Assembly (NCBI GenBank): GCA_017938925.1 | Contig: JAGBAO010000007.1 | Coordinates: 1 to 44,684, forward strand | Direction: 5' to 3' | DNA from: Bacteroidales bacterium | GTDB taxonomy: Bacteria > Bacteroidota > Bacteroidia > Bacteroidales > UBA932 | DNA length: 44,684 nt | In this document: in pieces, positions 1 through 44,684 of the stretch | How positions within the stretch are numbered: position 1 is the first letter of the stretch | Layout: every line of letters begins with the position of its first letter | Program-made: the position numbers and the translations under genes | The notes under the pieces: model-generated | What the model was told of the DNA's origin: nothing | What the model saw: the letters and a program-made list of their open reading frames with translations, nothing else | The model's database searches: none

Positions 1-150
1 CTCGTCACGGGCTCTCTTCTCGGCGGAATCAATTATGTTGTAGTAGTCGCTCATGTTTTTAAGGGAATTTTCGTATTCTTCCATTTCTTCCGGCGTAAAA
101 TTACCTATTTCCGCCAAAATAAACAAGCGTCTGAACTCCGGCAAAGTTCC
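1..150 (-). pseudogene. Rpn/PD-(D/E)XK nuclease family protein, C-terminal fragment, broken and running off the left edge
   Basis: Read on the minus strand, this stretch encodes a C-terminal segment with the pattern LFILAEIGNFTPEEMEEYE followed by SLKNMSDYYNIIDSAEKRA. That pattern is typical of the region after the nuclease core in Bacteroidota Rpn-family proteins, often annotated as PD-(D/E)XK nuclease family transposase. The open frame stops a few codons upstream at an in-frame TAA inside the 123-bp repeat that begins at 141. The N-terminal part and nuclease core are therefore missing here. The simplest reading is a Rpn gene cut by arrival of the repeat unit. It differs from the intact Rpn gene at 1437-2396, so it is not a simple duplicate. 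The rest of the gene lies outside the window. Confidence 0.6.
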
Positions 151-263
151 GAAGGATTAGCCGTGTACCGAAAATGTATGCGGTTATTTTGCAGAATCTG
201 GCTCAGAGGCGGCCGAGAGGCTGAATCAGGAGCGGATAGTCATGAAAAAACGTTACGTTTTGC
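141..263. repeat. 123-bp direct repeat, copy 1 (left of the ORF6N gene)
   Basis: This block aligns without gaps to 884-1006 at an offset of 743 bp, with about six mismatches in 123 positions. It starts GCAAAG and ends TTTTGC, so the ends form a very short inverted repeat. It includes a perfect 15-bp palindrome, AAAACGT-T-ACGTTTT, near its right end. It ends exactly at the stop codon of the ORF6N gene and interrupts the Rpn fragment on its other side. Confidence 0.9.
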
Positions 264-857
264 CTATTGGTCATTGCTTCGTATGACTTTGTGCTTGATT
301 TTCACGACTGCGAAATTCAATTCTATCTCCGTTTCTGTAGAATTCGTGCTGAGGTTTCTTCCTACCATTTCCGAAAGAATCTCACCTGTGCGCTGTAGTA
401 GACTTTTTTGCTGGATACCTCCATCCTGTACATCTTGCAGTGCTTCCATTGTCCGAGCCAGCTCGCGAGTCTGAGCAAAAGTATCAACTATCGCTAATGT
501 AGTGGTTACTGCACGATGGCTTTTTAAAATGGTCGCCAGCATATATAGCCCTCTCTCCGTGAACGCAGTAGGAGCAACTTTACTGAATTTAAGATTTCTA
601 AGGTGGTCAAAATTTTTGACCACCTCAGCTTTCTCTCTCTGGTCAAGCCTGAAAATATATCCTGCCGGAAATTTGTCAGGATTGTTACGTACTGCCTGGT
701 TGACCTCTTTAGTCTGTACTCCATATAATGTCGCTACGTCGCAGTCAATCAACACCGGCTGCTGTCGTAAGACTATCATCAGTTCTTCTACATCATTAGT
801 TGTCACACAAGCAATGTGCTCCATCTTCTCTGTTTCAGTGCGTTTGTCAAGATTCAT
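264..857 (-). CDS. ORF6N domain-containing DNA-binding protein
   Basis: The product is 197 aa. Residues about 18-105 match the ORF6N domain: an N-terminal strand, then QPVLIDCDVATLYGVQTKEVNQAVRNN, then PAGYIFRL and a conserved FTERGLYMLATIL segment. ORF6N domains are found in phage and mobile-element proteins and are thought to bind DNA. They are common in Bacteroidota islands. The C-terminal half (about 110-197) is helical, with no recognised domain. The start at 857 fits the family, because the frame begins only about 20 residues before the domain. The gene sits between two 123-bp direct repeats and its stop abuts the left copy exactly, so gene plus one repeat forms a 743-bp unit. Function beyond DNA binding is unknown; a regulator or a decayed prophage gene are both possible. 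Confidence 0.85.
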   Translation of the reverse strand: MNLDKRTETEKMEHIACVTTNDVEELMIVLRQQPVLIDCDVATLYGVQTKEVNQAVRNNPDKFPAGYIFRLDQREKAEVVKNFDHLRNLKFSKVAPTAFTERGLYMLATILKSHRAVTTTLAIVDTFAQTRELARTMEALQDVQDGGIQQKSLLQRTGEILSEMVGRNLSTNSTETEIELNFAVVKIKHKVIRSNDQ

Positions 858-883
858 GTCATATCAACAATTTGTTACATGAT

Positions 884-1006
884 GCAAAGGTCCGAAGGAT
901 TAGCCGTGTACCGAAAATGTATACGGTTATTTTGCGGAATCGGGCTCAGAGGCGGACGTGAGGCTGAATCAGGAGCGGATAGTCATGAAAAAACGTTACG
1001 TTTTGC
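884..1006. repeat. 123-bp direct repeat, copy 2 (right of the ORF6N gene)
   Basis: Second copy of the block at 141-263, in the same orientation and about 95% identical. It lies just upstream of the ORF6N start on the minus strand. Its first bases, read on the minus strand, give ACCTTTG, which resembles a Bacteroidota -7 box, so the repeat edge may contribute the promoter of the ORF6N gene. Only 41 bp separate it from the unrelated 347-bp repeat beginning at 1048. Confidence 0.9.
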
Positions 1007-1066
1007 GTGATCTGGATAGGCCGTCGTGCTTTTTTTGCGTGTGAAAAGAAGTCAGCGATAATCGTC

Positions 1067-1167
1067 GCAGAAAAAACGTCGTATTTTTCTGCAACGAGGG
1101 CCACAAATGGTCAAATTTCGTTACAAACGGCAATCGACGCAGAAAAACTGGCTGATTTTTCTGCGTC
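1067..1167. repeat. Paired stem-loops with shared arms inside repeat copy A
   Basis: Two inverted repeats lie 69 bp apart. The first pairs GCAGAAAAA (1067-1075) with TTTTTCTGC (1084-1092). The second pairs GACGCAGAAAAA (1136-1147) with TTTTTCTGCGTC (1156-1167). Both loops are 8 nt. The same pair occurs in copy B at 2818-2843 and 2887-2918. The architecture resembles REP/BIME-type palindromes, although no RAYT transposase is visible in the window. Confidence 0.75.
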
Positions 1168-1359
1168 GCCAGCACGACAGGACACAAGGTGATGCTCAGG
1201 GCTTCTCGCCACTATTTTTCTAAAGCACAGATCAACAAGAATCCATACGGATGGTGCGTCGCACTTTGATGACGGCAAAACGGCAGACCTGCGGACGGTG
1301 GAGAAGGTCTTCTAGCACAACTCGCTGTTATGCAGAGGTTTAGATATTTGCTACACCTC

Positions 1360-1394
1360 AAAAAAGTGGGGAACCTCCGGCCTGGAGATTCCCC
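1360..1394 (-). terminator. Rho-independent terminator after the Rpn gene (repeat copy A edge)
   Basis: On the minus strand the stem is GGGGAATCTCC paired with GGAGGTTCCCC (one G-U pair), with loop AGGCC, followed by AC and six T. It lies 43 bp after the stop of the Rpn gene at 1437. It is part of the 347-bp repeat. Confidence 0.75.
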
Positions 1395-1436
1395 GTCATA
1401 TCACATCCATAAGGAACTTGTCTGGAAGGGTTCGTG

Positions 1437-2396
1437 TCATGAATCCAAATCCTGCTCAGAAAGTCCTACCAACGATGCCGCTTCGGCTTTAGACATTCCC
1501 GTCGCAATAAGTTTTGCAGCAACCTCCACGGCTTTGGAAAACCTTCCTTCAGCTCGTCCTTCAGCTCGTCCTTCGGCTCGTCCTTCAGCCAGTCCTTCAG
1601 CCAGTCCCATAGCAAGCCCGGTAGCGTGCCCTTCTGCCTTGGCTGTCTCTGTCGCGTACCTTATCTGATTCCTGAGATCCCTTTCTGTTGTCATCTTTTC
1701 TAAAACTTTATTTCGTGTATCTTCATCCATTTTCAACATCTCTGCCACCATGAAGATCTTCGTAAAGACCTCATGACTGAGAGCTTCTGGCCTTTCATCC
1801 AAGTCTGGCATGTTCTTGAGGCAGAAATACATGCCTTCAAGAATGTTGCCATCCAGTTCTGCGATGGTCTTTCTGAACTTCGGCAACTCAATAAAGATGA
1901 ATGTCACCCTGTCTGTAAGAAGCTTGTGTGAATCTTCCTCATATAGTCTATAAACCGTCTTGACAACATCCGGTCTATCCGTGTTGACATCCATCCTGAA
2001 ATTCAGGATATTGACCACATACACCGGAAGAAAGTCATAATATTCCGCACCAGACTCCACCTGCCTCTGCACTTGAAAGGTCGAATAGTAAATCGCCCTC
2101 TCCGGATAGAACGGTTGCTTCCTGCGCTGCACCTCCACGATAATCCTCGACCCGTCATCCGTCTTGCAGAACATGTCATAGACCGTTCCCTTCAAGTCTC
2201 TCTCAACTGGGTGCATCTCCTTGTCAATGAACTCCAAATCGGTAATCCTCCTATCCGGAATCACCTGATTAAGAAACTCTATCATAACATCCTTGGTGGA
2301 CTCCCGTCCGAAAACCAGCTTGAACACATCATCGTCAAGCAGGTCAGCATACTTAAAATCGTACTGCATAAATGAATCTGTTTTAAAATTACGCAT
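1437..2396 (-). CDS. Rpn family recombination-promoting nuclease / PD-(D/E)XK nuclease family transposase
   Basis: The product is about 319 aa from the ATG at 2396; a second start at 2369 is possible. A 350-aa reading from 2489 adds residues that do not look conserved. The N-terminal half carries the family pattern: FKLVFG near the start, then IEFLNQVI, then a nuclease core with GTVYDMFC and IIVEVQRRKQPFYPERAIYY. IIVEVQ is the ExQ variant of the PD-(D/E)XK motif. Known Rpn proteins are DNA endonucleases that stimulate RecA-independent recombination. Near the C-terminus are tandem AEGL/AEGR tetrapeptides (about residues 262-282) encoded by 12-bp repeats, then a helix-turn-helix-like MSKAEAASLVGLS segment, as in many family members. 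The gene is flanked by 347-bp direct repeats and is more AT-rich than the chromosomal genes to its right, which suggests horizontal mobility. Confidence 0.85.
   Translation of the reverse strand: MRNFKTDSFMQYDFKYADLLDDDVFKLVFGRESTKDVMIEFLNQVIPDRRITDLEFIDKEMHPVERDLKGTVYDMFCKTDDGSRIIVEVQRRKQPFYPERAIYYSTFQVQRQVESGAEYYDFLPVYVVNILNFRMDVNTDRPDVVKTVYRLYEEDSHKLLTDRVTFIFIELPKFRKTIAELDGNILEGMYFCLKNMPDLDERPEALSHEVFTKIFMVAEMLKMDEDTRNKVLEKMTTERDLRNQIRYATETAKAEGHATGLAMGLAEGLAEGRAEGRAEGRAEGRFSKAVEVAAKLIATGMSKAEAASLVGLSEQDLDS
1549..1614 (-). repeat. 12-bp tandem repeats encoding AEGR/AEGL in the Rpn protein
   Basis: The plus strand reads successive CCTTCAGCTCGT-type 12-mers that degenerate to CCTTCAGCCAGT. 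On the coding strand they give alternating AEGR and AEGL/AMGL tetrapeptides. Twelve-base units keep the frame, so slippage would change linker length without breaking the protein. Confidence 0.8.
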
Positions 2397-2460
2397 GGGC
2401 CCATTAAGGCCAAAAACATTTATGCTGCTCTCTCCCCATACTGACCCCGCAAAAATGGAA

Positions 2461-2499
2461 AAAAATCTGCACGAACACAACACCGTCATGCAGATTTTT
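2461..2499. terminator. Bidirectional terminator between the lipoprotein fragment and the Rpn gene
   Basis: Perfect 11-bp arms AAAAATCTGCA (2461-2471) and TGCAGATTTTT (2489-2499) surround a 17-nt loop, with T-rich sequence on both sides. On the minus strand it follows the end of the broken gene at 2586 and precedes the Rpn start at 2396. Confidence 0.7.
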
Positions 2500-2585
2500 C
2501 TTTTTCTTAGTCAAAATTTTTCTCTTTTTTATTCAACAATACCACCAAGGCAGTTTGTCAGGTAGAGCGACGCACTTTGGGGTTC

Positions 2586-2798
2586 TTACAAATTCGGATT
2601 AACCGCTGAGTAGCTTGAGACATTGACCCAACCGCCAATAGAGAATGCTGGTGCTGTAAAAGTATTACCTTCGAGAGTCAACACAACATCTGTGTCAAGC
2701 GGGCCTGCATGATTGTTGCCAGAACCAATTGGCGTACCTGCTGGAACGACAATCTTATTATTTTCAAAAGTTGCTGTCACTACAGTTCCTGCAACCAG
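2586..2798 (-). pseudogene. C-terminal fragment of an unidentified, probably exported protein, cut at the 347-bp repeat
   Basis: About 70 codons read LVAGTVVTATFENNKIVV and PAGTPIGSGNN, ending WVNVSSYSAVNPNL and a TAA stop. Alternating hydrophobic and polar residues with many Gly, Thr and Asn look like a beta-rich surface protein, but I do not recognise the family. The frame enters the 347-bp repeat at 2799 and reaches an ATG at 2855, but those codons are repeat sequence also present at 1048-1394 without this gene. The real N-terminus is therefore missing. It appears to be the remnant of a gene cut when the repeat arrived. Confidence 0.55.
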
Positions 2799-3145
2799 GA
2801 AGTCCGCGATAATCGTCGCAGAAAAAACGTCGTATTTTTCTGCAACGAGGGCCACAAATGGTCAAATTTCGTTACAAACAGCAATCGACGCAGAAAAAAT
2901 GGCTGATTTTTCTGCGTCGCCAGCACGACAGGGCACAAGGTGATGCTCAGGGCTCCTCGCCACTATTTTTCTAAAGCACAGATCAACAAGAATCCATACG
3001 GATGGTCCGTCGCACTTTGACGACGGCAAAACGGCAGACCTGCGAACGGTGGAGCAGGGTTTCTAGCACAACTCGCTGTTATGCAAAGGTTTAGACATTT
3101 GCTACACCTCAAAAAAGTGGGGAACCTCCGGTCTGGAGATTCCCC
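2799..3145. repeat. 347-bp direct repeat, copy B (between the Rpn unit and the Sus-like operon)
   Basis: Second copy of 1048-1394, same orientation, no net indels. Its left edge truncates the fragment at 2586-2798. Its right edge forms the terminator hairpin just after the last gene of the nine-gene operon. Internal stem-loops are at 2818-2843 and 2887-2918. Confidence 0.92.
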
Positions 3146-3147
3146 AC
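3111..3147 (-). terminator. Rho-independent terminator of the Sus-like operon (repeat copy B edge)
   Basis: On the minus strand GTGGGGAATCTCC pairs with GGAGGTTCCCCAC (13 bp, one G-U), with loop AGACC, followed by six T. It begins 38 bp after the stop codon at 3186, making it the likely 3' end of the operon transcript. It is longer by 2 bp than the matching hairpin in copy A. Confidence 0.8.
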
Positions 3148-3185
3148 GATATTTGAAATTAAGACTTTTATGCCATTGACTTCGA

Positions 3186-5612
3186 CTATATATTACGGTT
3201 CGTCGCAGTAATATTCTTAACTATCTTATTCTCATAATCCTGATATGTGCCAGTGAATGTCAAAGTCTTTGCATCCGCATCATATATGAATGTAAGAGTC
3301 GCACCATTTTTCCCTCCTGTAAGTGTAGTACCATCAAATGTAACGGACAATCCATAATTGGCTCCAGCAATCGATTCAATGACGTAGCTACCCGCAGAGC
3401 CAGAAATTATCATTACTCCTGTAGTTGGAACTGGTGCTGACATGCCGTAGATATCACCCAACTCACAGGTAACATCCCATGTACCTGCAATAAGTTCCTC
3501 TGACGGTTCCTCTGTTCCAGCCTGCTTCGTCGCATTAATATTCTTAACTATCTTATTCTCATAATCCTGATATGTGCCAGTGAATGTCAAAGTCTTTGCA
3601 TCCGCATCATATACGAATGTAAGAGTCGCACCATTTTTCTCTCCTGTAAGTTTAGTACCATCAAATGTAACGGACAATCCATAATTGACTCCAGCAATCG
3701 ATTCAATGACGTAGCTACCCGCAGAGCCAGAAATTATCATTACTCCTGTAGTTGGAACTGGTTCTGACATGCCGTAGACATCACCCAACTCACAGGTAAC
3801 ATCCCATGTACCTGCAATAGGATCATCTCCTCCAGCAGGAGCATCAACCTTGACTACAGCCTTGTAGTCCACAAGATATACATCTCTTTGAGTAGAATAA
3901 CTGCGAGTTTGGAGCGGTTCTGGAATAGAGAATTCCTTTTTGCTTGCGTCGTATGCTACTTCGAAATCCTTTGCAAAACCATAGCTCAGCACAGAACCGG
4001 CACGATGAACTGTGAGAATTCCTCCTTCAATATCTGCATAATACTCTCCGCCCTTATTTTGGACAGGCTGATTGTTAGCATCGAAATAACTATCCGCCAT
4101 GAACATATTGCTGATCTTGTAGGCTCCCTTTGAGAAGTCGTTGCTGAGAGCTATTGTGAAGACACCTTTCTTCGATACGGCATCAGTTCCTGACGAAGAA
4201 TTGGACACTCCGAACGATTCCGCCCACTCAATAACCTCACCCTCCTCATCATAGATCAGCGAAGGGTCATAGTTCTTCTGCTCCACTGTGAATTCAGCGA
4301 ATACGGTCTCCACTCCCTTCTTCTTGATGGTGAGAGTTGTCTTCCTATGAGCTCCGGAGTTGTTTGCAGCTGCCTTGAGGATAAGATTTTCGTATGAAAC
4401 AGCCTTTGTTCTCGGTTCGGATGTAACATCCAGCCAGTCTTTACCATTGTCACTGAGTATGATCTCATATTCAACGCCTGTTGTCAAAGGTATCGTGACC
4501 GTATTTTCCTCTACCGGTGAAAAATGAAGGACAGTCTCCACTTCCTGATCAATAGAGAAATCCTGTCCCTTGAGTTTCAGGGATTTCGCCTTGAGATCTC
4601 CGGTTTTGTTGTTGAGAGCATAGATGTCAGCATATCCTTCGCCGGATGGAAGTTCGAGTTCCACATATCCCTTCGTTGCTGACTCTGGATCTGGCACCAC
4701 CTTGACTCCTGTTGCATTGGTAGAAAGTACCCTTACGATAACCTCGTCACCTGCAGAAACTCCTGAAACCGTGTAGCTGAACTTCTTCACATCAGTTGTC
4801 ACGCCTTCTGCTGATGCTGCGTCGAACACGATGTCGAACGCACCCATCGGAATTTCATAGACGACTTTATCTTCGCCCTCTTTTTCCGGAAGAAGGGTGA
4901 TGATGAGCTTGGTGCCGTCCTCGCTGAGCTCTACACTTTCGAAGAACGCATCTCCGTCAAGACCTGCAGGTCCCTGAGCCGGGATGGCATTGCCCTCTGC
5001 GTCCACCAGTACGTCACCATTGACGTTCCAAACCCAGATATCGCCATGACTGGTTGACTTATACATCTTGATCACCGGCTCCTTTCCATCAATACCATTG
5101 GCCCTGACCTTGTTGCCTTCAGCATCAAGGAGCCACTCGCCGTTGACTGTCCAATAGTAATAGCCGTCTGTCTCATCAAGCGTGAGTGCCACCTGAGGTG
5201 TCTCTCCGTCCTCTGCACTTGCCTTGATCTTGTTGCCATCGGCATCAAGAAGCCACTCGCCGTTGAGAGTCCAATAGAGGACACCGTCCTCATCTTCCTT
5301 GGCTCCGACTACAGAAGAAGCTCCGTTCTTTATGACTGCCTTTGTGCCGTCTGAGAACACGAGTTCATATCCGTCAGGGAGCTGGTTGAGCTGAGACACG
5401 GAAAGTTTGGCATCGACTGCCGCCTTGAGTGCCGCAAGATCGCTTTTCAGCTGTGTCAGGTCTGTCTTGATCTGGTCCACTTCATTCTGAACAGCCTCAA
5501 GTTTCTCGTTGAGAGCTGAATCATCGTAACATGAAGTGAGCATAGGTGCAGCCATTGCCACAAGGACAAGAGCCGCTCCACAGAATCTCTTGAAGAAATT
5601 AAGTGTTTTCAT
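3186..5612 (-). CDS. DUF4988/BACON domain surface lipoprotein with duplicated C-terminal domain
   Basis: The product is 808 aa with a lipoprotein signal ending LTSC at about residue 28, then YDDSALN, an acidic stretch that suits surface export. Residues about 28-75 form a coiled coil of the DUF4988 (PL29 N-terminal) type. Three repeats of the form W-x-(L/V)-NGEWLLDAxGN follow to about residue 220. A BACON-like beta-sandwich lies near 365-450 (VTSEPRT to FTVEQKN). The C-terminus has two nearly identical domains of about 98 aa, each starting IAGTWDVTCELGD and ending TGTYQDYENKIVKNI, which look like lipocalin-like beta-barrels. No catalytic lyase domain is visible, so a binding role is more likely than an enzyme. 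It is the last gene of the nine-gene operon and lies 23 bp after the small lipoprotein gene. Ligand unknown. Confidence 0.8.
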   Translation of the reverse strand: MKTLNFFKRFCGAALVLVAMAAPMLTSCYDDSALNEKLEAVQNEVDQIKTDLTQLKSDLAALKAAVDAKLSVSQLNQLPDGYELVFSDGTKAVIKNGASSVVGAKEDEDGVLYWTLNGEWLLDADGNKIKASAEDGETPQVALTLDETDGYYYWTVNGEWLLDAEGNKVRANGIDGKEPVIKMYKSTSHGDIWVWNVNGDVLVDAEGNAIPAQGPAGLDGDAFFESVELSEDGTKLIITLLPEKEGEDKVVYEIPMGAFDIVFDAASAEGVTTDVKKFSYTVSGVSAGDEVIVRVLSTNATGVKVVPDPESATKGYVELELPSGEGYADIYALNNKTGDLKAKSLKLKGQDFSIDQEVETVLHFSPVEENTVTIPLTTGVEYEIILSDNGKDWLDVTSEPRTKAVSYENLILKAAANNSGAHRKTTLTIKKKGVETVFAEFTVEQKNYDPSLIYDEEGEVIEWAESFGVSNSSSGTDAVSKKGVFTIALSNDFSKGAYKISNMFMADSYFDANNQPVQNKGGEYYADIEGGILTVHRAGSVLSYGFAKDFEVAYDASKKEFSIPEPLQTRSYSTQRDVYLVDYKAVVKVDAPAGGDDPIAGTWDVTCELGDVYGMSEPVPTTGVMIISGSAGSYVIESIAGVNYGLSVTFDGTKLTGEKNGATLTFVYDADAKTLTFTGTYQDYENKIVKNINATKQAGTEEPSEELIAGTWDVTCELGDIYGMSAPVPTTGVMIISGSAGSYVIESIAGANYGLSVTFDGTTLTGGKNGATLTFIYDADAKTLTFTGTYQDYENKIVKNITATNRNI
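3201..3819 (-). repeat. 327-bp in-frame tandem duplication in the lipoprotein gene
   Basis: Blocks 3201-3492 and 3528-3819 align at an offset of 327 bp (109 codons) with few differences. Each encodes one C-terminal domain. The separating linker holds EEPSEEL-type residues. High nucleotide identity, including silent positions, points to a recent duplication or gene conversion. Confidence 0.9.
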
Positions 5613-5635
5613 GATAATCAGTATTAGTTGTTAAA

Positions 5636-6082
5636 TTATAGATGTCTTTCTACAGATTCTGATTTTGTCAGAGGGAGTGCCTTTGCCACGACCTCGGCAG
5701 GAACCGCCTCACGGGTGTATGTCACGCTGTAAGACTCCTGCTCCACTGCTGTCATGACAAGCGATCCGGAGCCGGCCTTGACCTTGTATGAATACTTCCA
5801 GGGATATCTGTCTGAATACACTCCCGAAAGGATGTCACTTTCTGCATCAAGCGTATATTCTCCGGTGCTGAACCAATATGGGCCTTCCCCTATCTTCTGA
5901 TACATCCCGAAGGTGCCGTCAGCAGCGAAGGAAATCCAGATATCTTCCTTGACTCCGCTTTCCTCGGCTGAATAGTGCCAGTCTCCGACGATGTCGTCCA
6001 TAAGACGGCCTGCCTCCTTCTGGCAGGATGCTGTCAGAATCAGTGCTGCAACTGCTGCAAATATATATACTATTTTTTTCAT
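5636..6082 (-). CDS. Small lipoprotein, lipocalin-like, unknown function
   Basis: The product is 148 aa from the ATG at 6082, where MKKIVYIFAAVAALILTASC gives a lipoprotein signal with cysteine 20. The frame is open further upstream, but those codons overlap the protease gene and lack a signal, so 6082 is preferred. The mature part opens VGDWHYSAEESG and alternates short strands (FAADGTFGMYQKI, GEYTLDAESDILSG). This pattern is seen in small lipocalin-like Bacteroidota lipoproteins that often sit beside Sus-like genes. It lies 13 bp after the protease stop and 23 bp before the next gene. A role as accessory, inhibitor or binding protein for the protease is only a guess. Confidence 0.72.
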   Translation of the reverse strand: MKKIVYIFAAVAALILTASCQKEAGRLMDDIVGDWHYSAEESGVKEDIWISFAADGTFGMYQKIGEGPYWFSTGEYTLDAESDILSGVYSDRYPWKYSYKVKAGSGSLVMTAVEQESYSVTYTREAVPAEVVAKALPLTKSESVERHL

Positions 6083-6095
6083 ATTCTTACTTTTT

Positions 6096-8123
6096 TTACA
6101 ACCATCCTCCGTTTTCTGAAACTCCAGCCGTGCGTGACAGGATCGAGATCTCACGGGTGAATTCCGTTCCACCCATGACGGCATTTCCCTGTCCGGCCAC
6201 CTCGCTTCCTCCGGCAATTGCAGAGATGCTGATCTTGGCTGAGCCTTCGTTTTCGCAACGGATGAAGAGTTTTCCATATTTCACGTATGGGTCTCCGACT
6301 ATGCCGAGGGCAGCACGTGCCTCGTCACTCACCTCCACCTTGGTGAAGGTCAGATGAGATGCCGCCGGGCTGAAGAACTGGTCAAGGGCGATCTTCACAT
6401 CGGTTCCCTTCTGGACAGGAAGGCATGGCGTGCCTTCTATCTGCATGAGCAGGCGCCACGTGTCGATGGCTCCTGTTCCCATGTTGTGCCAGAACGGAGT
6501 GAGGTCCATGAGCACACCGTTGTTGTATTTCGAGCATGTCTCGATGTAGTAGTCGATGTTGTTGACCGAGGTATAGAGCATGCCAAGGAACTCCTCGTAT
6601 GTGAAGGTCTTGCCAAGCTTCTTTGCATATGAGAGGGCAAGTGCCACTATTCCCGAAACATGAGGGCATGCCATCGAGGTTCCCTGCATGTAGCCGTATT
6701 CGCTCTTGCCGAGCTCCTTTGGCAGGGTGGAAAGGATCTGCGACCTTTCCGGGGTTGCCGATGTGGAGTTGATGGCATAGTCTCCTCCCGGAGCACAGAT
6801 GTTCACTCCCGGTCCGTAGTTGGTGTAGTTGGTCGGAAGGAAGTCCGGTCCGAAAGCAGCCACTGAGATATATCTGTTATGGGCTGCAGGATAGGCTGAC
6901 ACGTCCTGTCCTTCGTTTCCTGAGGCAAATATTGCAAAGTTGCAGCTTACCGGATTGGATGCAGCCCTCTTTGTCATGAAGTACTCAAGGGCATCCACCT
7001 CGGACCTGTACATGGTCTCGAAATCCTTGTCTGCCATGAGGTTTCCTGCATCCTGACCGAACGAGCACTGGAGAATCGATGCTCCCATGTCGGCTGCATA
7101 TCTGTATGCCTGGGCACGGTTGAGGGTTCCGCCGCTGGCATTTCCAGAGAAGAGCTGGCAGGTCATCATGCGGATTCCGGTACCTGGAGTGCCGTCTCCG
7201 CCGGCTACTCCGCAGACACCTATACCGTTGTTGTTGACTGCCGCCACTGTACCGGCAACGTGGGTTCCGTGACCGTTATCGCCCGGTCTGTCCCAGGTCA
7301 CAGGCATGACTTCGCCCTCCTTGGTGTCCTTGTTGTAGGTGCTGAGGAAGTTGTAGCCATGAATGTCGTCGATGTATCCGTTGCCGTCGTCGTCCACTCC
7401 TTCCTCTCCGTTCTTTTCCTTCTCATTCACCCACATGTTAGGCGCCAGGTCGGGATGATCATATTTCACACCCTCATCACAGATTGCGACGATGATTTCA
7501 GGATCACCTGTGGTCAGCTTCCATGCGTCACGGACATTGATGTCGGCTCCGACCCTGACCGTGCTCGCGACACTGAGGTCACCGTAGTTGATATAGTGCC
7601 ACTGATCAATGAGCTTAGGGTCATTGAAAGGAAGAGAAGGGGAGACGGAGTTGTCTCCGGCAACCCACGCCGTAGCTTCACTCTCATCCAGTCTGGCAAG
7701 CCTGGTGTTGTATTCGACCACCGAGATTTCCGGGAGTTCGGCAAATATTTCCGCTACCTCACGCACGTCGGTGTCTGCCGGGAAAGTCAGCAGGTACCAC
7801 CTGTCCATGCGATATTTTCTTTCATGGTCTGTTCCGTTGAACGGGAATGCTCTCTGGAGGGTCGCTCCTGTCTGATCGCAGGCCGAGACAAGGGAGGCCA
7901 CCTCCTGACCGTTTTCCAGAGCTGACGATGCGTCTTCGCTGAGGAGCACCACCAGAGTTCCCTCCACAGCATCTTCGGACGTGTTCACCGCCTTGCGCTG
8001 AATAGCCGGCACGCTCTCATCCTGAGCCTGAGGTGCATCAAGCCTCTCTTCCTGCAGACAAGCGGTCATCTGCAGGAGGAAAAGTGCTGAAAATATAATT
8101 GCTATCTTTCTGTTCATATACAA
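6096..8123 (-). CDS. Surface-lipoprotein subtilisin-family (S8) serine protease
   Basis: The product is 675 aa (or 673 from the internal ATG at 8117). The signal ends QMTAC, with cysteine 22 followed by LQEER. Residues about 50-145 resemble an I9-type propeptide. The S8 catalytic set is complete: Asp216 in AICDEGVKYDHPDL, His285 in NGHGTHVAGT, Asn403 in ASGNEG and Ser483 in GTSMACPHVSG. An acidic DDDGNGYIDD loop (244-253) is a probable calcium site. The C-terminal region after about 560 is beta-rich. It likely cuts proteins at the cell surface. It is the only recognisable enzyme in the SusC/SusD operon, which argues for peptide rather than glycan uptake. A maturation protease for partner lipoproteins is an alternative. 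Confidence 0.92.
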   Translation of the reverse strand: MYMNRKIAIIFSALFLLQMTACLQEERLDAPQAQDESVPAIQRKAVNTSEDAVEGTLVVLLSEDASSALENGQEVASLVSACDQTGATLQRAFPFNGTDHERKYRMDRWYLLTFPADTDVREVAEIFAELPEISVVEYNTRLARLDESEATAWVAGDNSVSPSLPFNDPKLIDQWHYINYGDLSVASTVRVGADINVRDAWKLTTGDPEIIVAICDEGVKYDHPDLAPNMWVNEKEKNGEEGVDDDGNGYIDDIHGYNFLSTYNKDTKEGEVMPVTWDRPGDNGHGTHVAGTVAAVNNNGIGVCGVAGGDGTPGTGIRMMTCQLFSGNASGGTLNRAQAYRYAADMGASILQCSFGQDAGNLMADKDFETMYRSEVDALEYFMTKRAASNPVSCNFAIFASGNEGQDVSAYPAAHNRYISVAAFGPDFLPTNYTNYGPGVNICAPGGDYAINSTSATPERSQILSTLPKELGKSEYGYMQGTSMACPHVSGIVALALSYAKKLGKTFTYEEFLGMLYTSVNNIDYYIETCSKYNNGVLMDLTPFWHNMGTGAIDTWRLLMQIEGTPCLPVQKGTDVKIALDQFFSPAASHLTFTKVEVSDEARAALGIVGDPYVKYGKLFIRCENEGSAKISISAIAGGSEVAGQGNAVMGGTEFTREISILSRTAGVSENGGWL

Positions 8124-8137
8124 GATAAGTTAAGTCG

Positions 8138-10504
8138 TTAGAAGATTATTGCCTTGTCGAGGTTGAAGAAGTTCTGCACCGTCTCCTGCGCCTGAGCCTG
8201 GCCGGCGCCGAACATAGGGACATTATAGTACAGCATCTTGAGCCCTGTCTCCTTCATGTCTTCCTCGTCGTCTTCCTTCTCTTCCACAGGAGGATAGATC
8301 GGGTTCGGATCCTGATCCTTAGGGATGAGGACCATGCTTTCCACAAGGTCGAGGAGTCCGAGTGATACAGAACGGTTGGAATCCTCGAATCCAAGAACGG
8401 CAAAACCACTGAATCTGATTCCCTGATTGGCACCAAGACCGCTGTCGAGAATCGCGATGCATGGTTTCGATCCGTTTTTGCCCTTCTTCTCTACGACAGC
8501 AGCATAGAGACCTCCCGGACCTGTGTAGGCTGAACCGTTGCTTGCAAAGAGCATGGCGTCCGTATAGACATACATTCCTTCAAAGATGAAATAGTCCATA
8601 CGCATCTGATAGTTCAGGATATTGCCTCCGCTGAAGTAGAAGTCCATGGAATCATCTTCCACGCCATAGGTCTTACGCAGATGCGGGAAGAGTCCGCTCA
8701 CCTTCACGCAGGATGCGCCGTTATACTTGGTGTCACTCTCTTCGATGACGACCTCTCCAAGACAATATCTTGCGCTGGTTCCCTCCATCGCGTAGTAGTT
8801 GTATGTTCCGCACCAGTCCTTGGTGCTCTTGTAGTTTATCATGGCATCCGCATCGATGTCATTGTTCGAATACGATGCAAGCCTGTAGTCCCAGACACCT
8901 CCGGTGGACGCGGTCACAACTCGTTTCACTTCAGAGTATCCGTTATATGCAATGACTGCAAGGACATACTCCGTTCCCGGCACAAGTCCGCTCTGAACCA
9001 GCGAGAGTCCGGAGCCGTTCACCAGTGCAAGGTTCTGCTCGTTGAGTTCCGTCTCACTGATGGACTCCCAGTAGGTGTCTTCGTCAGAATCAAAGGTTTC
9101 CTTTTCAAAAAGTCCCACATGGAGTCTCTTGATGTCCTTTCCGTTGATATAGAGTTCAAGGGAGTTCTCGCCTGTCATTCCGTCCGGTGCGTATTTGTCA
9201 GAACTGATGAGTCCCATATTGAGTTCCACTTCCTTCTCGCTTGCGTCCTTCTTGTAGCCGAACGTTGTGAAAGAGTAGTTGACAAGGGCACCGTTGCTGT
9301 CCAGACCGACAACGACAATGGTATATTCTCCTGTCTTGTCGAATGACAGTCTGAGGGTGGTGTTACCTGTGACATCCTCCTGATTTGCCGCTGTCTTTCC
9401 TGCTGCGATGTCCTCTGCAAGGACAGCCACTTCAGATGCGGCAAGCGCACCTTCCGCCGTATAGACTTTTGCACGGCTCACATCAAGACCCATCTTGATG
9501 TCCACCGGTATGTATCCGTCCGCTTCAGTGATTCCCGGAGTTATTTCAATGGTTTCGTCAATGGCCCTGTACCCCGGAAGTATGATCCTATGCAGGCCGT
9601 AAGAGTTGGAAGGATACCATCCGAGGATGGCAAAATGAAGCTGGAGAGCATTGGCCGGGAAGGAGATGACTCCGTCCTCGAGAGTTCCATAGATCGAAGC
9701 AATGGAAGGGTCGAAGTCTTCATTTTCGGCAACATACGATCCGATTGACATCTCTCCGTATTCCGCACTCATCACGATACCCGTCTTGAAGGTCGGTATC
9801 CAGACCTTCTCCGGATCGGTGGCATCGATATAGGTGTAGTGCTGCTCAAGACAGATGCTGTTGGCATTCATGTTGAACATGTTGGTCATATATGTCGCGT
9901 CATAGACGTCATATATCCTGTAGTATCCCGGAAGGTCGGCTCTTTCCTCTATGGTGACAGCCTTCTCAAGGTTCGGATTAGGCATCGAGAACCACTCCGG
10001 GAAGACTCCGTCACGCCACAGACCGGTGGTCTCGCCGTTGTCTCCCAACAGTTTGTTCCATTTCACGCAGGTGACATTGAAACTCAGGTGTGTCGCATTC
10101 TTCGAGTAGTTCGACACGTATTCGTCTCCCTCCACCTTGATGGTGCAGTCATACCTGACTCCCAGCCTGATAGTAGGGAAAAACACCTCAAGTTCGGCTG
10201 TCGGCGAGTCCTCCTCGAATCTGAGTTCTGAAACGGAAAAGACTCCCGGGTGCTCCGATTCGATGGTTACAGGAACAGTCACCGCTCCTCTTGTGTTGAG
10301 TCTTCGCACACTGAAGACCAGACTCTTCTTGTCGTCCGGTCCGATCTGCAGGTCCCCTGTTCCCTTTTGAGAAGGGAAATAGACTCCATAGCAGTCGGCA
10401 TTGTCAGCTGCACCAAGTTCCGCCTCCATCTCCTGAGCGCAGGAGACAGCCATAAGCGAAACGAACAAAGCCGAGATGTATAATATGATGTTCTTGATCT
10501 TCAT
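8138..10504 (-). CDS. SusE-position surface lipoprotein with Ig/FN3-like domains, unknown ligand
   Basis: The product is 788 aa. The signal ends LMAVSC (cysteine 22), then AQEMEAE, a typical acidic surface-export stretch. An N-terminal domain (about 35-145) with GVYFPSQKGTG and VPVTIESEHPG looks like the Calx-beta or DUF4843-type sandwich common in lipoproteins that follow SusD. FN3-like segments with PGTEYVLAVIAYNG are found around 455-530. The C-terminal 200 residues are Tyr/Gly-rich and may form another sandwich. The start overlaps the SusD stop by one base (TAATG), so translation is probably coupled. By position it should be a substrate-binding or SusCD-accessory protein. I see no catalytic motif. 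Confidence 0.78.
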   Translation of the reverse strand: MKIKNIILYISALFVSLMAVSCAQEMEAELGAADNADCYGVYFPSQKGTGDLQIGPDDKKSLVFSVRRLNTRGAVTVPVTIESEHPGVFSVSELRFEEDSPTAELEVFFPTIRLGVRYDCTIKVEGDEYVSNYSKNATHLSFNVTCVKWNKLLGDNGETTGLWRDGVFPEWFSMPNPNLEKAVTIEERADLPGYYRIYDVYDATYMTNMFNMNANSICLEQHYTYIDATDPEKVWIPTFKTGIVMSAEYGEMSIGSYVAENEDFDPSIASIYGTLEDGVISFPANALQLHFAILGWYPSNSYGLHRIILPGYRAIDETIEITPGITEADGYIPVDIKMGLDVSRAKVYTAEGALAASEVAVLAEDIAAGKTAANQEDVTGNTTLRLSFDKTGEYTIVVVGLDSNGALVNYSFTTFGYKKDASEKEVELNMGLISSDKYAPDGMTGENSLELYINGKDIKRLHVGLFEKETFDSDEDTYWESISETELNEQNLALVNGSGLSLVQSGLVPGTEYVLAVIAYNGYSEVKRVVTASTGGVWDYRLASYSNNDIDADAMINYKSTKDWCGTYNYYAMEGTSARYCLGEVVIEESDTKYNGASCVKVSGLFPHLRKTYGVEDDSMDFYFSGGNILNYQMRMDYFIFEGMYVYTDAMLFASNGSAYTGPGGLYAAVVEKKGKNGSKPCIAILDSGLGANQGIRFSGFAVLGFEDSNRSVSLGLLDLVESMVLIPKDQDPNPIYPPVEEKEDDEEDMKETGLKMLYYNVPMFGAGQAQAQETVQNFFNLDKAIIF

Positions 10505-12201
10505 TACTTTTCCTCCTCGTCTGCTGTTTTGATTTTACCTGAAGGGTCAGGATTGTTGTTGCTGTCGTTGATTGCAGTGTTTGACTGGAATTCAGCACGT
10601 GTGATCACTATGTTCCACTGCGGAGAGCGACCGTCCGTGTTGAGCATGAACACCGTCGGGTGGTTGCTTCCCGGATAGTCACGGGTGATGCCGAAGTCCA
10701 TACGCTTGTAGTCATAAAGGAGAATGCCCTCACCCCAGAACTCCACTCTCTTCTGAAGGAGAAGCTCTGTCTGGAAGTCTCTCAGAGACACAGGATTACG
10801 TTTATACGAACGGTCGCGATATGTGGTCATGAAGTTCTTGAGAAGCTTCTTTCCTTCTTCCACACCCTTGAGCTGGGCCTCCGCCTCCATTTCAATGAAG
10901 TACATCTCTTCGATTCGCATGAGACAGTAGTCCGCCGCATTACCGATGTTGAAATCCGAGCACTCACCCATTGCCGGGCGGAACTTGAGTGCCTGATATG
11001 ACTTTGCAGCCGGCATTCCTGTGAGGAATTTCTGCTTGTCCTCTTCCGATCCCGCAAACTTGTATGCATAGTACTCTTCCTTCTTCGGGTCAAGCCATGA
11101 GTGCTTTCTGAAGTCGCTGTCTGGGATCTGATCGTAGAGTCTCGCACTTACTCCGAACTGTGCATAGCGCGCATAGCCCCATGATGCCTCGGACGAGACG
11201 TGTGACACGAAAGTCAGCAGGTTGCTGAGGTTCTCGGCCACAAGAGAGAAGCCCCAGATCCATGCATCGTTGGACGCAGCGTTGTTGAATCCGTTCACAG
11301 GGTCCTCCCACTGAGCCTGTGTCAGAGGGGTGAACCCGCCCTCATCGATCACCTGGCGTGCATATTTTGCCGCATTTGTGAACATTTCGTCACGTGGGAA
11401 GGCAGGATCCTCGGAATATCCGAGTTCAAGATATGCTCTCGCCTTCATTCCGTATACGGCGTAAATGGTAGGACGGGAGAATGTCATGTCCGCATCATTG
11501 ATGAGTTCCAGAGCCTTGTCGAGATCGGCAAGGATGAAATTATACATGGTCTCCCTTGTCACGCGAGGGTTGTTCTTGGTCTGGTCGAGGGTAGTGTTCT
11601 CGTCCACGATAGGGACAGTAAGGTTGCGAATCGACTCAGGTACGTCCGTGTATTTGTTAACCTTCGGCTCGAAAAGTCTGGCCATGTCAAGATAGCACAT
11701 AGCCCTGTATGCATAAGCCTGGCCCAGAATGTCCCTGAGCTTGACCGCCTCTTCATCTTCTCCTTCTCCGCTTGCCTCGACAACCGGCTTGATGGAAAGA
11801 ATCACGTCGTTGATGAGACGGATCCATGAGTAGTATGCATCCCAGAAGTATGCACAATATGTGTACTGGAAACCCTGGGCCTCGTTCATGTCATAGGCAT
11901 AGAAACGGTTGTAGAACGGGTTCTCTGCCATTGTCACCATATCTTCGAGCATGTGCTCGAGACGGAGGTGGATTCCCGGAATACCGAAGTCGGTGTGGTC
12001 ACCGTAGTTGTTTGCATATCCGATTGTGCCGGACCTTGTCATGCTGGCAGGGACGGCCTTGATCATGGACATCATCGCAGTCTTTGACTCAGAGACCTGT
12101 GCCTGAGTCTGGGAACCGCCGACAGGCAGAACCTCCTTGATGCAGGAAGCGGATGCGAGAGCGGCAAGCGAAATGAATATATATTTGATGTATCTCTTCA
12201 T
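10504..12201 (-). CDS. SusD/RagB-family nutrient-binding outer membrane lipoprotein
   Basis: The product is 565 aa with signal MKRYIKYIFISLAALASASC and the lipid-anchored cysteine at 20, then IKEVLPVGG. TPR-type helical segments characteristic of SusD are visible: LRDILGQAYAYRAMCYLDMARLF, TIYAVYGMKARAYLELGYS and ADYCLMRIEEMYFIEMEAEAQL. The C-terminal region carries FQTELLLQKRVEFWGEG and the nearby Asp-Tyr-Lys-Arg segment, as in most SusD proteins. The family caps a SusC barrel and captures ligand at the cell surface. It lies 12 bp after the SusC stop. Length is ordinary for the family. The ligand cannot be read from the sequence; the protease partner suggests peptides. Confidence 0.95.
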   Translation of the reverse strand: MKRYIKYIFISLAALASASCIKEVLPVGGSQTQAQVSESKTAMMSMIKAVPASMTRSGTIGYANNYGDHTDFGIPGIHLRLEHMLEDMVTMAENPFYNRFYAYDMNEAQGFQYTYCAYFWDAYYSWIRLINDVILSIKPVVEASGEGEDEEAVKLRDILGQAYAYRAMCYLDMARLFEPKVNKYTDVPESIRNLTVPIVDENTTLDQTKNNPRVTRETMYNFILADLDKALELINDADMTFSRPTIYAVYGMKARAYLELGYSEDPAFPRDEMFTNAAKYARQVIDEGGFTPLTQAQWEDPVNGFNNAASNDAWIWGFSLVAENLSNLLTFVSHVSSEASWGYARYAQFGVSARLYDQIPDSDFRKHSWLDPKKEEYYAYKFAGSEEDKQKFLTGMPAAKSYQALKFRPAMGECSDFNIGNAADYCLMRIEEMYFIEMEAEAQLKGVEEGKKLLKNFMTTYRDRSYKRNPVSLRDFQTELLLQKRVEFWGEGILLYDYKRMDFGITRDYPGSNHPTVFMLNTDGRSPQWNIVITRAEFQSNTAINDSNNNPDPSGKIKTADEEEK

Positions 12202-12213
12202 ACCTGATCTGTT

Positions 12214-15200
12214 TTAGAATGTGAGGTTAAGACCGAACGAAACTGTCCTTACTGGAGAATAGTTCTCCGAGCTGGTGCTTCCGGACAGACTCTGGCGAGG
12301 GTCCAGACCCTTCCTGTATGACCAATATACGATGTTGTCGCAAGTCAGATAGAGTCTCAGTCTGCTGATCCTGGCTTTCGCGAGCATATGACTCGGGAAG
12401 TTGTAGCCGATCTGGGCATTCTGGAAGTTGAGGTAGCTTGCCGGAACGAGGAATCTGTCTGATGACGCATTGATGTTCTGGTCGTTGTAGACGAAACGAG
12501 GAATGTCGGAATCCTTGTTCTCCGGAGTCCACGCCTTCAACACATCCTCATGGAAGTTCTTTCCGACCGTTCCTCCAGGAGGAGCCATGTAGCCGGCATA
12601 TCCGCCGTCATATGTGAGACCTCCTATCGAATATGTGAAGCTTGCGGAAATGTCGAAGCCATAGAAACTGAATGATGTTCCGAAACCTCCGTAAAGATCC
12701 GGAGTCGGATCATCGCAGAGATAATCCTTTGCCTCAGAGTATTCCTTTGTCGTGATGACTTTTCCTGTGAGGACAGGGTTGCCGTCTGCATCGAGCACGG
12801 TCTCGCCATTTTCATCTTTCTGGACTTCGTCCGCATACCACATAGGAAGACCGTCGGTCTTGTCCACTCCTGCATACTTAGGCATAAGGAACGTATTCAG
12901 AGGCAGTCCTTCTCCGACGAACTTGTTGCCTGATGCATATCCTTCATAGCCGTCGATCTCACGGTTCTTGTGAGTGTCAGGGAGCATGAGGATCTTGTTG
13001 GTGTAGTGGGTGAAGTTGATGTAGGCATCCCATGTGAAGTTCTGACGGCTCATGATGTTGCCGTTGAATGCGAACTCGACTCCGGAGTTACGCATGTCAC
13101 CGATATTGTCATAATAGCCGGCAAAACCGTAGGATATCGGGATGGTCACATAGTAGAGCATGTCGGATGTGAGACGGTAGAAGTACTCTGCCGAACCGGT
13201 GAGACGGCCACGGAAGAGTTCGAAATCCACTCCGGCGTTGAAGTTGGTGTTGGTCTCCCATGTGATTTCCTTGTTTCCGATGGTAGAACGCTGGATGGCG
13301 ATTTCTCCATCGGAGTTGGTGATGGAGAACATGTCGGTGTAAAGATAGTCACCGATATTGTCGTTACCCTGTGAACCGATGGAAGCCTTGAGCTTGAGCA
13401 TTCCCAGCCATGGAGTGCGCGGGAACCACGGTTCCTTGTCGATGAGCCAGCCTCCACCAAGAGACCAGAAGCTACCCCATCTGTGGTCCGGATGGAATCG
13501 TGACGATGCATCGAGACGATATGAGGCACTGGCAAATATTCTGGTGTTGTAGTCATACTGGGCTCTGAGGAAGAATCCCTCATTGTTGTACATCGACTTT
13601 CCGGAATTGGCAGTCTGTCCGTCGATAACCGCTCCGTTGAGCTCGGTGTTGTCCATCGAGAACATGTTGCTCTTGGATGCTGACACCGAATAGGACGAAG
13701 TGTTGTAGGTCTCGTGTCCGAGGAGGGCTGAGACGTTATGGACACCACCGAAGGTCCTGCTCCAGTTGAGGAGCTGCTGGAGGTTCACATAGAACGAGCG
13801 TCCGTGACTCTTGGTTATGATACCGCCGTTGGTCGCGAACTGACCGTAGTACATGTTCTGGATGCTTGTACCACGGGTCTCATCGACTCCGACTCCGGCG
13901 TTGAATGTAAATGTGAAGTCCTTGAGGAACTTGACTTCTGCATATGCTGTTCCGTTGATGGCGTTTCCTTCGCTGTTTCCGACATTGAGCCAGAGTTCCT
14001 GGAGGGCGTTCGAGTTGGCTGCGTAAGGACGGACGAAGCCTGCATTCGAGCCGTTACCATAGTCATAACGCTTGTAGCCCAACTCGTCATACATGATGTT
14101 GCGGTTTCCGTCACGGAGATACACAGGGTAGATCGGTGCCACGTTGGTAGCAAATGAAAAGACGTCGCCTGTTCCGCTTCCGTTTCCGTTGTTCCATTCG
14201 AAGTTCGAATAGGCAGCGTTCATTCCTATCTTCAGCCAATCCTTGATCGGATAGTCCACCCTCACGCGGGCGGTGTATCGCTGCATGTCCTCACCCTGGA
14301 TCAGACCCTTGTTGTTCAAGTATCCGAATGAAGCGAAGATCTGTGCATTTCCCGGAGAACCGGATGCACTGACGTTGTACTCCTGACGGAGTGTGTTCCT
14401 GTATGACTCCGCCAACCAGTCATCCGGCTGGATCCAATAGTACTGTCCCTGATAGAAGACCTTGCGTCCAGGCGTTGCATTCGGATTGAACTTTCCGTTC
14501 GATCCTATGATGTTCTGTCCGTCAGGAAGTGTGAACGAAAGATAGCCCAAACCACCGCTCTCCGACGGTCCTGCCACATTCGCCGCCGCCTTAAGGTTGG
14601 CATCAGTGTCAGACATACCCTGCTCCATACGGTAGTAGTTGTAGAGGGCATTGTAATGTGCTTCATAGTAGAGCTTCGGATCCTTTATGTATTCATAGCT
14701 CTCAAGAGCCTTGGTGTTGAGTCCCCACTTTGCGTCCACATTCACGGTCGCCTCACCCTTCTTTGCCTTCTTGGTGGTGATCATGATGACTCCGTTGGCT
14801 CCACGGGCTCCATAAAGAGCATTCGAGGCTGCATCCTTGAGGACCGTCATCGATTCGATGTCGGCAGTGTTGAGGTTGTTCATGTCACCGTTGTAAGGCA
14901 CGCCGTCCACCACATAGAGAGGTGCCGTACCGGCCGAGATGGAGCTGGTTCCTCGGATCTGGATGGAAGGGCTGCTTCCGAGAGATCCTGATGAGGTTGT
15001 CATCTGGACACCGGCCACCATTCCTTCAAGGGCTCTGGTGACATTGGATGACTGCACCTTGGCGATGTCTTCTGATTTCACCACAGTTGCTGATCCGGTG
15101 AACGATTCCTTCGTCGCCGTACCGAAGGCCACGACGATTGTTTCTTCAAGCATCTGTGTGTCAGGGTCAAGCATAACGTCATGCTTGGCGTTTCCTGCCA

Positions 15201-15453
15201 CAGGCACCTTTACATCCTTATATCCTATGGATGAGAATATGAGCACTCCGTCAGAAGGCACAGAGATGGAATAGAGACCGTCGATGTCGGTCATTCCTCC
15301 GGTCATGGTACCTTCAATCTGAATCGAAGCAAACGGCACAGGCTCACCGGTCGAAGAATCCTTGACGATTCCCGTAACCGTGAGGTTCTGTGCATAAGAG
15401 ACTGAGACTGCCATCATAAGGAGGCTCAGTATTGTCATTGCTAGCTTTTTCAT
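12214..15453 (-). CDS. SusC/RagA-family TonB-linked outer membrane transporter
   Basis: The product is 1079 aa. A signal peptide ends near SYAQ (21/22). Residues about 23-105 form a carboxypeptidase-regulatory-like domain (VTGIVKDSSTGEPVPFASIQIEG). The plug domain follows, with the family signatures SIQIRGTSSISAGTAPLYVVDG and LKDAASNALYGARGANGVIMI. The rest is a beta-barrel ending VRTVSFGLNLTF, with a C-terminal aromatic as expected for barrel insertion. SusC proteins import large ligands delivered by SusD using TonB-ExbBD energy. The gene is preceded by a 631-aa lipoprotein gene (22 bp away), whereas SusC is more usually first in such operons. Confidence 0.96.
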   Translation of the reverse strand: MKKLAMTILSLLMMAVSVSYAQNLTVTGIVKDSSTGEPVPFASIQIEGTMTGGMTDIDGLYSISVPSDGVLIFSSIGYKDVKVPVAGNAKHDVMLDPDTQMLEETIVVAFGTATKESFTGSATVVKSEDIAKVQSSNVTRALEGMVAGVQMTTSSGSLGSSPSIQIRGTSSISAGTAPLYVVDGVPYNGDMNNLNTADIESMTVLKDAASNALYGARGANGVIMITTKKAKKGEATVNVDAKWGLNTKALESYEYIKDPKLYYEAHYNALYNYYRMEQGMSDTDANLKAAANVAGPSESGGLGYLSFTLPDGQNIIGSNGKFNPNATPGRKVFYQGQYYWIQPDDWLAESYRNTLRQEYNVSASGSPGNAQIFASFGYLNNKGLIQGEDMQRYTARVRVDYPIKDWLKIGMNAAYSNFEWNNGNGSGTGDVFSFATNVAPIYPVYLRDGNRNIMYDELGYKRYDYGNGSNAGFVRPYAANSNALQELWLNVGNSEGNAINGTAYAEVKFLKDFTFTFNAGVGVDETRGTSIQNMYYGQFATNGGIITKSHGRSFYVNLQQLLNWSRTFGGVHNVSALLGHETYNTSSYSVSASKSNMFSMDNTELNGAVIDGQTANSGKSMYNNEGFFLRAQYDYNTRIFASASYRLDASSRFHPDHRWGSFWSLGGGWLIDKEPWFPRTPWLGMLKLKASIGSQGNDNIGDYLYTDMFSITNSDGEIAIQRSTIGNKEITWETNTNFNAGVDFELFRGRLTGSAEYFYRLTSDMLYYVTIPISYGFAGYYDNIGDMRNSGVEFAFNGNIMSRQNFTWDAYINFTHYTNKILMLPDTHKNREIDGYEGYASGNKFVGEGLPLNTFLMPKYAGVDKTDGLPMWYADEVQKDENGETVLDADGNPVLTGKVITTKEYSEAKDYLCDDPTPDLYGGFGTSFSFYGFDISASFTYSIGGLTYDGGYAGYMAPPGGTVGKNFHEDVLKAWTPENKDSDIPRFVYNDQNINASSDRFLVPASYLNFQNAQIGYNFPSHMLAKARISRLRLYLTCDNIVYWSYRKGLDPRQSLSGSTSSENYSPVRTVSFGLNLTF

Positions 15454-15475
15454 ATATTGGCTTTCCTCCTTTATG

Positions 15476-17371
15476 TTACAGCTGTATTTCTACGTTACAA
15501 TTGCTGATGCTTCCTGTAATCGTGTTAGGGCTGCCAGGATTGTCATCGATGAACTCCCAGGAGAAGTCATAAGTCTTCTCTGCGGTACGCTTCACCTTCA
15601 CCCAGCCATTGATTGCAGGGGCATGTCCGTCAATCATAAAGTGTTCTCCCTCCTTGTTGTGCATGTACCAGTTGCCACGGAATCCGTCTTCTGACCATGT
15701 GAATCCACGACGGGCGTTACATCTGTCATATCCTGTAAGGTTCATGCCTTCAGCCCAGCCAGGGTACTGCTCAGCATATTTAGGGTCAAATATCTCGTCT
15801 GCAGGGCGTCCCATTCGGCTGACATAGATTTCGTAGTTCTCTTCCTCAACCGAAAGATTAGGCTGCATGGTGTAGGTGTACTCCTTATTCAGTTCAGGAG
15901 CGATCTCTCCGTTGGATCCAAGAGGCAGGACGAACTCAAGAATCATGTAGTCTCCGTCCGCGCACCATGCTTCAAGACGGTCTCTCTTGCCGTTCTTGTC
16001 CTTGTCCCACATCCAGTCGTCCTGAGTTCCTATGATGCCGTCAGCTCCCGCTTCATTCTCAGGGTCAACCCATGGGATGTCCTTCTCTGCTGCTGTCCAG
16101 TCACGCGGCTGAAGATAAAGCTGCCATGCTTCAGCGATGTCGTAATTCCAGATTTCCTCTATGTTGTCCCTATGCAGCGTCTCGATCTTGCGAAGCGTTC
16201 CACCTTTCACCTTGGACATGTCGCAGTGCACGTCTTCCGACAGAGTCGAGAGGGTGCTTTCCTTCGATCCCGGAGCAAGATTGGTCACAAGCAGTTCACC
16301 CTTCCAGACTCCTGACACCTTTCTCCTTGAGGTGCTGAGGTCATATGTCAGGGTGCATGCCCTCGGCCTGGTTTCCGATCCCTTGGACACCACTTCCTCG
16401 TCATACTTCACAGTCACATAGCCCGAGTTGATGAATTCCGGAGAGACTTCGCCACCGCTCTCCTTTGTGTTCTGGAAGAAATATGTTCCGAACGGAGTTC
16501 CGTCCATAAGGATTCCCGGGAGAAGCGTTCCCTGCTTGAAAAGCGATGCCGCATTCATTGTGGACACGTTGTAGGTTCCCTCTGTCAGGACTGGCTCCGC
16601 ATTTCCGGAATAGAACTTGGTGAAGAAGTTCATTATCAGACAGACACCTGGAACATCAAGGACATTGTCACCATCCACAAAGCCCTTGGTGGACATCTGG
16701 ACGATGAAGTTTCCTGTCTTGTTTCCGAAAAGGTCTCCGTTATACATGCACTCCATATCGAAGAAAGGCATGTTGATGATGTCGTCGTTCATCGTGATCA
16801 GTGATGGAGCCATCTCCAGATAGTCTCCAATCACGAAATCGTCCACACAGACATACTCGACCGTATCGACCTGGCCGTCTTTTGCGATTATGAGGTCTTC
16901 GGTCGTGATCATTGTCTGTCCGCTCTCGACCTTTTCCACCTTCAGGGCACCGGATTTCAGTTCCCAGTTGGACTGAGTGGTTCCGACCTGTCTTCTTACG
17001 TAGGAAGAAGCAGAAGATACGGAATTGACTGTGTCCTTATGCACGACAGGATACGTGCCGACAGGCAGTTCCATCTTTGCTCCGGACTCAAGAAGCGGGG
17101 TCCTCATGCGGAGAACCAGCATGTCGCCCTCTGAATCCAGATAAGGATTGTTCAGGTCGTCCTGATAGCAGCGTGCATCACTGATGACAAGATAGAACAT
17201 ACCCATGCCATCTTCATTGATGTCACCATAGTACATGCCGAACCCCATGTCCTGCATCACCACGGCGCCTTCCGGCAGCACCACCACCGGCTCCTCAAGA
17301 CCAAGATCCGGTCCCTGGCATGCTGCCGCCAGAGACAGGATAGTCATTGTAATTATCAGAAGTCTTTTCAT
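15476..17371 (-). CDS. Lipoprotein of unknown function upstream of SusC
   Basis: The product is 631 aa. Signal MKRLLIITMTILSLAAAC places the lipid-modified cysteine at 18, followed by QGPDLGLEEP. I do not recognise a domain with confidence. The N-terminal half has strand-rich segments such as GFGMYYGDINEDG and several Gly-Asp turns. Around residues 445-470 an acidic stretch (GTQDDWMWDKDKNGKRDRLEAW) resembles a calcium-binding DxDxNG loop. The C-terminus (NGWVKVKRTAEKTYDFSWEFID) is sandwich-like. It sits between the Ig-repeat lipoprotein and SusC with short gaps of 18 and 22 bp, so it is part of the same transcript. Likely a surface-exposed binding subunit by context only. Confidence 0.72.
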   Translation of the reverse strand: MKRLLIITMTILSLAAACQGPDLGLEEPVVVLPEGAVVMQDMGFGMYYGDINEDGMGMFYLVISDARCYQDDLNNPYLDSEGDMLVLRMRTPLLESGAKMELPVGTYPVVHKDTVNSVSSASSYVRRQVGTTQSNWELKSGALKVEKVESGQTMITTEDLIIAKDGQVDTVEYVCVDDFVIGDYLEMAPSLITMNDDIINMPFFDMECMYNGDLFGNKTGNFIVQMSTKGFVDGDNVLDVPGVCLIMNFFTKFYSGNAEPVLTEGTYNVSTMNAASLFKQGTLLPGILMDGTPFGTYFFQNTKESGGEVSPEFINSGYVTVKYDEEVVSKGSETRPRACTLTYDLSTSRRKVSGVWKGELLVTNLAPGSKESTLSTLSEDVHCDMSKVKGGTLRKIETLHRDNIEEIWNYDIAEAWQLYLQPRDWTAAEKDIPWVDPENEAGADGIIGTQDDWMWDKDKNGKRDRLEAWCADGDYMILEFVLPLGSNGEIAPELNKEYTYTMQPNLSVEEENYEIYVSRMGRPADEIFDPKYAEQYPGWAEGMNLTGYDRCNARRGFTWSEDGFRGNWYMHNKEGEHFMIDGHAPAINGWVKVKRTAEKTYDFSWEFIDDNPGSPNTITGSISNCNVEIQL

Positions 17372-17389
17372 ATATATTTACTGTTTTTC

Positions 17390-20300
17390 TTAGAATGCAA
17401 ATATGTAACGGACAAGGTAATGAGACCTGGTCTTCGGCATATTGGCGTAGCCGCTGCCGCCATTCCAGAACTGGTAAGCACATCCCCAAGACCAGCTCGT
17501 TGAAGATTCTGTTGAAGACCAATAACGATAGGTGTCATTGCTGCCCCAATCCCCGGTCACGCCAAAACCCGGTTCTGTCGCATTTATGGCAACACCGCCC
17601 GCGTCTACAATCTTGCCATTGATGGTCTCGTAGGCCGCCGCCATCTGACGAAGTTCCTCATACGAAGGCAGATACCAGCCTGACGTTGCATCAGGCAGTT
17701 TGTCCTCCGGCATATACTCCACAGCCAGAACCTTTTTATCCGGATTCGCTTCATTATATGCCTTCAGAGCCTGAGTGTTGCTGTAGCCACAGGCACGCTC
17801 CTGATTGGTCAGGTAGTAGTATTGCTTGTTATCTGATGCCCATGCAGCCACATCTGCCCCAGCTGCCTGCCAAGCGGTCGGCACCTCCTGAAGAGAGACC
17901 ACAAGACCGTTCTTGCAGTCAGTCGGGAGAGCTGGATCCTGAAGAGTGATATTCATGGTCGAGAATACGACTCCAACAGTCCTGGACTTGTCGTAGACTT
18001 TGGAAATGGTGCCGTCCGAATTATAGAAATCGCCGACTGCCGCACGCCTGACTGGATCAGTGACAACCACTTCATACTCCACAGACTCTCCCCCCTGCAG
18101 GACTCCGCTGATTACGGCGCTGCCCTGTCCGACTGCCTCGATCTTTCCATTGTGACCGACTTTGACCACTCTCTCATCGCTCGAAGACCAGCTGATGGAA
18201 GTGTATGAAGCATTTGTCGGAATAATCTCCGTCTCAAGGAACTTCACGTCTCCCACCCAAAGTGCAAGCTTGCTTTCGCCGACGATGGTAAAACTCTCTA
18301 CCGGGATCGGGAGGACCTCTATGTCGAATATGAGACGGACATTGGAATTATCATCTGCATATGCCGTACAATGCACGATTCCCGGAGTATTAGCTGTGAA
18401 CTTGTTCTCTGCAAGGAAGCCCACTCCGGTGGCGGATGTATGGATGTTGACCACCTGGCTCGCCTTCTCCGGAATCACCTTGGTCTTAAAGACGAAGGTC
18501 TCACCATGCAGCATCTTATATTTCTCCCCATTTACTTCCGGCACGGAAAGAAGGACGATCTCCCGAGGCATAGCCTTGACTACCGTAATCTTCACACTTG
18601 CCCTCCTGCCGTCTGCATCGTGGGTGATAGTCACTGCCTGACCATTATCCATTCCTGATTCCTTGATAACTTCCACCACTGCGGTCACATTACCATGTTC
18701 ATCCACCGTAGCAATCTCAGGATGTGAAGACGACCATGACACCTTGGCCGGAATATAAGTGCCGGAAGCATTGTGTTCGTACTCAGGAACCAGTCTGACC
18801 GTCATATCCTGCTGCAGACCAGACAATTCCACTGACGGGTCGCTGTAGCCAAATGACATGCCGCTCAGGAATCCGCTGCCGACGACCTCCACCGCACATT
18901 CTGCGGCAAATTCGCCTATAGATGCCGTCACTTTCGCATTTCCTTCTCCAACGGCAGTCACAGTTCCGTCTGAAACGGTCACCACATCGGTGTTTGAAGA
19001 CGTCCAGGACACATTTCCGCTGAATCCATCTTCAGGAACCCTCGACAGGACAAGTTTCCTGACTGCACCCTTGGCCATCACGGCCTCGTTCAGATCAAGG
19101 TACAGAGCCTTGTCCACAACCTTCACATGACACTTGGACATGACACCGTTCGCTGCAATCGCATACACATCAGCCTCACCGATAGCATTGCCTGTGACAA
19201 GTCCGTCCTCCGCCACAGAGACGACTGCTTCATTGGATGACTTGAACCTGATAGTCTTGTCGTCCGCATTGACCGGCAGAACAGAAGCCTCCATAGCTAT
19301 GGAGTAGCCCTTGGCCAGCAGCATCTCGGTGTGAGACAGGTTGACCTTCTCGACCTTTATCTCTGCGGCCTTGACATACACATGGCACATCGCCGTCACG
19401 TGCGGCCTGCGCTTATCCCTTACGGTGACCTGTGTCGTACCCACATACTTAGGCGTCACCACTCCCCTGTCAGAAACCTCAACGATGGCGACCTGCTGTC
19501 CGAATGAGTCTTCGGCTGTTGCAGCCATCCACTCAAGTCCTGTGTAGTTCTCGACCACATTACCTGAAGCATCCTTGCATCTTGCAGTGAGCTGGAAGAC
19601 ATCCTCATTCATCTTCAGCTCCAGAGAAGACGGTATCATGTCGATGGAGACTATGTCTGCATCTTCAACAGCCTCGATCACCTTGATATCGCACTGGGCC
19701 TTCTTTCCCGACACCATATCCTTTACTGTCAACTCCGTCTGTCCCGCCTTCAAAGGAGTCACGCTTCCGTCTTCAAGTGCAGCTACACTTTTGTCCGACA
19801 GGCTCCACTCCAGAAGGTACGGATCATATCCGCCTGGCTCACAGATAAGCTCAGGCGTCCACGGCTCATCTCCAAGACAAAGTGTCATTGCCTTGGACTT
19901 GAAGACAAGTGTGGCAGCTCCTTCAACAGGTTTATCCAGTACGTTGATATCTCCCTTGTTGAAAGTCTCCGAGTTGGCATCACGGACTTCCACCGACAGT
20001 TTTCCGCCTTCCACATAGTTGGAGAACGAAACCTTGTATTCACCCGGAGTCACCTCCTCTGTCTTGAAATCAAGCCCGTCTGTCGCCGTGAAGTTCCACA
20101 CCAGGTTGGCCAGATCGTATTCCGCCGGCTCAACCTTCACGGACATAGGAGCCCAGACGCCATTCACGCCACCTGTAAGTCTTGCTGGCATGTCCAGCAA
20201 TATCCTGTCAGCCAGAACAACCTCCCGCACCACAGCCATGACAGCAGTGTCGGCCACGGCAGTCTCCTTCTTTCCGGAAACGATGACAGTCACTTTTGCG

Positions 20301-20812
20301 TCTTTCACAAACTCCTTGACCTTGACATTATATTCCCCGGGCCTGAGCTCCGCATATTCAAACTGCAAGTTTTCCGGAACAGCCGAAAATTTCCAGTCGA
20401 GACCGCTCGGGCTGTACCCTTTCGGTTCCACGGCAGCCTTGACCACAGCACCGACCTCTCCGACCAGGACACTACCCGGAGCCGTCAAGGTGACCTTTTC
20501 CAGCTTGACGTCAGAGACCACCACGGTACAAGAGGCCGAGACGCCATCCGCCGTGGCTGTAATGACAGCCTCTCCTTCAGCAAGGGCCACAACCCTACCG
20601 TCAGCTTTCACATCAACGATGGAATCCACATCCACCGACAGAAGAGGCCTCTTGTCGTAATTGACCACAACGAGTTCTCCGGCCAGATTCAAGGTGTCCC
20701 CGACCGTCATCTGATATGTGTCGCTGTTGAAGGAAACAGAAACCGGCTGTTCCTTCACACATGCCGCTAATGCCAGCAGCATGGTGGACATATATATAAG
20801 CAACTTTTTCAT
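17390..20812 (-). CDS. Large Ig-like (BIG2) repeat lipoprotein with C-terminal Lcl/DUF1566 C-type-lectin-fold domain
   Basis: The product is 1140 aa. Signal MKKLLIYMSTMLLALAAC gives cysteine 18, then VKEQPVS. About eight to ten Ig-like modules follow. Several have the clear BIG2 pattern, such as VSWTSSNTDVVTVSDGTVTAVGEGNAKVTA and ISWSSSDERVVKVGHNGKIEAVGQG. From about residue 970 the sequence becomes an Lcl/DUF1566 (FISUMP-like) domain with ATSGWYLPSYEELRQM, YWSSTESS and a C-terminal HYLVRYIFAF. This domain has the C-type-lectin-like fold used by many displayed binding proteins. The Ig stalk likely projects the tip from the cell surface. The last 50 residues look like the variable region of diversity-generating retroelement targets. 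No reverse transcriptase is in the window. Confidence 0.85.
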   Translation of the reverse strand: MKKLLIYMSTMLLALAACVKEQPVSVSFNSDTYQMTVGDTLNLAGELVVVNYDKRPLLSVDVDSIVDVKADGRVVALAEGEAVITATADGVSASCTVVVSDVKLEKVTLTAPGSVLVGEVGAVVKAAVEPKGYSPSGLDWKFSAVPENLQFEYAELRPGEYNVKVKEFVKDAKVTVIVSGKKETAVADTAVMAVVREVVLADRILLDMPARLTGGVNGVWAPMSVKVEPAEYDLANLVWNFTATDGLDFKTEEVTPGEYKVSFSNYVEGGKLSVEVRDANSETFNKGDINVLDKPVEGAATLVFKSKAMTLCLGDEPWTPELICEPGGYDPYLLEWSLSDKSVAALEDGSVTPLKAGQTELTVKDMVSGKKAQCDIKVIEAVEDADIVSIDMIPSSLELKMNEDVFQLTARCKDASGNVVENYTGLEWMAATAEDSFGQQVAIVEVSDRGVVTPKYVGTTQVTVRDKRRPHVTAMCHVYVKAAEIKVEKVNLSHTEMLLAKGYSIAMEASVLPVNADDKTIRFKSSNEAVVSVAEDGLVTGNAIGEADVYAIAANGVMSKCHVKVVDKALYLDLNEAVMAKGAVRKLVLSRVPEDGFSGNVSWTSSNTDVVTVSDGTVTAVGEGNAKVTASIGEFAAECAVEVVGSGFLSGMSFGYSDPSVELSGLQQDMTVRLVPEYEHNASGTYIPAKVSWSSSHPEIATVDEHGNVTAVVEVIKESGMDNGQAVTITHDADGRRASVKITVVKAMPREIVLLSVPEVNGEKYKMLHGETFVFKTKVIPEKASQVVNIHTSATGVGFLAENKFTANTPGIVHCTAYADDNSNVRLIFDIEVLPIPVESFTIVGESKLALWVGDVKFLETEIIPTNASYTSISWSSSDERVVKVGHNGKIEAVGQGSAVISGVLQGGESVEYEVVVTDPVRRAAVGDFYNSDGTISKVYDKSRTVGVVFSTMNITLQDPALPTDCKNGLVVSLQEVPTAWQAAGADVAAWASDNKQYYYLTNQERACGYSNTQALKAYNEANPDKKVLAVEYMPEDKLPDATSGWYLPSYEELRQMAAAYETINGKIVDAGGVAINATEPGFGVTGDWGSNDTYRYWSSTESSTSWSWGCAYQFWNGGSGYANMPKTRSHYLVRYIFAF

Positions 20813-20818
20813 CGCCTG

Positions 20819-22210
20819 TTACTTTGTGAGTTTCAAGGTATTGATCCTCGGCACCATAGAGTCCATGGTCACTGGAATAAGGCCGTTATAGATTCCGACC
20901 ATCATGTACGAGTAGTTGAAATACAGGAACTCCTGTTCTCCCGGGATTCCGAATGCCTGGAGCGAGATCCTCAACGGAGTCGCCTTTGCCGAGCCGTCTG
21001 CGTTCATGGTGAACCTTGCCACCTTGAGGAACGGAATATCCACAGGCACATCCATCATGGTTCCGTTGTAATCCACCTTTATACAGCCATAGACAAAGAA
21101 GTCGTAGAGGTCTGCGAGAGCCGGATTGTCCAGATCGTCAAGCTGCTGGGACATCACATACATATCTCCCGTAGACTTCTCGAAATACAGCAGTATCGGG
21201 AGATCCTCCGGAATGTTCCTGAATCCTTCTCCTACAGTAGTGGACTCCCAGCCGTACATCTGATAGTACAGGTTGTTTTCCTCCGGAACAATCTTCACTT
21301 CATATGTGATTTCCTTTCCTTCACATTTGCCGGTGAGTTTCCAGTCGTTTCCGATCCACTTGTTGTAGGCTTCGGTAGCAGGCTCCTGCTCAAGCTTCAG
21401 AAGAGTCTCCGCATAATAGCCTGTGAGGGTTCCCGTTGAATCGATTCCAATCATGAACAGCAGGTAGTCGCCTTTGACAAGACGCTCTTCCAGATGGGTG
21501 CAGTCGCCTTTCTTCACTTCTTTAGCCCATTTCATGTGCGCTGCATTGCACTCAGCCACATAGCTTTCGAAGCAGGTGCGGTAGCTTCCCTTGTACTGCG
21601 ACCTGAAATAGTCTGCAGGGAGAAGATATGGTACGTAGGTGTCCAGGGTGTCGCCTGCGGTACATAATATCACTTCCTTCTCATCATCGGGATTGTCCTC
21701 GGCCACGATTCTTTCCTTGTATTCCACCTTCCACGAAGGATGAGGTTCGAACACATCCGGATTCCTCATTGTCTTGAATGTAAGCTCCGCAACCTTGCCT
21801 GAGATGTCACCGGCAGGAGTGACGATTGCCGCTATCACCCTGTAGACCCTGTTTGCTTCAAGTCCCTTGATGGTGACGCTCCTGTTGACTCCGACATTTC
21901 CCTGAATCTTTCCTTCCTTGGCCAGAAGGGAGGCTATCCTGGTTTCAAGTTCCAGCTGAGCATCGGTATCAAGCTCAGACGTGCACATGTAATACCAGAG
22001 ATCTTCCTGACCGCCGTCATGGTTGACCCTCACATATGCCATCTCCTGAAACGCCTCGTCCAGCCGGAGAGTCATTGTGACATTGTCGTCCTTCATTCCT
22101 TCAGGATCAATGTTTTCCACGCATCCGGACCCGAGTACCACGCCCAATAATACGACAACAGCGCCAGCAGTATGCCGGAGCACCCTGTTGAAATCGGTTA
22201 ATTTATTCAT
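20819..22210 (-). CDS. First lipoprotein of the Sus-like operon, unknown function
   Basis: The product is 463 aa from the ATG at 22210. An upstream ATG at 22285 is rejected because it lies before the predicted transcription start near 22257 and hides the signal peptide. The signal VVVLLGVVLGSGC has cysteine 30, followed by VENIDPEG. A segment near residues 105-150 (ITIKGLEANRVYRVIAAIVTPAG-like) resembles an FN3 domain. The C-terminal half (WIGNDWKLTGKCEGKEITYEVKI to FLYFNYSYMMVGIYNG) looks like a lipocalin-like beta-barrel. It is followed after 6 bp by the Ig-repeat lipoprotein. Function unknown; a surface accessory role is inferred from its operon. Confidence 0.78.
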   Translation of the reverse strand: MNKLTDFNRVLRHTAGAVVVLLGVVLGSGCVENIDPEGMKDDNVTMTLRLDEAFQEMAYVRVNHDGGQEDLWYYMCTSELDTDAQLELETRIASLLAKEGKIQGNVGVNRSVTIKGLEANRVYRVIAAIVTPAGDISGKVAELTFKTMRNPDVFEPHPSWKVEYKERIVAEDNPDDEKEVILCTAGDTLDTYVPYLLPADYFRSQYKGSYRTCFESYVAECNAAHMKWAKEVKKGDCTHLEERLVKGDYLLFMIGIDSTGTLTGYYAETLLKLEQEPATEAYNKWIGNDWKLTGKCEGKEITYEVKIVPEENNLYYQMYGWESTTVGEGFRNIPEDLPILLYFEKSTGDMYVMSQQLDDLDNPALADLYDFFVYGCIKVDYNGTMMDVPVDIPFLKVARFTMNADGSAKATPLRISLQAFGIPGEQEFLYFNYSYMMVGIYNGLIPVTMDSMVPRINTLKLTK

Positions 22211-22263
22211 TGTCAAATAGTAGTTATTATTTAAAATCCAATTTGTTGTACTAAACCAATCTG

Positions 22264-22294
22264 CGAATATACAACCCGTCGGCAAAATTTACAA
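22264..22294 (-). promoter_or_regulatory. Predicted promoter of the nine-gene Sus-like operon
   Basis: On the minus strand a TTG (22292-22294) and a -7 box TATATTCG (22264-22271) are separated by 20 nt. This matches the Bacteroidota TTTG-n19-21-TAnnTTTG layout with one mismatch in the -7 box. Transcription would begin near 22257, about 47 nt before the ATG at 22210. Confidence 0.55.
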
Positions 22295-22310
22295 TACCTG
22301 AAAAAGAAAA

Positions 22311-22341
22311 TTTTCAGATATAAAAACATTTAGTATCTTTG
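22311..22341 (+). promoter_or_regulatory. Predicted promoter of the structured RNA / phosphopantetheinyl transferase gene
   Basis: A perfect -7 box TATCTTTG lies at 22334-22341 with a TTTT -33-like element at 22311-22314, spaced by 19 nt. Start of transcription is expected near 22348. It is divergent from the operon promoter only 17 bp away, so the two may compete or share a regulator. Confidence 0.65.
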
Positions 22342-22347
22342 CGGCTG

Positions 22348-22587
22348 AATTTTAAGAATATAACGACAAAGTGGAACCTCCCAGTCCTATATCGATAGAA
22401 CAGAAAGTCTCTGCGGATCAGATGTCTGACGATCCGTTGTCCAGCAGAATATTTATGGTTATGGGCGACTCTTCCGATGAAAATCGGGAGCGTTTCTTCG
22501 TGTGTGCATGGTCCGCACGCACAGGACTTTCGTATATAGGCACACCGGATTCCATGGTTTCGTAACTGATACGTACTTTATTTATAT
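22348..22587 (+). ncRNA. Structured RNA or 5' leader, about 183-nt closed fold, candidate 6S-like RNA or cis-regulatory leader
   Basis: Four nested long-range pairings are visible: TGGAA (22372-22376) with TTCCA (22550-22554), CCTATAT (22386-22392) with ATATAGG (22534-22540), GAAAGTC (22403-22409) with GACTTTC (22525-22531), and TGCGGA (22412-22417) with TCCGCA (22512-22517). Inside is a hairpin CCGAT-GAAA-ATCGG (22474-22487) with a GNRA tetraloop. A competing hairpin CGGATC/GATCCG lies at 22414-22436. The rod-like fold directly follows a strong promoter and ends 33 nt before the next gene. A 6S-Flavo type RNA, a riboswitch or a leader of the transferase gene are all possible. A 64-codon frame crosses it from a GTG but resembles nothing. 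Confidence 0.5.
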
Positions 22588-23223
22588 ATGGCACTTTACT
22601 TAAGAAAGAAATTAGACAACAAAGCCGAAATCGCCGTATGGCAGGTAACGGAGACCGAGGAAGAGCTGTTGAAGCTCAGTTCGGTTCCGACAGACGAGAT
22701 GGAGGAGATCTCCCTCTTCAGAAACGAGAGTCACAGGAAGCAGAAGCTCGCTGTCAGGGCACTCCTGAACGAGGTCTTTGAGGAGAAGATGTACCTCAAC
22801 CACCACGACAACGGAAAGCCTTATCTGGAGAACTGTGTGACCAACATAAGCATCACGCACACAGACAAATACGTGGCAATCATCATTCACGATGAGGAGG
22901 AGCTCGGAATCGACATCGAGTCTCTTGACAGGAACTTCGCCACTGTGGAGCAGAAGGCCTTGTCCGAGGATGAAATCGACGATCTGGATGACGAGAAGAA
23001 GAACGAGCAACTCGCCATCTACTGGTGCGCGAAGGAGGCGATCTTCAAGAGAATGTCACAGAACCGTGTGAATTTTGCAGAGCAGATCGAGGTGGAGAAA
23101 TTCAATCTGAGGAAGGAGGGAGAACTCGAAGCGACCTTCATCCACAAGGACGAACATGAGGAGGAATTCGAGCTGGAATATATGATGTTCGACCGCCATG
23201 TCCTTGTATGGCTTGTAGGATAG
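22588..23223 (+). CDS. 4'-phosphopantetheinyl transferase superfamily protein
   Basis: The product is 211 aa, the usual length for Sfp-like or Bacteroidota-type transferases. It moves the phosphopantetheine arm from CoA to a serine of a carrier protein. The motifs are present in order: GKPYL with ISITHT (residues 76-92, His91), GIDIES (107-112, Asp109 and Glu111, magnesium ligands) and WCAKEAIFK (146-154, Lys149 and Glu150). No carrier-protein synthase is adjacent, so it may serve fatty-acid acyl carrier protein or an unlinked pathway. It follows a 240-nt structured leader and ends before a strong bidirectional terminator, so it is probably monocistronic. The start at 22588 is the only ATG that keeps the N-terminal strand. 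Confidence 0.9.
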   Translation: MALYLRKKLDNKAEIAVWQVTETEEELLKLSSVPTDEMEEISLFRNESHRKQKLAVRALLNEVFEEKMYLNHHDNGKPYLENCVTNISITHTDKYVAIIIHDEEELGIDIESLDRNFATVEQKALSEDEIDDLDDEKKNEQLAIYWCAKEAIFKRMSQNRVNFAEQIEVEKFNLRKEGELEATFIHKDEHEEEFELEYMMFDRHVLVWLVG

Positions 23224-23280
23224 GCTTCGAAACAAAAAAGTTAGCCAATTTTTAGTTTTTCTAAATTATACTCAATTGTA

Positions 23281-23312
23281 AATCCCTGTTAACCAATAAG
23301 TTAACAGGGATT
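23281..23312. terminator. Perfect 13-bp palindromic terminator after the transferase gene
   Basis: AATCCCTGTTAAC (23281-23293) pairs perfectly with GTTAACAGGGATT (23300-23312) across a 6-nt loop, with T-rich sequence following. It separates the transferase gene from the nrdD promoter. Confidence 0.8.
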
Positions 23313-23371
23313 TTAGTATATTGTTAATAACTTTTTATCTGAGATTCCGCATAAACTTATAGGAATTGAAT

Positions 23372-23379
23372 TATCTTTG
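23372..23379 (+). promoter_or_regulatory. -7 box of the nrdD promoter
   Basis: A perfect TATCTTTG lies 54 bp before the nrdD ATG. A convincing -33 element was not seen. The leader that follows has a small GTGG/CCAC inverted repeat at about 23395-23408 but no NrdR box that I can identify. Confidence 0.5.
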
Positions 23380-23433
23380 TCGTCCTCACGTTTTGTGGAG
23401 ATTCCCACCCCGAAAATATAAAATGACAAACAT

Positions 23434-25641
23434 ATGGTAAAGCACGTAGTAAAACGCGACGGTAGAGTCGTCATATTCGACAAGAGAAAGATTGTCGATG
23501 CCATCCTCAAGGCAATGGAAGTTACCGACGCAGGCGAAGACATCGTCCTCGCTGCGGAAATCGCTTCTGCAATCTCCAAGATCGAGGTGGACAACATGAG
23601 TGTGGAGGAAATCCAGGACCAGGTGGAGAACGAACTCATGAACAGCCCTCGTAAGGAGGTAGCAAAGAAGTATATCGCATATCGCAACAAGAGAAATCTC
23701 GCCCGCAAGGCGAAGTCACGCGAGATCTTCCAGGAGATCATCGACGCCCAGGCGACCGAGATCACCCGCGAGAACGCGAACATGAACGCCGACACTCCTG
23801 CCGGAATGATGATGAAGTTCGCTTCCGAGTCCACAAAGTCCTATGTGGACGAGTGCATGCTCTCCGACGATGTGAAGGAGGCCGTAAAGAACAACTACAT
23901 CCACATCCACGACAAGGACTACTATCCTACAAAGAGCCTTACCTGCATCCAGCATCCTCTGGACAAGATTCTTGAGGACGGATTCTTCGCCGGTCACGGA
24001 GAGTCACGCCCTGCAAAGAGGATCGAGACAGCCAGCATCCTGGGCTGCATCTCCATGGAGACCGTCCAGAACGAGATGCACGGAGGTCAGGCGATTCCGG
24101 CATTCGACTTCTACATGGCTCCTTTCGTGAGACGTTCTTTCCATGAGGAACTCGACAAGATCGGAGAGATCAACGGCGAAGACTACACACGCCTCTATGA
24201 CGTGAAGATCGACGACTACCTGCACCGCGACCTCGTGGGCATCCAGGGAGACGACAGGGTGATCCAGCACGCCATCAATATGACAGTTGCCCGCGTCCAC
24301 CAGTCAATGGAGGCATTCGTGCATAACATGAACTCCATCCACTCCCGTGGTGGAAACCAGGTGGTATTCAGCTCCATCAACTATGGTACCGACACCTCCG
24401 CAGAGGGACGATGCGTCATCCGCGAGATTCTTAACACCACTTATGAGGGTGTCGGAAACGGCTCGACCGCGATCTTCCCTATCCAGATCTGGAAGAAGAA
24501 GAGAGGCGTGAGCTACCTCCCTGAAGACCGCAACTACGACCTCTACAAGTTCGCCTGCAAGGTGTCTGCACGTCGTTTCTTCCCTAATTTCGTCAACCTC
24601 GATGCTCCATACAACCACCATGAGCTCTGGACTCCGGACGATCCGAAGAGATACCAGTATGAGGTTGCGACCATGGGATGCCGCACACGAGTGTTCGAGA
24701 ACAGGTTCGGACCTAAGACTTCGATCGGACGAGGCAACCTTTCGTTCACTACCATCAACATCGTGAAGCTCGCCATCGAGTGCATGAACATCGAGAACAA
24801 GGAGGAAAGGATTCACGAATTTTTCCACAAGCTCGACTGGGCACTGGAGATTTCCGCAAAGCAGCTCAATGAGAGGTTCAACTTCCAGAAGACAGCTCTC
24901 AAGAAGCAGTTCCCTCTGCTGATGGGTGCCCTCTGGCTCGACAGCGAGAAGCTCGGCGAGAACGACACCATCGAACCGGTAATCAACCACGGAACCCTCG
25001 GTATCGGATTCATCGGACTTGCAGAGGCTCTGATCGCCCTGGTCGGCAAGCACCACGGAGAATCGCCTGAGGCTCAGGAGCTCGGACTCCGCATCGTGAC
25101 CTTCATGAGAAGCAAGATCAACGAGTTCTGCGAAACATACAAGCATAACTTCAGCGTGCTCGCCACTCCGGCTGAAGGTCTTGCCGGAAGATTCACCCGC
25201 GGAGACAAGAAGAAGTTCGGTATCATCCCTGGCGTGACAGACAAGGACTACTACACCAACTCCAACCATGTGCCGGTGTACTACAAGTGCTCACCTAAGC
25301 ACAAGGCCGAGATCGAGGGTCCATACCACGCACTTACAGGTGGCGGACACATCTTCTATGTGGAGATTGACGGAGACGCCACCCACAACCCTGAGGCGAT
25401 CATGGCCATCGTGGACCTGATGGACAAGTACGACATCGGATACTGCTCTGTGAACCACAACCGCAACCGCTGCATGGACTGCGGATATGAGAACGCCAAG
25501 CAGAACATGAAGAAATGTCCTCACTGCGGAAGCGAGAAGATCGATCAGCTTCAGAGAATCACAGGATACCTCGTGGGAACCACCAACAGATGGAACAGCG
25601 GAAAGCTCGCCGAGCTCCGCGACCGTGTGGTGCACGAATAG
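23434..25641 (+). CDS. nrdD: Anaerobic (class III) ribonucleoside-triphosphate reductase
   Basis: The product is 735 aa, a normal family length. It reduces ribonucleoside triphosphates to deoxy forms without oxygen, using a glycyl radical. Residues 3-92 form an ATP-cone (VVKRDGRVVIFDKRKIVDAIL), which gives allosteric control by ATP and dATP. The catalytic barrel follows. The C-terminus has a four-cysteine zinc site (CMDC and CPHC, about residues 673-693) and the radical loop RITGYLVGTTNRWNSGK with Gly723 as the expected radical site. It must be activated by NrdG, encoded convergently just downstream on the other strand. Codon use is GC-rich and strongly biased, as for a highly expressed gene. 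The ATG at 23434 follows a TATCTTTG promoter box. Confidence 0.97.
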   Translation: MVKHVVKRDGRVVIFDKRKIVDAILKAMEVTDAGEDIVLAAEIASAISKIEVDNMSVEEIQDQVENELMNSPRKEVAKKYIAYRNKRNLARKAKSREIFQEIIDAQATEITRENANMNADTPAGMMMKFASESTKSYVDECMLSDDVKEAVKNNYIHIHDKDYYPTKSLTCIQHPLDKILEDGFFAGHGESRPAKRIETASILGCISMETVQNEMHGGQAIPAFDFYMAPFVRRSFHEELDKIGEINGEDYTRLYDVKIDDYLHRDLVGIQGDDRVIQHAINMTVARVHQSMEAFVHNMNSIHSRGGNQVVFSSINYGTDTSAEGRCVIREILNTTYEGVGNGSTAIFPIQIWKKKRGVSYLPEDRNYDLYKFACKVSARRFFPNFVNLDAPYNHHELWTPDDPKRYQYEVATMGCRTRVFENRFGPKTSIGRGNLSFTTINIVKLAIECMNIENKEERIHEFFHKLDWALEISAKQLNERFNFQKTALKKQFPLLMGALWLDSEKLGENDTIEPVINHGTLGIGFIGLAEALIALVGKHHGESPEAQELGLRIVTFMRSKINEFCETYKHNFSVLATPAEGLAGRFTRGDKKKFGIIPGVTDKDYYTNSNHVPVYYKCSPKHKAEIEGPYHALTGGGHIFYVEIDGDATHNPEAIMAIVDLMDKYDIGYCSVNHNRNRCMDCGYENAKQNMKKCPHCGSEKIDQLQRITGYLVGTTNRWNSGKLAELRDRVVHE

Positions 25642-25643
25642 GA

Positions 25644-25691
25644 ATTGCCGGTCAAGCCGGCAATGACGTCATCCCCGACCTGATCGGGGAT
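25644..25691. repeat. Two adjacent REP-like palindromes between nrdD and nrdG
   Basis: ATTGCCGG (25644-25651) pairs with CCGGCAAT (25657-25664), and ATCCCCGA (25671-25678) pairs with TCGGGGAT (25684-25691). Both stems are perfect 8-mers with 5-nt loops and sit 6 bp apart. They fill the whole gap between the two convergent stop codons. Similar intergenic palindromes are scattered in many bacterial genomes. They could act as a bidirectional transcription stop although T-tracts are poor. Confidence 0.75.
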
Positions 25692-26195
25692 CTATTTATA
25701 AGGAATGATGGAGACGGTACCCTCAACGGTATCGTCTTCTTCTTTTGTGAGATGGATGATACGCTGGTTTGAGCTTCCTCTGAAATGAAGGTCAGGATCA
25801 CGGAGATCTGCCATGAACGGGCCGTCCACCAGAGTGTCTATATATGGAAGAATCATGCTCAGACGCTCGTCTGCAAGGATTTCCTCATAGGTGAAACCCG
25901 TATAGCACCATATGTTCTTGCCGGTCTCCTCCTTTATGCGGCGGGCAAGTTCCGTGAAGGCCTCGACCTGATAGAGGGGGTCTCCCCCGGAGAATGTCAC
26001 ATCCGCGAACTCGTCTGCCTTGACGACATCCAGAATATCCTGGACATCCACCTCGCGTCCACCCTTGAAGTCCCATGACTGCGGGTTATGACAGCCCGGG
26101 CAGGCATGGGCGCAGCCGGCGCAATAGATCGATGTGCGAAGTCCGGGACCATCAGCCATCGTTTCTTCCAATATATCCAGTATTCTGATTTTCAT
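25692..26195 (-). CDS. nrdG: Anaerobic ribonucleotide reductase activating protein, radical SAM
   Basis: The product is 167 aa, full length. It is the activase that uses S-adenosylmethionine and a [4Fe-4S] cluster to place the glycyl radical on NrdD. The NrdG-type motif CxxxCxxC is present as Cys28, Cys32 and Cys35 in YCAGCAHACPGCHNPQSW, and a FSGGDPL SAM-binding motif follows at about residue 78. The ATG overlaps the stop of the upstream epimerase gene by one base, so the two are co-translated. Its promoter must lie far upstream in the TPR-EnvC-epimerase operon. This differs from the usual nrdD-nrdG operon on one strand. Confidence 0.96.
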   Translation of the reverse strand: MKIRILDILEETMADGPGLRTSIYCAGCAHACPGCHNPQSWDFKGGREVDVQDILDVVKADEFADVTFSGGDPLYQVEAFTELARRIKEETGKNIWCYTGFTYEEILADERLSMILPYIDTLVDGPFMADLRDPDLHFRGSSNQRIIHLTKEEDDTVEGTVSIIPYK

Positions 26196-27331
26196 TATTC
26201 GTGTTTTTTAGAGAGTGGAGCGGGACGCACGTCGTCCCAGGACTTTATGGCATCGTAAGCCTCCTGCGAGCCGTAGTAGGCTAGGAACTTCTCCCTGTCG
26301 TGCTTCACCCACCACTGGGTGCCCATTCCTTTCTCGAAAGCATAAGGCTTCATGAACATCCTGACCGCCCATGCCGGAGCGAGGAAGGCCAGGGAGTAGA
26401 ACCATGGGAGCTTGGACTTCATGGTCGCAAAGTACTCATCCACAGGGGTATTCGAGCGGAAATGCAGATAGTCTTCGAGCACGTCGGCATCGGTGTACCA
26501 CATTCCATGGAAGTTCTTCAAGGCAAACCACTGAGGCTCGAAGACCTTTTCCGGTCCGGGAAGGCCGAGTCCTGCAAGCAGACGTGTCTCGAACTCATAA
26601 TTGGTCATCCTGTACTGCTCACCGCTGCTTATGTTATATGCCTTGTTCCAGAAATCTTCAGGCACCCAGTCTTCGCAGACCTGAGCAAGCAGGCGACCAG
26701 AATCTTCAACCGTCGCCCACTCCAGGACGCCGCCGACAGGCACATGGAAAGCAGTCGGATTAACGACCTTCAGAATGCCTGGATATAGGATGCCGCTCTG
26801 CCTGAGAGACACCCACCTCTTGAGACCGGCTTTGGCAAATATCTCCTCTGAACGAATTTTTGACAAGGCATACATGTCATATTTTGCCGGGATCTGAGGC
26901 TCATCCACGCCACCCCAATGGTGAGGCGGGTTCCTGTCGCCATACTGCGCTACCGATCCGATATACACTACCCTCATCTCATCTTTGTGCGGCTGTGCAA
27001 GAACAGCCTTGACGACATTCTCCGCTGCAGTCACATTCACCTTGAGGGTCTTTTCCGGATAGTAGTCTGCGGCCGGAGACACCATTCCTCCGACATGCAG
27101 GACGTAATCGGAACCGTTGACCCCCTCAAGCACATCCTCATAACGTGTAAGGTCGCCCCACACAACCGTCACTGCCGGATCATTGATATAGCCGGCAAGC
27201 ATCTTGCGGTTCTTCCTGCTGTCGCGTGCCAGCAGTCTTATATCAAATCTGTCTTTTCTCTTGTAAAGTTCCTGAAAGCCGGCCCATCCCATATTGCCGG
27301 TGCCTCCTGTCAGAAATACAGTCTTCTTCAT
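26195..27331 (-). CDS. NAD-dependent epimerase/dehydratase (extended SDR) family protein
   Basis: The product is 378 aa. An N-terminal Rossmann motif FLTGGTGNMGW (residues 6-16) binds NAD(P). VLHVGGMVSP corresponds to the conserved strand 4 region, and YALSK near residue 154 is the catalytic Tyr-x-x-x-Lys pair. The C-terminal part after about 300 is an unusual hydrophobic and aromatic tail (LPWFYSLAFLAPAWAVRMFM), which could touch the membrane. The substrate cannot be told; nucleotide-sugar, sterol-like or polyketide-like substrates are all known for this superfamily. It follows the EnvC-like gene by 11 bp and overlaps nrdG by one base. Confidence 0.85.
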   Translation of the reverse strand: MKKTVFLTGGTGNMGWAGFQELYKRKDRFDIRLLARDSRKNRKMLAGYINDPAVTVVWGDLTRYEDVLEGVNGSDYVLHVGGMVSPAADYYPEKTLKVNVTAAENVVKAVLAQPHKDEMRVVYIGSVAQYGDRNPPHHWGGVDEPQIPAKYDMYALSKIRSEEIFAKAGLKRWVSLRQSGILYPGILKVVNPTAFHVPVGGVLEWATVEDSGRLLAQVCEDWVPEDFWNKAYNISSGEQYRMTNYEFETRLLAGLGLPGPEKVFEPQWFALKNFHGMWYTDADVLEDYLHFRSNTPVDEYFATMKSKLPWFYSLAFLAPAWAVRMFMKPYAFEKGMGTQWWVKHDREKFLAYYGSQEAYDAIKSWDDVRPAPLSKKHE

Positions 27332-27342
27332 ACACCTTTCCT

Positions 27343-28524
27343 TTATTTTTTCAACCAGGTTTCCGGGTTCTGCGGACTGGAGCCCTTCCAGACCTCGAAG
27401 TGGAGCTGGACCTGTCCTCCGATCGCATCCACGGAACCGATTATGTCAGAAGTCTTCACCTTGTCGCCCTCCGCCACATTGAGCGACTTGAGCTTGCAGT
27501 ACAATGTGAAATAGTTTCCATGCTGGATGAGCACGCACTGGTTATATCCCGGCATCACCATCACCTGTTTCACGACTCCGTCAAAGACAGCCCTGATCTG
27601 GGTTCCCTTCGCCAGAGCGATATCCACGCCGTTGTTCGGCGGAAGCTGAAGATTCTTATATACCGGATGATAATGCTTTCCGAAACGGGCCACCACAGGG
27701 CCGTCTGCCGGCCAAGGGAGCTTTCCCTTGTTATTTGCAAACGCGGCATCCAGCTTGGTGTCCACCACCGTCTTCTTTCCTGACGACTTCGGCTTCATCG
27801 CAGCAGCCACGATCCTCTCAATTTCCCTGTTAAGAGCATTGACCTCCTTCCTCTTGGCAGCCAGCTGATTACGGTATTTCTTCTGATCCTTCTTCAGCTT
27901 CTTTACAACTCCGTCAGCCTTCTTCTCATCCGCCTTAAGAGACTCCAGCTCCTTCACCCTGGCGGCCTTAACCTTCTCCGCATCCTTCTTAAGAGCCTGA
28001 AGCTCAGCCTTCTTTCCCTCAAGTTCCTCCTTCATCTGCCTTATCCGCTGTGCCTCCGTCTTCATCTGATTCGAGAGGTTCCGGAAATATCCCATCCTCC
28101 TGAATGCCTGGCCGAGGTTATCGCTTGCCAGCATATACATATACCATACTCTCGCGTCACGGTTCTTATATGCGCTGCGGACGAGCTTTCCATAATGGAC
28201 TGTGAGAGTGTCCACCCTGGCCTGCATCCTGTTTATCTTCACCTGTGCGAGATATATCTCATCATTGTATTTCCTTATCTGACGGTCGCTTTCAGCCACA
28301 AGTTCCTTCCTGTTCGAGACCTTCTTGCGAATCAGGGACAGGTCGGAGAGCATGGTGCTGCTCCTGGATGCATTCTCCTTGAGCTGCCTGTCGATGATCT
28401 CGATCTCACGTTCCAGCCTGGCCTTCCTGGCCTCCTGGGTGCTGGTGTCCTGCGCAAAGGCAGTCAGGCACAAAGCTGCAGCCACCAGAGCACAGACATA
28501 CCTTATATATATGTACCTTCTCAT
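27343..28524 (-). CDS. EnvC-like murein hydrolase activator (coiled coil plus degenerate M23/LytM domain)
   Basis: The product is 393 aa with a signal peptide ending TAFAQ (about residue 25). Residues about 30-255 are two long coiled coils rich in Lys and Glu. Residues about 280-393 form an M23/LytM domain (PWPADGPVVARFG, NNGVDIALAKGT, LHFEVWK). The zinc ligands expected at HxxxD and HxH are not all present: NNGVDI lacks the first His and YCKL replaces the usual Gly-His-Leu. The protein should therefore activate amidases rather than cut peptidoglycan, as EnvC does in cell separation. The start overlaps the TPR gene stop by 4 bp (ATGA). Signal and domain order match the family well. Confidence 0.88.
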   Translation of the reverse strand: MRRYIYIRYVCALVAAALCLTAFAQDTSTQEARKARLEREIEIIDRQLKENASRSSTMLSDLSLIRKKVSNRKELVAESDRQIRKYNDEIYLAQVKINRMQARVDTLTVHYGKLVRSAYKNRDARVWYMYMLASDNLGQAFRRMGYFRNLSNQMKTEAQRIRQMKEELEGKKAELQALKKDAEKVKAARVKELESLKADEKKADGVVKKLKKDQKKYRNQLAAKRKEVNALNREIERIVAAAMKPKSSGKKTVVDTKLDAAFANNKGKLPWPADGPVVARFGKHYHPVYKNLQLPPNNGVDIALAKGTQIRAVFDGVVKQVMVMPGYNQCVLIQHGNYFTLYCKLKSLNVAEGDKVKTSDIIGSVDAIGGQVQLHFEVWKGSSPQNPETWLKK

Positions 28525-30233
28525 TTCCCTGCCTCCTCCCTTCTTTTGCGTATTCTTTCATCCAGATCCTCGATCTCACCGTCATTCTTCTGCCTTGCCA
28601 GATTCCAGTAGACGAAGGCCATATCGTATTCCTTCAGGGCAAAGAGGACTTCGGCGTAGTGGTCAAGAATCACTGGACTGTCCTTTCCTCCGTAAAGCAT
28701 GGCATGCTTGAACTGAGGCTTGGCCTCGGCCGACTTGCCGAGAAGATGCAGGATCCAGCCGTACGTGTCCAGATACGTAGCATTGTCAGGCTCAGCCTCA
28801 ACGGTCTTGCGGCTCATCGCCAGAGCCTTCTTGAGCTTCTTTCCTTCCATGCTGAGATAATATGCATAGTTGTTCAGGACATAGACATAGTCCGGATTGA
28901 CCTTCAGAGCCTTTTCATAGGCCTTATACGATTTCTTTGCATCTCCCATCTGGTGATACACGTCACCCATTGTAGACCATGACCTCAGAGTTCTGGAGCT
29001 GTCGGAAGGAGCTGTCTCCAATATGGTTTCGCAGGCCTGGAGCACCTTTTCGTAATCCTTGAGATTATAATCCCCGACTCCAGCCATTTCGAGGAAGGCG
29101 GCCTCATTCGGGAAACGTCCGAAGGCTGCACGTCCCTCGACCGAGAGTTCCTTCCACATCTCGGCATACATGAGGAACTCCACAAGGGAGGCACTTGCAG
29201 AGAGGCTCTCCGGATACAGTTCCGCATTCCTTCTGAATGAAACTGCCGCAAGATCCTTTCTGCCGGTCGAATAATAATAGATTCCTGCTGTCTGGAGGGC
29301 GGTGCTGTCCTGCGGGTGAGCTGCCACCAGCTTTGTCACGATGGTGTCCATCTGAGGCATGAAGGAACGGATGAATTTCGGATCTGTCCTCTGGATCACG
29401 GCCATCAGATAGTCACTCTTGCCTGCCGCCGGGCTGTCCGAGAGGGTCACGAAGCTGTCCAGAGCCTTGAAGTACTCGTCATAACGTCTTGTCATCCTCA
29501 GGGTTTCGGCCTTGCCAAGCAGAGCCGGCGAGAAATCCGGGGCTATGTCCAGGGCCTCATTGTAATATGCCAGAGCCGTGGAGTCGTTGTACATGGACAT
29601 CTGGTAGTCCGCAAGGGTGGACAGGACATATGGAGAAGAATACTGCCTGTTATATTCCTCCAGGGAGGCATAGGCCTCTTTGTTACGGTCCATCCTTCTG
29701 AGAAGGTTGAAACGGTACACGGCTATGGATTCGGTCATTCCGAACACCGTCTCGATCTCCTTCAGAGTCTCCAACGCCTTTTCAAACTCATTCTGGGCGG
29801 AATACAATTCGGCCAGATCGAAGTACAGCTCGCTTTTGCGGGGAAAGTCTTCAAGAAGCTTTTCGTAGATGTCCACCGTCAGTTCGTTCCTTGAAGTCAC
29901 GGCATAGATTCCCGCAAGCCTGTAGCGGTACCAGAAATTGTCCGGATCCAGCTCAACTGCCTTCTTGAGGCATTCCTCAGCGAAGTCCACCTCATTGGCA
30001 GCGAGAGAGGTCAAGGCCAGATAGTACCAGGCCGCGTCACTGGTCTGATCCTTCTCCAGAATCGCATTCAGAGTGGCACGGGCGGCATCATGATTGCCTT
30101 CATTATATTTCTTGACAGCAGACAGCAGCATGTTCTCCTGCAGGCTCTCCGGGCGCTGTGCTAAAACAGTTGTCGCACAGATCAGAAGGGCAAGAAACGC
30201 CGTCAGGACCATCAATATTCTTCTCATATTCAT
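28521..30233 (-). CDS. Secreted tetratricopeptide-repeat protein
   Basis: The product is about 570 aa from the ATG at 30233 (or 30227). A longer frame from 30308 is rejected because it would bury the signal peptide RRILMVLTAFLALLICATTVLAQ. From residue about 30 to the C-terminus it is a chain of TPR units; clear ones include AAWYYLALTSLAANEVDFAEECLKKAVELDPDN and SYKAYEKALKVNPDYVYVLNNYAYYL. TPR proteins scaffold periplasmic or outer-membrane assemblies. It is the first gene of an operon with the EnvC-like gene (4-bp overlap), the epimerase and nrdG. The pairing with an EnvC-like protein suggests a role in envelope or peptidoglycan maintenance, but the partner is unknown. Confidence 0.85.
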   Translation of the reverse strand: MNMRRILMVLTAFLALLICATTVLAQRPESLQENMLLSAVKKYNEGNHDAARATLNAILEKDQTSDAAWYYLALTSLAANEVDFAEECLKKAVELDPDNFWYRYRLAGIYAVTSRNELTVDIYEKLLEDFPRKSELYFDLAELYSAQNEFEKALETLKEIETVFGMTESIAVYRFNLLRRMDRNKEAYASLEEYNRQYSSPYVLSTLADYQMSMYNDSTALAYYNEALDIAPDFSPALLGKAETLRMTRRYDEYFKALDSFVTLSDSPAAGKSDYLMAVIQRTDPKFIRSFMPQMDTIVTKLVAAHPQDSTALQTAGIYYYSTGRKDLAAVSFRRNAELYPESLSASASLVEFLMYAEMWKELSVEGRAAFGRFPNEAAFLEMAGVGDYNLKDYEKVLQACETILETAPSDSSRTLRSWSTMGDVYHQMGDAKKSYKAYEKALKVNPDYVYVLNNYAYYLSMEGKKLKKALAMSRKTVEAEPDNATYLDTYGWILHLLGKSAEAKPQFKHAMLYGGKDSPVILDHYAEVLFALKEYDMAFVYWNLARQKNDGEIEDLDERIRKRREEAGK

Positions 30234-30252
30234 TTTATCACCAGAAAACGTA

Positions 30253-30260
30253 CAAAAATA
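30253..30260 (-). promoter_or_regulatory. -7 box upstream of the TPR-EnvC-epimerase-nrdG operon
   Basis: On the minus strand TATTTTTG lies 19 bp before the ATG at 30233 and matches TAnnTTTG. A matching -33 box is not convincing. Confidence 0.45.
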
Positions 30261-30307
30261 ACACTCTAATTCGGTAAATTTGCACAACTTTGAAAAAAAT
30301 ACGCTCA

Positions 30308-30338
30308 AGATGCAACATTATGAGGACCGATTGCATCT
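30308..30338 (+). promoter_or_regulatory. Inverted repeat upstream of the ECF sigma gene, possible operator
   Basis: AGATGCAA (30308-30315) and TTGCATCT (30331-30338) form perfect 8-bp arms around a 15-nt spacer. It lies 50 bp before the GTG start of the sigma factor and 48 bp from the divergent TPR promoter box. Operator or RNA hairpin are both possible. Confidence 0.4.
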
Positions 30339-30387
30339 TTTACGGGCATGAACAATTAGAGACCTTCGGTCCCCGGAAGATTAAGAA

Positions 30388-30930
30388 GTGGCTGAAACCT
30401 TTGACCCTAAGCTGATTGAATCATGCATAAAAGGCGATCGGGCTGCACAGAAGGCGTTATATGACCGGCTTGCACCCCGAATGTTCCCTTTATGCATCAG
30501 GTATGTCGGCGACAGGTCTTTGGCTGAAGATATCCTTCAGGAGGGTTTCATAACATTGTTCACACGCCTGGAAAGCTACAAGGGAGAGGGCTCCTTTGAG
30601 GGCTGGGCAAGAAGGATCTTTGTAACGACTGCGCTGATGAGCCTGAGAAAGAAGGACGCGCTCAAGATGAGCGAAGACCTGGAGGCAGCCAGAGGGCTGA
30701 AGACAGAAACCTCCTCACAGGTTCAGAACATCGGATATAAGGAACTGATGGAGCTGATCATGACGCTTCCTCCGGGATTCAGGACGGTGTTCAACATGTA
30801 TGCGATCGAGGGATATTCGCACAAGGAGATAGCTGATATGCTGGGAATCACCGAAACGACCTCGCGAACACAGCTCAGCAGGGCAAGGATATGGTTACAG
30901 GAAAAGATCAAAAAGAGAGAAGATGTCTGA
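30388..30930 (+). CDS. ECF-type RNA polymerase sigma-70 family factor
   Basis: The product is 180 aa. Region 2 (about residues 20-90) shows RYVGDRSLAEDILQEGFITLF and FEGWARRIFVTTAL. Region 4 (about 115-175) has LPPGFRTVFNMYAIEGYSHKEIADMLGITETTSRTQLSRAR, the promoter -35-type helix-turn-helix. There is no sigma 1.1 or region 3, so it is an ECF factor. The start shown is a GTG; no ATG is available without losing the first helix. The next gene starts within its last codons (8-bp overlap), a layout typical of sigma/anti-sigma pairs. Target genes are not visible; an inverted repeat lies 50 bp upstream and may mark an operator. Confidence 0.92.
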   Translation: MAETFDPKLIESCIKGDRAAQKALYDRLAPRMFPLCIRYVGDRSLAEDILQEGFITLFTRLESYKGEGSFEGWARRIFVTTALMSLRKKDALKMSEDLEAARGLKTETSSQVQNIGYKELMELIMTLPPGFRTVFNMYAIEGYSHKEIADMLGITETTSRTQLSRARIWLQEKIKKREDV

Positions 30931-32182
30931 AAAGAACAACATATTTGAGAATGACCTTCTGATGAGGGCGATTCTGGAAGGCGGTCAGGAAGAGGTTCCC
31001 GGCCACATCTGGGATGCCGTGTCGGCTGGTCTGGACAAGGCTGCCTCAGGACAGAAGAAGACCGTCACCCTGTGGTGGCGTCGTGCAGGAGTCAGCGTAG
31101 CTGCAGTTGCGGCTGCCGTGGCTTCTGTTCTTGTGTTGTCCCGTCCGGAGTCGGCAGACATCGTTCCTGCCGCTGTGCAGGGGGATATGATAGCTGTTGT
31201 CGAGCAGCCTGCTCAGGAGAACATCATGACTGAAGAGGCCGTGGAGATGGAGGCTGGCAGACAGCTGCAGAAGAAGGCTGCAGGGCTCATGGCTTACGTA
31301 CCGGAGGCTTCCGTCATGCAGACCGGCCCTGCCGCTATTGAAGAGCTCTCTGCAAGAGAAGATGCACAGACAGCTGCTCCGGAAGAGACTGCTGAAATCA
31401 GAAAGGAAGAGATGAGCCCTGCCGCTCAGGAAAGAGCGTCGGAGAAGGCTGCCGCGAAGAGGGTCAGCGACGAGGTTTCCACAAAGGAATATTTCCCAGT
31501 CGTATGGGACGATGAGGACGATCAGAGGAACAAGGTCAGGACTTCGGTGGTGGTTTCCGGTATCACTGGAGCATCAAGCTCGCAGAACAAAGGCGCGTCC
31601 GGGATCCTTAAGGCACCGGCACTCACGCTTGCACCGGCAGAAACCGGTATAATCGAAAAGAATTCGACATCAAGATACGGACTTCCTGTTTCAGTAGGAG
31701 CCGGAGTAAAGATAGACTTCACCCCGAAGTGGTCTCTCGGTGTCGGACTCAACTACACTCTGCTCACAAGGACATTCAACGGAACATATACCCACGTAAG
31801 CGAGGCTGGAGCGATAAACAACCTCGTCACATCCGACATCAGAAACAGCCAGCACTACATAGGTATTCCTGTCAATGCATATTACAACATCGTCAGCAGC
31901 AAGCATGTAAACTTCTATGCCTATGCAGGTGGAGCAGTTGAAAAATGCGTATATGACAAATATCGCGTCATAACCAATTCCATCGTGCACAAGGAGCCGG
32001 CCAAGGGAGTGCAGCTATCGGCAAACATCGGCTTCGGAGCGGAATTCATGCTTGGAGAGCACCTCGGACTCTATCTTGACCCGAGCCTGAGATACTACTT
32101 CGACTGCGACCAGCCAAAGAGCATCAGAACAGAGCAGCCTCTTATGCTGGGCTTTGAATTAGGATTCAGATTCAGACTCTGA
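30923..32182 (+). CDS. Membrane-anchored sigma partner with C-terminal outer-membrane beta-barrel domain
   Basis: The product is 419 aa. Residues 1-45 are soluble and may hold the sigma factor. A transmembrane helix (SVAAVAAAVASVLVL, about 55-69) follows. Residues about 75-245 are a long Ala/Glu-rich linker. The last 170 residues resemble the PorT-like/OMP_b-brl family: YGLPVSVGAGVKIDFTPKWSLGVGLNYT, FYAYAGGAVEKCVYDKYR and a final GFELGFRFRL. No zinc-binding anti-sigma motif or FecR domain is visible. Overlap with the ECF gene and the short soluble N-terminus argue for anti-sigma function. If so, one chain would reach from cytoplasm to outer membrane. That reading is inference; the beta-barrel identity is firmer. 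Confidence 0.75.
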   Translation: MSEKNNIFENDLLMRAILEGGQEEVPGHIWDAVSAGLDKAASGQKKTVTLWWRRAGVSVAAVAAAVASVLVLSRPESADIVPAAVQGDMIAVVEQPAQENIMTEEAVEMEAGRQLQKKAAGLMAYVPEASVMQTGPAAIEELSAREDAQTAAPEETAEIRKEEMSPAAQERASEKAAAKRVSDEVSTKEYFPVVWDDEDDQRNKVRTSVVVSGITGASSSQNKGASGILKAPALTLAPAETGIIEKNSTSRYGLPVSVGAGVKIDFTPKWSLGVGLNYTLLTRTFNGTYTHVSEAGAINNLVTSDIRNSQHYIGIPVNAYYNIVSSKHVNFYAYAGGAVEKCVYDKYRVITNSIVHKEPAKGVQLSANIGFGAEFMLGEHLGLYLDPSLRYYFDCDQPKSIRTEQPLMLGFELGFRFRL

Positions 32183-32205
32183 CATATGATCTATTAGCGA
32201 CTTTT

Positions 32206-32240
32206 CCGGCTTGCATACATCTGTAAGCCGGTTTTTATTT
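32206..32240 (+). terminator. Rho-independent terminator after the sigma/beta-barrel operon
   Basis: CCGGCTT (32206-32212) pairs with AAGCCGG (32225-32231) around a 12-nt loop, followed by TTTTTATTT. It overlaps the last codons of mlaF on the other strand. Confidence 0.8.
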
Positions 32241-32990
32241 ACGGCCCTCGATAATGTTACGTGCAAGAGTGTTTGCACAAACGAAATCCTTCAGTTCCTT
32301 GCAGTCCGTGTCGAGGATTGTGTGACGGTCACCCTGCCACAGCAGAGTTCCGCCCGAGATGAAGCCGATCTTGTCACCTATTTCAAGAATTGAGTTCATG
32401 TCATGGGTGTTCACGACAGTAGTCATGTTGAACTCCTTTGTCAGATCGCTGATCAGGCGGTCTATCAGGATGGACGTATACGGATCCAGACCGGAGTTCG
32501 GCTCGTCACAGAACAGGTATGACGGATTCAAGGCGATTGCGCGTGCGATTCCGACCCTTTTCTGCATTCCGCCGCTGAGTTCATTCGGATATTTGTCATC
32601 AGATCCGATTACATTCACCTTTTCAAGACAATATTTCGCCCTCTCTATTCTCTGGGCCTTTGACCAGTCCGTGAAGAACTCCATCGGGAACATCACATTT
32701 TCAATGACTGTCGCAAAATCGAACAATGCACTGCCTTGAAAGAGGATTCCGATATTCTGCCTGAGCGCCTTCTTCTGAACGTACGACATGCCGGTCAGAC
32801 ACTTGTCACCGTAAAATATCTCACCGCTGTCCGGCTCCATCAGTCCGATCAGATTCTTCAGAAGAACGGTCTTGCCCGAACCGCTGGCACCGATGATCAT
32901 ATTGCACTTTCCAGCCTCATATTCCACATTTATGTCATTGAGGACCTGCTTCCCGTCGAAGCTTTTATACAGATGTTCTACCTTTATCAT
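32235..32990 (-). CDS. mlaF: MlaF-like ABC transporter ATPase for MCE-type lipid transport
   Basis: The product is 251 aa. Walker A is GASGSGKT (34-41), the signature is LSGGMQKRVGIARA and Walker B is YLFCDEPNSGLDP. The signature and switch residues match ATPases of MCE/Mla systems, which move phospholipids between the inner and outer membrane. It starts 13 bp after the mlaE stop. The terminator of the convergent operon overlaps its 3' end. The gene for the MCE subunit (mlaD), which often follows these two, is not found on this side. Confidence 0.9.
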   Translation of the reverse strand: MIKVEHLYKSFDGKQVLNDINVEYEAGKCNMIIGASGSGKTVLLKNLIGLMEPDSGEIFYGDKCLTGMSYVQKKALRQNIGILFQGSALFDFATVIENVMFPMEFFTDWSKAQRIERAKYCLEKVNVIGSDDKYPNELSGGMQKRVGIARAIALNPSYLFCDEPNSGLDPYTSILIDRLISDLTKEFNMTTVVNTHDMNSILEIGDKIGFISGGTLLWQGDRHTILDTDCKELKDFVCANTLARNIIEGRK

Positions 32991-33003
32991 GATTCAGTGC
33001 GGT

Positions 33004-33750
33004 TTAATACAGCATCAGCTGGGTGACTATGAGGTCAAACATAAGGATGAGAATGCTGGTTATGACTATGGCCTTGGTGCTTGAGCGTCCAACTCCGAGG
33101 GAACCTCCCTTGGCATAATATCCGTTGAAGGCTGAAATCGACGAGATGAGGAAGCAGAAAAGTGACATCTTGAAGCAGCTGTAGAAAATATAGAAGCCGT
33201 TATAGAAGGCTTTTATTCCGGTTATATATGACGGAGGCGGGATTATCTGAGTGGCATTCACCACAATCCATCCTCCCACGAGTCCGAGGGCGAGGCTGAG
33301 GAGCACGAGAAGCGGACTGAGAATCGTCGCTGCAGCCACCTTAGGAAGCACAAGGAAGTTAGCTGAATTGACACCCATCATATCCATGGCATCGATCTGC
33401 TCGGTGATCCTCATGCTGCCGATCTCGGATGAGATGTTCGATCCCATCTTGCCGGAAAGGATGAGGGCGATCATGGTCGAACAGAACTCCAGGATGAGGC
33501 TCTCGCGGACCATATAGCCTATGTACATCTTGTCGATTATAGGATTTTCGAGATTGGAGGCGGTCTGGATCACAAGCACTCCACCGATGAAGACCGAAAT
33601 GACACCCACCAGAAGAATGGAGGAGAGAATGAGCTTGTCAGCCTCGTTGATGAACTGCCTCCAGAAGATTTTCCACTTCTCTGGCTTCCTGAAGACCATT
33701 TTCAGGAAGAGCATATAGGTTCCTATAGAGACAAAGATTTTTTTTATCAT
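33004..33750 (-). CDS. mlaE: MlaE-like ABC transporter permease
   Basis: The product is 248 aa, the family size. Several hydrophobic helices are visible, including LILSSILLVGVISVFIGGVLVIQ near the N-terminus and the STKAIVITSILILMFDLIVTQLML C-terminal helix. The conserved family region SGKMGSNISSEIGSMRITEQIDAMDMMGV lies near residues 98-126 and is diagnostic for MlaE permeases. With mlaF it forms the membrane engine of an MCE lipid transporter. The ATG is 22 bp downstream of a -7 box and the gene is divergent from comM. Confidence 0.93.
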   Translation of the reverse strand: MIKKIFVSIGTYMLFLKMVFRKPEKWKIFWRQFINEADKLILSSILLVGVISVFIGGVLVIQTASNLENPIIDKMYIGYMVRESLILEFCSTMIALILSGKMGSNISSEIGSMRITEQIDAMDMMGVNSANFLVLPKVAAATILSPLLVLLSLALGLVGGWIVVNATQIIPPPSYITGIKAFYNGFYIFYSCFKMSLFCFLISSISAFNGYYAKGGSLGVGRSSTKAIVITSILILMFDLIVTQLMLY

Positions 33751-33772
33751 GACTAAAATTTTTTTTGTCTGA

Positions 33773-33780
33773 CAAATTTA
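33773..33780 (-). promoter_or_regulatory. -7 box of the mlaE-mlaF promoter
   Basis: Minus-strand TAAATTTG is a perfect TAnnTTTG match 22 bp before the ATG, within an AT-rich region shared with the divergent comM gene. Confidence 0.5.
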
Positions 33781-33902
33781 CCACATTTTTCTTTTTTTTA
33801 ATCTCAGTCTCGAAATTCCTTATAAGATTTGCAGCACACACGTCCCTCTGAGTGGGGCGGGCCAAGAAGTTTTTGAAAAGCGGATTCAAAACATTAAAGG
33901 AC

Positions 33903-35477
33903 ATGCTGATAAACATTCATTGCGCCAAATGCATCGGGATAGAGGCGGTTCCGGTCACCGTGGAGGTGGACATTGCAACGGGAATAGGAATTCATCTGGT
34001 GGGACTGGCAGACACGGCCATCAAGGAGAGTCTGCTGAGGACCATCACGGCTCTGCAGTCGATGGGATTCAGGATTCCCGGCAGGAAGATAGTCATAAAT
34101 CTGGCTCCTGCCGACATGCATAAGAAAGGAAGCGGATATGACGTTCCTATCGCCCTCGGAATCATCGCTGCATCCGGGCAGAGGAATCTCATTGCATTGG
34201 AAGACTATCTGATCATGGGAGAACTCGGACTGGACGGAACGGTGAGAGAAGTGCCGGGAGCACTCCCGACTGTCGAACTGGCAGCAAAAACCGGACAGAA
34301 AGGCTGCATACTTCCTTGTTCCTCTGCGTTTGAGGCCATGGAATTCAAAGGGACGGAGGTCTATGGGGTGGACACGCTGGAAGATGTGCTCAGGATTCTT
34401 GAGGGAGAGGACTGCAGCGATCTTCTCATTCAGAACAGGCACAGCCGGATGCTGGCTGAGGGCGGAAAGGACGGGATTCCTTTCCATGCAGAAGAGATGT
34501 CAGACCTGAACCGGATGGACTTCTCGGAAATAATCGGGCAGGAGGGCGCCAAGAGAGGGCTGGAGATCGCGGCAGCCGGCGGACACAACGTCATACTCAT
34601 AGGAAGCCCCGGCAGCGGGAAAAGCTCGCTGGCCAAGGCCATGGCAGGCATTCTGCCACCGATGTCTCTTGAAGAGTCTCTGCAGACGAGCAAGATATAT
34701 TCAGTTGCGGGCAAGGGGAACGCCTCTGGCGGGCTTATGAAGACAAGGCCTTTCCGTTCACCTCATTACAGCGTTTCCGTTGCAGCTCTGCTGGGAGGAG
34801 GATCGGACAGCATAATGCCGGGAGAGATTTCCCTGGCACATAACGGTGTGCTTTTCGCCGACGAGTTCTGTGAGGCTCCGAAGAGGATTCTTGAGGTCCT
34901 GCGTGCTCCGATGGAAGACAGGAAAGTGACGATTTCAAGGCTGAAATCCAAGGTGGAGTTCCCGGCAGACTTCATGCTTGTAGCAGCGACCAACCCCTGC
35001 CCGTGCGGGTACTACGGGGAAGGTAACCGCTGCACATGCACCCCTTCAAAAAGAATAGCATATATGTCCAAGCTGTCCGGTCCTATCATGGACAGAATTG
35101 ACATACAGCTCTTTTTAAAGGCGATCAACCCTCGGATGCTGGTCGAAAGGAAGCCGGCGGAATCCAGTGCCGCCGTGGCCGCAAGGGTGATGGCGGCACG
35201 CGAAATCCAGAAGAGAAGATTCGCTTCGGAAGGGATCTTCTGCAATGCCGGAATGAACAACAGGATGATTGAGAAGTACTGCCCTCTGAGCACGGCGTGC
35301 AAGGAACTCCTGGAACGTATCATAGCCCGCATGGGGCTTTCCGCACGTGCCTGCTCAAGAATCATCAAGCTGGCACGCACCATAGCAGACTTAGCCGCCT
35401 CAGAAGACATTCTCCCTGAACATCTGTCCGAGGCGGCCGGCTATCGTTTTCTGGACAAGCAGAATATTTTTGATTAG
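33903..35477 (+). CDS. YifB/ComM family Mg-chelatase-like AAA+ ATPase
   Basis: The product is 524 aa from the ATG at 33903. The frame extends to a GTG at 33852, but the family begins with a short strand like MLINIHCAKCIGIEAVPVTVEVDI, so 33903 is chosen. The N-terminal domain (about 1-170) has the ComM/Lon-protease-like fold. Walker A is GSPGSGKSSLAK (about residues 233-244), and the later segment VLFADEFCEAPKRILEVLRAPMEDR is the Mg-chelatase signature. A CPCGYYG...CTC zinc-like element follows. ComM proteins are branch-migration helicases that help integrate DNA in transformation. It is followed 47 bp later by tsaE. Confidence 0.93.
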   Translation: MLINIHCAKCIGIEAVPVTVEVDIATGIGIHLVGLADTAIKESLLRTITALQSMGFRIPGRKIVINLAPADMHKKGSGYDVPIALGIIAASGQRNLIALEDYLIMGELGLDGTVREVPGALPTVELAAKTGQKGCILPCSSAFEAMEFKGTEVYGVDTLEDVLRILEGEDCSDLLIQNRHSRMLAEGGKDGIPFHAEEMSDLNRMDFSEIIGQEGAKRGLEIAAAGGHNVILIGSPGSGKSSLAKAMAGILPPMSLEESLQTSKIYSVAGKGNASGGLMKTRPFRSPHYSVSVAALLGGGSDSIMPGEISLAHNGVLFADEFCEAPKRILEVLRAPMEDRKVTISRLKSKVEFPADFMLVAATNPCPCGYYGEGNRCTCTPSKRIAYMSKLSGPIMDRIDIQLFLKAINPRMLVERKPAESSAAVAARVMAAREIQKRRFASEGIFCNAGMNNRMIEKYCPLSTACKELLERIIARMGLSARACSRIIKLARTIADLAASEDILPEHLSEAAGYRFLDKQNIFD

Positions 35478-35512
35478 GCGCCCATCCAATAGTCATTTCC
35501 ACCCATTTTGTC

Positions 35513-35520
35513 TATATTTG
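35513..35520 (+). promoter_or_regulatory. -7 box of tsaE, giving a near-leaderless transcript
   Basis: TATATTTG ends 4 bp before the tsaE ATG (35525). Transcription from this box would start about 7 nt downstream, at or beside the start codon. Confidence 0.55.
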
Positions 35521-35524
35521 CAAC

Positions 35525-35965
35525 ATGAAACAGGAAGTTACGATAAAGGACACATCAGACCTCGAAAGGGCTGCAAGGGAGTTTCTGGAAAAGATCGGAG
35601 ACAGCACACTGGTGGCATTCTTTGCTCCCATGGGAGCAGGCAAGACCACATTCACCACTGCACTCTGCAAGGTGCTTGGAGTGACGGACCCTGTCGGATC
35701 ACCGACATTCGCCATTGTGAACGAATACATGACCGCGGACGGAGACCCGATGTATCACTTCGACTTCTACCGCATCAACAAGCTTTCCGAGGCCATCGAA
35801 ATAGGCCTTTACGACTATCTGGACAGCGGATGCCTCTGCATCATGGAGTGGCCGGAAAACATCGAGGAACTTCTCCCGGAAGACACGCTCAGGGTGCATA
35901 TAACCGTCAATCCTGACCAGTCCCGCACTCTCACCTGGGAGTGTCCGGTTCCTGCACACCAGTAA
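35525..35965 (+). CDS. tsaE: tRNA threonylcarbamoyladenosine biosynthesis ATPase TsaE
   Basis: The product is 146 aa, standard for the family. It is the ATPase partner of TsaB/TsaD in making the t6A modification at position 37 of ANN-decoding tRNAs. Walker A is FAPMGAGKTTF (about 33-43). The family motifs SPTFAIVNEY (about 59-68), HFDFYRI (77-83) and MEWPENI (108-114) are all present. Its 3' end overlaps that of the convergent gene by 35 bp. Confidence 0.96.
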   Translation: MKQEVTIKDTSDLERAAREFLEKIGDSTLVAFFAPMGAGKTTFTTALCKVLGVTDPVGSPTFAIVNEYMTADGDPMYHFDFYRINKLSEAIEIGLYDYLDSGCLCIMEWPENIEELLPEDTLRVHITVNPDQSRTLTWECPVPAHQ

Positions 35966-37172
35966 AGGACACTGAGCAGATGTAACCGTTCATGTTCAAT
36001 GTATCCAGCTGCCCGTCATGCCAAATGACCGGGCTTTTTCCATTTTTTGAGGACAAGGCCACATAAAGGGCGTCTTTGCCGACTGCAAGGGGTCTGTGCC
36101 CTGTACAGGAATATCCTTCCGGCATCGATATGACTTTCCCCGAATCGAATATCACTCCGTCCCCGTCTTCCGGATTCAGCACACAATATACCTTTCCTTC
36201 CGAATAACAGATGTATGATATGGTGTTTCCTGTCTCGAAACGCATATATTCACCGCCTTCAATCCATATTCCGCTTTCCACTCTTCCGTCATGATAACGA
36301 TACATGCATTCCACTCCGATCAGGCTGTCTGCAGGAAACAGGCGACAGGACAGCACAGTGGCCGAATCGGGAATATCGATCCTCTTGCGGTCTCCGCTTC
36401 TAAGAAGACTGACGCGACCATCAGATGTTGATGAAACGAGGCTGCATGGAACTCCGCCCGAGGACATCAAATCCCAAACTGAACATATATCCTGCCCATA
36501 AGCAAGCGGAACTATTTCAGAATCAGACACGACATAATATCTCTCCTGAAGGCCTTGTGGGACAGCAACCGGCTGACGGAATGCATAACACAGACTCTTT
36601 CCATCCTCCCAGAAGCGTCCGTAAGTCTCGCCTCCCATCCTCTCAATCATAACCTCTCCGTTCTTCCTCAACGAGTGTCCTCCGCCAGAACGCCTGTGAT
36701 TCAAGGTGAATACATCTTCGCCACGCACTCTGATGTCCATAAGGACTTCGTCTCCATCATAACGGAACAGCGGCGCTCCGTTCCTTTTCATCACACAGAC
36801 ACCTCCTTTGGAGAAAAATGTGTACAGGGAGCCATCCACCACACGGTGCATGTCGGGGTCACAACTCACTTCATAGCCGTCGCCGACCGGGATTTCCATC
36901 TTCGGCACCCCATCCGCAAAGACTATCAAGGAACTGTTCACCGGTTCCGAAGCATCTTCCGCAGACCAGTCATAGCCCGACGGAAAAGACATTCCTGTCA
37001 CACAGCAGACCGGACGGAAAGGAGACCCTAACCCTTCATCATAGCCATCCGCTGCCGCCTCTGCTCTCTTATCCGTGATTTCCGATATTCCACAAGCCAC
37101 AAAGAGTGCCAAGGCTCCTGCTGCCAGGACCATCTGTCCGCATCCGCAATTATCATTACACTTTCTTCTCAT
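35931..37172 (-). CDS. Exported protein of unknown function, possible beta-propeller
   Basis: The product is 413 aa from the ATG at 37172; the frame runs up to 37247 but that adds a segment unlike a signal. The N-terminus MRRKCNDNCGCGQMVLAAGALALFVAC has a Cys/Asn-rich head and a hydrophobic stretch, ending in a weak lipobox (FVAC), so it may be a lipoprotein or be membrane-anchored. The rest is strand-rich, with repeats of the type DGVPKMEIPVGDGYEV, RYDGDEVLMDIRVRGEDVF and WIEGGEYMRFETGNTISYICYSEGKVYCVLN, consistent with a propeller. I do not recognise the family. Its stop lies inside tsaE (35-bp tail-to-tail overlap). It follows ispE by 163 bp. Confidence 0.7.
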   Translation of the reverse strand: MRRKCNDNCGCGQMVLAAGALALFVACGISEITDKRAEAAADGYDEGLGSPFRPVCCVTGMSFPSGYDWSAEDASEPVNSSLIVFADGVPKMEIPVGDGYEVSCDPDMHRVVDGSLYTFFSKGGVCVMKRNGAPLFRYDGDEVLMDIRVRGEDVFTLNHRRSGGGHSLRKNGEVMIERMGGETYGRFWEDGKSLCYAFRQPVAVPQGLQERYYVVSDSEIVPLAYGQDICSVWDLMSSGGVPCSLVSSTSDGRVSLLRSGDRKRIDIPDSATVLSCRLFPADSLIGVECMYRYHDGRVESGIWIEGGEYMRFETGNTISYICYSEGKVYCVLNPEDGDGVIFDSGKVISMPEGYSCTGHRPLAVGKDALYVALSSKNGKSPVIWHDGQLDTLNMNGYICSVSFTGVQEPDTPR

Positions 37173-37306
37173 CTCCCGACTTTTTTCTTCAAAGGAAAAG
37201 AAAAGAAGGAATGCGCCCAAATCCGCAGACCGCAGATTCAGACGCATTCGTCACATTTTTCTCTTTTTTATATTTTTTTCTTTTTTTTAGCCAAAACTTA
37301 GAGCGA

Positions 37307-37328
37307 GGAACATTATCAGGTATGTTCC
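37307..37328. terminator. Weak hairpin after ispE
   Basis: GGAACAT (37307-37313) and ATGTTCC (37322-37328) form perfect 7-bp arms with an 8-nt loop just after the ispE stop. There is no good T-tract on the minus strand, so termination is uncertain. The T-rich region 37255-37290 beyond it probably contains the promoter of the next gene. Confidence 0.35.
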
Positions 37329-37335
37329 ACAGGGG

Positions 37336-38295
37336 CTACAGCACCGGATAGATTGCAAAAAGGGCGGAGCCGGAGCCGGACATGCTGGCATAGACTGCTC
37401 CTGAATCGTAGAGGGACTTCTTTATGGCGGCCAGTTCCGGGAATTTTGCAAAGACCGTCTCCTCAAAATCATTGACAAGAACACCGTCCCATTCCTCAAC
37501 GGGGCGTGCAAGGGCCTCTCTCAACGGAATCTCCGGCAGATGCGGTCTGATTCCACCATAAGCGTCTTTCGTGGAGACTGATATACCGGCTGGAGTGATT
37601 ACCTGGATCTGATATCTGATATCCTTTCCTGAAATGCAGGAGTCCCGGCCGGTGAAGTCAAAACAATCATCCAGCGGGTACTCTGCGAGGATTTCGCCAC
37701 GACCTTCTCCAATCATCGGGCGGTTATAGATGAAGAACGCGCAGTCACTTCCGAGTCGTGAGGCATATCCTGCCAGCTGACTCTCATCCAGTCCCAGCTC
37801 ACAAAGTTCGTTGAGCATCTTCAATGCAAAGGCAGCATCAGCGGAGCCACCTCCCAGTCCGGCACCCACAGGCGAAGTCTTTTCCAGGAAAATCTTTACC
37901 GGAGGCAGTTTGTGGTCCTCTGCCAGAATGAAATAAGCCTTCGCAGTCAGGTCCTTCAACGGATCCCAGTCCACTCCTTCCTCACGGGCAATAGTGATCA
38001 TCAGACGACCGTCCTCAGACATACCCTGCACCAGTTTCGGAGCAGTACTTTCTTCGGTTTCCACACCGAAGACGCCTTCGGGCCTGACGCTTCCCTGAGA
38101 AGGTGCCACCTGCGAGCCATACCGGGCAAAAAGCGCAGCCGAAGTGCGGCTGTAGTCATCCCCGACTATGATTTCAAGTGTGTCGCTTATGCCGAAATAA
38201 GGCACAAAAAGGGTCTCCAGATCGTGAAAGCCGTCCTCTCTCTTTCGGAGAACGTTCAGTCCCAGATTGATCTTTACATTCGGATTTGCTATCAT
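37336..38295 (-). CDS. ispE: 4-diphosphocytidyl-2-C-methyl-D-erythritol kinase
   Basis: The product is 319 aa from the ATG at 38295 (MIANPNVKINLGLNVL); upstream starts overlap the long inverted repeat and add non-conserved residues. IspE phosphorylates CDP-methylerythritol in the MEP isoprenoid pathway. Lys8 lies in the conserved PNVKINLGL, the ATP-binding glycine loop is SPVGAGLGGGSADAAFALKML (about residues 145-165), and the C-terminal motif is ASMSGSGSALFAIY. It is somewhat longer than typical because of an insert near residues 60-95. It lies just beyond a 99-bp inverted repeat after sufD and may be the last gene of the suf transcript. Confidence 0.93.
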   Translation of the reverse strand: MIANPNVKINLGLNVLRKREDGFHDLETLFVPYFGISDTLEIIVGDDYSRTSAALFARYGSQVAPSQGSVRPEGVFGVETEESTAPKLVQGMSEDGRLMITIAREEGVDWDPLKDLTAKAYFILAEDHKLPPVKIFLEKTSPVGAGLGGGSADAAFALKMLNELCELGLDESQLAGYASRLGSDCAFFIYNRPMIGEGRGEILAEYPLDDCFDFTGRDSCISGKDIRYQIQVITPAGISVSTKDAYGGIRPHLPEIPLREALARPVEEWDGVLVNDFEETVFAKFPELAAIKKSLYDSGAVYASMSGSGSALFAIYPVL

Positions 38296-38308
38296 AATGG
38301 CTTGTCCT

Positions 38309-38407
38309 TGACTATCTGGGCACATGCACTCCATGACCCCCGCCCTCACTGAGGACACCCCCTAGCCGTGGGTGGCATGTCACTTCATGCATATGCCCAG
38401 ATAGTCA
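38309..38407. repeat. Long imperfect inverted repeat between sufD and ispE
   Basis: Arms of 20 nt, TGACTATCTGGGCA followed by CATGCA or TATGCA on the two sides, at 38309-38328 and 38388-38407, differ at one position. A 59-nt centre separates them, and TGAC/GTCA continues the pairing inside at 38334-38337 and 38379-38382. The right arm contains the sufD stop codon. The whole gap between the two genes is thus a possible 99-nt hairpin, MITE-like or regulatory. Confidence 0.8.
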
Positions 38408-39031
38408 GATATTACGGATGATGTTTCTGATATGTGATTCGAATTCGGCGGCTACTGCTGTACGTTCGGTCTCGTCCGGGATGTTTTCCAGAACCGGCGA
38501 GATGAACGATATCATCTGGAGCACTTTTGCATCCTCGAGAGTGATTCCGCGCGAACGCATATAGAACTGCTCCTCTTCGTTGAGACGTCCGATGGTCGCT
38601 CCGTGGGAGCACTTCACGTCGTCTGCATAAATCTCCAGCTGCGGCTTTGTGTCCACTTTCGCCTTCTCCGACAGCAGCAGGTTGTGGTTTTCCTGATATG
38701 CCTCGGTCCTCTGGGCATCCTTTGCCACGATGATCTTTCCATAGAAATCCACACGCGACTCCCCGCCGGCGATTCCCTTGAAAAGCTGACGCGAATTGCA
38801 GTGAGGGACATTGTGGAACATATCCACAGATATCTTCACCCTTTCGGCGGCTCCGCAGACATATACTCCATAAATATTCGCCTCCGCCCCTTCGCCAAGA
38901 AGATTGACATCCAGCTTCACATCGCAGCTGACGCCCGGATAGACGAGAAAGACCATATCGGCCTTCTGCCCTGCCTGGACGTCCACTCTTCTGACGGACT
39001 GTCCTTCCTGAACTGTAATTATCTCAGTCAT
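38405..39031 (-). CDS. sufD: Short SufD-like Fe-S cluster assembly protein
   Basis: The product is 208 aa from MTEIITVQEG (39031). The extra codons up to 39211 are a shadow of sufC. SufD normally has about 430 aa; this one lacks the N-terminal half but keeps the beta-helix core, including VDTKPQLEIYADDVKCSHGATIGRL (the conserved Cys-Ser-His of the SufBD interface), MRSRGI and a C-terminal helical tail. It should pair with SufB and SufC in the SufBC2D scaffold that builds Fe-S clusters. It follows sufC by 10 bp. Whether a short form works without the N-terminal domain cannot be told, but the frame is intact and in-operon. Confidence 0.85.
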   Translation of the reverse strand: MTEIITVQEGQSVRRVDVQAGQKADMVFLVYPGVSCDVKLDVNLLGEGAEANIYGVYVCGAAERVKISVDMFHNVPHCNSRQLFKGIAGGESRVDFYGKIIVAKDAQRTEAYQENHNLLLSEKAKVDTKPQLEIYADDVKCSHGATIGRLNEEEQFYMRSRGITLEDAKVLQMISFISPVLENIPDETERTAVAAEFESHIRNIIRNI

Positions 39032-39041
39032 AAATCTTTCT

Positions 39042-39791
39042 CTACAGATTATCGTATCCCTTCTCCTCAATCTCCGCAACAAGTTCCTTGCCTGCGGTCT
39101 TGACGATCTTTCCGTCCTTGAGCACGTGCACCACATCAGGAACGATATAGTCCAGAAGCCTCTGGTAGTGGGTGATGACGATGGCAGCCTTCTCCGGGGT
39201 GTGAAGGGCATTCACTCCGTTTGCCACGATGCGAAGGGCATCCACATCGAGTCCGCTGTCCGTCTCGTCAAGGATTGCCAGAGTCGGGTCCAGCATGGCC
39301 ATCTGGAAGATTTCGTTGCGCTTCTTCTCTCCGCCGGAGAATCCCACATTCACCTCACGCTTTGCAAATTCCGGCTTCATCTGCACGAAAGCCATCTTCT
39401 CACGCATCAGCTTCAGGAAATCTCCAGCCTTGAGAGGCTCAAGACCCTTGCCTGAACGGTGGGCATTCACTGCTGTCTTCATGAAGTTCGTGATGGTCAC
39501 ACCCGGAATCTCCACAGGGTACTGGAACGACAGGAATATGCCTGCCCAGGCACGCTCCTCAGGAGACATTGCCAGCAGATCCTGACCAAGGAACTCTATG
39601 GTTCCAGCTGTCACTGTGAACTGCGGCTTGCCTGCGAGGACTGCAGAAAGTGTACTCTTTCCTGCTCCGTTCGGGCCCATCACCGCATGAATCTCTCCCT
39701 TGCGGATCGTGAGGTCCACTCCTTTGAGGATCTCCTTGTCCTCAACCGAGGCCCTGAGGCCCTCTATCTTCAACAATATATCGTTTGCCAT
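39042..39791 (-). CDS. sufC: Fe-S cluster assembly ATPase SufC
   Basis: The product is 249 aa from [11 protein letters not shown] (39791), the usual SufC length. Walker A is GPNGAGKS (39-46), the signature is [20 protein letters not shown], and Walker B is [17 protein letters not shown]. The Glu-Thr-Asp-Ser pattern and the SGGEKKR signature identify SufC rather than a transport ATPase. It drives shape changes in the SufBCD scaffold. It lies 124 bp after pnuC; a hairpin occupies this gap. Confidence 0.97.
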
Positions 39792-39861
39792 ATCATTATA
39801 ATTTTCCTGTTTATTAAACGGTGAGACGCAATTCCTTGACACTCAGCCGTTTGCTTTATCA

Positions 39862-39885
39862 GCGTGCTCCCCTTTGGCGGCACGC
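39862..39885 (-). promoter_or_regulatory. Hairpin in the pnuC-sufC gap
   Basis: GCGTGC (39862-39867) pairs with GCACGC (39880-39885) with a GC-rich interior. There is no T-tract, so it may tune readthrough or protect the mRNA end instead of stopping transcription. Nothing else is visible in this 124-bp gap. Confidence 0.35.
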
Positions 39886-39915
39886 AGCTTGCGTATATCA
39901 TTGACGGATAGCGAC

Positions 39916-40578
39916 TTACGCACCACCGTCTCTTCTATAGAGCTTATACCACGTAAACAGCGACCATATGCCGTTCAGCAGATACAGGCAGCTGACAATC
40001 GGCATGAACACCAGTCCTGCCTTAAGGTACAGGGTCAGGTTGGCGATGTTCACGAAAAGCCAGGCAATCCAGCAGTCCCATTTCTTCAGCGCAGACAAAG
40101 TCTGAGCCGTGAGGATGAGCACCGTCACGCAGCAATCCAGATACGGAAGAGGATTGGCAGGGAAATATCCCACGAACCACCTGGTTCCCATCATGCTCAT
40201 AAGCCAACCCCACACAAGTGCCAGCACAAGCACAAGCATCACTGTCATTCCTCTCTGCGGCCAGCTGAGCATGGACACCTTGAGGTCTCCCGAACCGGAA
40301 GCGCTTTCCTCACCCTTCTTAGGATGGCTCCATCTGTACTGGCCCATTATGTTGATACCCAACGAAATTGGCTGCAACAAAAGGTTTGCGTACAGGTTCT
40401 TCTGCCAGAACATGAAGAACAGCAGTGCAGTGTATATATACCCTACATAAAAATTATACTTGCTGTTCCTGCCGGCAAGAAAGACCGTAGTCAGTCCGAA
40501 CACCGCCGACAGCATGTCTATCAGCAGCACCGGTCTTCCGCCCAGTTCAAACAATATCATATTCCAAAATTCCATCAT
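39916..40578 (-). CDS. pnuC: PnuC-family nicotinamide riboside transporter
   Basis: The product is 220 aa with about seven hydrophobic helices. The PnuC-type motifs are visible: [11 protein letters not shown], the loop MGQYRWSHP after helix 3 (about residues 78-86), and [16 protein letters not shown] near the C-terminus. PnuC transports nicotinamide riboside for NAD synthesis; related proteins carry thiamin (PnuT), so substrate is not certain. Its ATG overlaps the sufB stop by 4 bp (ATGA), which strongly suggests coupling with sufB. No nadR or thiamin gene is next to it. Confidence 0.85.
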
Positions 40579-42014
40579 CCGACTGAGCCCTCCAATGAAA
40601 CCTGCAGGAGCTTCTGGGCCTCGACGGCGAACTCCATAGGCAGTTTTGACAGCACCTCACGTGCATATCCGTTCACGATAAGTCCCACAGCCTCCTCCGG
40701 ACCGATTCCTCGCTGGTTGCAGTAGAAGAGCTGGTCCTCGCTGATCTTGGAAGTGGTCGCCTCATGCTCCACCACCGCGGTCCTGTTCGCATTCTCGATG
40801 TACGGGAAAGTGTGGGCTCCACACTGAGAGCCGATCAGAAGGCTGTCGCACTGAGAGTAGTTCCTCGCATTGTCTGCTCCCGGAAGCATCTTCACCAGAC
40901 CACGGTAGCTGTTCTGGCTGCGGCCGGCAGAGATACCCTTGCTGATGATCCTGCTTCGGGTGTTGCGGCCTATATGTATCATCTTGGTTCCGGTGTCCGC
41001 CTGCTGGAAATTATTGGTCACCGCCACGGAATAGAACTCTGATGACGAGTTGTCTCCCTTGAGGATGGTCGAAGGATACTTCCATGTGATGGCCGATCCC
41101 GTTTCCACCTGAGTCCATGAAAGATGGCTTCCTGAGCCCTTGCAGATTCCTCTCTTGGTCACGAAGTTGAATATTCCTCCTCTGCCCTGGGCATCTCCCG
41201 GATACCAGTTCTGGACTGTCGAATACTTCACCTCGGCATCCTTCTCCACGATGATCTCGACCACTGCCGCATGGAGCTGGTTCTCGTCACGCATAGGTGC
41301 GGTACAGCCTTCCATATAGCTTACATACGAGCCCTCGTCAGCCACAATCAGAGTTCTTTCAAACTGACCGGTTCCGGCAGCATTGATACGGAAGTAGCTT
41401 GAGAGTTCCATAGGGCACCGCACTCCCTTCGGGATATACACGAACGAGCCGTCGCTGAAGACCGCCGAGTTTAGGGCTGCATAGAAGTTGTCGCCCACCG
41501 GCACGACTGACGCCAGATATTTGCGGACCAGATCAGGATGTTCGCGCACAGCCTCAGAGAAAGAACAGAATATTATTCCTTTCTCAGCCAGGGCCGCACG
41601 GAAGGTTGTGGTCACGGAAACCGAATCGAACACGGCATCCACAGCCACGCCGGCCAGAGCCGCCCTTTCATGAAGCGGAATGCCCAGCTTGTCGAAGGTC
41701 TTCTCCAGTTCCGGGTCTATCTCCTTCGGCCTGTCCTCGTCCTTCTTCGGGGCGGCATAGTAAATTATGTCCTGGAAATCGATTTCCGGAATGTCCAGAT
41801 GGGCCCATGTCGGAAGCGTCATCTTCTGCCAGCGGCGGAATGCCTCCAGACGGAACTCCAGCATCCACTCCGGTTCCTGCTTCTTCGCGGAAATCAGGCG
41901 TATGATATCTTCATTGAGACCTTTAGGTATAAACTCCTGCTCGACATCCGTGACGAAGCCGTGCTCATATTCCTTGTCTGCAATGCTGTCTAATATTTCT
42001 CTATCCTTACTCAT
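40575..42014 (-). CDS. sufB: Fe-S cluster assembly scaffold protein SufB
   Basis: The product is 479 aa from [16 protein letters not shown] (42014). This is the expected family length of about 480. Typical segments are [23 protein letters not shown] at the N-terminus, [42 protein letters not shown] in the middle, and [22 protein letters not shown] near the C-terminus. It is the scaffold on which new clusters form. It is the first gene of the operon with a good promoter 48 bp upstream. Confidence 0.97.
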
Positions 42015-42061
42015 AAAAATGCTATCCTTGCAATGTCTGAACCACAAAAAGGTCCGACTTG

Positions 42062-42092
42062 CAAAGATAGCACTTTTAGAGTTCTATCAAAA
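42062..42092 (-). promoter_or_regulatory. Promoter of the suf operon
   Basis: On the minus strand TTTTG (42088-42092) precedes the -7 box TATCTTTG (42062-42069) by 18 nt, close to the Bacteroidota consensus. Transcription should start near 42055, leaving a leader of about 41 nt before the ATG at 42014. Confidence 0.7.
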
Positions 42093-42110
42093 GCGTATTT
42101 CGCGTCAAGT

Positions 42111-43010
42111 CTACCTCTCTTCCACAAATACTCCCTCCACGAAGACATTTCCCTTCATATCTTCTGCCGGGATCAGGCAGATGCCGTCCTCTCCGACAGC
42201 CAGACACTCCTGTCTGCCCGCAGAGTGGACTACGACTCCGCTACAGAAGAAACCGGGAGCAGGGACAGCCCTGACCTCGAACGGAATCCCTTCCGGAACC
42301 TGATGATTATCCAGCGTCACCCCGTCTGACGAAAGTACCTCACCGTTCCTGTTTGCAGTGTTGACGACACACTGGCCCGGTGCATGGCCAAGTGCTGCCG
42401 CCTTTTTCATGACTTTACCCATTGGGACATCTGTAACTGAGATATTATCTATATAGCAGATCCCATCCTCTGTATAGCCATGAGGCGACTCGCAGTCGGG
42501 AACCACGACAAGACTGTATATGTCAATCCCACCGTTGCCTTTGACCGGGAGTGACAGCCACTGCCAGCTGTCGGCCGGAATATCTGTCCGAGACATAGCC
42601 CAGAACTGCTCCGTAGTTTCAGGCTGGGTCTTTCTGTCGCGTCGCTTACCAAGTCCGATGACCATAACCCTGCCGCCATAAGGACGATGGACCATCAGAT
42701 TCACATACTTCACCTGCGGAGTCAGTTCAAAGGTCTCCTTCAATCCCACACAAACCCCGAAAGTGTTACTTCCATACCTTGACCGCTGCACGGCCAGAAT
42801 TCCTGACGAAGGATTGATTTCATCAAGAAGGAAATTAGCCGTCACGGCCGCATTGCCAGCAAGGATCCCGGTTCGGAAAGGAGACTCTTCCCACGAATCA
42901 TACACTCCTATGCCCGTAAAGTCCTCAACATCAAACGACACTGATGTCTGGGCGGACAGAAGAGCCGGGACGGACACAAGGACAGATGCTATAATATATC
43001 TTAGATCCAT
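42111..43010 (-). CDS. Secreted beta-sandwich protein of unknown function downstream of the fucosidase
   Basis: The product is 299 aa with a signal peptide ending LLSAQ (about residue 20). Alternating strands (SVSFDVEDFTGIGVYDSWEES, KYVNLMVHRPYGGRVMVIGLG, ICYIDNISVTDVP) suggest a carbohydrate-binding-module-like sandwich, with a small C-terminal domain (about 205-299) carrying GVTLDNHQVPEGIPFEVRAVPAPGF. I do not recognise a catalytic motif. It starts 1 bp after the fucosidase stop and is almost certainly co-transcribed with it, so a role in handling the same glycan is likely. Confidence 0.7.
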   Translation of the reverse strand: MDLRYIIASVLVSVPALLSAQTSVSFDVEDFTGIGVYDSWEESPFRTGILAGNAAVTANFLLDEINPSSGILAVQRSRYGSNTFGVCVGLKETFELTPQVKYVNLMVHRPYGGRVMVIGLGKRRDRKTQPETTEQFWAMSRTDIPADSWQWLSLPVKGNGGIDIYSLVVVPDCESPHGYTEDGICYIDNISVTDVPMGKVMKKAAALGHAPGQCVVNTANRNGEVLSSDGVTLDNHQVPEGIPFEVRAVPAPGFFCSGVVVHSAGRQECLAVGEDGICLIPAEDMKGNVFVEGVFVEER

Positions 43011-43011
43011 A

Positions 43012-44520
43012 TCAATACACGCTTAGTTTACTTATAAGAGGACAGGCTTTGGAGTCTTCGATCACCACCCTGAGTTTCCTGACATCATAGCCGTCGCCAA
43101 AACTTTCTGATGTGCTCCCGTTCAACGGAATTATACGTTTGTATCCGATGGTGGTCGTTTCCACATCTGCCGCCACCCTCTCCCATGTCTTGCCGTCTAC
43201 AGATATTTCGACCCTGAATTCCTTCACTCTCTGTCCTTTGGGAATATATTCCATCAGTTCCACATAGCGCACCTTCTGAATCCGTTTCCAAGCCAGGGTC
43301 AGGACAGCCGTTTCAACCCCGTCATCAGTTGCCCAGTAAGTGTCTCTGTCGCCATCTGTCACATTCCCTGCCTTATAGTTTCTATGTCTGCCCGGCTTTC
43401 TTTCCGAATCAGCACAGACACGGGCCTTCAAGGCCAGATCGTTTCCGAATCTCGATTTCAGGAGGTCTCCCAGGGCAGCCAAAGAGTCGGCTGTCGCTTC
43501 CGGAAGCCTGCCGGACCTGTCGGGAGGCAGATTCAGAATCAGGGTCGAATTCCTGCCTACCGTCTCAAGATACATCCTGAAAAGACGTTCTGGCGACAGC
43601 ACTCTCTCACCGTCATGGTAAAACCATCCTCTGTCGGTAGCCTTTGCGTCGCTTTCACCCGGAAACCATATCCAGCCGTCCTCAGAGCCATACATGCCGT
43701 TGCCTTCCGGTGCACAGCCTCTGTTCTCCGCAGACCAGTTGGTCTGCCCCGCCCAGCCGGCTTCGTTGCCAATCCATCTGGACTCTCCTCCGAGGCCCCA
43801 CATCACGCAGTCCGGACACACGCGATGGATACTGTCCCTCAGGTTCGGAATATCATAATATGTGTTCCTGTCCACACTCACGACATCGTTCCTGCCGCCA
43901 TAGAATCCATTCCCTCCGTTTGCTCCGTCGAACCACATTTCAAACTGGTCGTCACCATATTCCGCAAGTTCGGCACATTGTCTGAGAAAGACGTCGCGGA
44001 CATATCGGTCCGAGCCATAGTACGCACTGTTTCTGTCCCACGGTGAGACATAGAACCCGTAATTCATTCCCAAGTCGCCGGCTGCAGCCGCAAAATCAGC
44101 AGGGATATTGACGGCGCGGCCATATTCGTTGCCGGAAGCTGTTATATTGTGTTCCGTCGTCTCTGTAGGCCACAGGCAGAATCCGTCATGATGCTTGACG
44201 ACAGCTATCCCCCCTCTCATTCCTGCTCTGGCTGCCACCTCCAGCCACTGACGCGGATCCGGCTGTGCAGTAGGAGCAAAAAGGCGCGGGTCTTCATTTC
44301 CGTATCCCCATTCCCTGCCGGTGTAGGTATTCATACCATAATGGAAAAACGCATAGAACTCCGTCTCCTGCCACTTCAGCTGACGGGGATGAGGCACAGG
44401 GTGTACCGGCGCCGGTTCATTGTCAGGATTCGGAAGATTCTGCTCTCGGAGCTTCAGCTGCGCATCTGCCACGACGGGAGCGACGAGCGTGAGCGAGATG
44501 ATGAGTATGATAGGCTTCAT
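43012..44520 (-). CDS. Alpha-L-fucosidase, glycoside hydrolase family 29, with C-terminal F5/8 type C domain
   Basis: The product is 502 aa with a signal ending VVADAQ (about residue 20). It removes alpha-L-fucose from glycans. Family GH29 signatures are FFHYGMNTYTGREWG (58-72), KHHDGFCLWPT (109-119) and QFEMWFDGANGG (192-203), where Asp198 is the expected nucleophile. The acid/base residue cannot be assigned with certainty. From about residue 365 the sequence becomes a discoidin-like domain (KAGNVTDGDRDTYWATDDG, VRKLRVVIED), which binds sugars in many such enzymes. It is not part of a SusCD locus here. Host mucin or dietary fucosides are plausible substrates. Confidence 0.95.
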   Translation of the reverse strand: MKPIILIISLTLVAPVVADAQLKLREQNLPNPDNEPAPVHPVPHPRQLKWQETEFYAFFHYGMNTYTGREWGYGNEDPRLFAPTAQPDPRQWLEVAARAGMRGGIAVVKHHDGFCLWPTETTEHNITASGNEYGRAVNIPADFAAAAGDLGMNYGFYVSPWDRNSAYYGSDRYVRDVFLRQCAELAEYGDDQFEMWFDGANGGNGFYGGRNDVVSVDRNTYYDIPNLRDSIHRVCPDCVMWGLGGESRWIGNEAGWAGQTNWSAENRGCAPEGNGMYGSEDGWIWFPGESDAKATDRGWFYHDGERVLSPERLFRMYLETVGRNSTLILNLPPDRSGRLPEATADSLAALGDLLKSRFGNDLALKARVCADSERKPGRHRNYKAGNVTDGDRDTYWATDDGVETAVLTLAWKRIQKVRYVELMEYIPKGQRVKEFRVEISVDGKTWERVAADVETTTIGYKRIIPLNGSTSESFGDGYDVRKLRVVIEDSKACPLISKLSVY

Positions 44521-44536
44521 CTTATTTAATTTACAA

Positions 44537-44562
44537 AGGGTTCTCGCCGAAACGGGAACCCT
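44537..44562 (-). terminator. Hairpin after the pyrophosphatase gene
   Basis: On the minus strand AGGGTTCCCG pairs with CGAGAACCCT (one G-U) around a 6-nt loop, followed by a short TTTG. It lies between the hppA stop and the fucosidase start and is a probable but weak terminator. Confidence 0.5.
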
Positions 44563-44608
44563 GATATCTGATTCAGACGGATATGAACAAACTGTCTGTG
44601 GAAAGCTC

Positions 44609-44684
<76 letters not shown>

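Follow-up and report, generated by a model that had tools for sequence, protein, structure and literature searches.

Does a Sus-like operon built around a subtilisin harvest protein at the cell surface, and do all of its genes belong to one system? The question is raised by nine minus-strand open reading frames, running from position 22210 to 3186, in the window (the whole 44,684-nucleotide stretch of Bacteroidales DNA analysed here). The initial annotation had described these genes as a single transcription unit of SusC, SusD and seven further lipoproteins, three of them large and placed ahead of SusC, and this composition was recovered in full (Table 1). The spacings from g1 to g9 are 6, 18, 22, 12, -1, 20, 13 and 23 bp, and the most likely starts of g1 and of the S8 protease gene g7 are the ATG codons at 22210 and 8117. 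The unit ends at a strong intrinsic terminator, as had been stated, whose stem is the longest of the 17 terminator-like sites in the region; that number is not above the 15.3 expected by chance.

The upstream end is less well defined. The single promoter that had been proposed was not established, with 21 promoter-like sites against 18.5 expected, and the Bacteroidales-type promoter consensus in its exact form is absent from the region searched. Upstream of g1, the window and genome G538 share an identical 23-bp block. Its reading as an operator was considered and rejected, as the block falls inside a small plus-strand open reading frame that is present in 63 of 275 genus genomes. An Rfam scan of the window gave no match at the gathering score; three sub-threshold matches lie within 22190-22620.

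Table 1. Features of the operon in the window, listed in the direction of transcription.
Feature	Description	Coordinates	Strand	Supporting match
g1	463-aa lipoprotein, accessory	20819..22210	-	no Pfam family
g2	1140-aa lipoprotein, accessory	17390..20812	-	five Big_2 stretches, weak Lcl_C end
g3	631-aa lipoprotein, accessory	15476..17371	-	no Pfam family
g4	SusC/RagA-type TonB-dependent transporter, core	12214..15453	-	TIGR04056, 773.7 bits
g5	SusD-like lipoprotein lid, core	10504..12201	-	PF14322, 9.1e-13
g6	788-aa lipoprotein, core; presumed binding lipoprotein	8138..10504	-	no Pfam family; weak fn3 signal only
g7	Lipoprotein protease of the S8 (subtilisin-like) type, core; carries a pro-domain and ends in an NGGWL tail	6096..8117	-	PF00082
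g8	148-aa lipocalin-like lipoprotein, core; putative protease partner, possibly inhibitor	5636..6082	-	
g9	808-aa lipoprotein, accessory	3186..5612	-	DUF4988, BACON and duplicated C-terminal region
Terminator	Intrinsic terminator	3117..3147	-	13-pair stem, 8 GC pairs, then T6 (TTTTTT)

The transporter genes were identified by their profile matches. SusC scores well above the TIGR04056 cut-off (368.25 bits) and also matches TIGR04057, and SusD exceeds the cut-off of SusD-like_3 (49.3 against 27 bits), with PF07980 below its cut-off. The best-scoring solved relative of g4 is RagA (9.6e-99), with the dextran-utilisome SusC 8AA4 just behind (2.6e-97). By eye, all eight lipoproteins carry Asp or Glu within the four residues that follow the lipobox cysteine, in agreement with the initial annotation, and this placing resembles described surface-export signals (PMC6222051). 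A surface location is the presumed one for these proteins. A scan of all nine proteins against Pfam only found no glycosidase, lyase or esterase, as had been claimed.

The conservation of the genes divides the operon into two parts. The complete nine-gene order occurs in only 2 of 300 genus genomes, the other being G538, and the recurring unit is a core of five genes, SusC-SusD-g6-S8-g8, found in identical order in many genus genomes and far above chance. DNA was fetched around proteases of this type at 40 loci, which contain 46 S8 genes. SusC and SusD lie upstream of the protease in 36 of these loci; counted by gene, SusC and SusD precede 37 of the 46 on the same strand, g6 is upstream of 36 and g8 downstream of 44. 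The remaining genes, g1, g2, g3 and g9, are recruited extras. Their copies in G538 are 53% (g1, in the same place), 43% (g2), 61-63% (g3) and 38% (g9) identical. Relatives of g1 are present in 72 of 300 genus genomes, and of the 77 other listed places 8 have an S8-g8 pair no more than 1 kb away; g3 is present in 9 of 300, and in the four of its seven other places that were examined it is away from SusCD and S8. The nine genes are thus a real unit in the window but not one conserved system, since only five of them form the recurrent core.

The core protease matches PF00082 (2.6e-39) and the pro-domain family PF16361. The residues D214, H283, N401 and S481, which we take to be the catalytic ones, are invariant in an 11-row alignment, in agreement with the initial annotation, which had all catalytic residues present. 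Trp-Leu or Trp-Phe terminates 72 of 73 proteases of this type (70 of them with Trp-Leu), mostly as NGGWL. Because this ending is nearly universal and sits on a C-terminal tail predicted to be disordered, a docking tag is suggested, and the conserved Trp-Leu probably serves for docking or latching. Transporter lineage and protease type go together: one SusC clade, which includes the window SusC, holds 42 of the 43 SusCs beside a WL/WF-tailed S8. It also takes in eight SusCs with no S8 linked to them in the DNA that was fetched, but not one of the 10 SusCs linked to other S8 proteases.

Neither SusCD nor g8 is an obligate companion of the tail, since an S8 of Alistipes montrealensis (L059) ends in NGGWL with no SusCD in the preceding 10 kb and no g8 in the following 600 bp. 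The second S8 of L158 likewise ends in NGGWL, and g8 and SusD are both missing from its surroundings. Where the S8 is of the leucine-rich-repeat-associated type or a look-alike of it (L034, L057 and L060), the protease still ends in GWL, while the g8 relatives are weak and lack the Phe-Leu ending found in some other g8 proteins. An exclusive binding of the tail to g8, or to this SusCD, is weakened by the Alistipes case and by S8-g8 pairs that have no SusCD in the same gene run (L164, L166 and L167).

The initial annotation mentioned neither this tail nor the pairing of the protease with g8. Among the listed S8 genes, g8 follows directly in 137 of 150 cases with a median gap of 22 bp, and tandem duplicates (four tandem S8 pairs among the listed S8 genes, plus L055) keep g8. 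The model of g8 is a lipocalin-like barrel (pLDDT 86.1), and 6 of 8 g8 members match Lipocalin_4 (PF13648) at E-values up to 1, the best at 1e-6, with no match for the window g8. Fold comparison of the model places potempin E at rank 11 (E 6.8e-3) amid many lipocalin-like matches. Sequence homology to potempins was considered and rejected: potempin E was the top PDB match of one g8 profile (2.7e-4), but a profile of mature g8 sequences, from which the signal peptides had been removed, did not find it, and neither had a smaller g8 profile. By analogy with potempins, our leading guess is that g8 may be a protease inhibitor. Small lipoproteins of Tannerella forsythia are stated to inhibit the neighbouring protease, citing data then unpublished (PMC7296668), and a solved complex of potempin C with mirolase is listed among structures. 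B. fragilis offers a precedent in staphostatin-like ones (PMC2873492).

This arrangement can be set beside systems already described. The RagAB operon of Porphyromonas gingivalis is not known to contain a protease, whereas the window operon co-encodes a protease and its partner. RagAB and BT2261-64 are similar to it as SusCD-type transporters, theirs being described as binding oligopeptides (PMC7782687, PMC11992087). Another is the B. theta locus BT4240-50, described as one operon with SusC, SusD, a surface binding lipoprotein (SGBP) and a surface lipoprotein peptidase, for which glycopeptide import is proposed (PMC11992087). The peptidase there is M60-like and here S8, and the window operon has no glycosidase gene and includes g8 and a GGWL-tailed protease besides. 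The B. theta utilisomes for levan and dextran likewise combine SusC, SusD, a surface enzyme lipoprotein and a surface binding lipoprotein, the latter described with Ig-like N-terminal domains (PMC7618045); their enzyme is a glycosidase where ours is a protease. In T. forsythia, a subtilisin-like KLIKK protease is encoded beside a small lipoprotein, and these potempins are described as inhibitors that act specifically (PMC7296668, PMC4404884). KLIKK proteases differ in being type IX cargo that ends in KLIKK, where the S8 here is a lipoprotein with a GGWL ending, and a potempin gene precedes that of its protease whereas g8 follows its S8. Significant similarity is reportedly absent even among the lipoproteins of T. 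forsythia (PMC4404884). The initial annotation did not recognise the present combination; its idea of protein harvesting is plausible but not unprecedented, because SusC-SusD-S8 clusters are also present in other Bacteroidota and B. theta joins SusCD to an M60-like peptidase. Among papers judged by title and abstract, a scope outside which most subscription papers fell, no described SusCD-S8 system was recognised.

Our preferred reading is that the core and its extras together make up a protein-foraging utilisome, and we assign it a probability of about 0.62. Protein held by g6 and the accessory lipoproteins would be cut internally by the S8 lipoprotein on the cell surface. SusD and SusC would then import the resulting peptides in a TonB-driven step. 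The target of g8 would be the protease, which it most likely inhibits so as to protect the envelope of the producing cell, and the Trp-Leu tail would probably dock or latch the enzyme.

The evidence can also be read in favour of a glycan as the nutrient, with the protease opening plant or mucin glycoproteins and SusCD importing glycopeptides or sugars, which we consider unlikely. BT4240-50 is described as working in this way with its M60-like peptidase (PMC11992087), several of the extras carry Big_2 or BACON domains, and the N-terminal part of g9 resembles part of a hyaluronan lyase model, far below the cut-off (45.7 against 1100 bits). The neighbours of these loci bear on the same point: of 62 extra same-strand neighbours from 50 loci, the scans, run directly or on a small set, covered 54, and the glycoside hydrolases among them are four genes in two loci; GH53 and GH2 genes adjoin tandem S8-g8 pairs in two relatives (L164 and L166). 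These genes count against protein harvesting, but the gene runs in which they occur have no SusCD, and the window operon itself encodes a surface-type S8 and SusCD with no glycan enzyme by Pfam. Moreover, S8 is not known as a glycopeptidase family. A protease that matures or sheds the surface lipoproteins of its own operon, with no nutritional role, is quite improbable; the S8-g8 pairs lacking SusCD in their run do indicate SusCD-independent uses of the protease, but its tie to SusCD across the fetched loci and the parallel lineages of transporter and protease oppose such a role.

The part played by g8 within protein foraging is more evenly contested. It may instead be a structural or docking subunit or a chaperone, its Phe-Leu end and the Trp-Leu tail of the protease binding a common envelope receptor, and we hold this as a tentative alternative of some weight. 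Aromatic-Leu endings are above background in both partners, with Phe-Leu in 27 of 69 g8 proteins and none in 175 other lipoproteins of the same loci, and the g8 of L054 places its Phe-Leu end behind a long repeat linker. In addition, once signal peptides are removed, the g8 sequence matches no known inhibitor. Against this, Leu ends only 44 of the 69 g8 proteins, lipid anchors already hold both S8 and g8 at the membrane, and the precedents found are inhibitor pairs. A broader conjecture, somewhat unlikely in our estimate, would join both ideas in genus-wide protease utilisomes, in which a protein-specialised SusCD works with a WL-latched, lipid-anchored subtilisin and a lipocalin-like inhibitor, the Phe-Leu end of which would rival the WL latch for one site.

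If the protein-foraging reading is true, SusCD machinery, studied mostly for sugars, has been adapted to protein and comes with its own guard against the protease, in a genus represented among the named close matches mainly by metagenome assemblies. Simple, testable leads are offered by the S8-g8 pair and by the GGWL tail. There is also a caution here, in that protein may be the food of SusCD operons now tallied among the sugar loci.

The window corresponds to contig C3 in an assembly of 2.67 Mb. Its operon comprises nine ORFs between 22210 and 3186, with successive gaps of 6, 18, 22, 12, -1, 20, 13 and 23 bp (see table). All of the encoded proteins except SusC look like lipoproteins when judged by eye. 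The initial annotation assigned this unit a single promoter and a single terminator. A strong intrinsic terminator does lie 3' of g9, but a promoter is not demonstrated: sigma-70-like sites are no more frequent in the operon region than in shuffled sequence, and the exact Bacteroidales-type promoter consensus was not found there. A start at g1 is supported by G538, the only other genome with the full gene order, in which g1 is again the first gene and lies about 400 bp from the next same-strand gene. The small divergent ORF adjoins the operon in G538 too; it is matched in 63 of 275 genomes of the genus, a count that includes its own, and Pfam gave nothing below E 0.16. Two inverted repeats were noticed by eye past the operon terminator. 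The last quarter of g9 consists of two nearly identical tandem copies (89 of 98 residues agree), as if doubled recently.

Features of the operon, its flanks and two other protease-bearing loci
Feature	Position	Strand	Length	Description
g1		-	463 aa	
g2		-	1140 aa	Big_2 repeats
g3		-	631 aa	
g4		-		SusC
g5		-		SusD
g6		-	788 aa	
g7		-		S8 subtilisin
g8		-	148 aa	
g9	window 3186-5612	-	808 aa	DUF4988, BACON
Small divergent ORF	window 22368-22565	+	~65 codons	GTG start likely
Inverted repeats	window ~2810-2925	-		A/T-rich, with CAGAAAAA...TTTTTTCTG
g8 relative	L054:9070-9753			Acidic repeat after barrel
S41 peptidase	L167:8324-9931			PDZ domain

An S8 profile search of genome contigs returned at least 80 loci, and gene calls around the matches repeat the order SusC-SusD-g6-S8-g8 many times, including a second copy (L030) in the window genome itself. 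Forty loci were then taken down the ranked S8 list, excluding those already analysed. They contain 46 S8 genes (E < 1e-120), of which 37 are preceded on their own strand by SusC (within 12 kb) and SusD (within 8 kb), 36 have g6 within 3 kb and 44 have g8 downstream. By locus, SusC and SusD are both present in 36 of the 40; in one of the other four, L169, the sequence ends 442 bp upstream of the S8 gene. One of the 46 proteins, from L165 (890 aa), is of a different type and has no WL tail. g6 turned up in 11 of 61 genomes, every one of them of the same genus; its N-terminal part is also weakly related to proteins from other families of the order (in total, 11 of 295 genomes). The closest S8 matches among those listed include ones from Candidatus Cryptobacteroides faecipullorum, Alistipes montrealensis and MAGs labelled Alistipes sp. 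or Bacteroidales bacterium, from which we infer a Cryptobacteroides-like lineage for the window genome.

The complete g1-g9 order was seen in just two genomes, the window's own and G538, between which identity is 53% for g1, 43% for g2, 61% for g3, 83% for SusC and 38% for g9. Among 300 genus genomes, g3 is present in 9 and g1 in 72. The other seven g3-bearing genomes carry their g1 and g3 relatives on separate contigs, and neither SusCD nor S8 was found in the DNA fetched at four g3 and three g1 places. Eight of 77 other listed g1 relatives have an S8-g8 pair no more than 1 kb away, which does give g1-type proteins some link to the protease. Different extras lie upstream of SusC or after g8 in L148, L154, L161, L038, L159, L165 and L168. 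The nine-gene unit thus combines a core that is conserved with lipoproteins that can be exchanged. The operon proposed initially is real and coherent, but describing all nine genes as one system was too strong, since it is the five-gene core that recurs.

Within the core, the protease is closely accompanied by g8. S8 (E <= 1e-120) and g8 (E <= 1e-4) were each detected in 110 of 300 genus genomes, and 137 of the 150 S8 genes listed are followed by a same-strand g8 at -4 to 335 bp (median 22). Thirteen listed S8 genes have no listed g8 after them, and 13 of 150 listed g8 genes have no listed S8 before them. In four tandem S8 pairs each S8 keeps its own g8 among the matches listed, as do the tandem S8 genes of L055. 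The structure model of the window g8 is an eight-stranded barrel (pLDDT 86.1); fold comparison puts lipocalin-like proteins of Bacteroides first and potempin E 11th. Of eight g8 family members compared with Pfam Lipocalin_4, six match at E up to 1 (best 1e-6); the window g8 is not among them. The L054 relative carries a long, tether-like Gly-Thr-Glu-Gly-Asp repeat from the barrel to a final PFL. Publications on Tannerella forsythia state that small lipoproteins adjoining proteases inhibit them (PMC7296668, PMC4404884), and one on Bacteroides fragilis places staphostatin-like small lipoproteins beside proteases and calls staphostatin lipocalin-like (PMC2873492). An apparent sequence match of g8 to potempin E failed a control without signal peptides, so by analogy a protease inhibitor is kept as the leading guess for g8, not as an assignment of membership.

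The C-terminal tails were surveyed in 67 loci, 66 of which yielded S8. The 73 distinct S8 proteins (E < 1e-120) include many relatives, so their counts do not represent independent events; 70 have a WL terminus and 2 a WF terminus, with the L165 protein as the sole exception. A final L was seen in 44 of 69 distinct g8 proteins and a final FL in 27; the 175 other lipoproteins of these loci include 19 that end in L, but none in which this Leu comes after Phe, Trp, Tyr or His. The S8 model (pLDDT 75.7) has a pro-domain, a catalytic domain and a C-terminal beta region, after which residues 665-673 fall below pLDDT 50. The tail, being conserved on a predicted disordered end, thus looks like a docking motif. 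The A. montrealensis S8 (L059) ends in NGGWL, yet the following 600 bp contain no g8 and the preceding 10 kb no SusCD, so a putative receptor of the tail may be more general than the window operon.

Pfam found no glycan enzyme in the operon, in agreement with the initial annotation. In addition, 62 extra same-strand neighbours were collected from 50 loci, with runs stopped at gaps >180 bp or opposite-strand ORFs, a cut-off that excluded some upstream lipoproteins (e.g. in L040, L137 and L149). In the pooled scan, GH2 and GH53 matched two members each (best 25 of 84 families), and direct scans placed these genes in L164 and L166. Of the 62, 54 were covered by direct scans or by a 22-member set (best 25 of 32 families there) and showed no further glycoside hydrolases among the families listed; the other 8 were scanned in the pooled set only. 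In L164 and L166 the GH53 and GH2 genes precede an S8-g8-S8-g8 tandem, a SusC is on the opposite strand, and these loci are possibly glycoprotein-degrading clusters. Like L167, which has the same tandem directly after an S41 peptidase gene, they have no SusCD in the run.

In a midpoint-rooted tree of 74 SusC proteins from the collected loci, 42 of 43 SusCs beside WL/WF-tailed S8 fall in one clade of 50 (support 1.0), the exception being L050, and none of 10 beside other S8 types does. The remaining 8 members are unlinked to any S8 in the fetched DNA and, as sampling was centred on S8 genes, are not a random set. By this phylogeny, the transporter lineage follows protease type. Among the 48 loci annotated out of the at least 80 with S8, examples in which SusC, a SusD match and S8 share a strand are Draconibacterium aestuarii (L063), Flammeovirga sp. 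SJP92 (L066), a Rikenellaceae MAG (L083), L070, L093, L124 and L126. SusC followed by S8, with the SusD place unmatched by the SusD query, was seen in Cesiribacter (L080), Porphyromonas levii (L084), L089 and L116; in P. levii a PorV-like protein follows S8. The window genome also encodes a second, SusD-linked S8 type (C7, L032; 865 aa) that bears a type IX secretion tail and lies next to a Calx-beta lipoprotein. A third type (C16, L034) is accompanied by DUF4458/leucine-rich-repeat proteins, a DUF1573 protein and a weak g8 relative, and ends in GWL there and in L057, L060 and L086.

SusCD systems with peptidases are already published: PMC11992087 describes BT4240-50, whose surface peptidase is M60-like, and BT3013-15, described as without CAZymes. 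The architecture matches that of the levan utilisome (PMC7618045), with a protease in place of its glycosidase. From the acidic residues after the lipobox we infer surface display of the lipoproteins, as initially proposed; these residues resemble published export motifs, although not every one matches. In the proposed mechanism, S8 would cut protein at the cell surface, g6 and the accessory lipoproteins would hold the substrate, SusCD would import the resulting peptides and g8 would restrain or position the protease. Bench study would be best spent on the S8-g8 pair and the GGWL tail.
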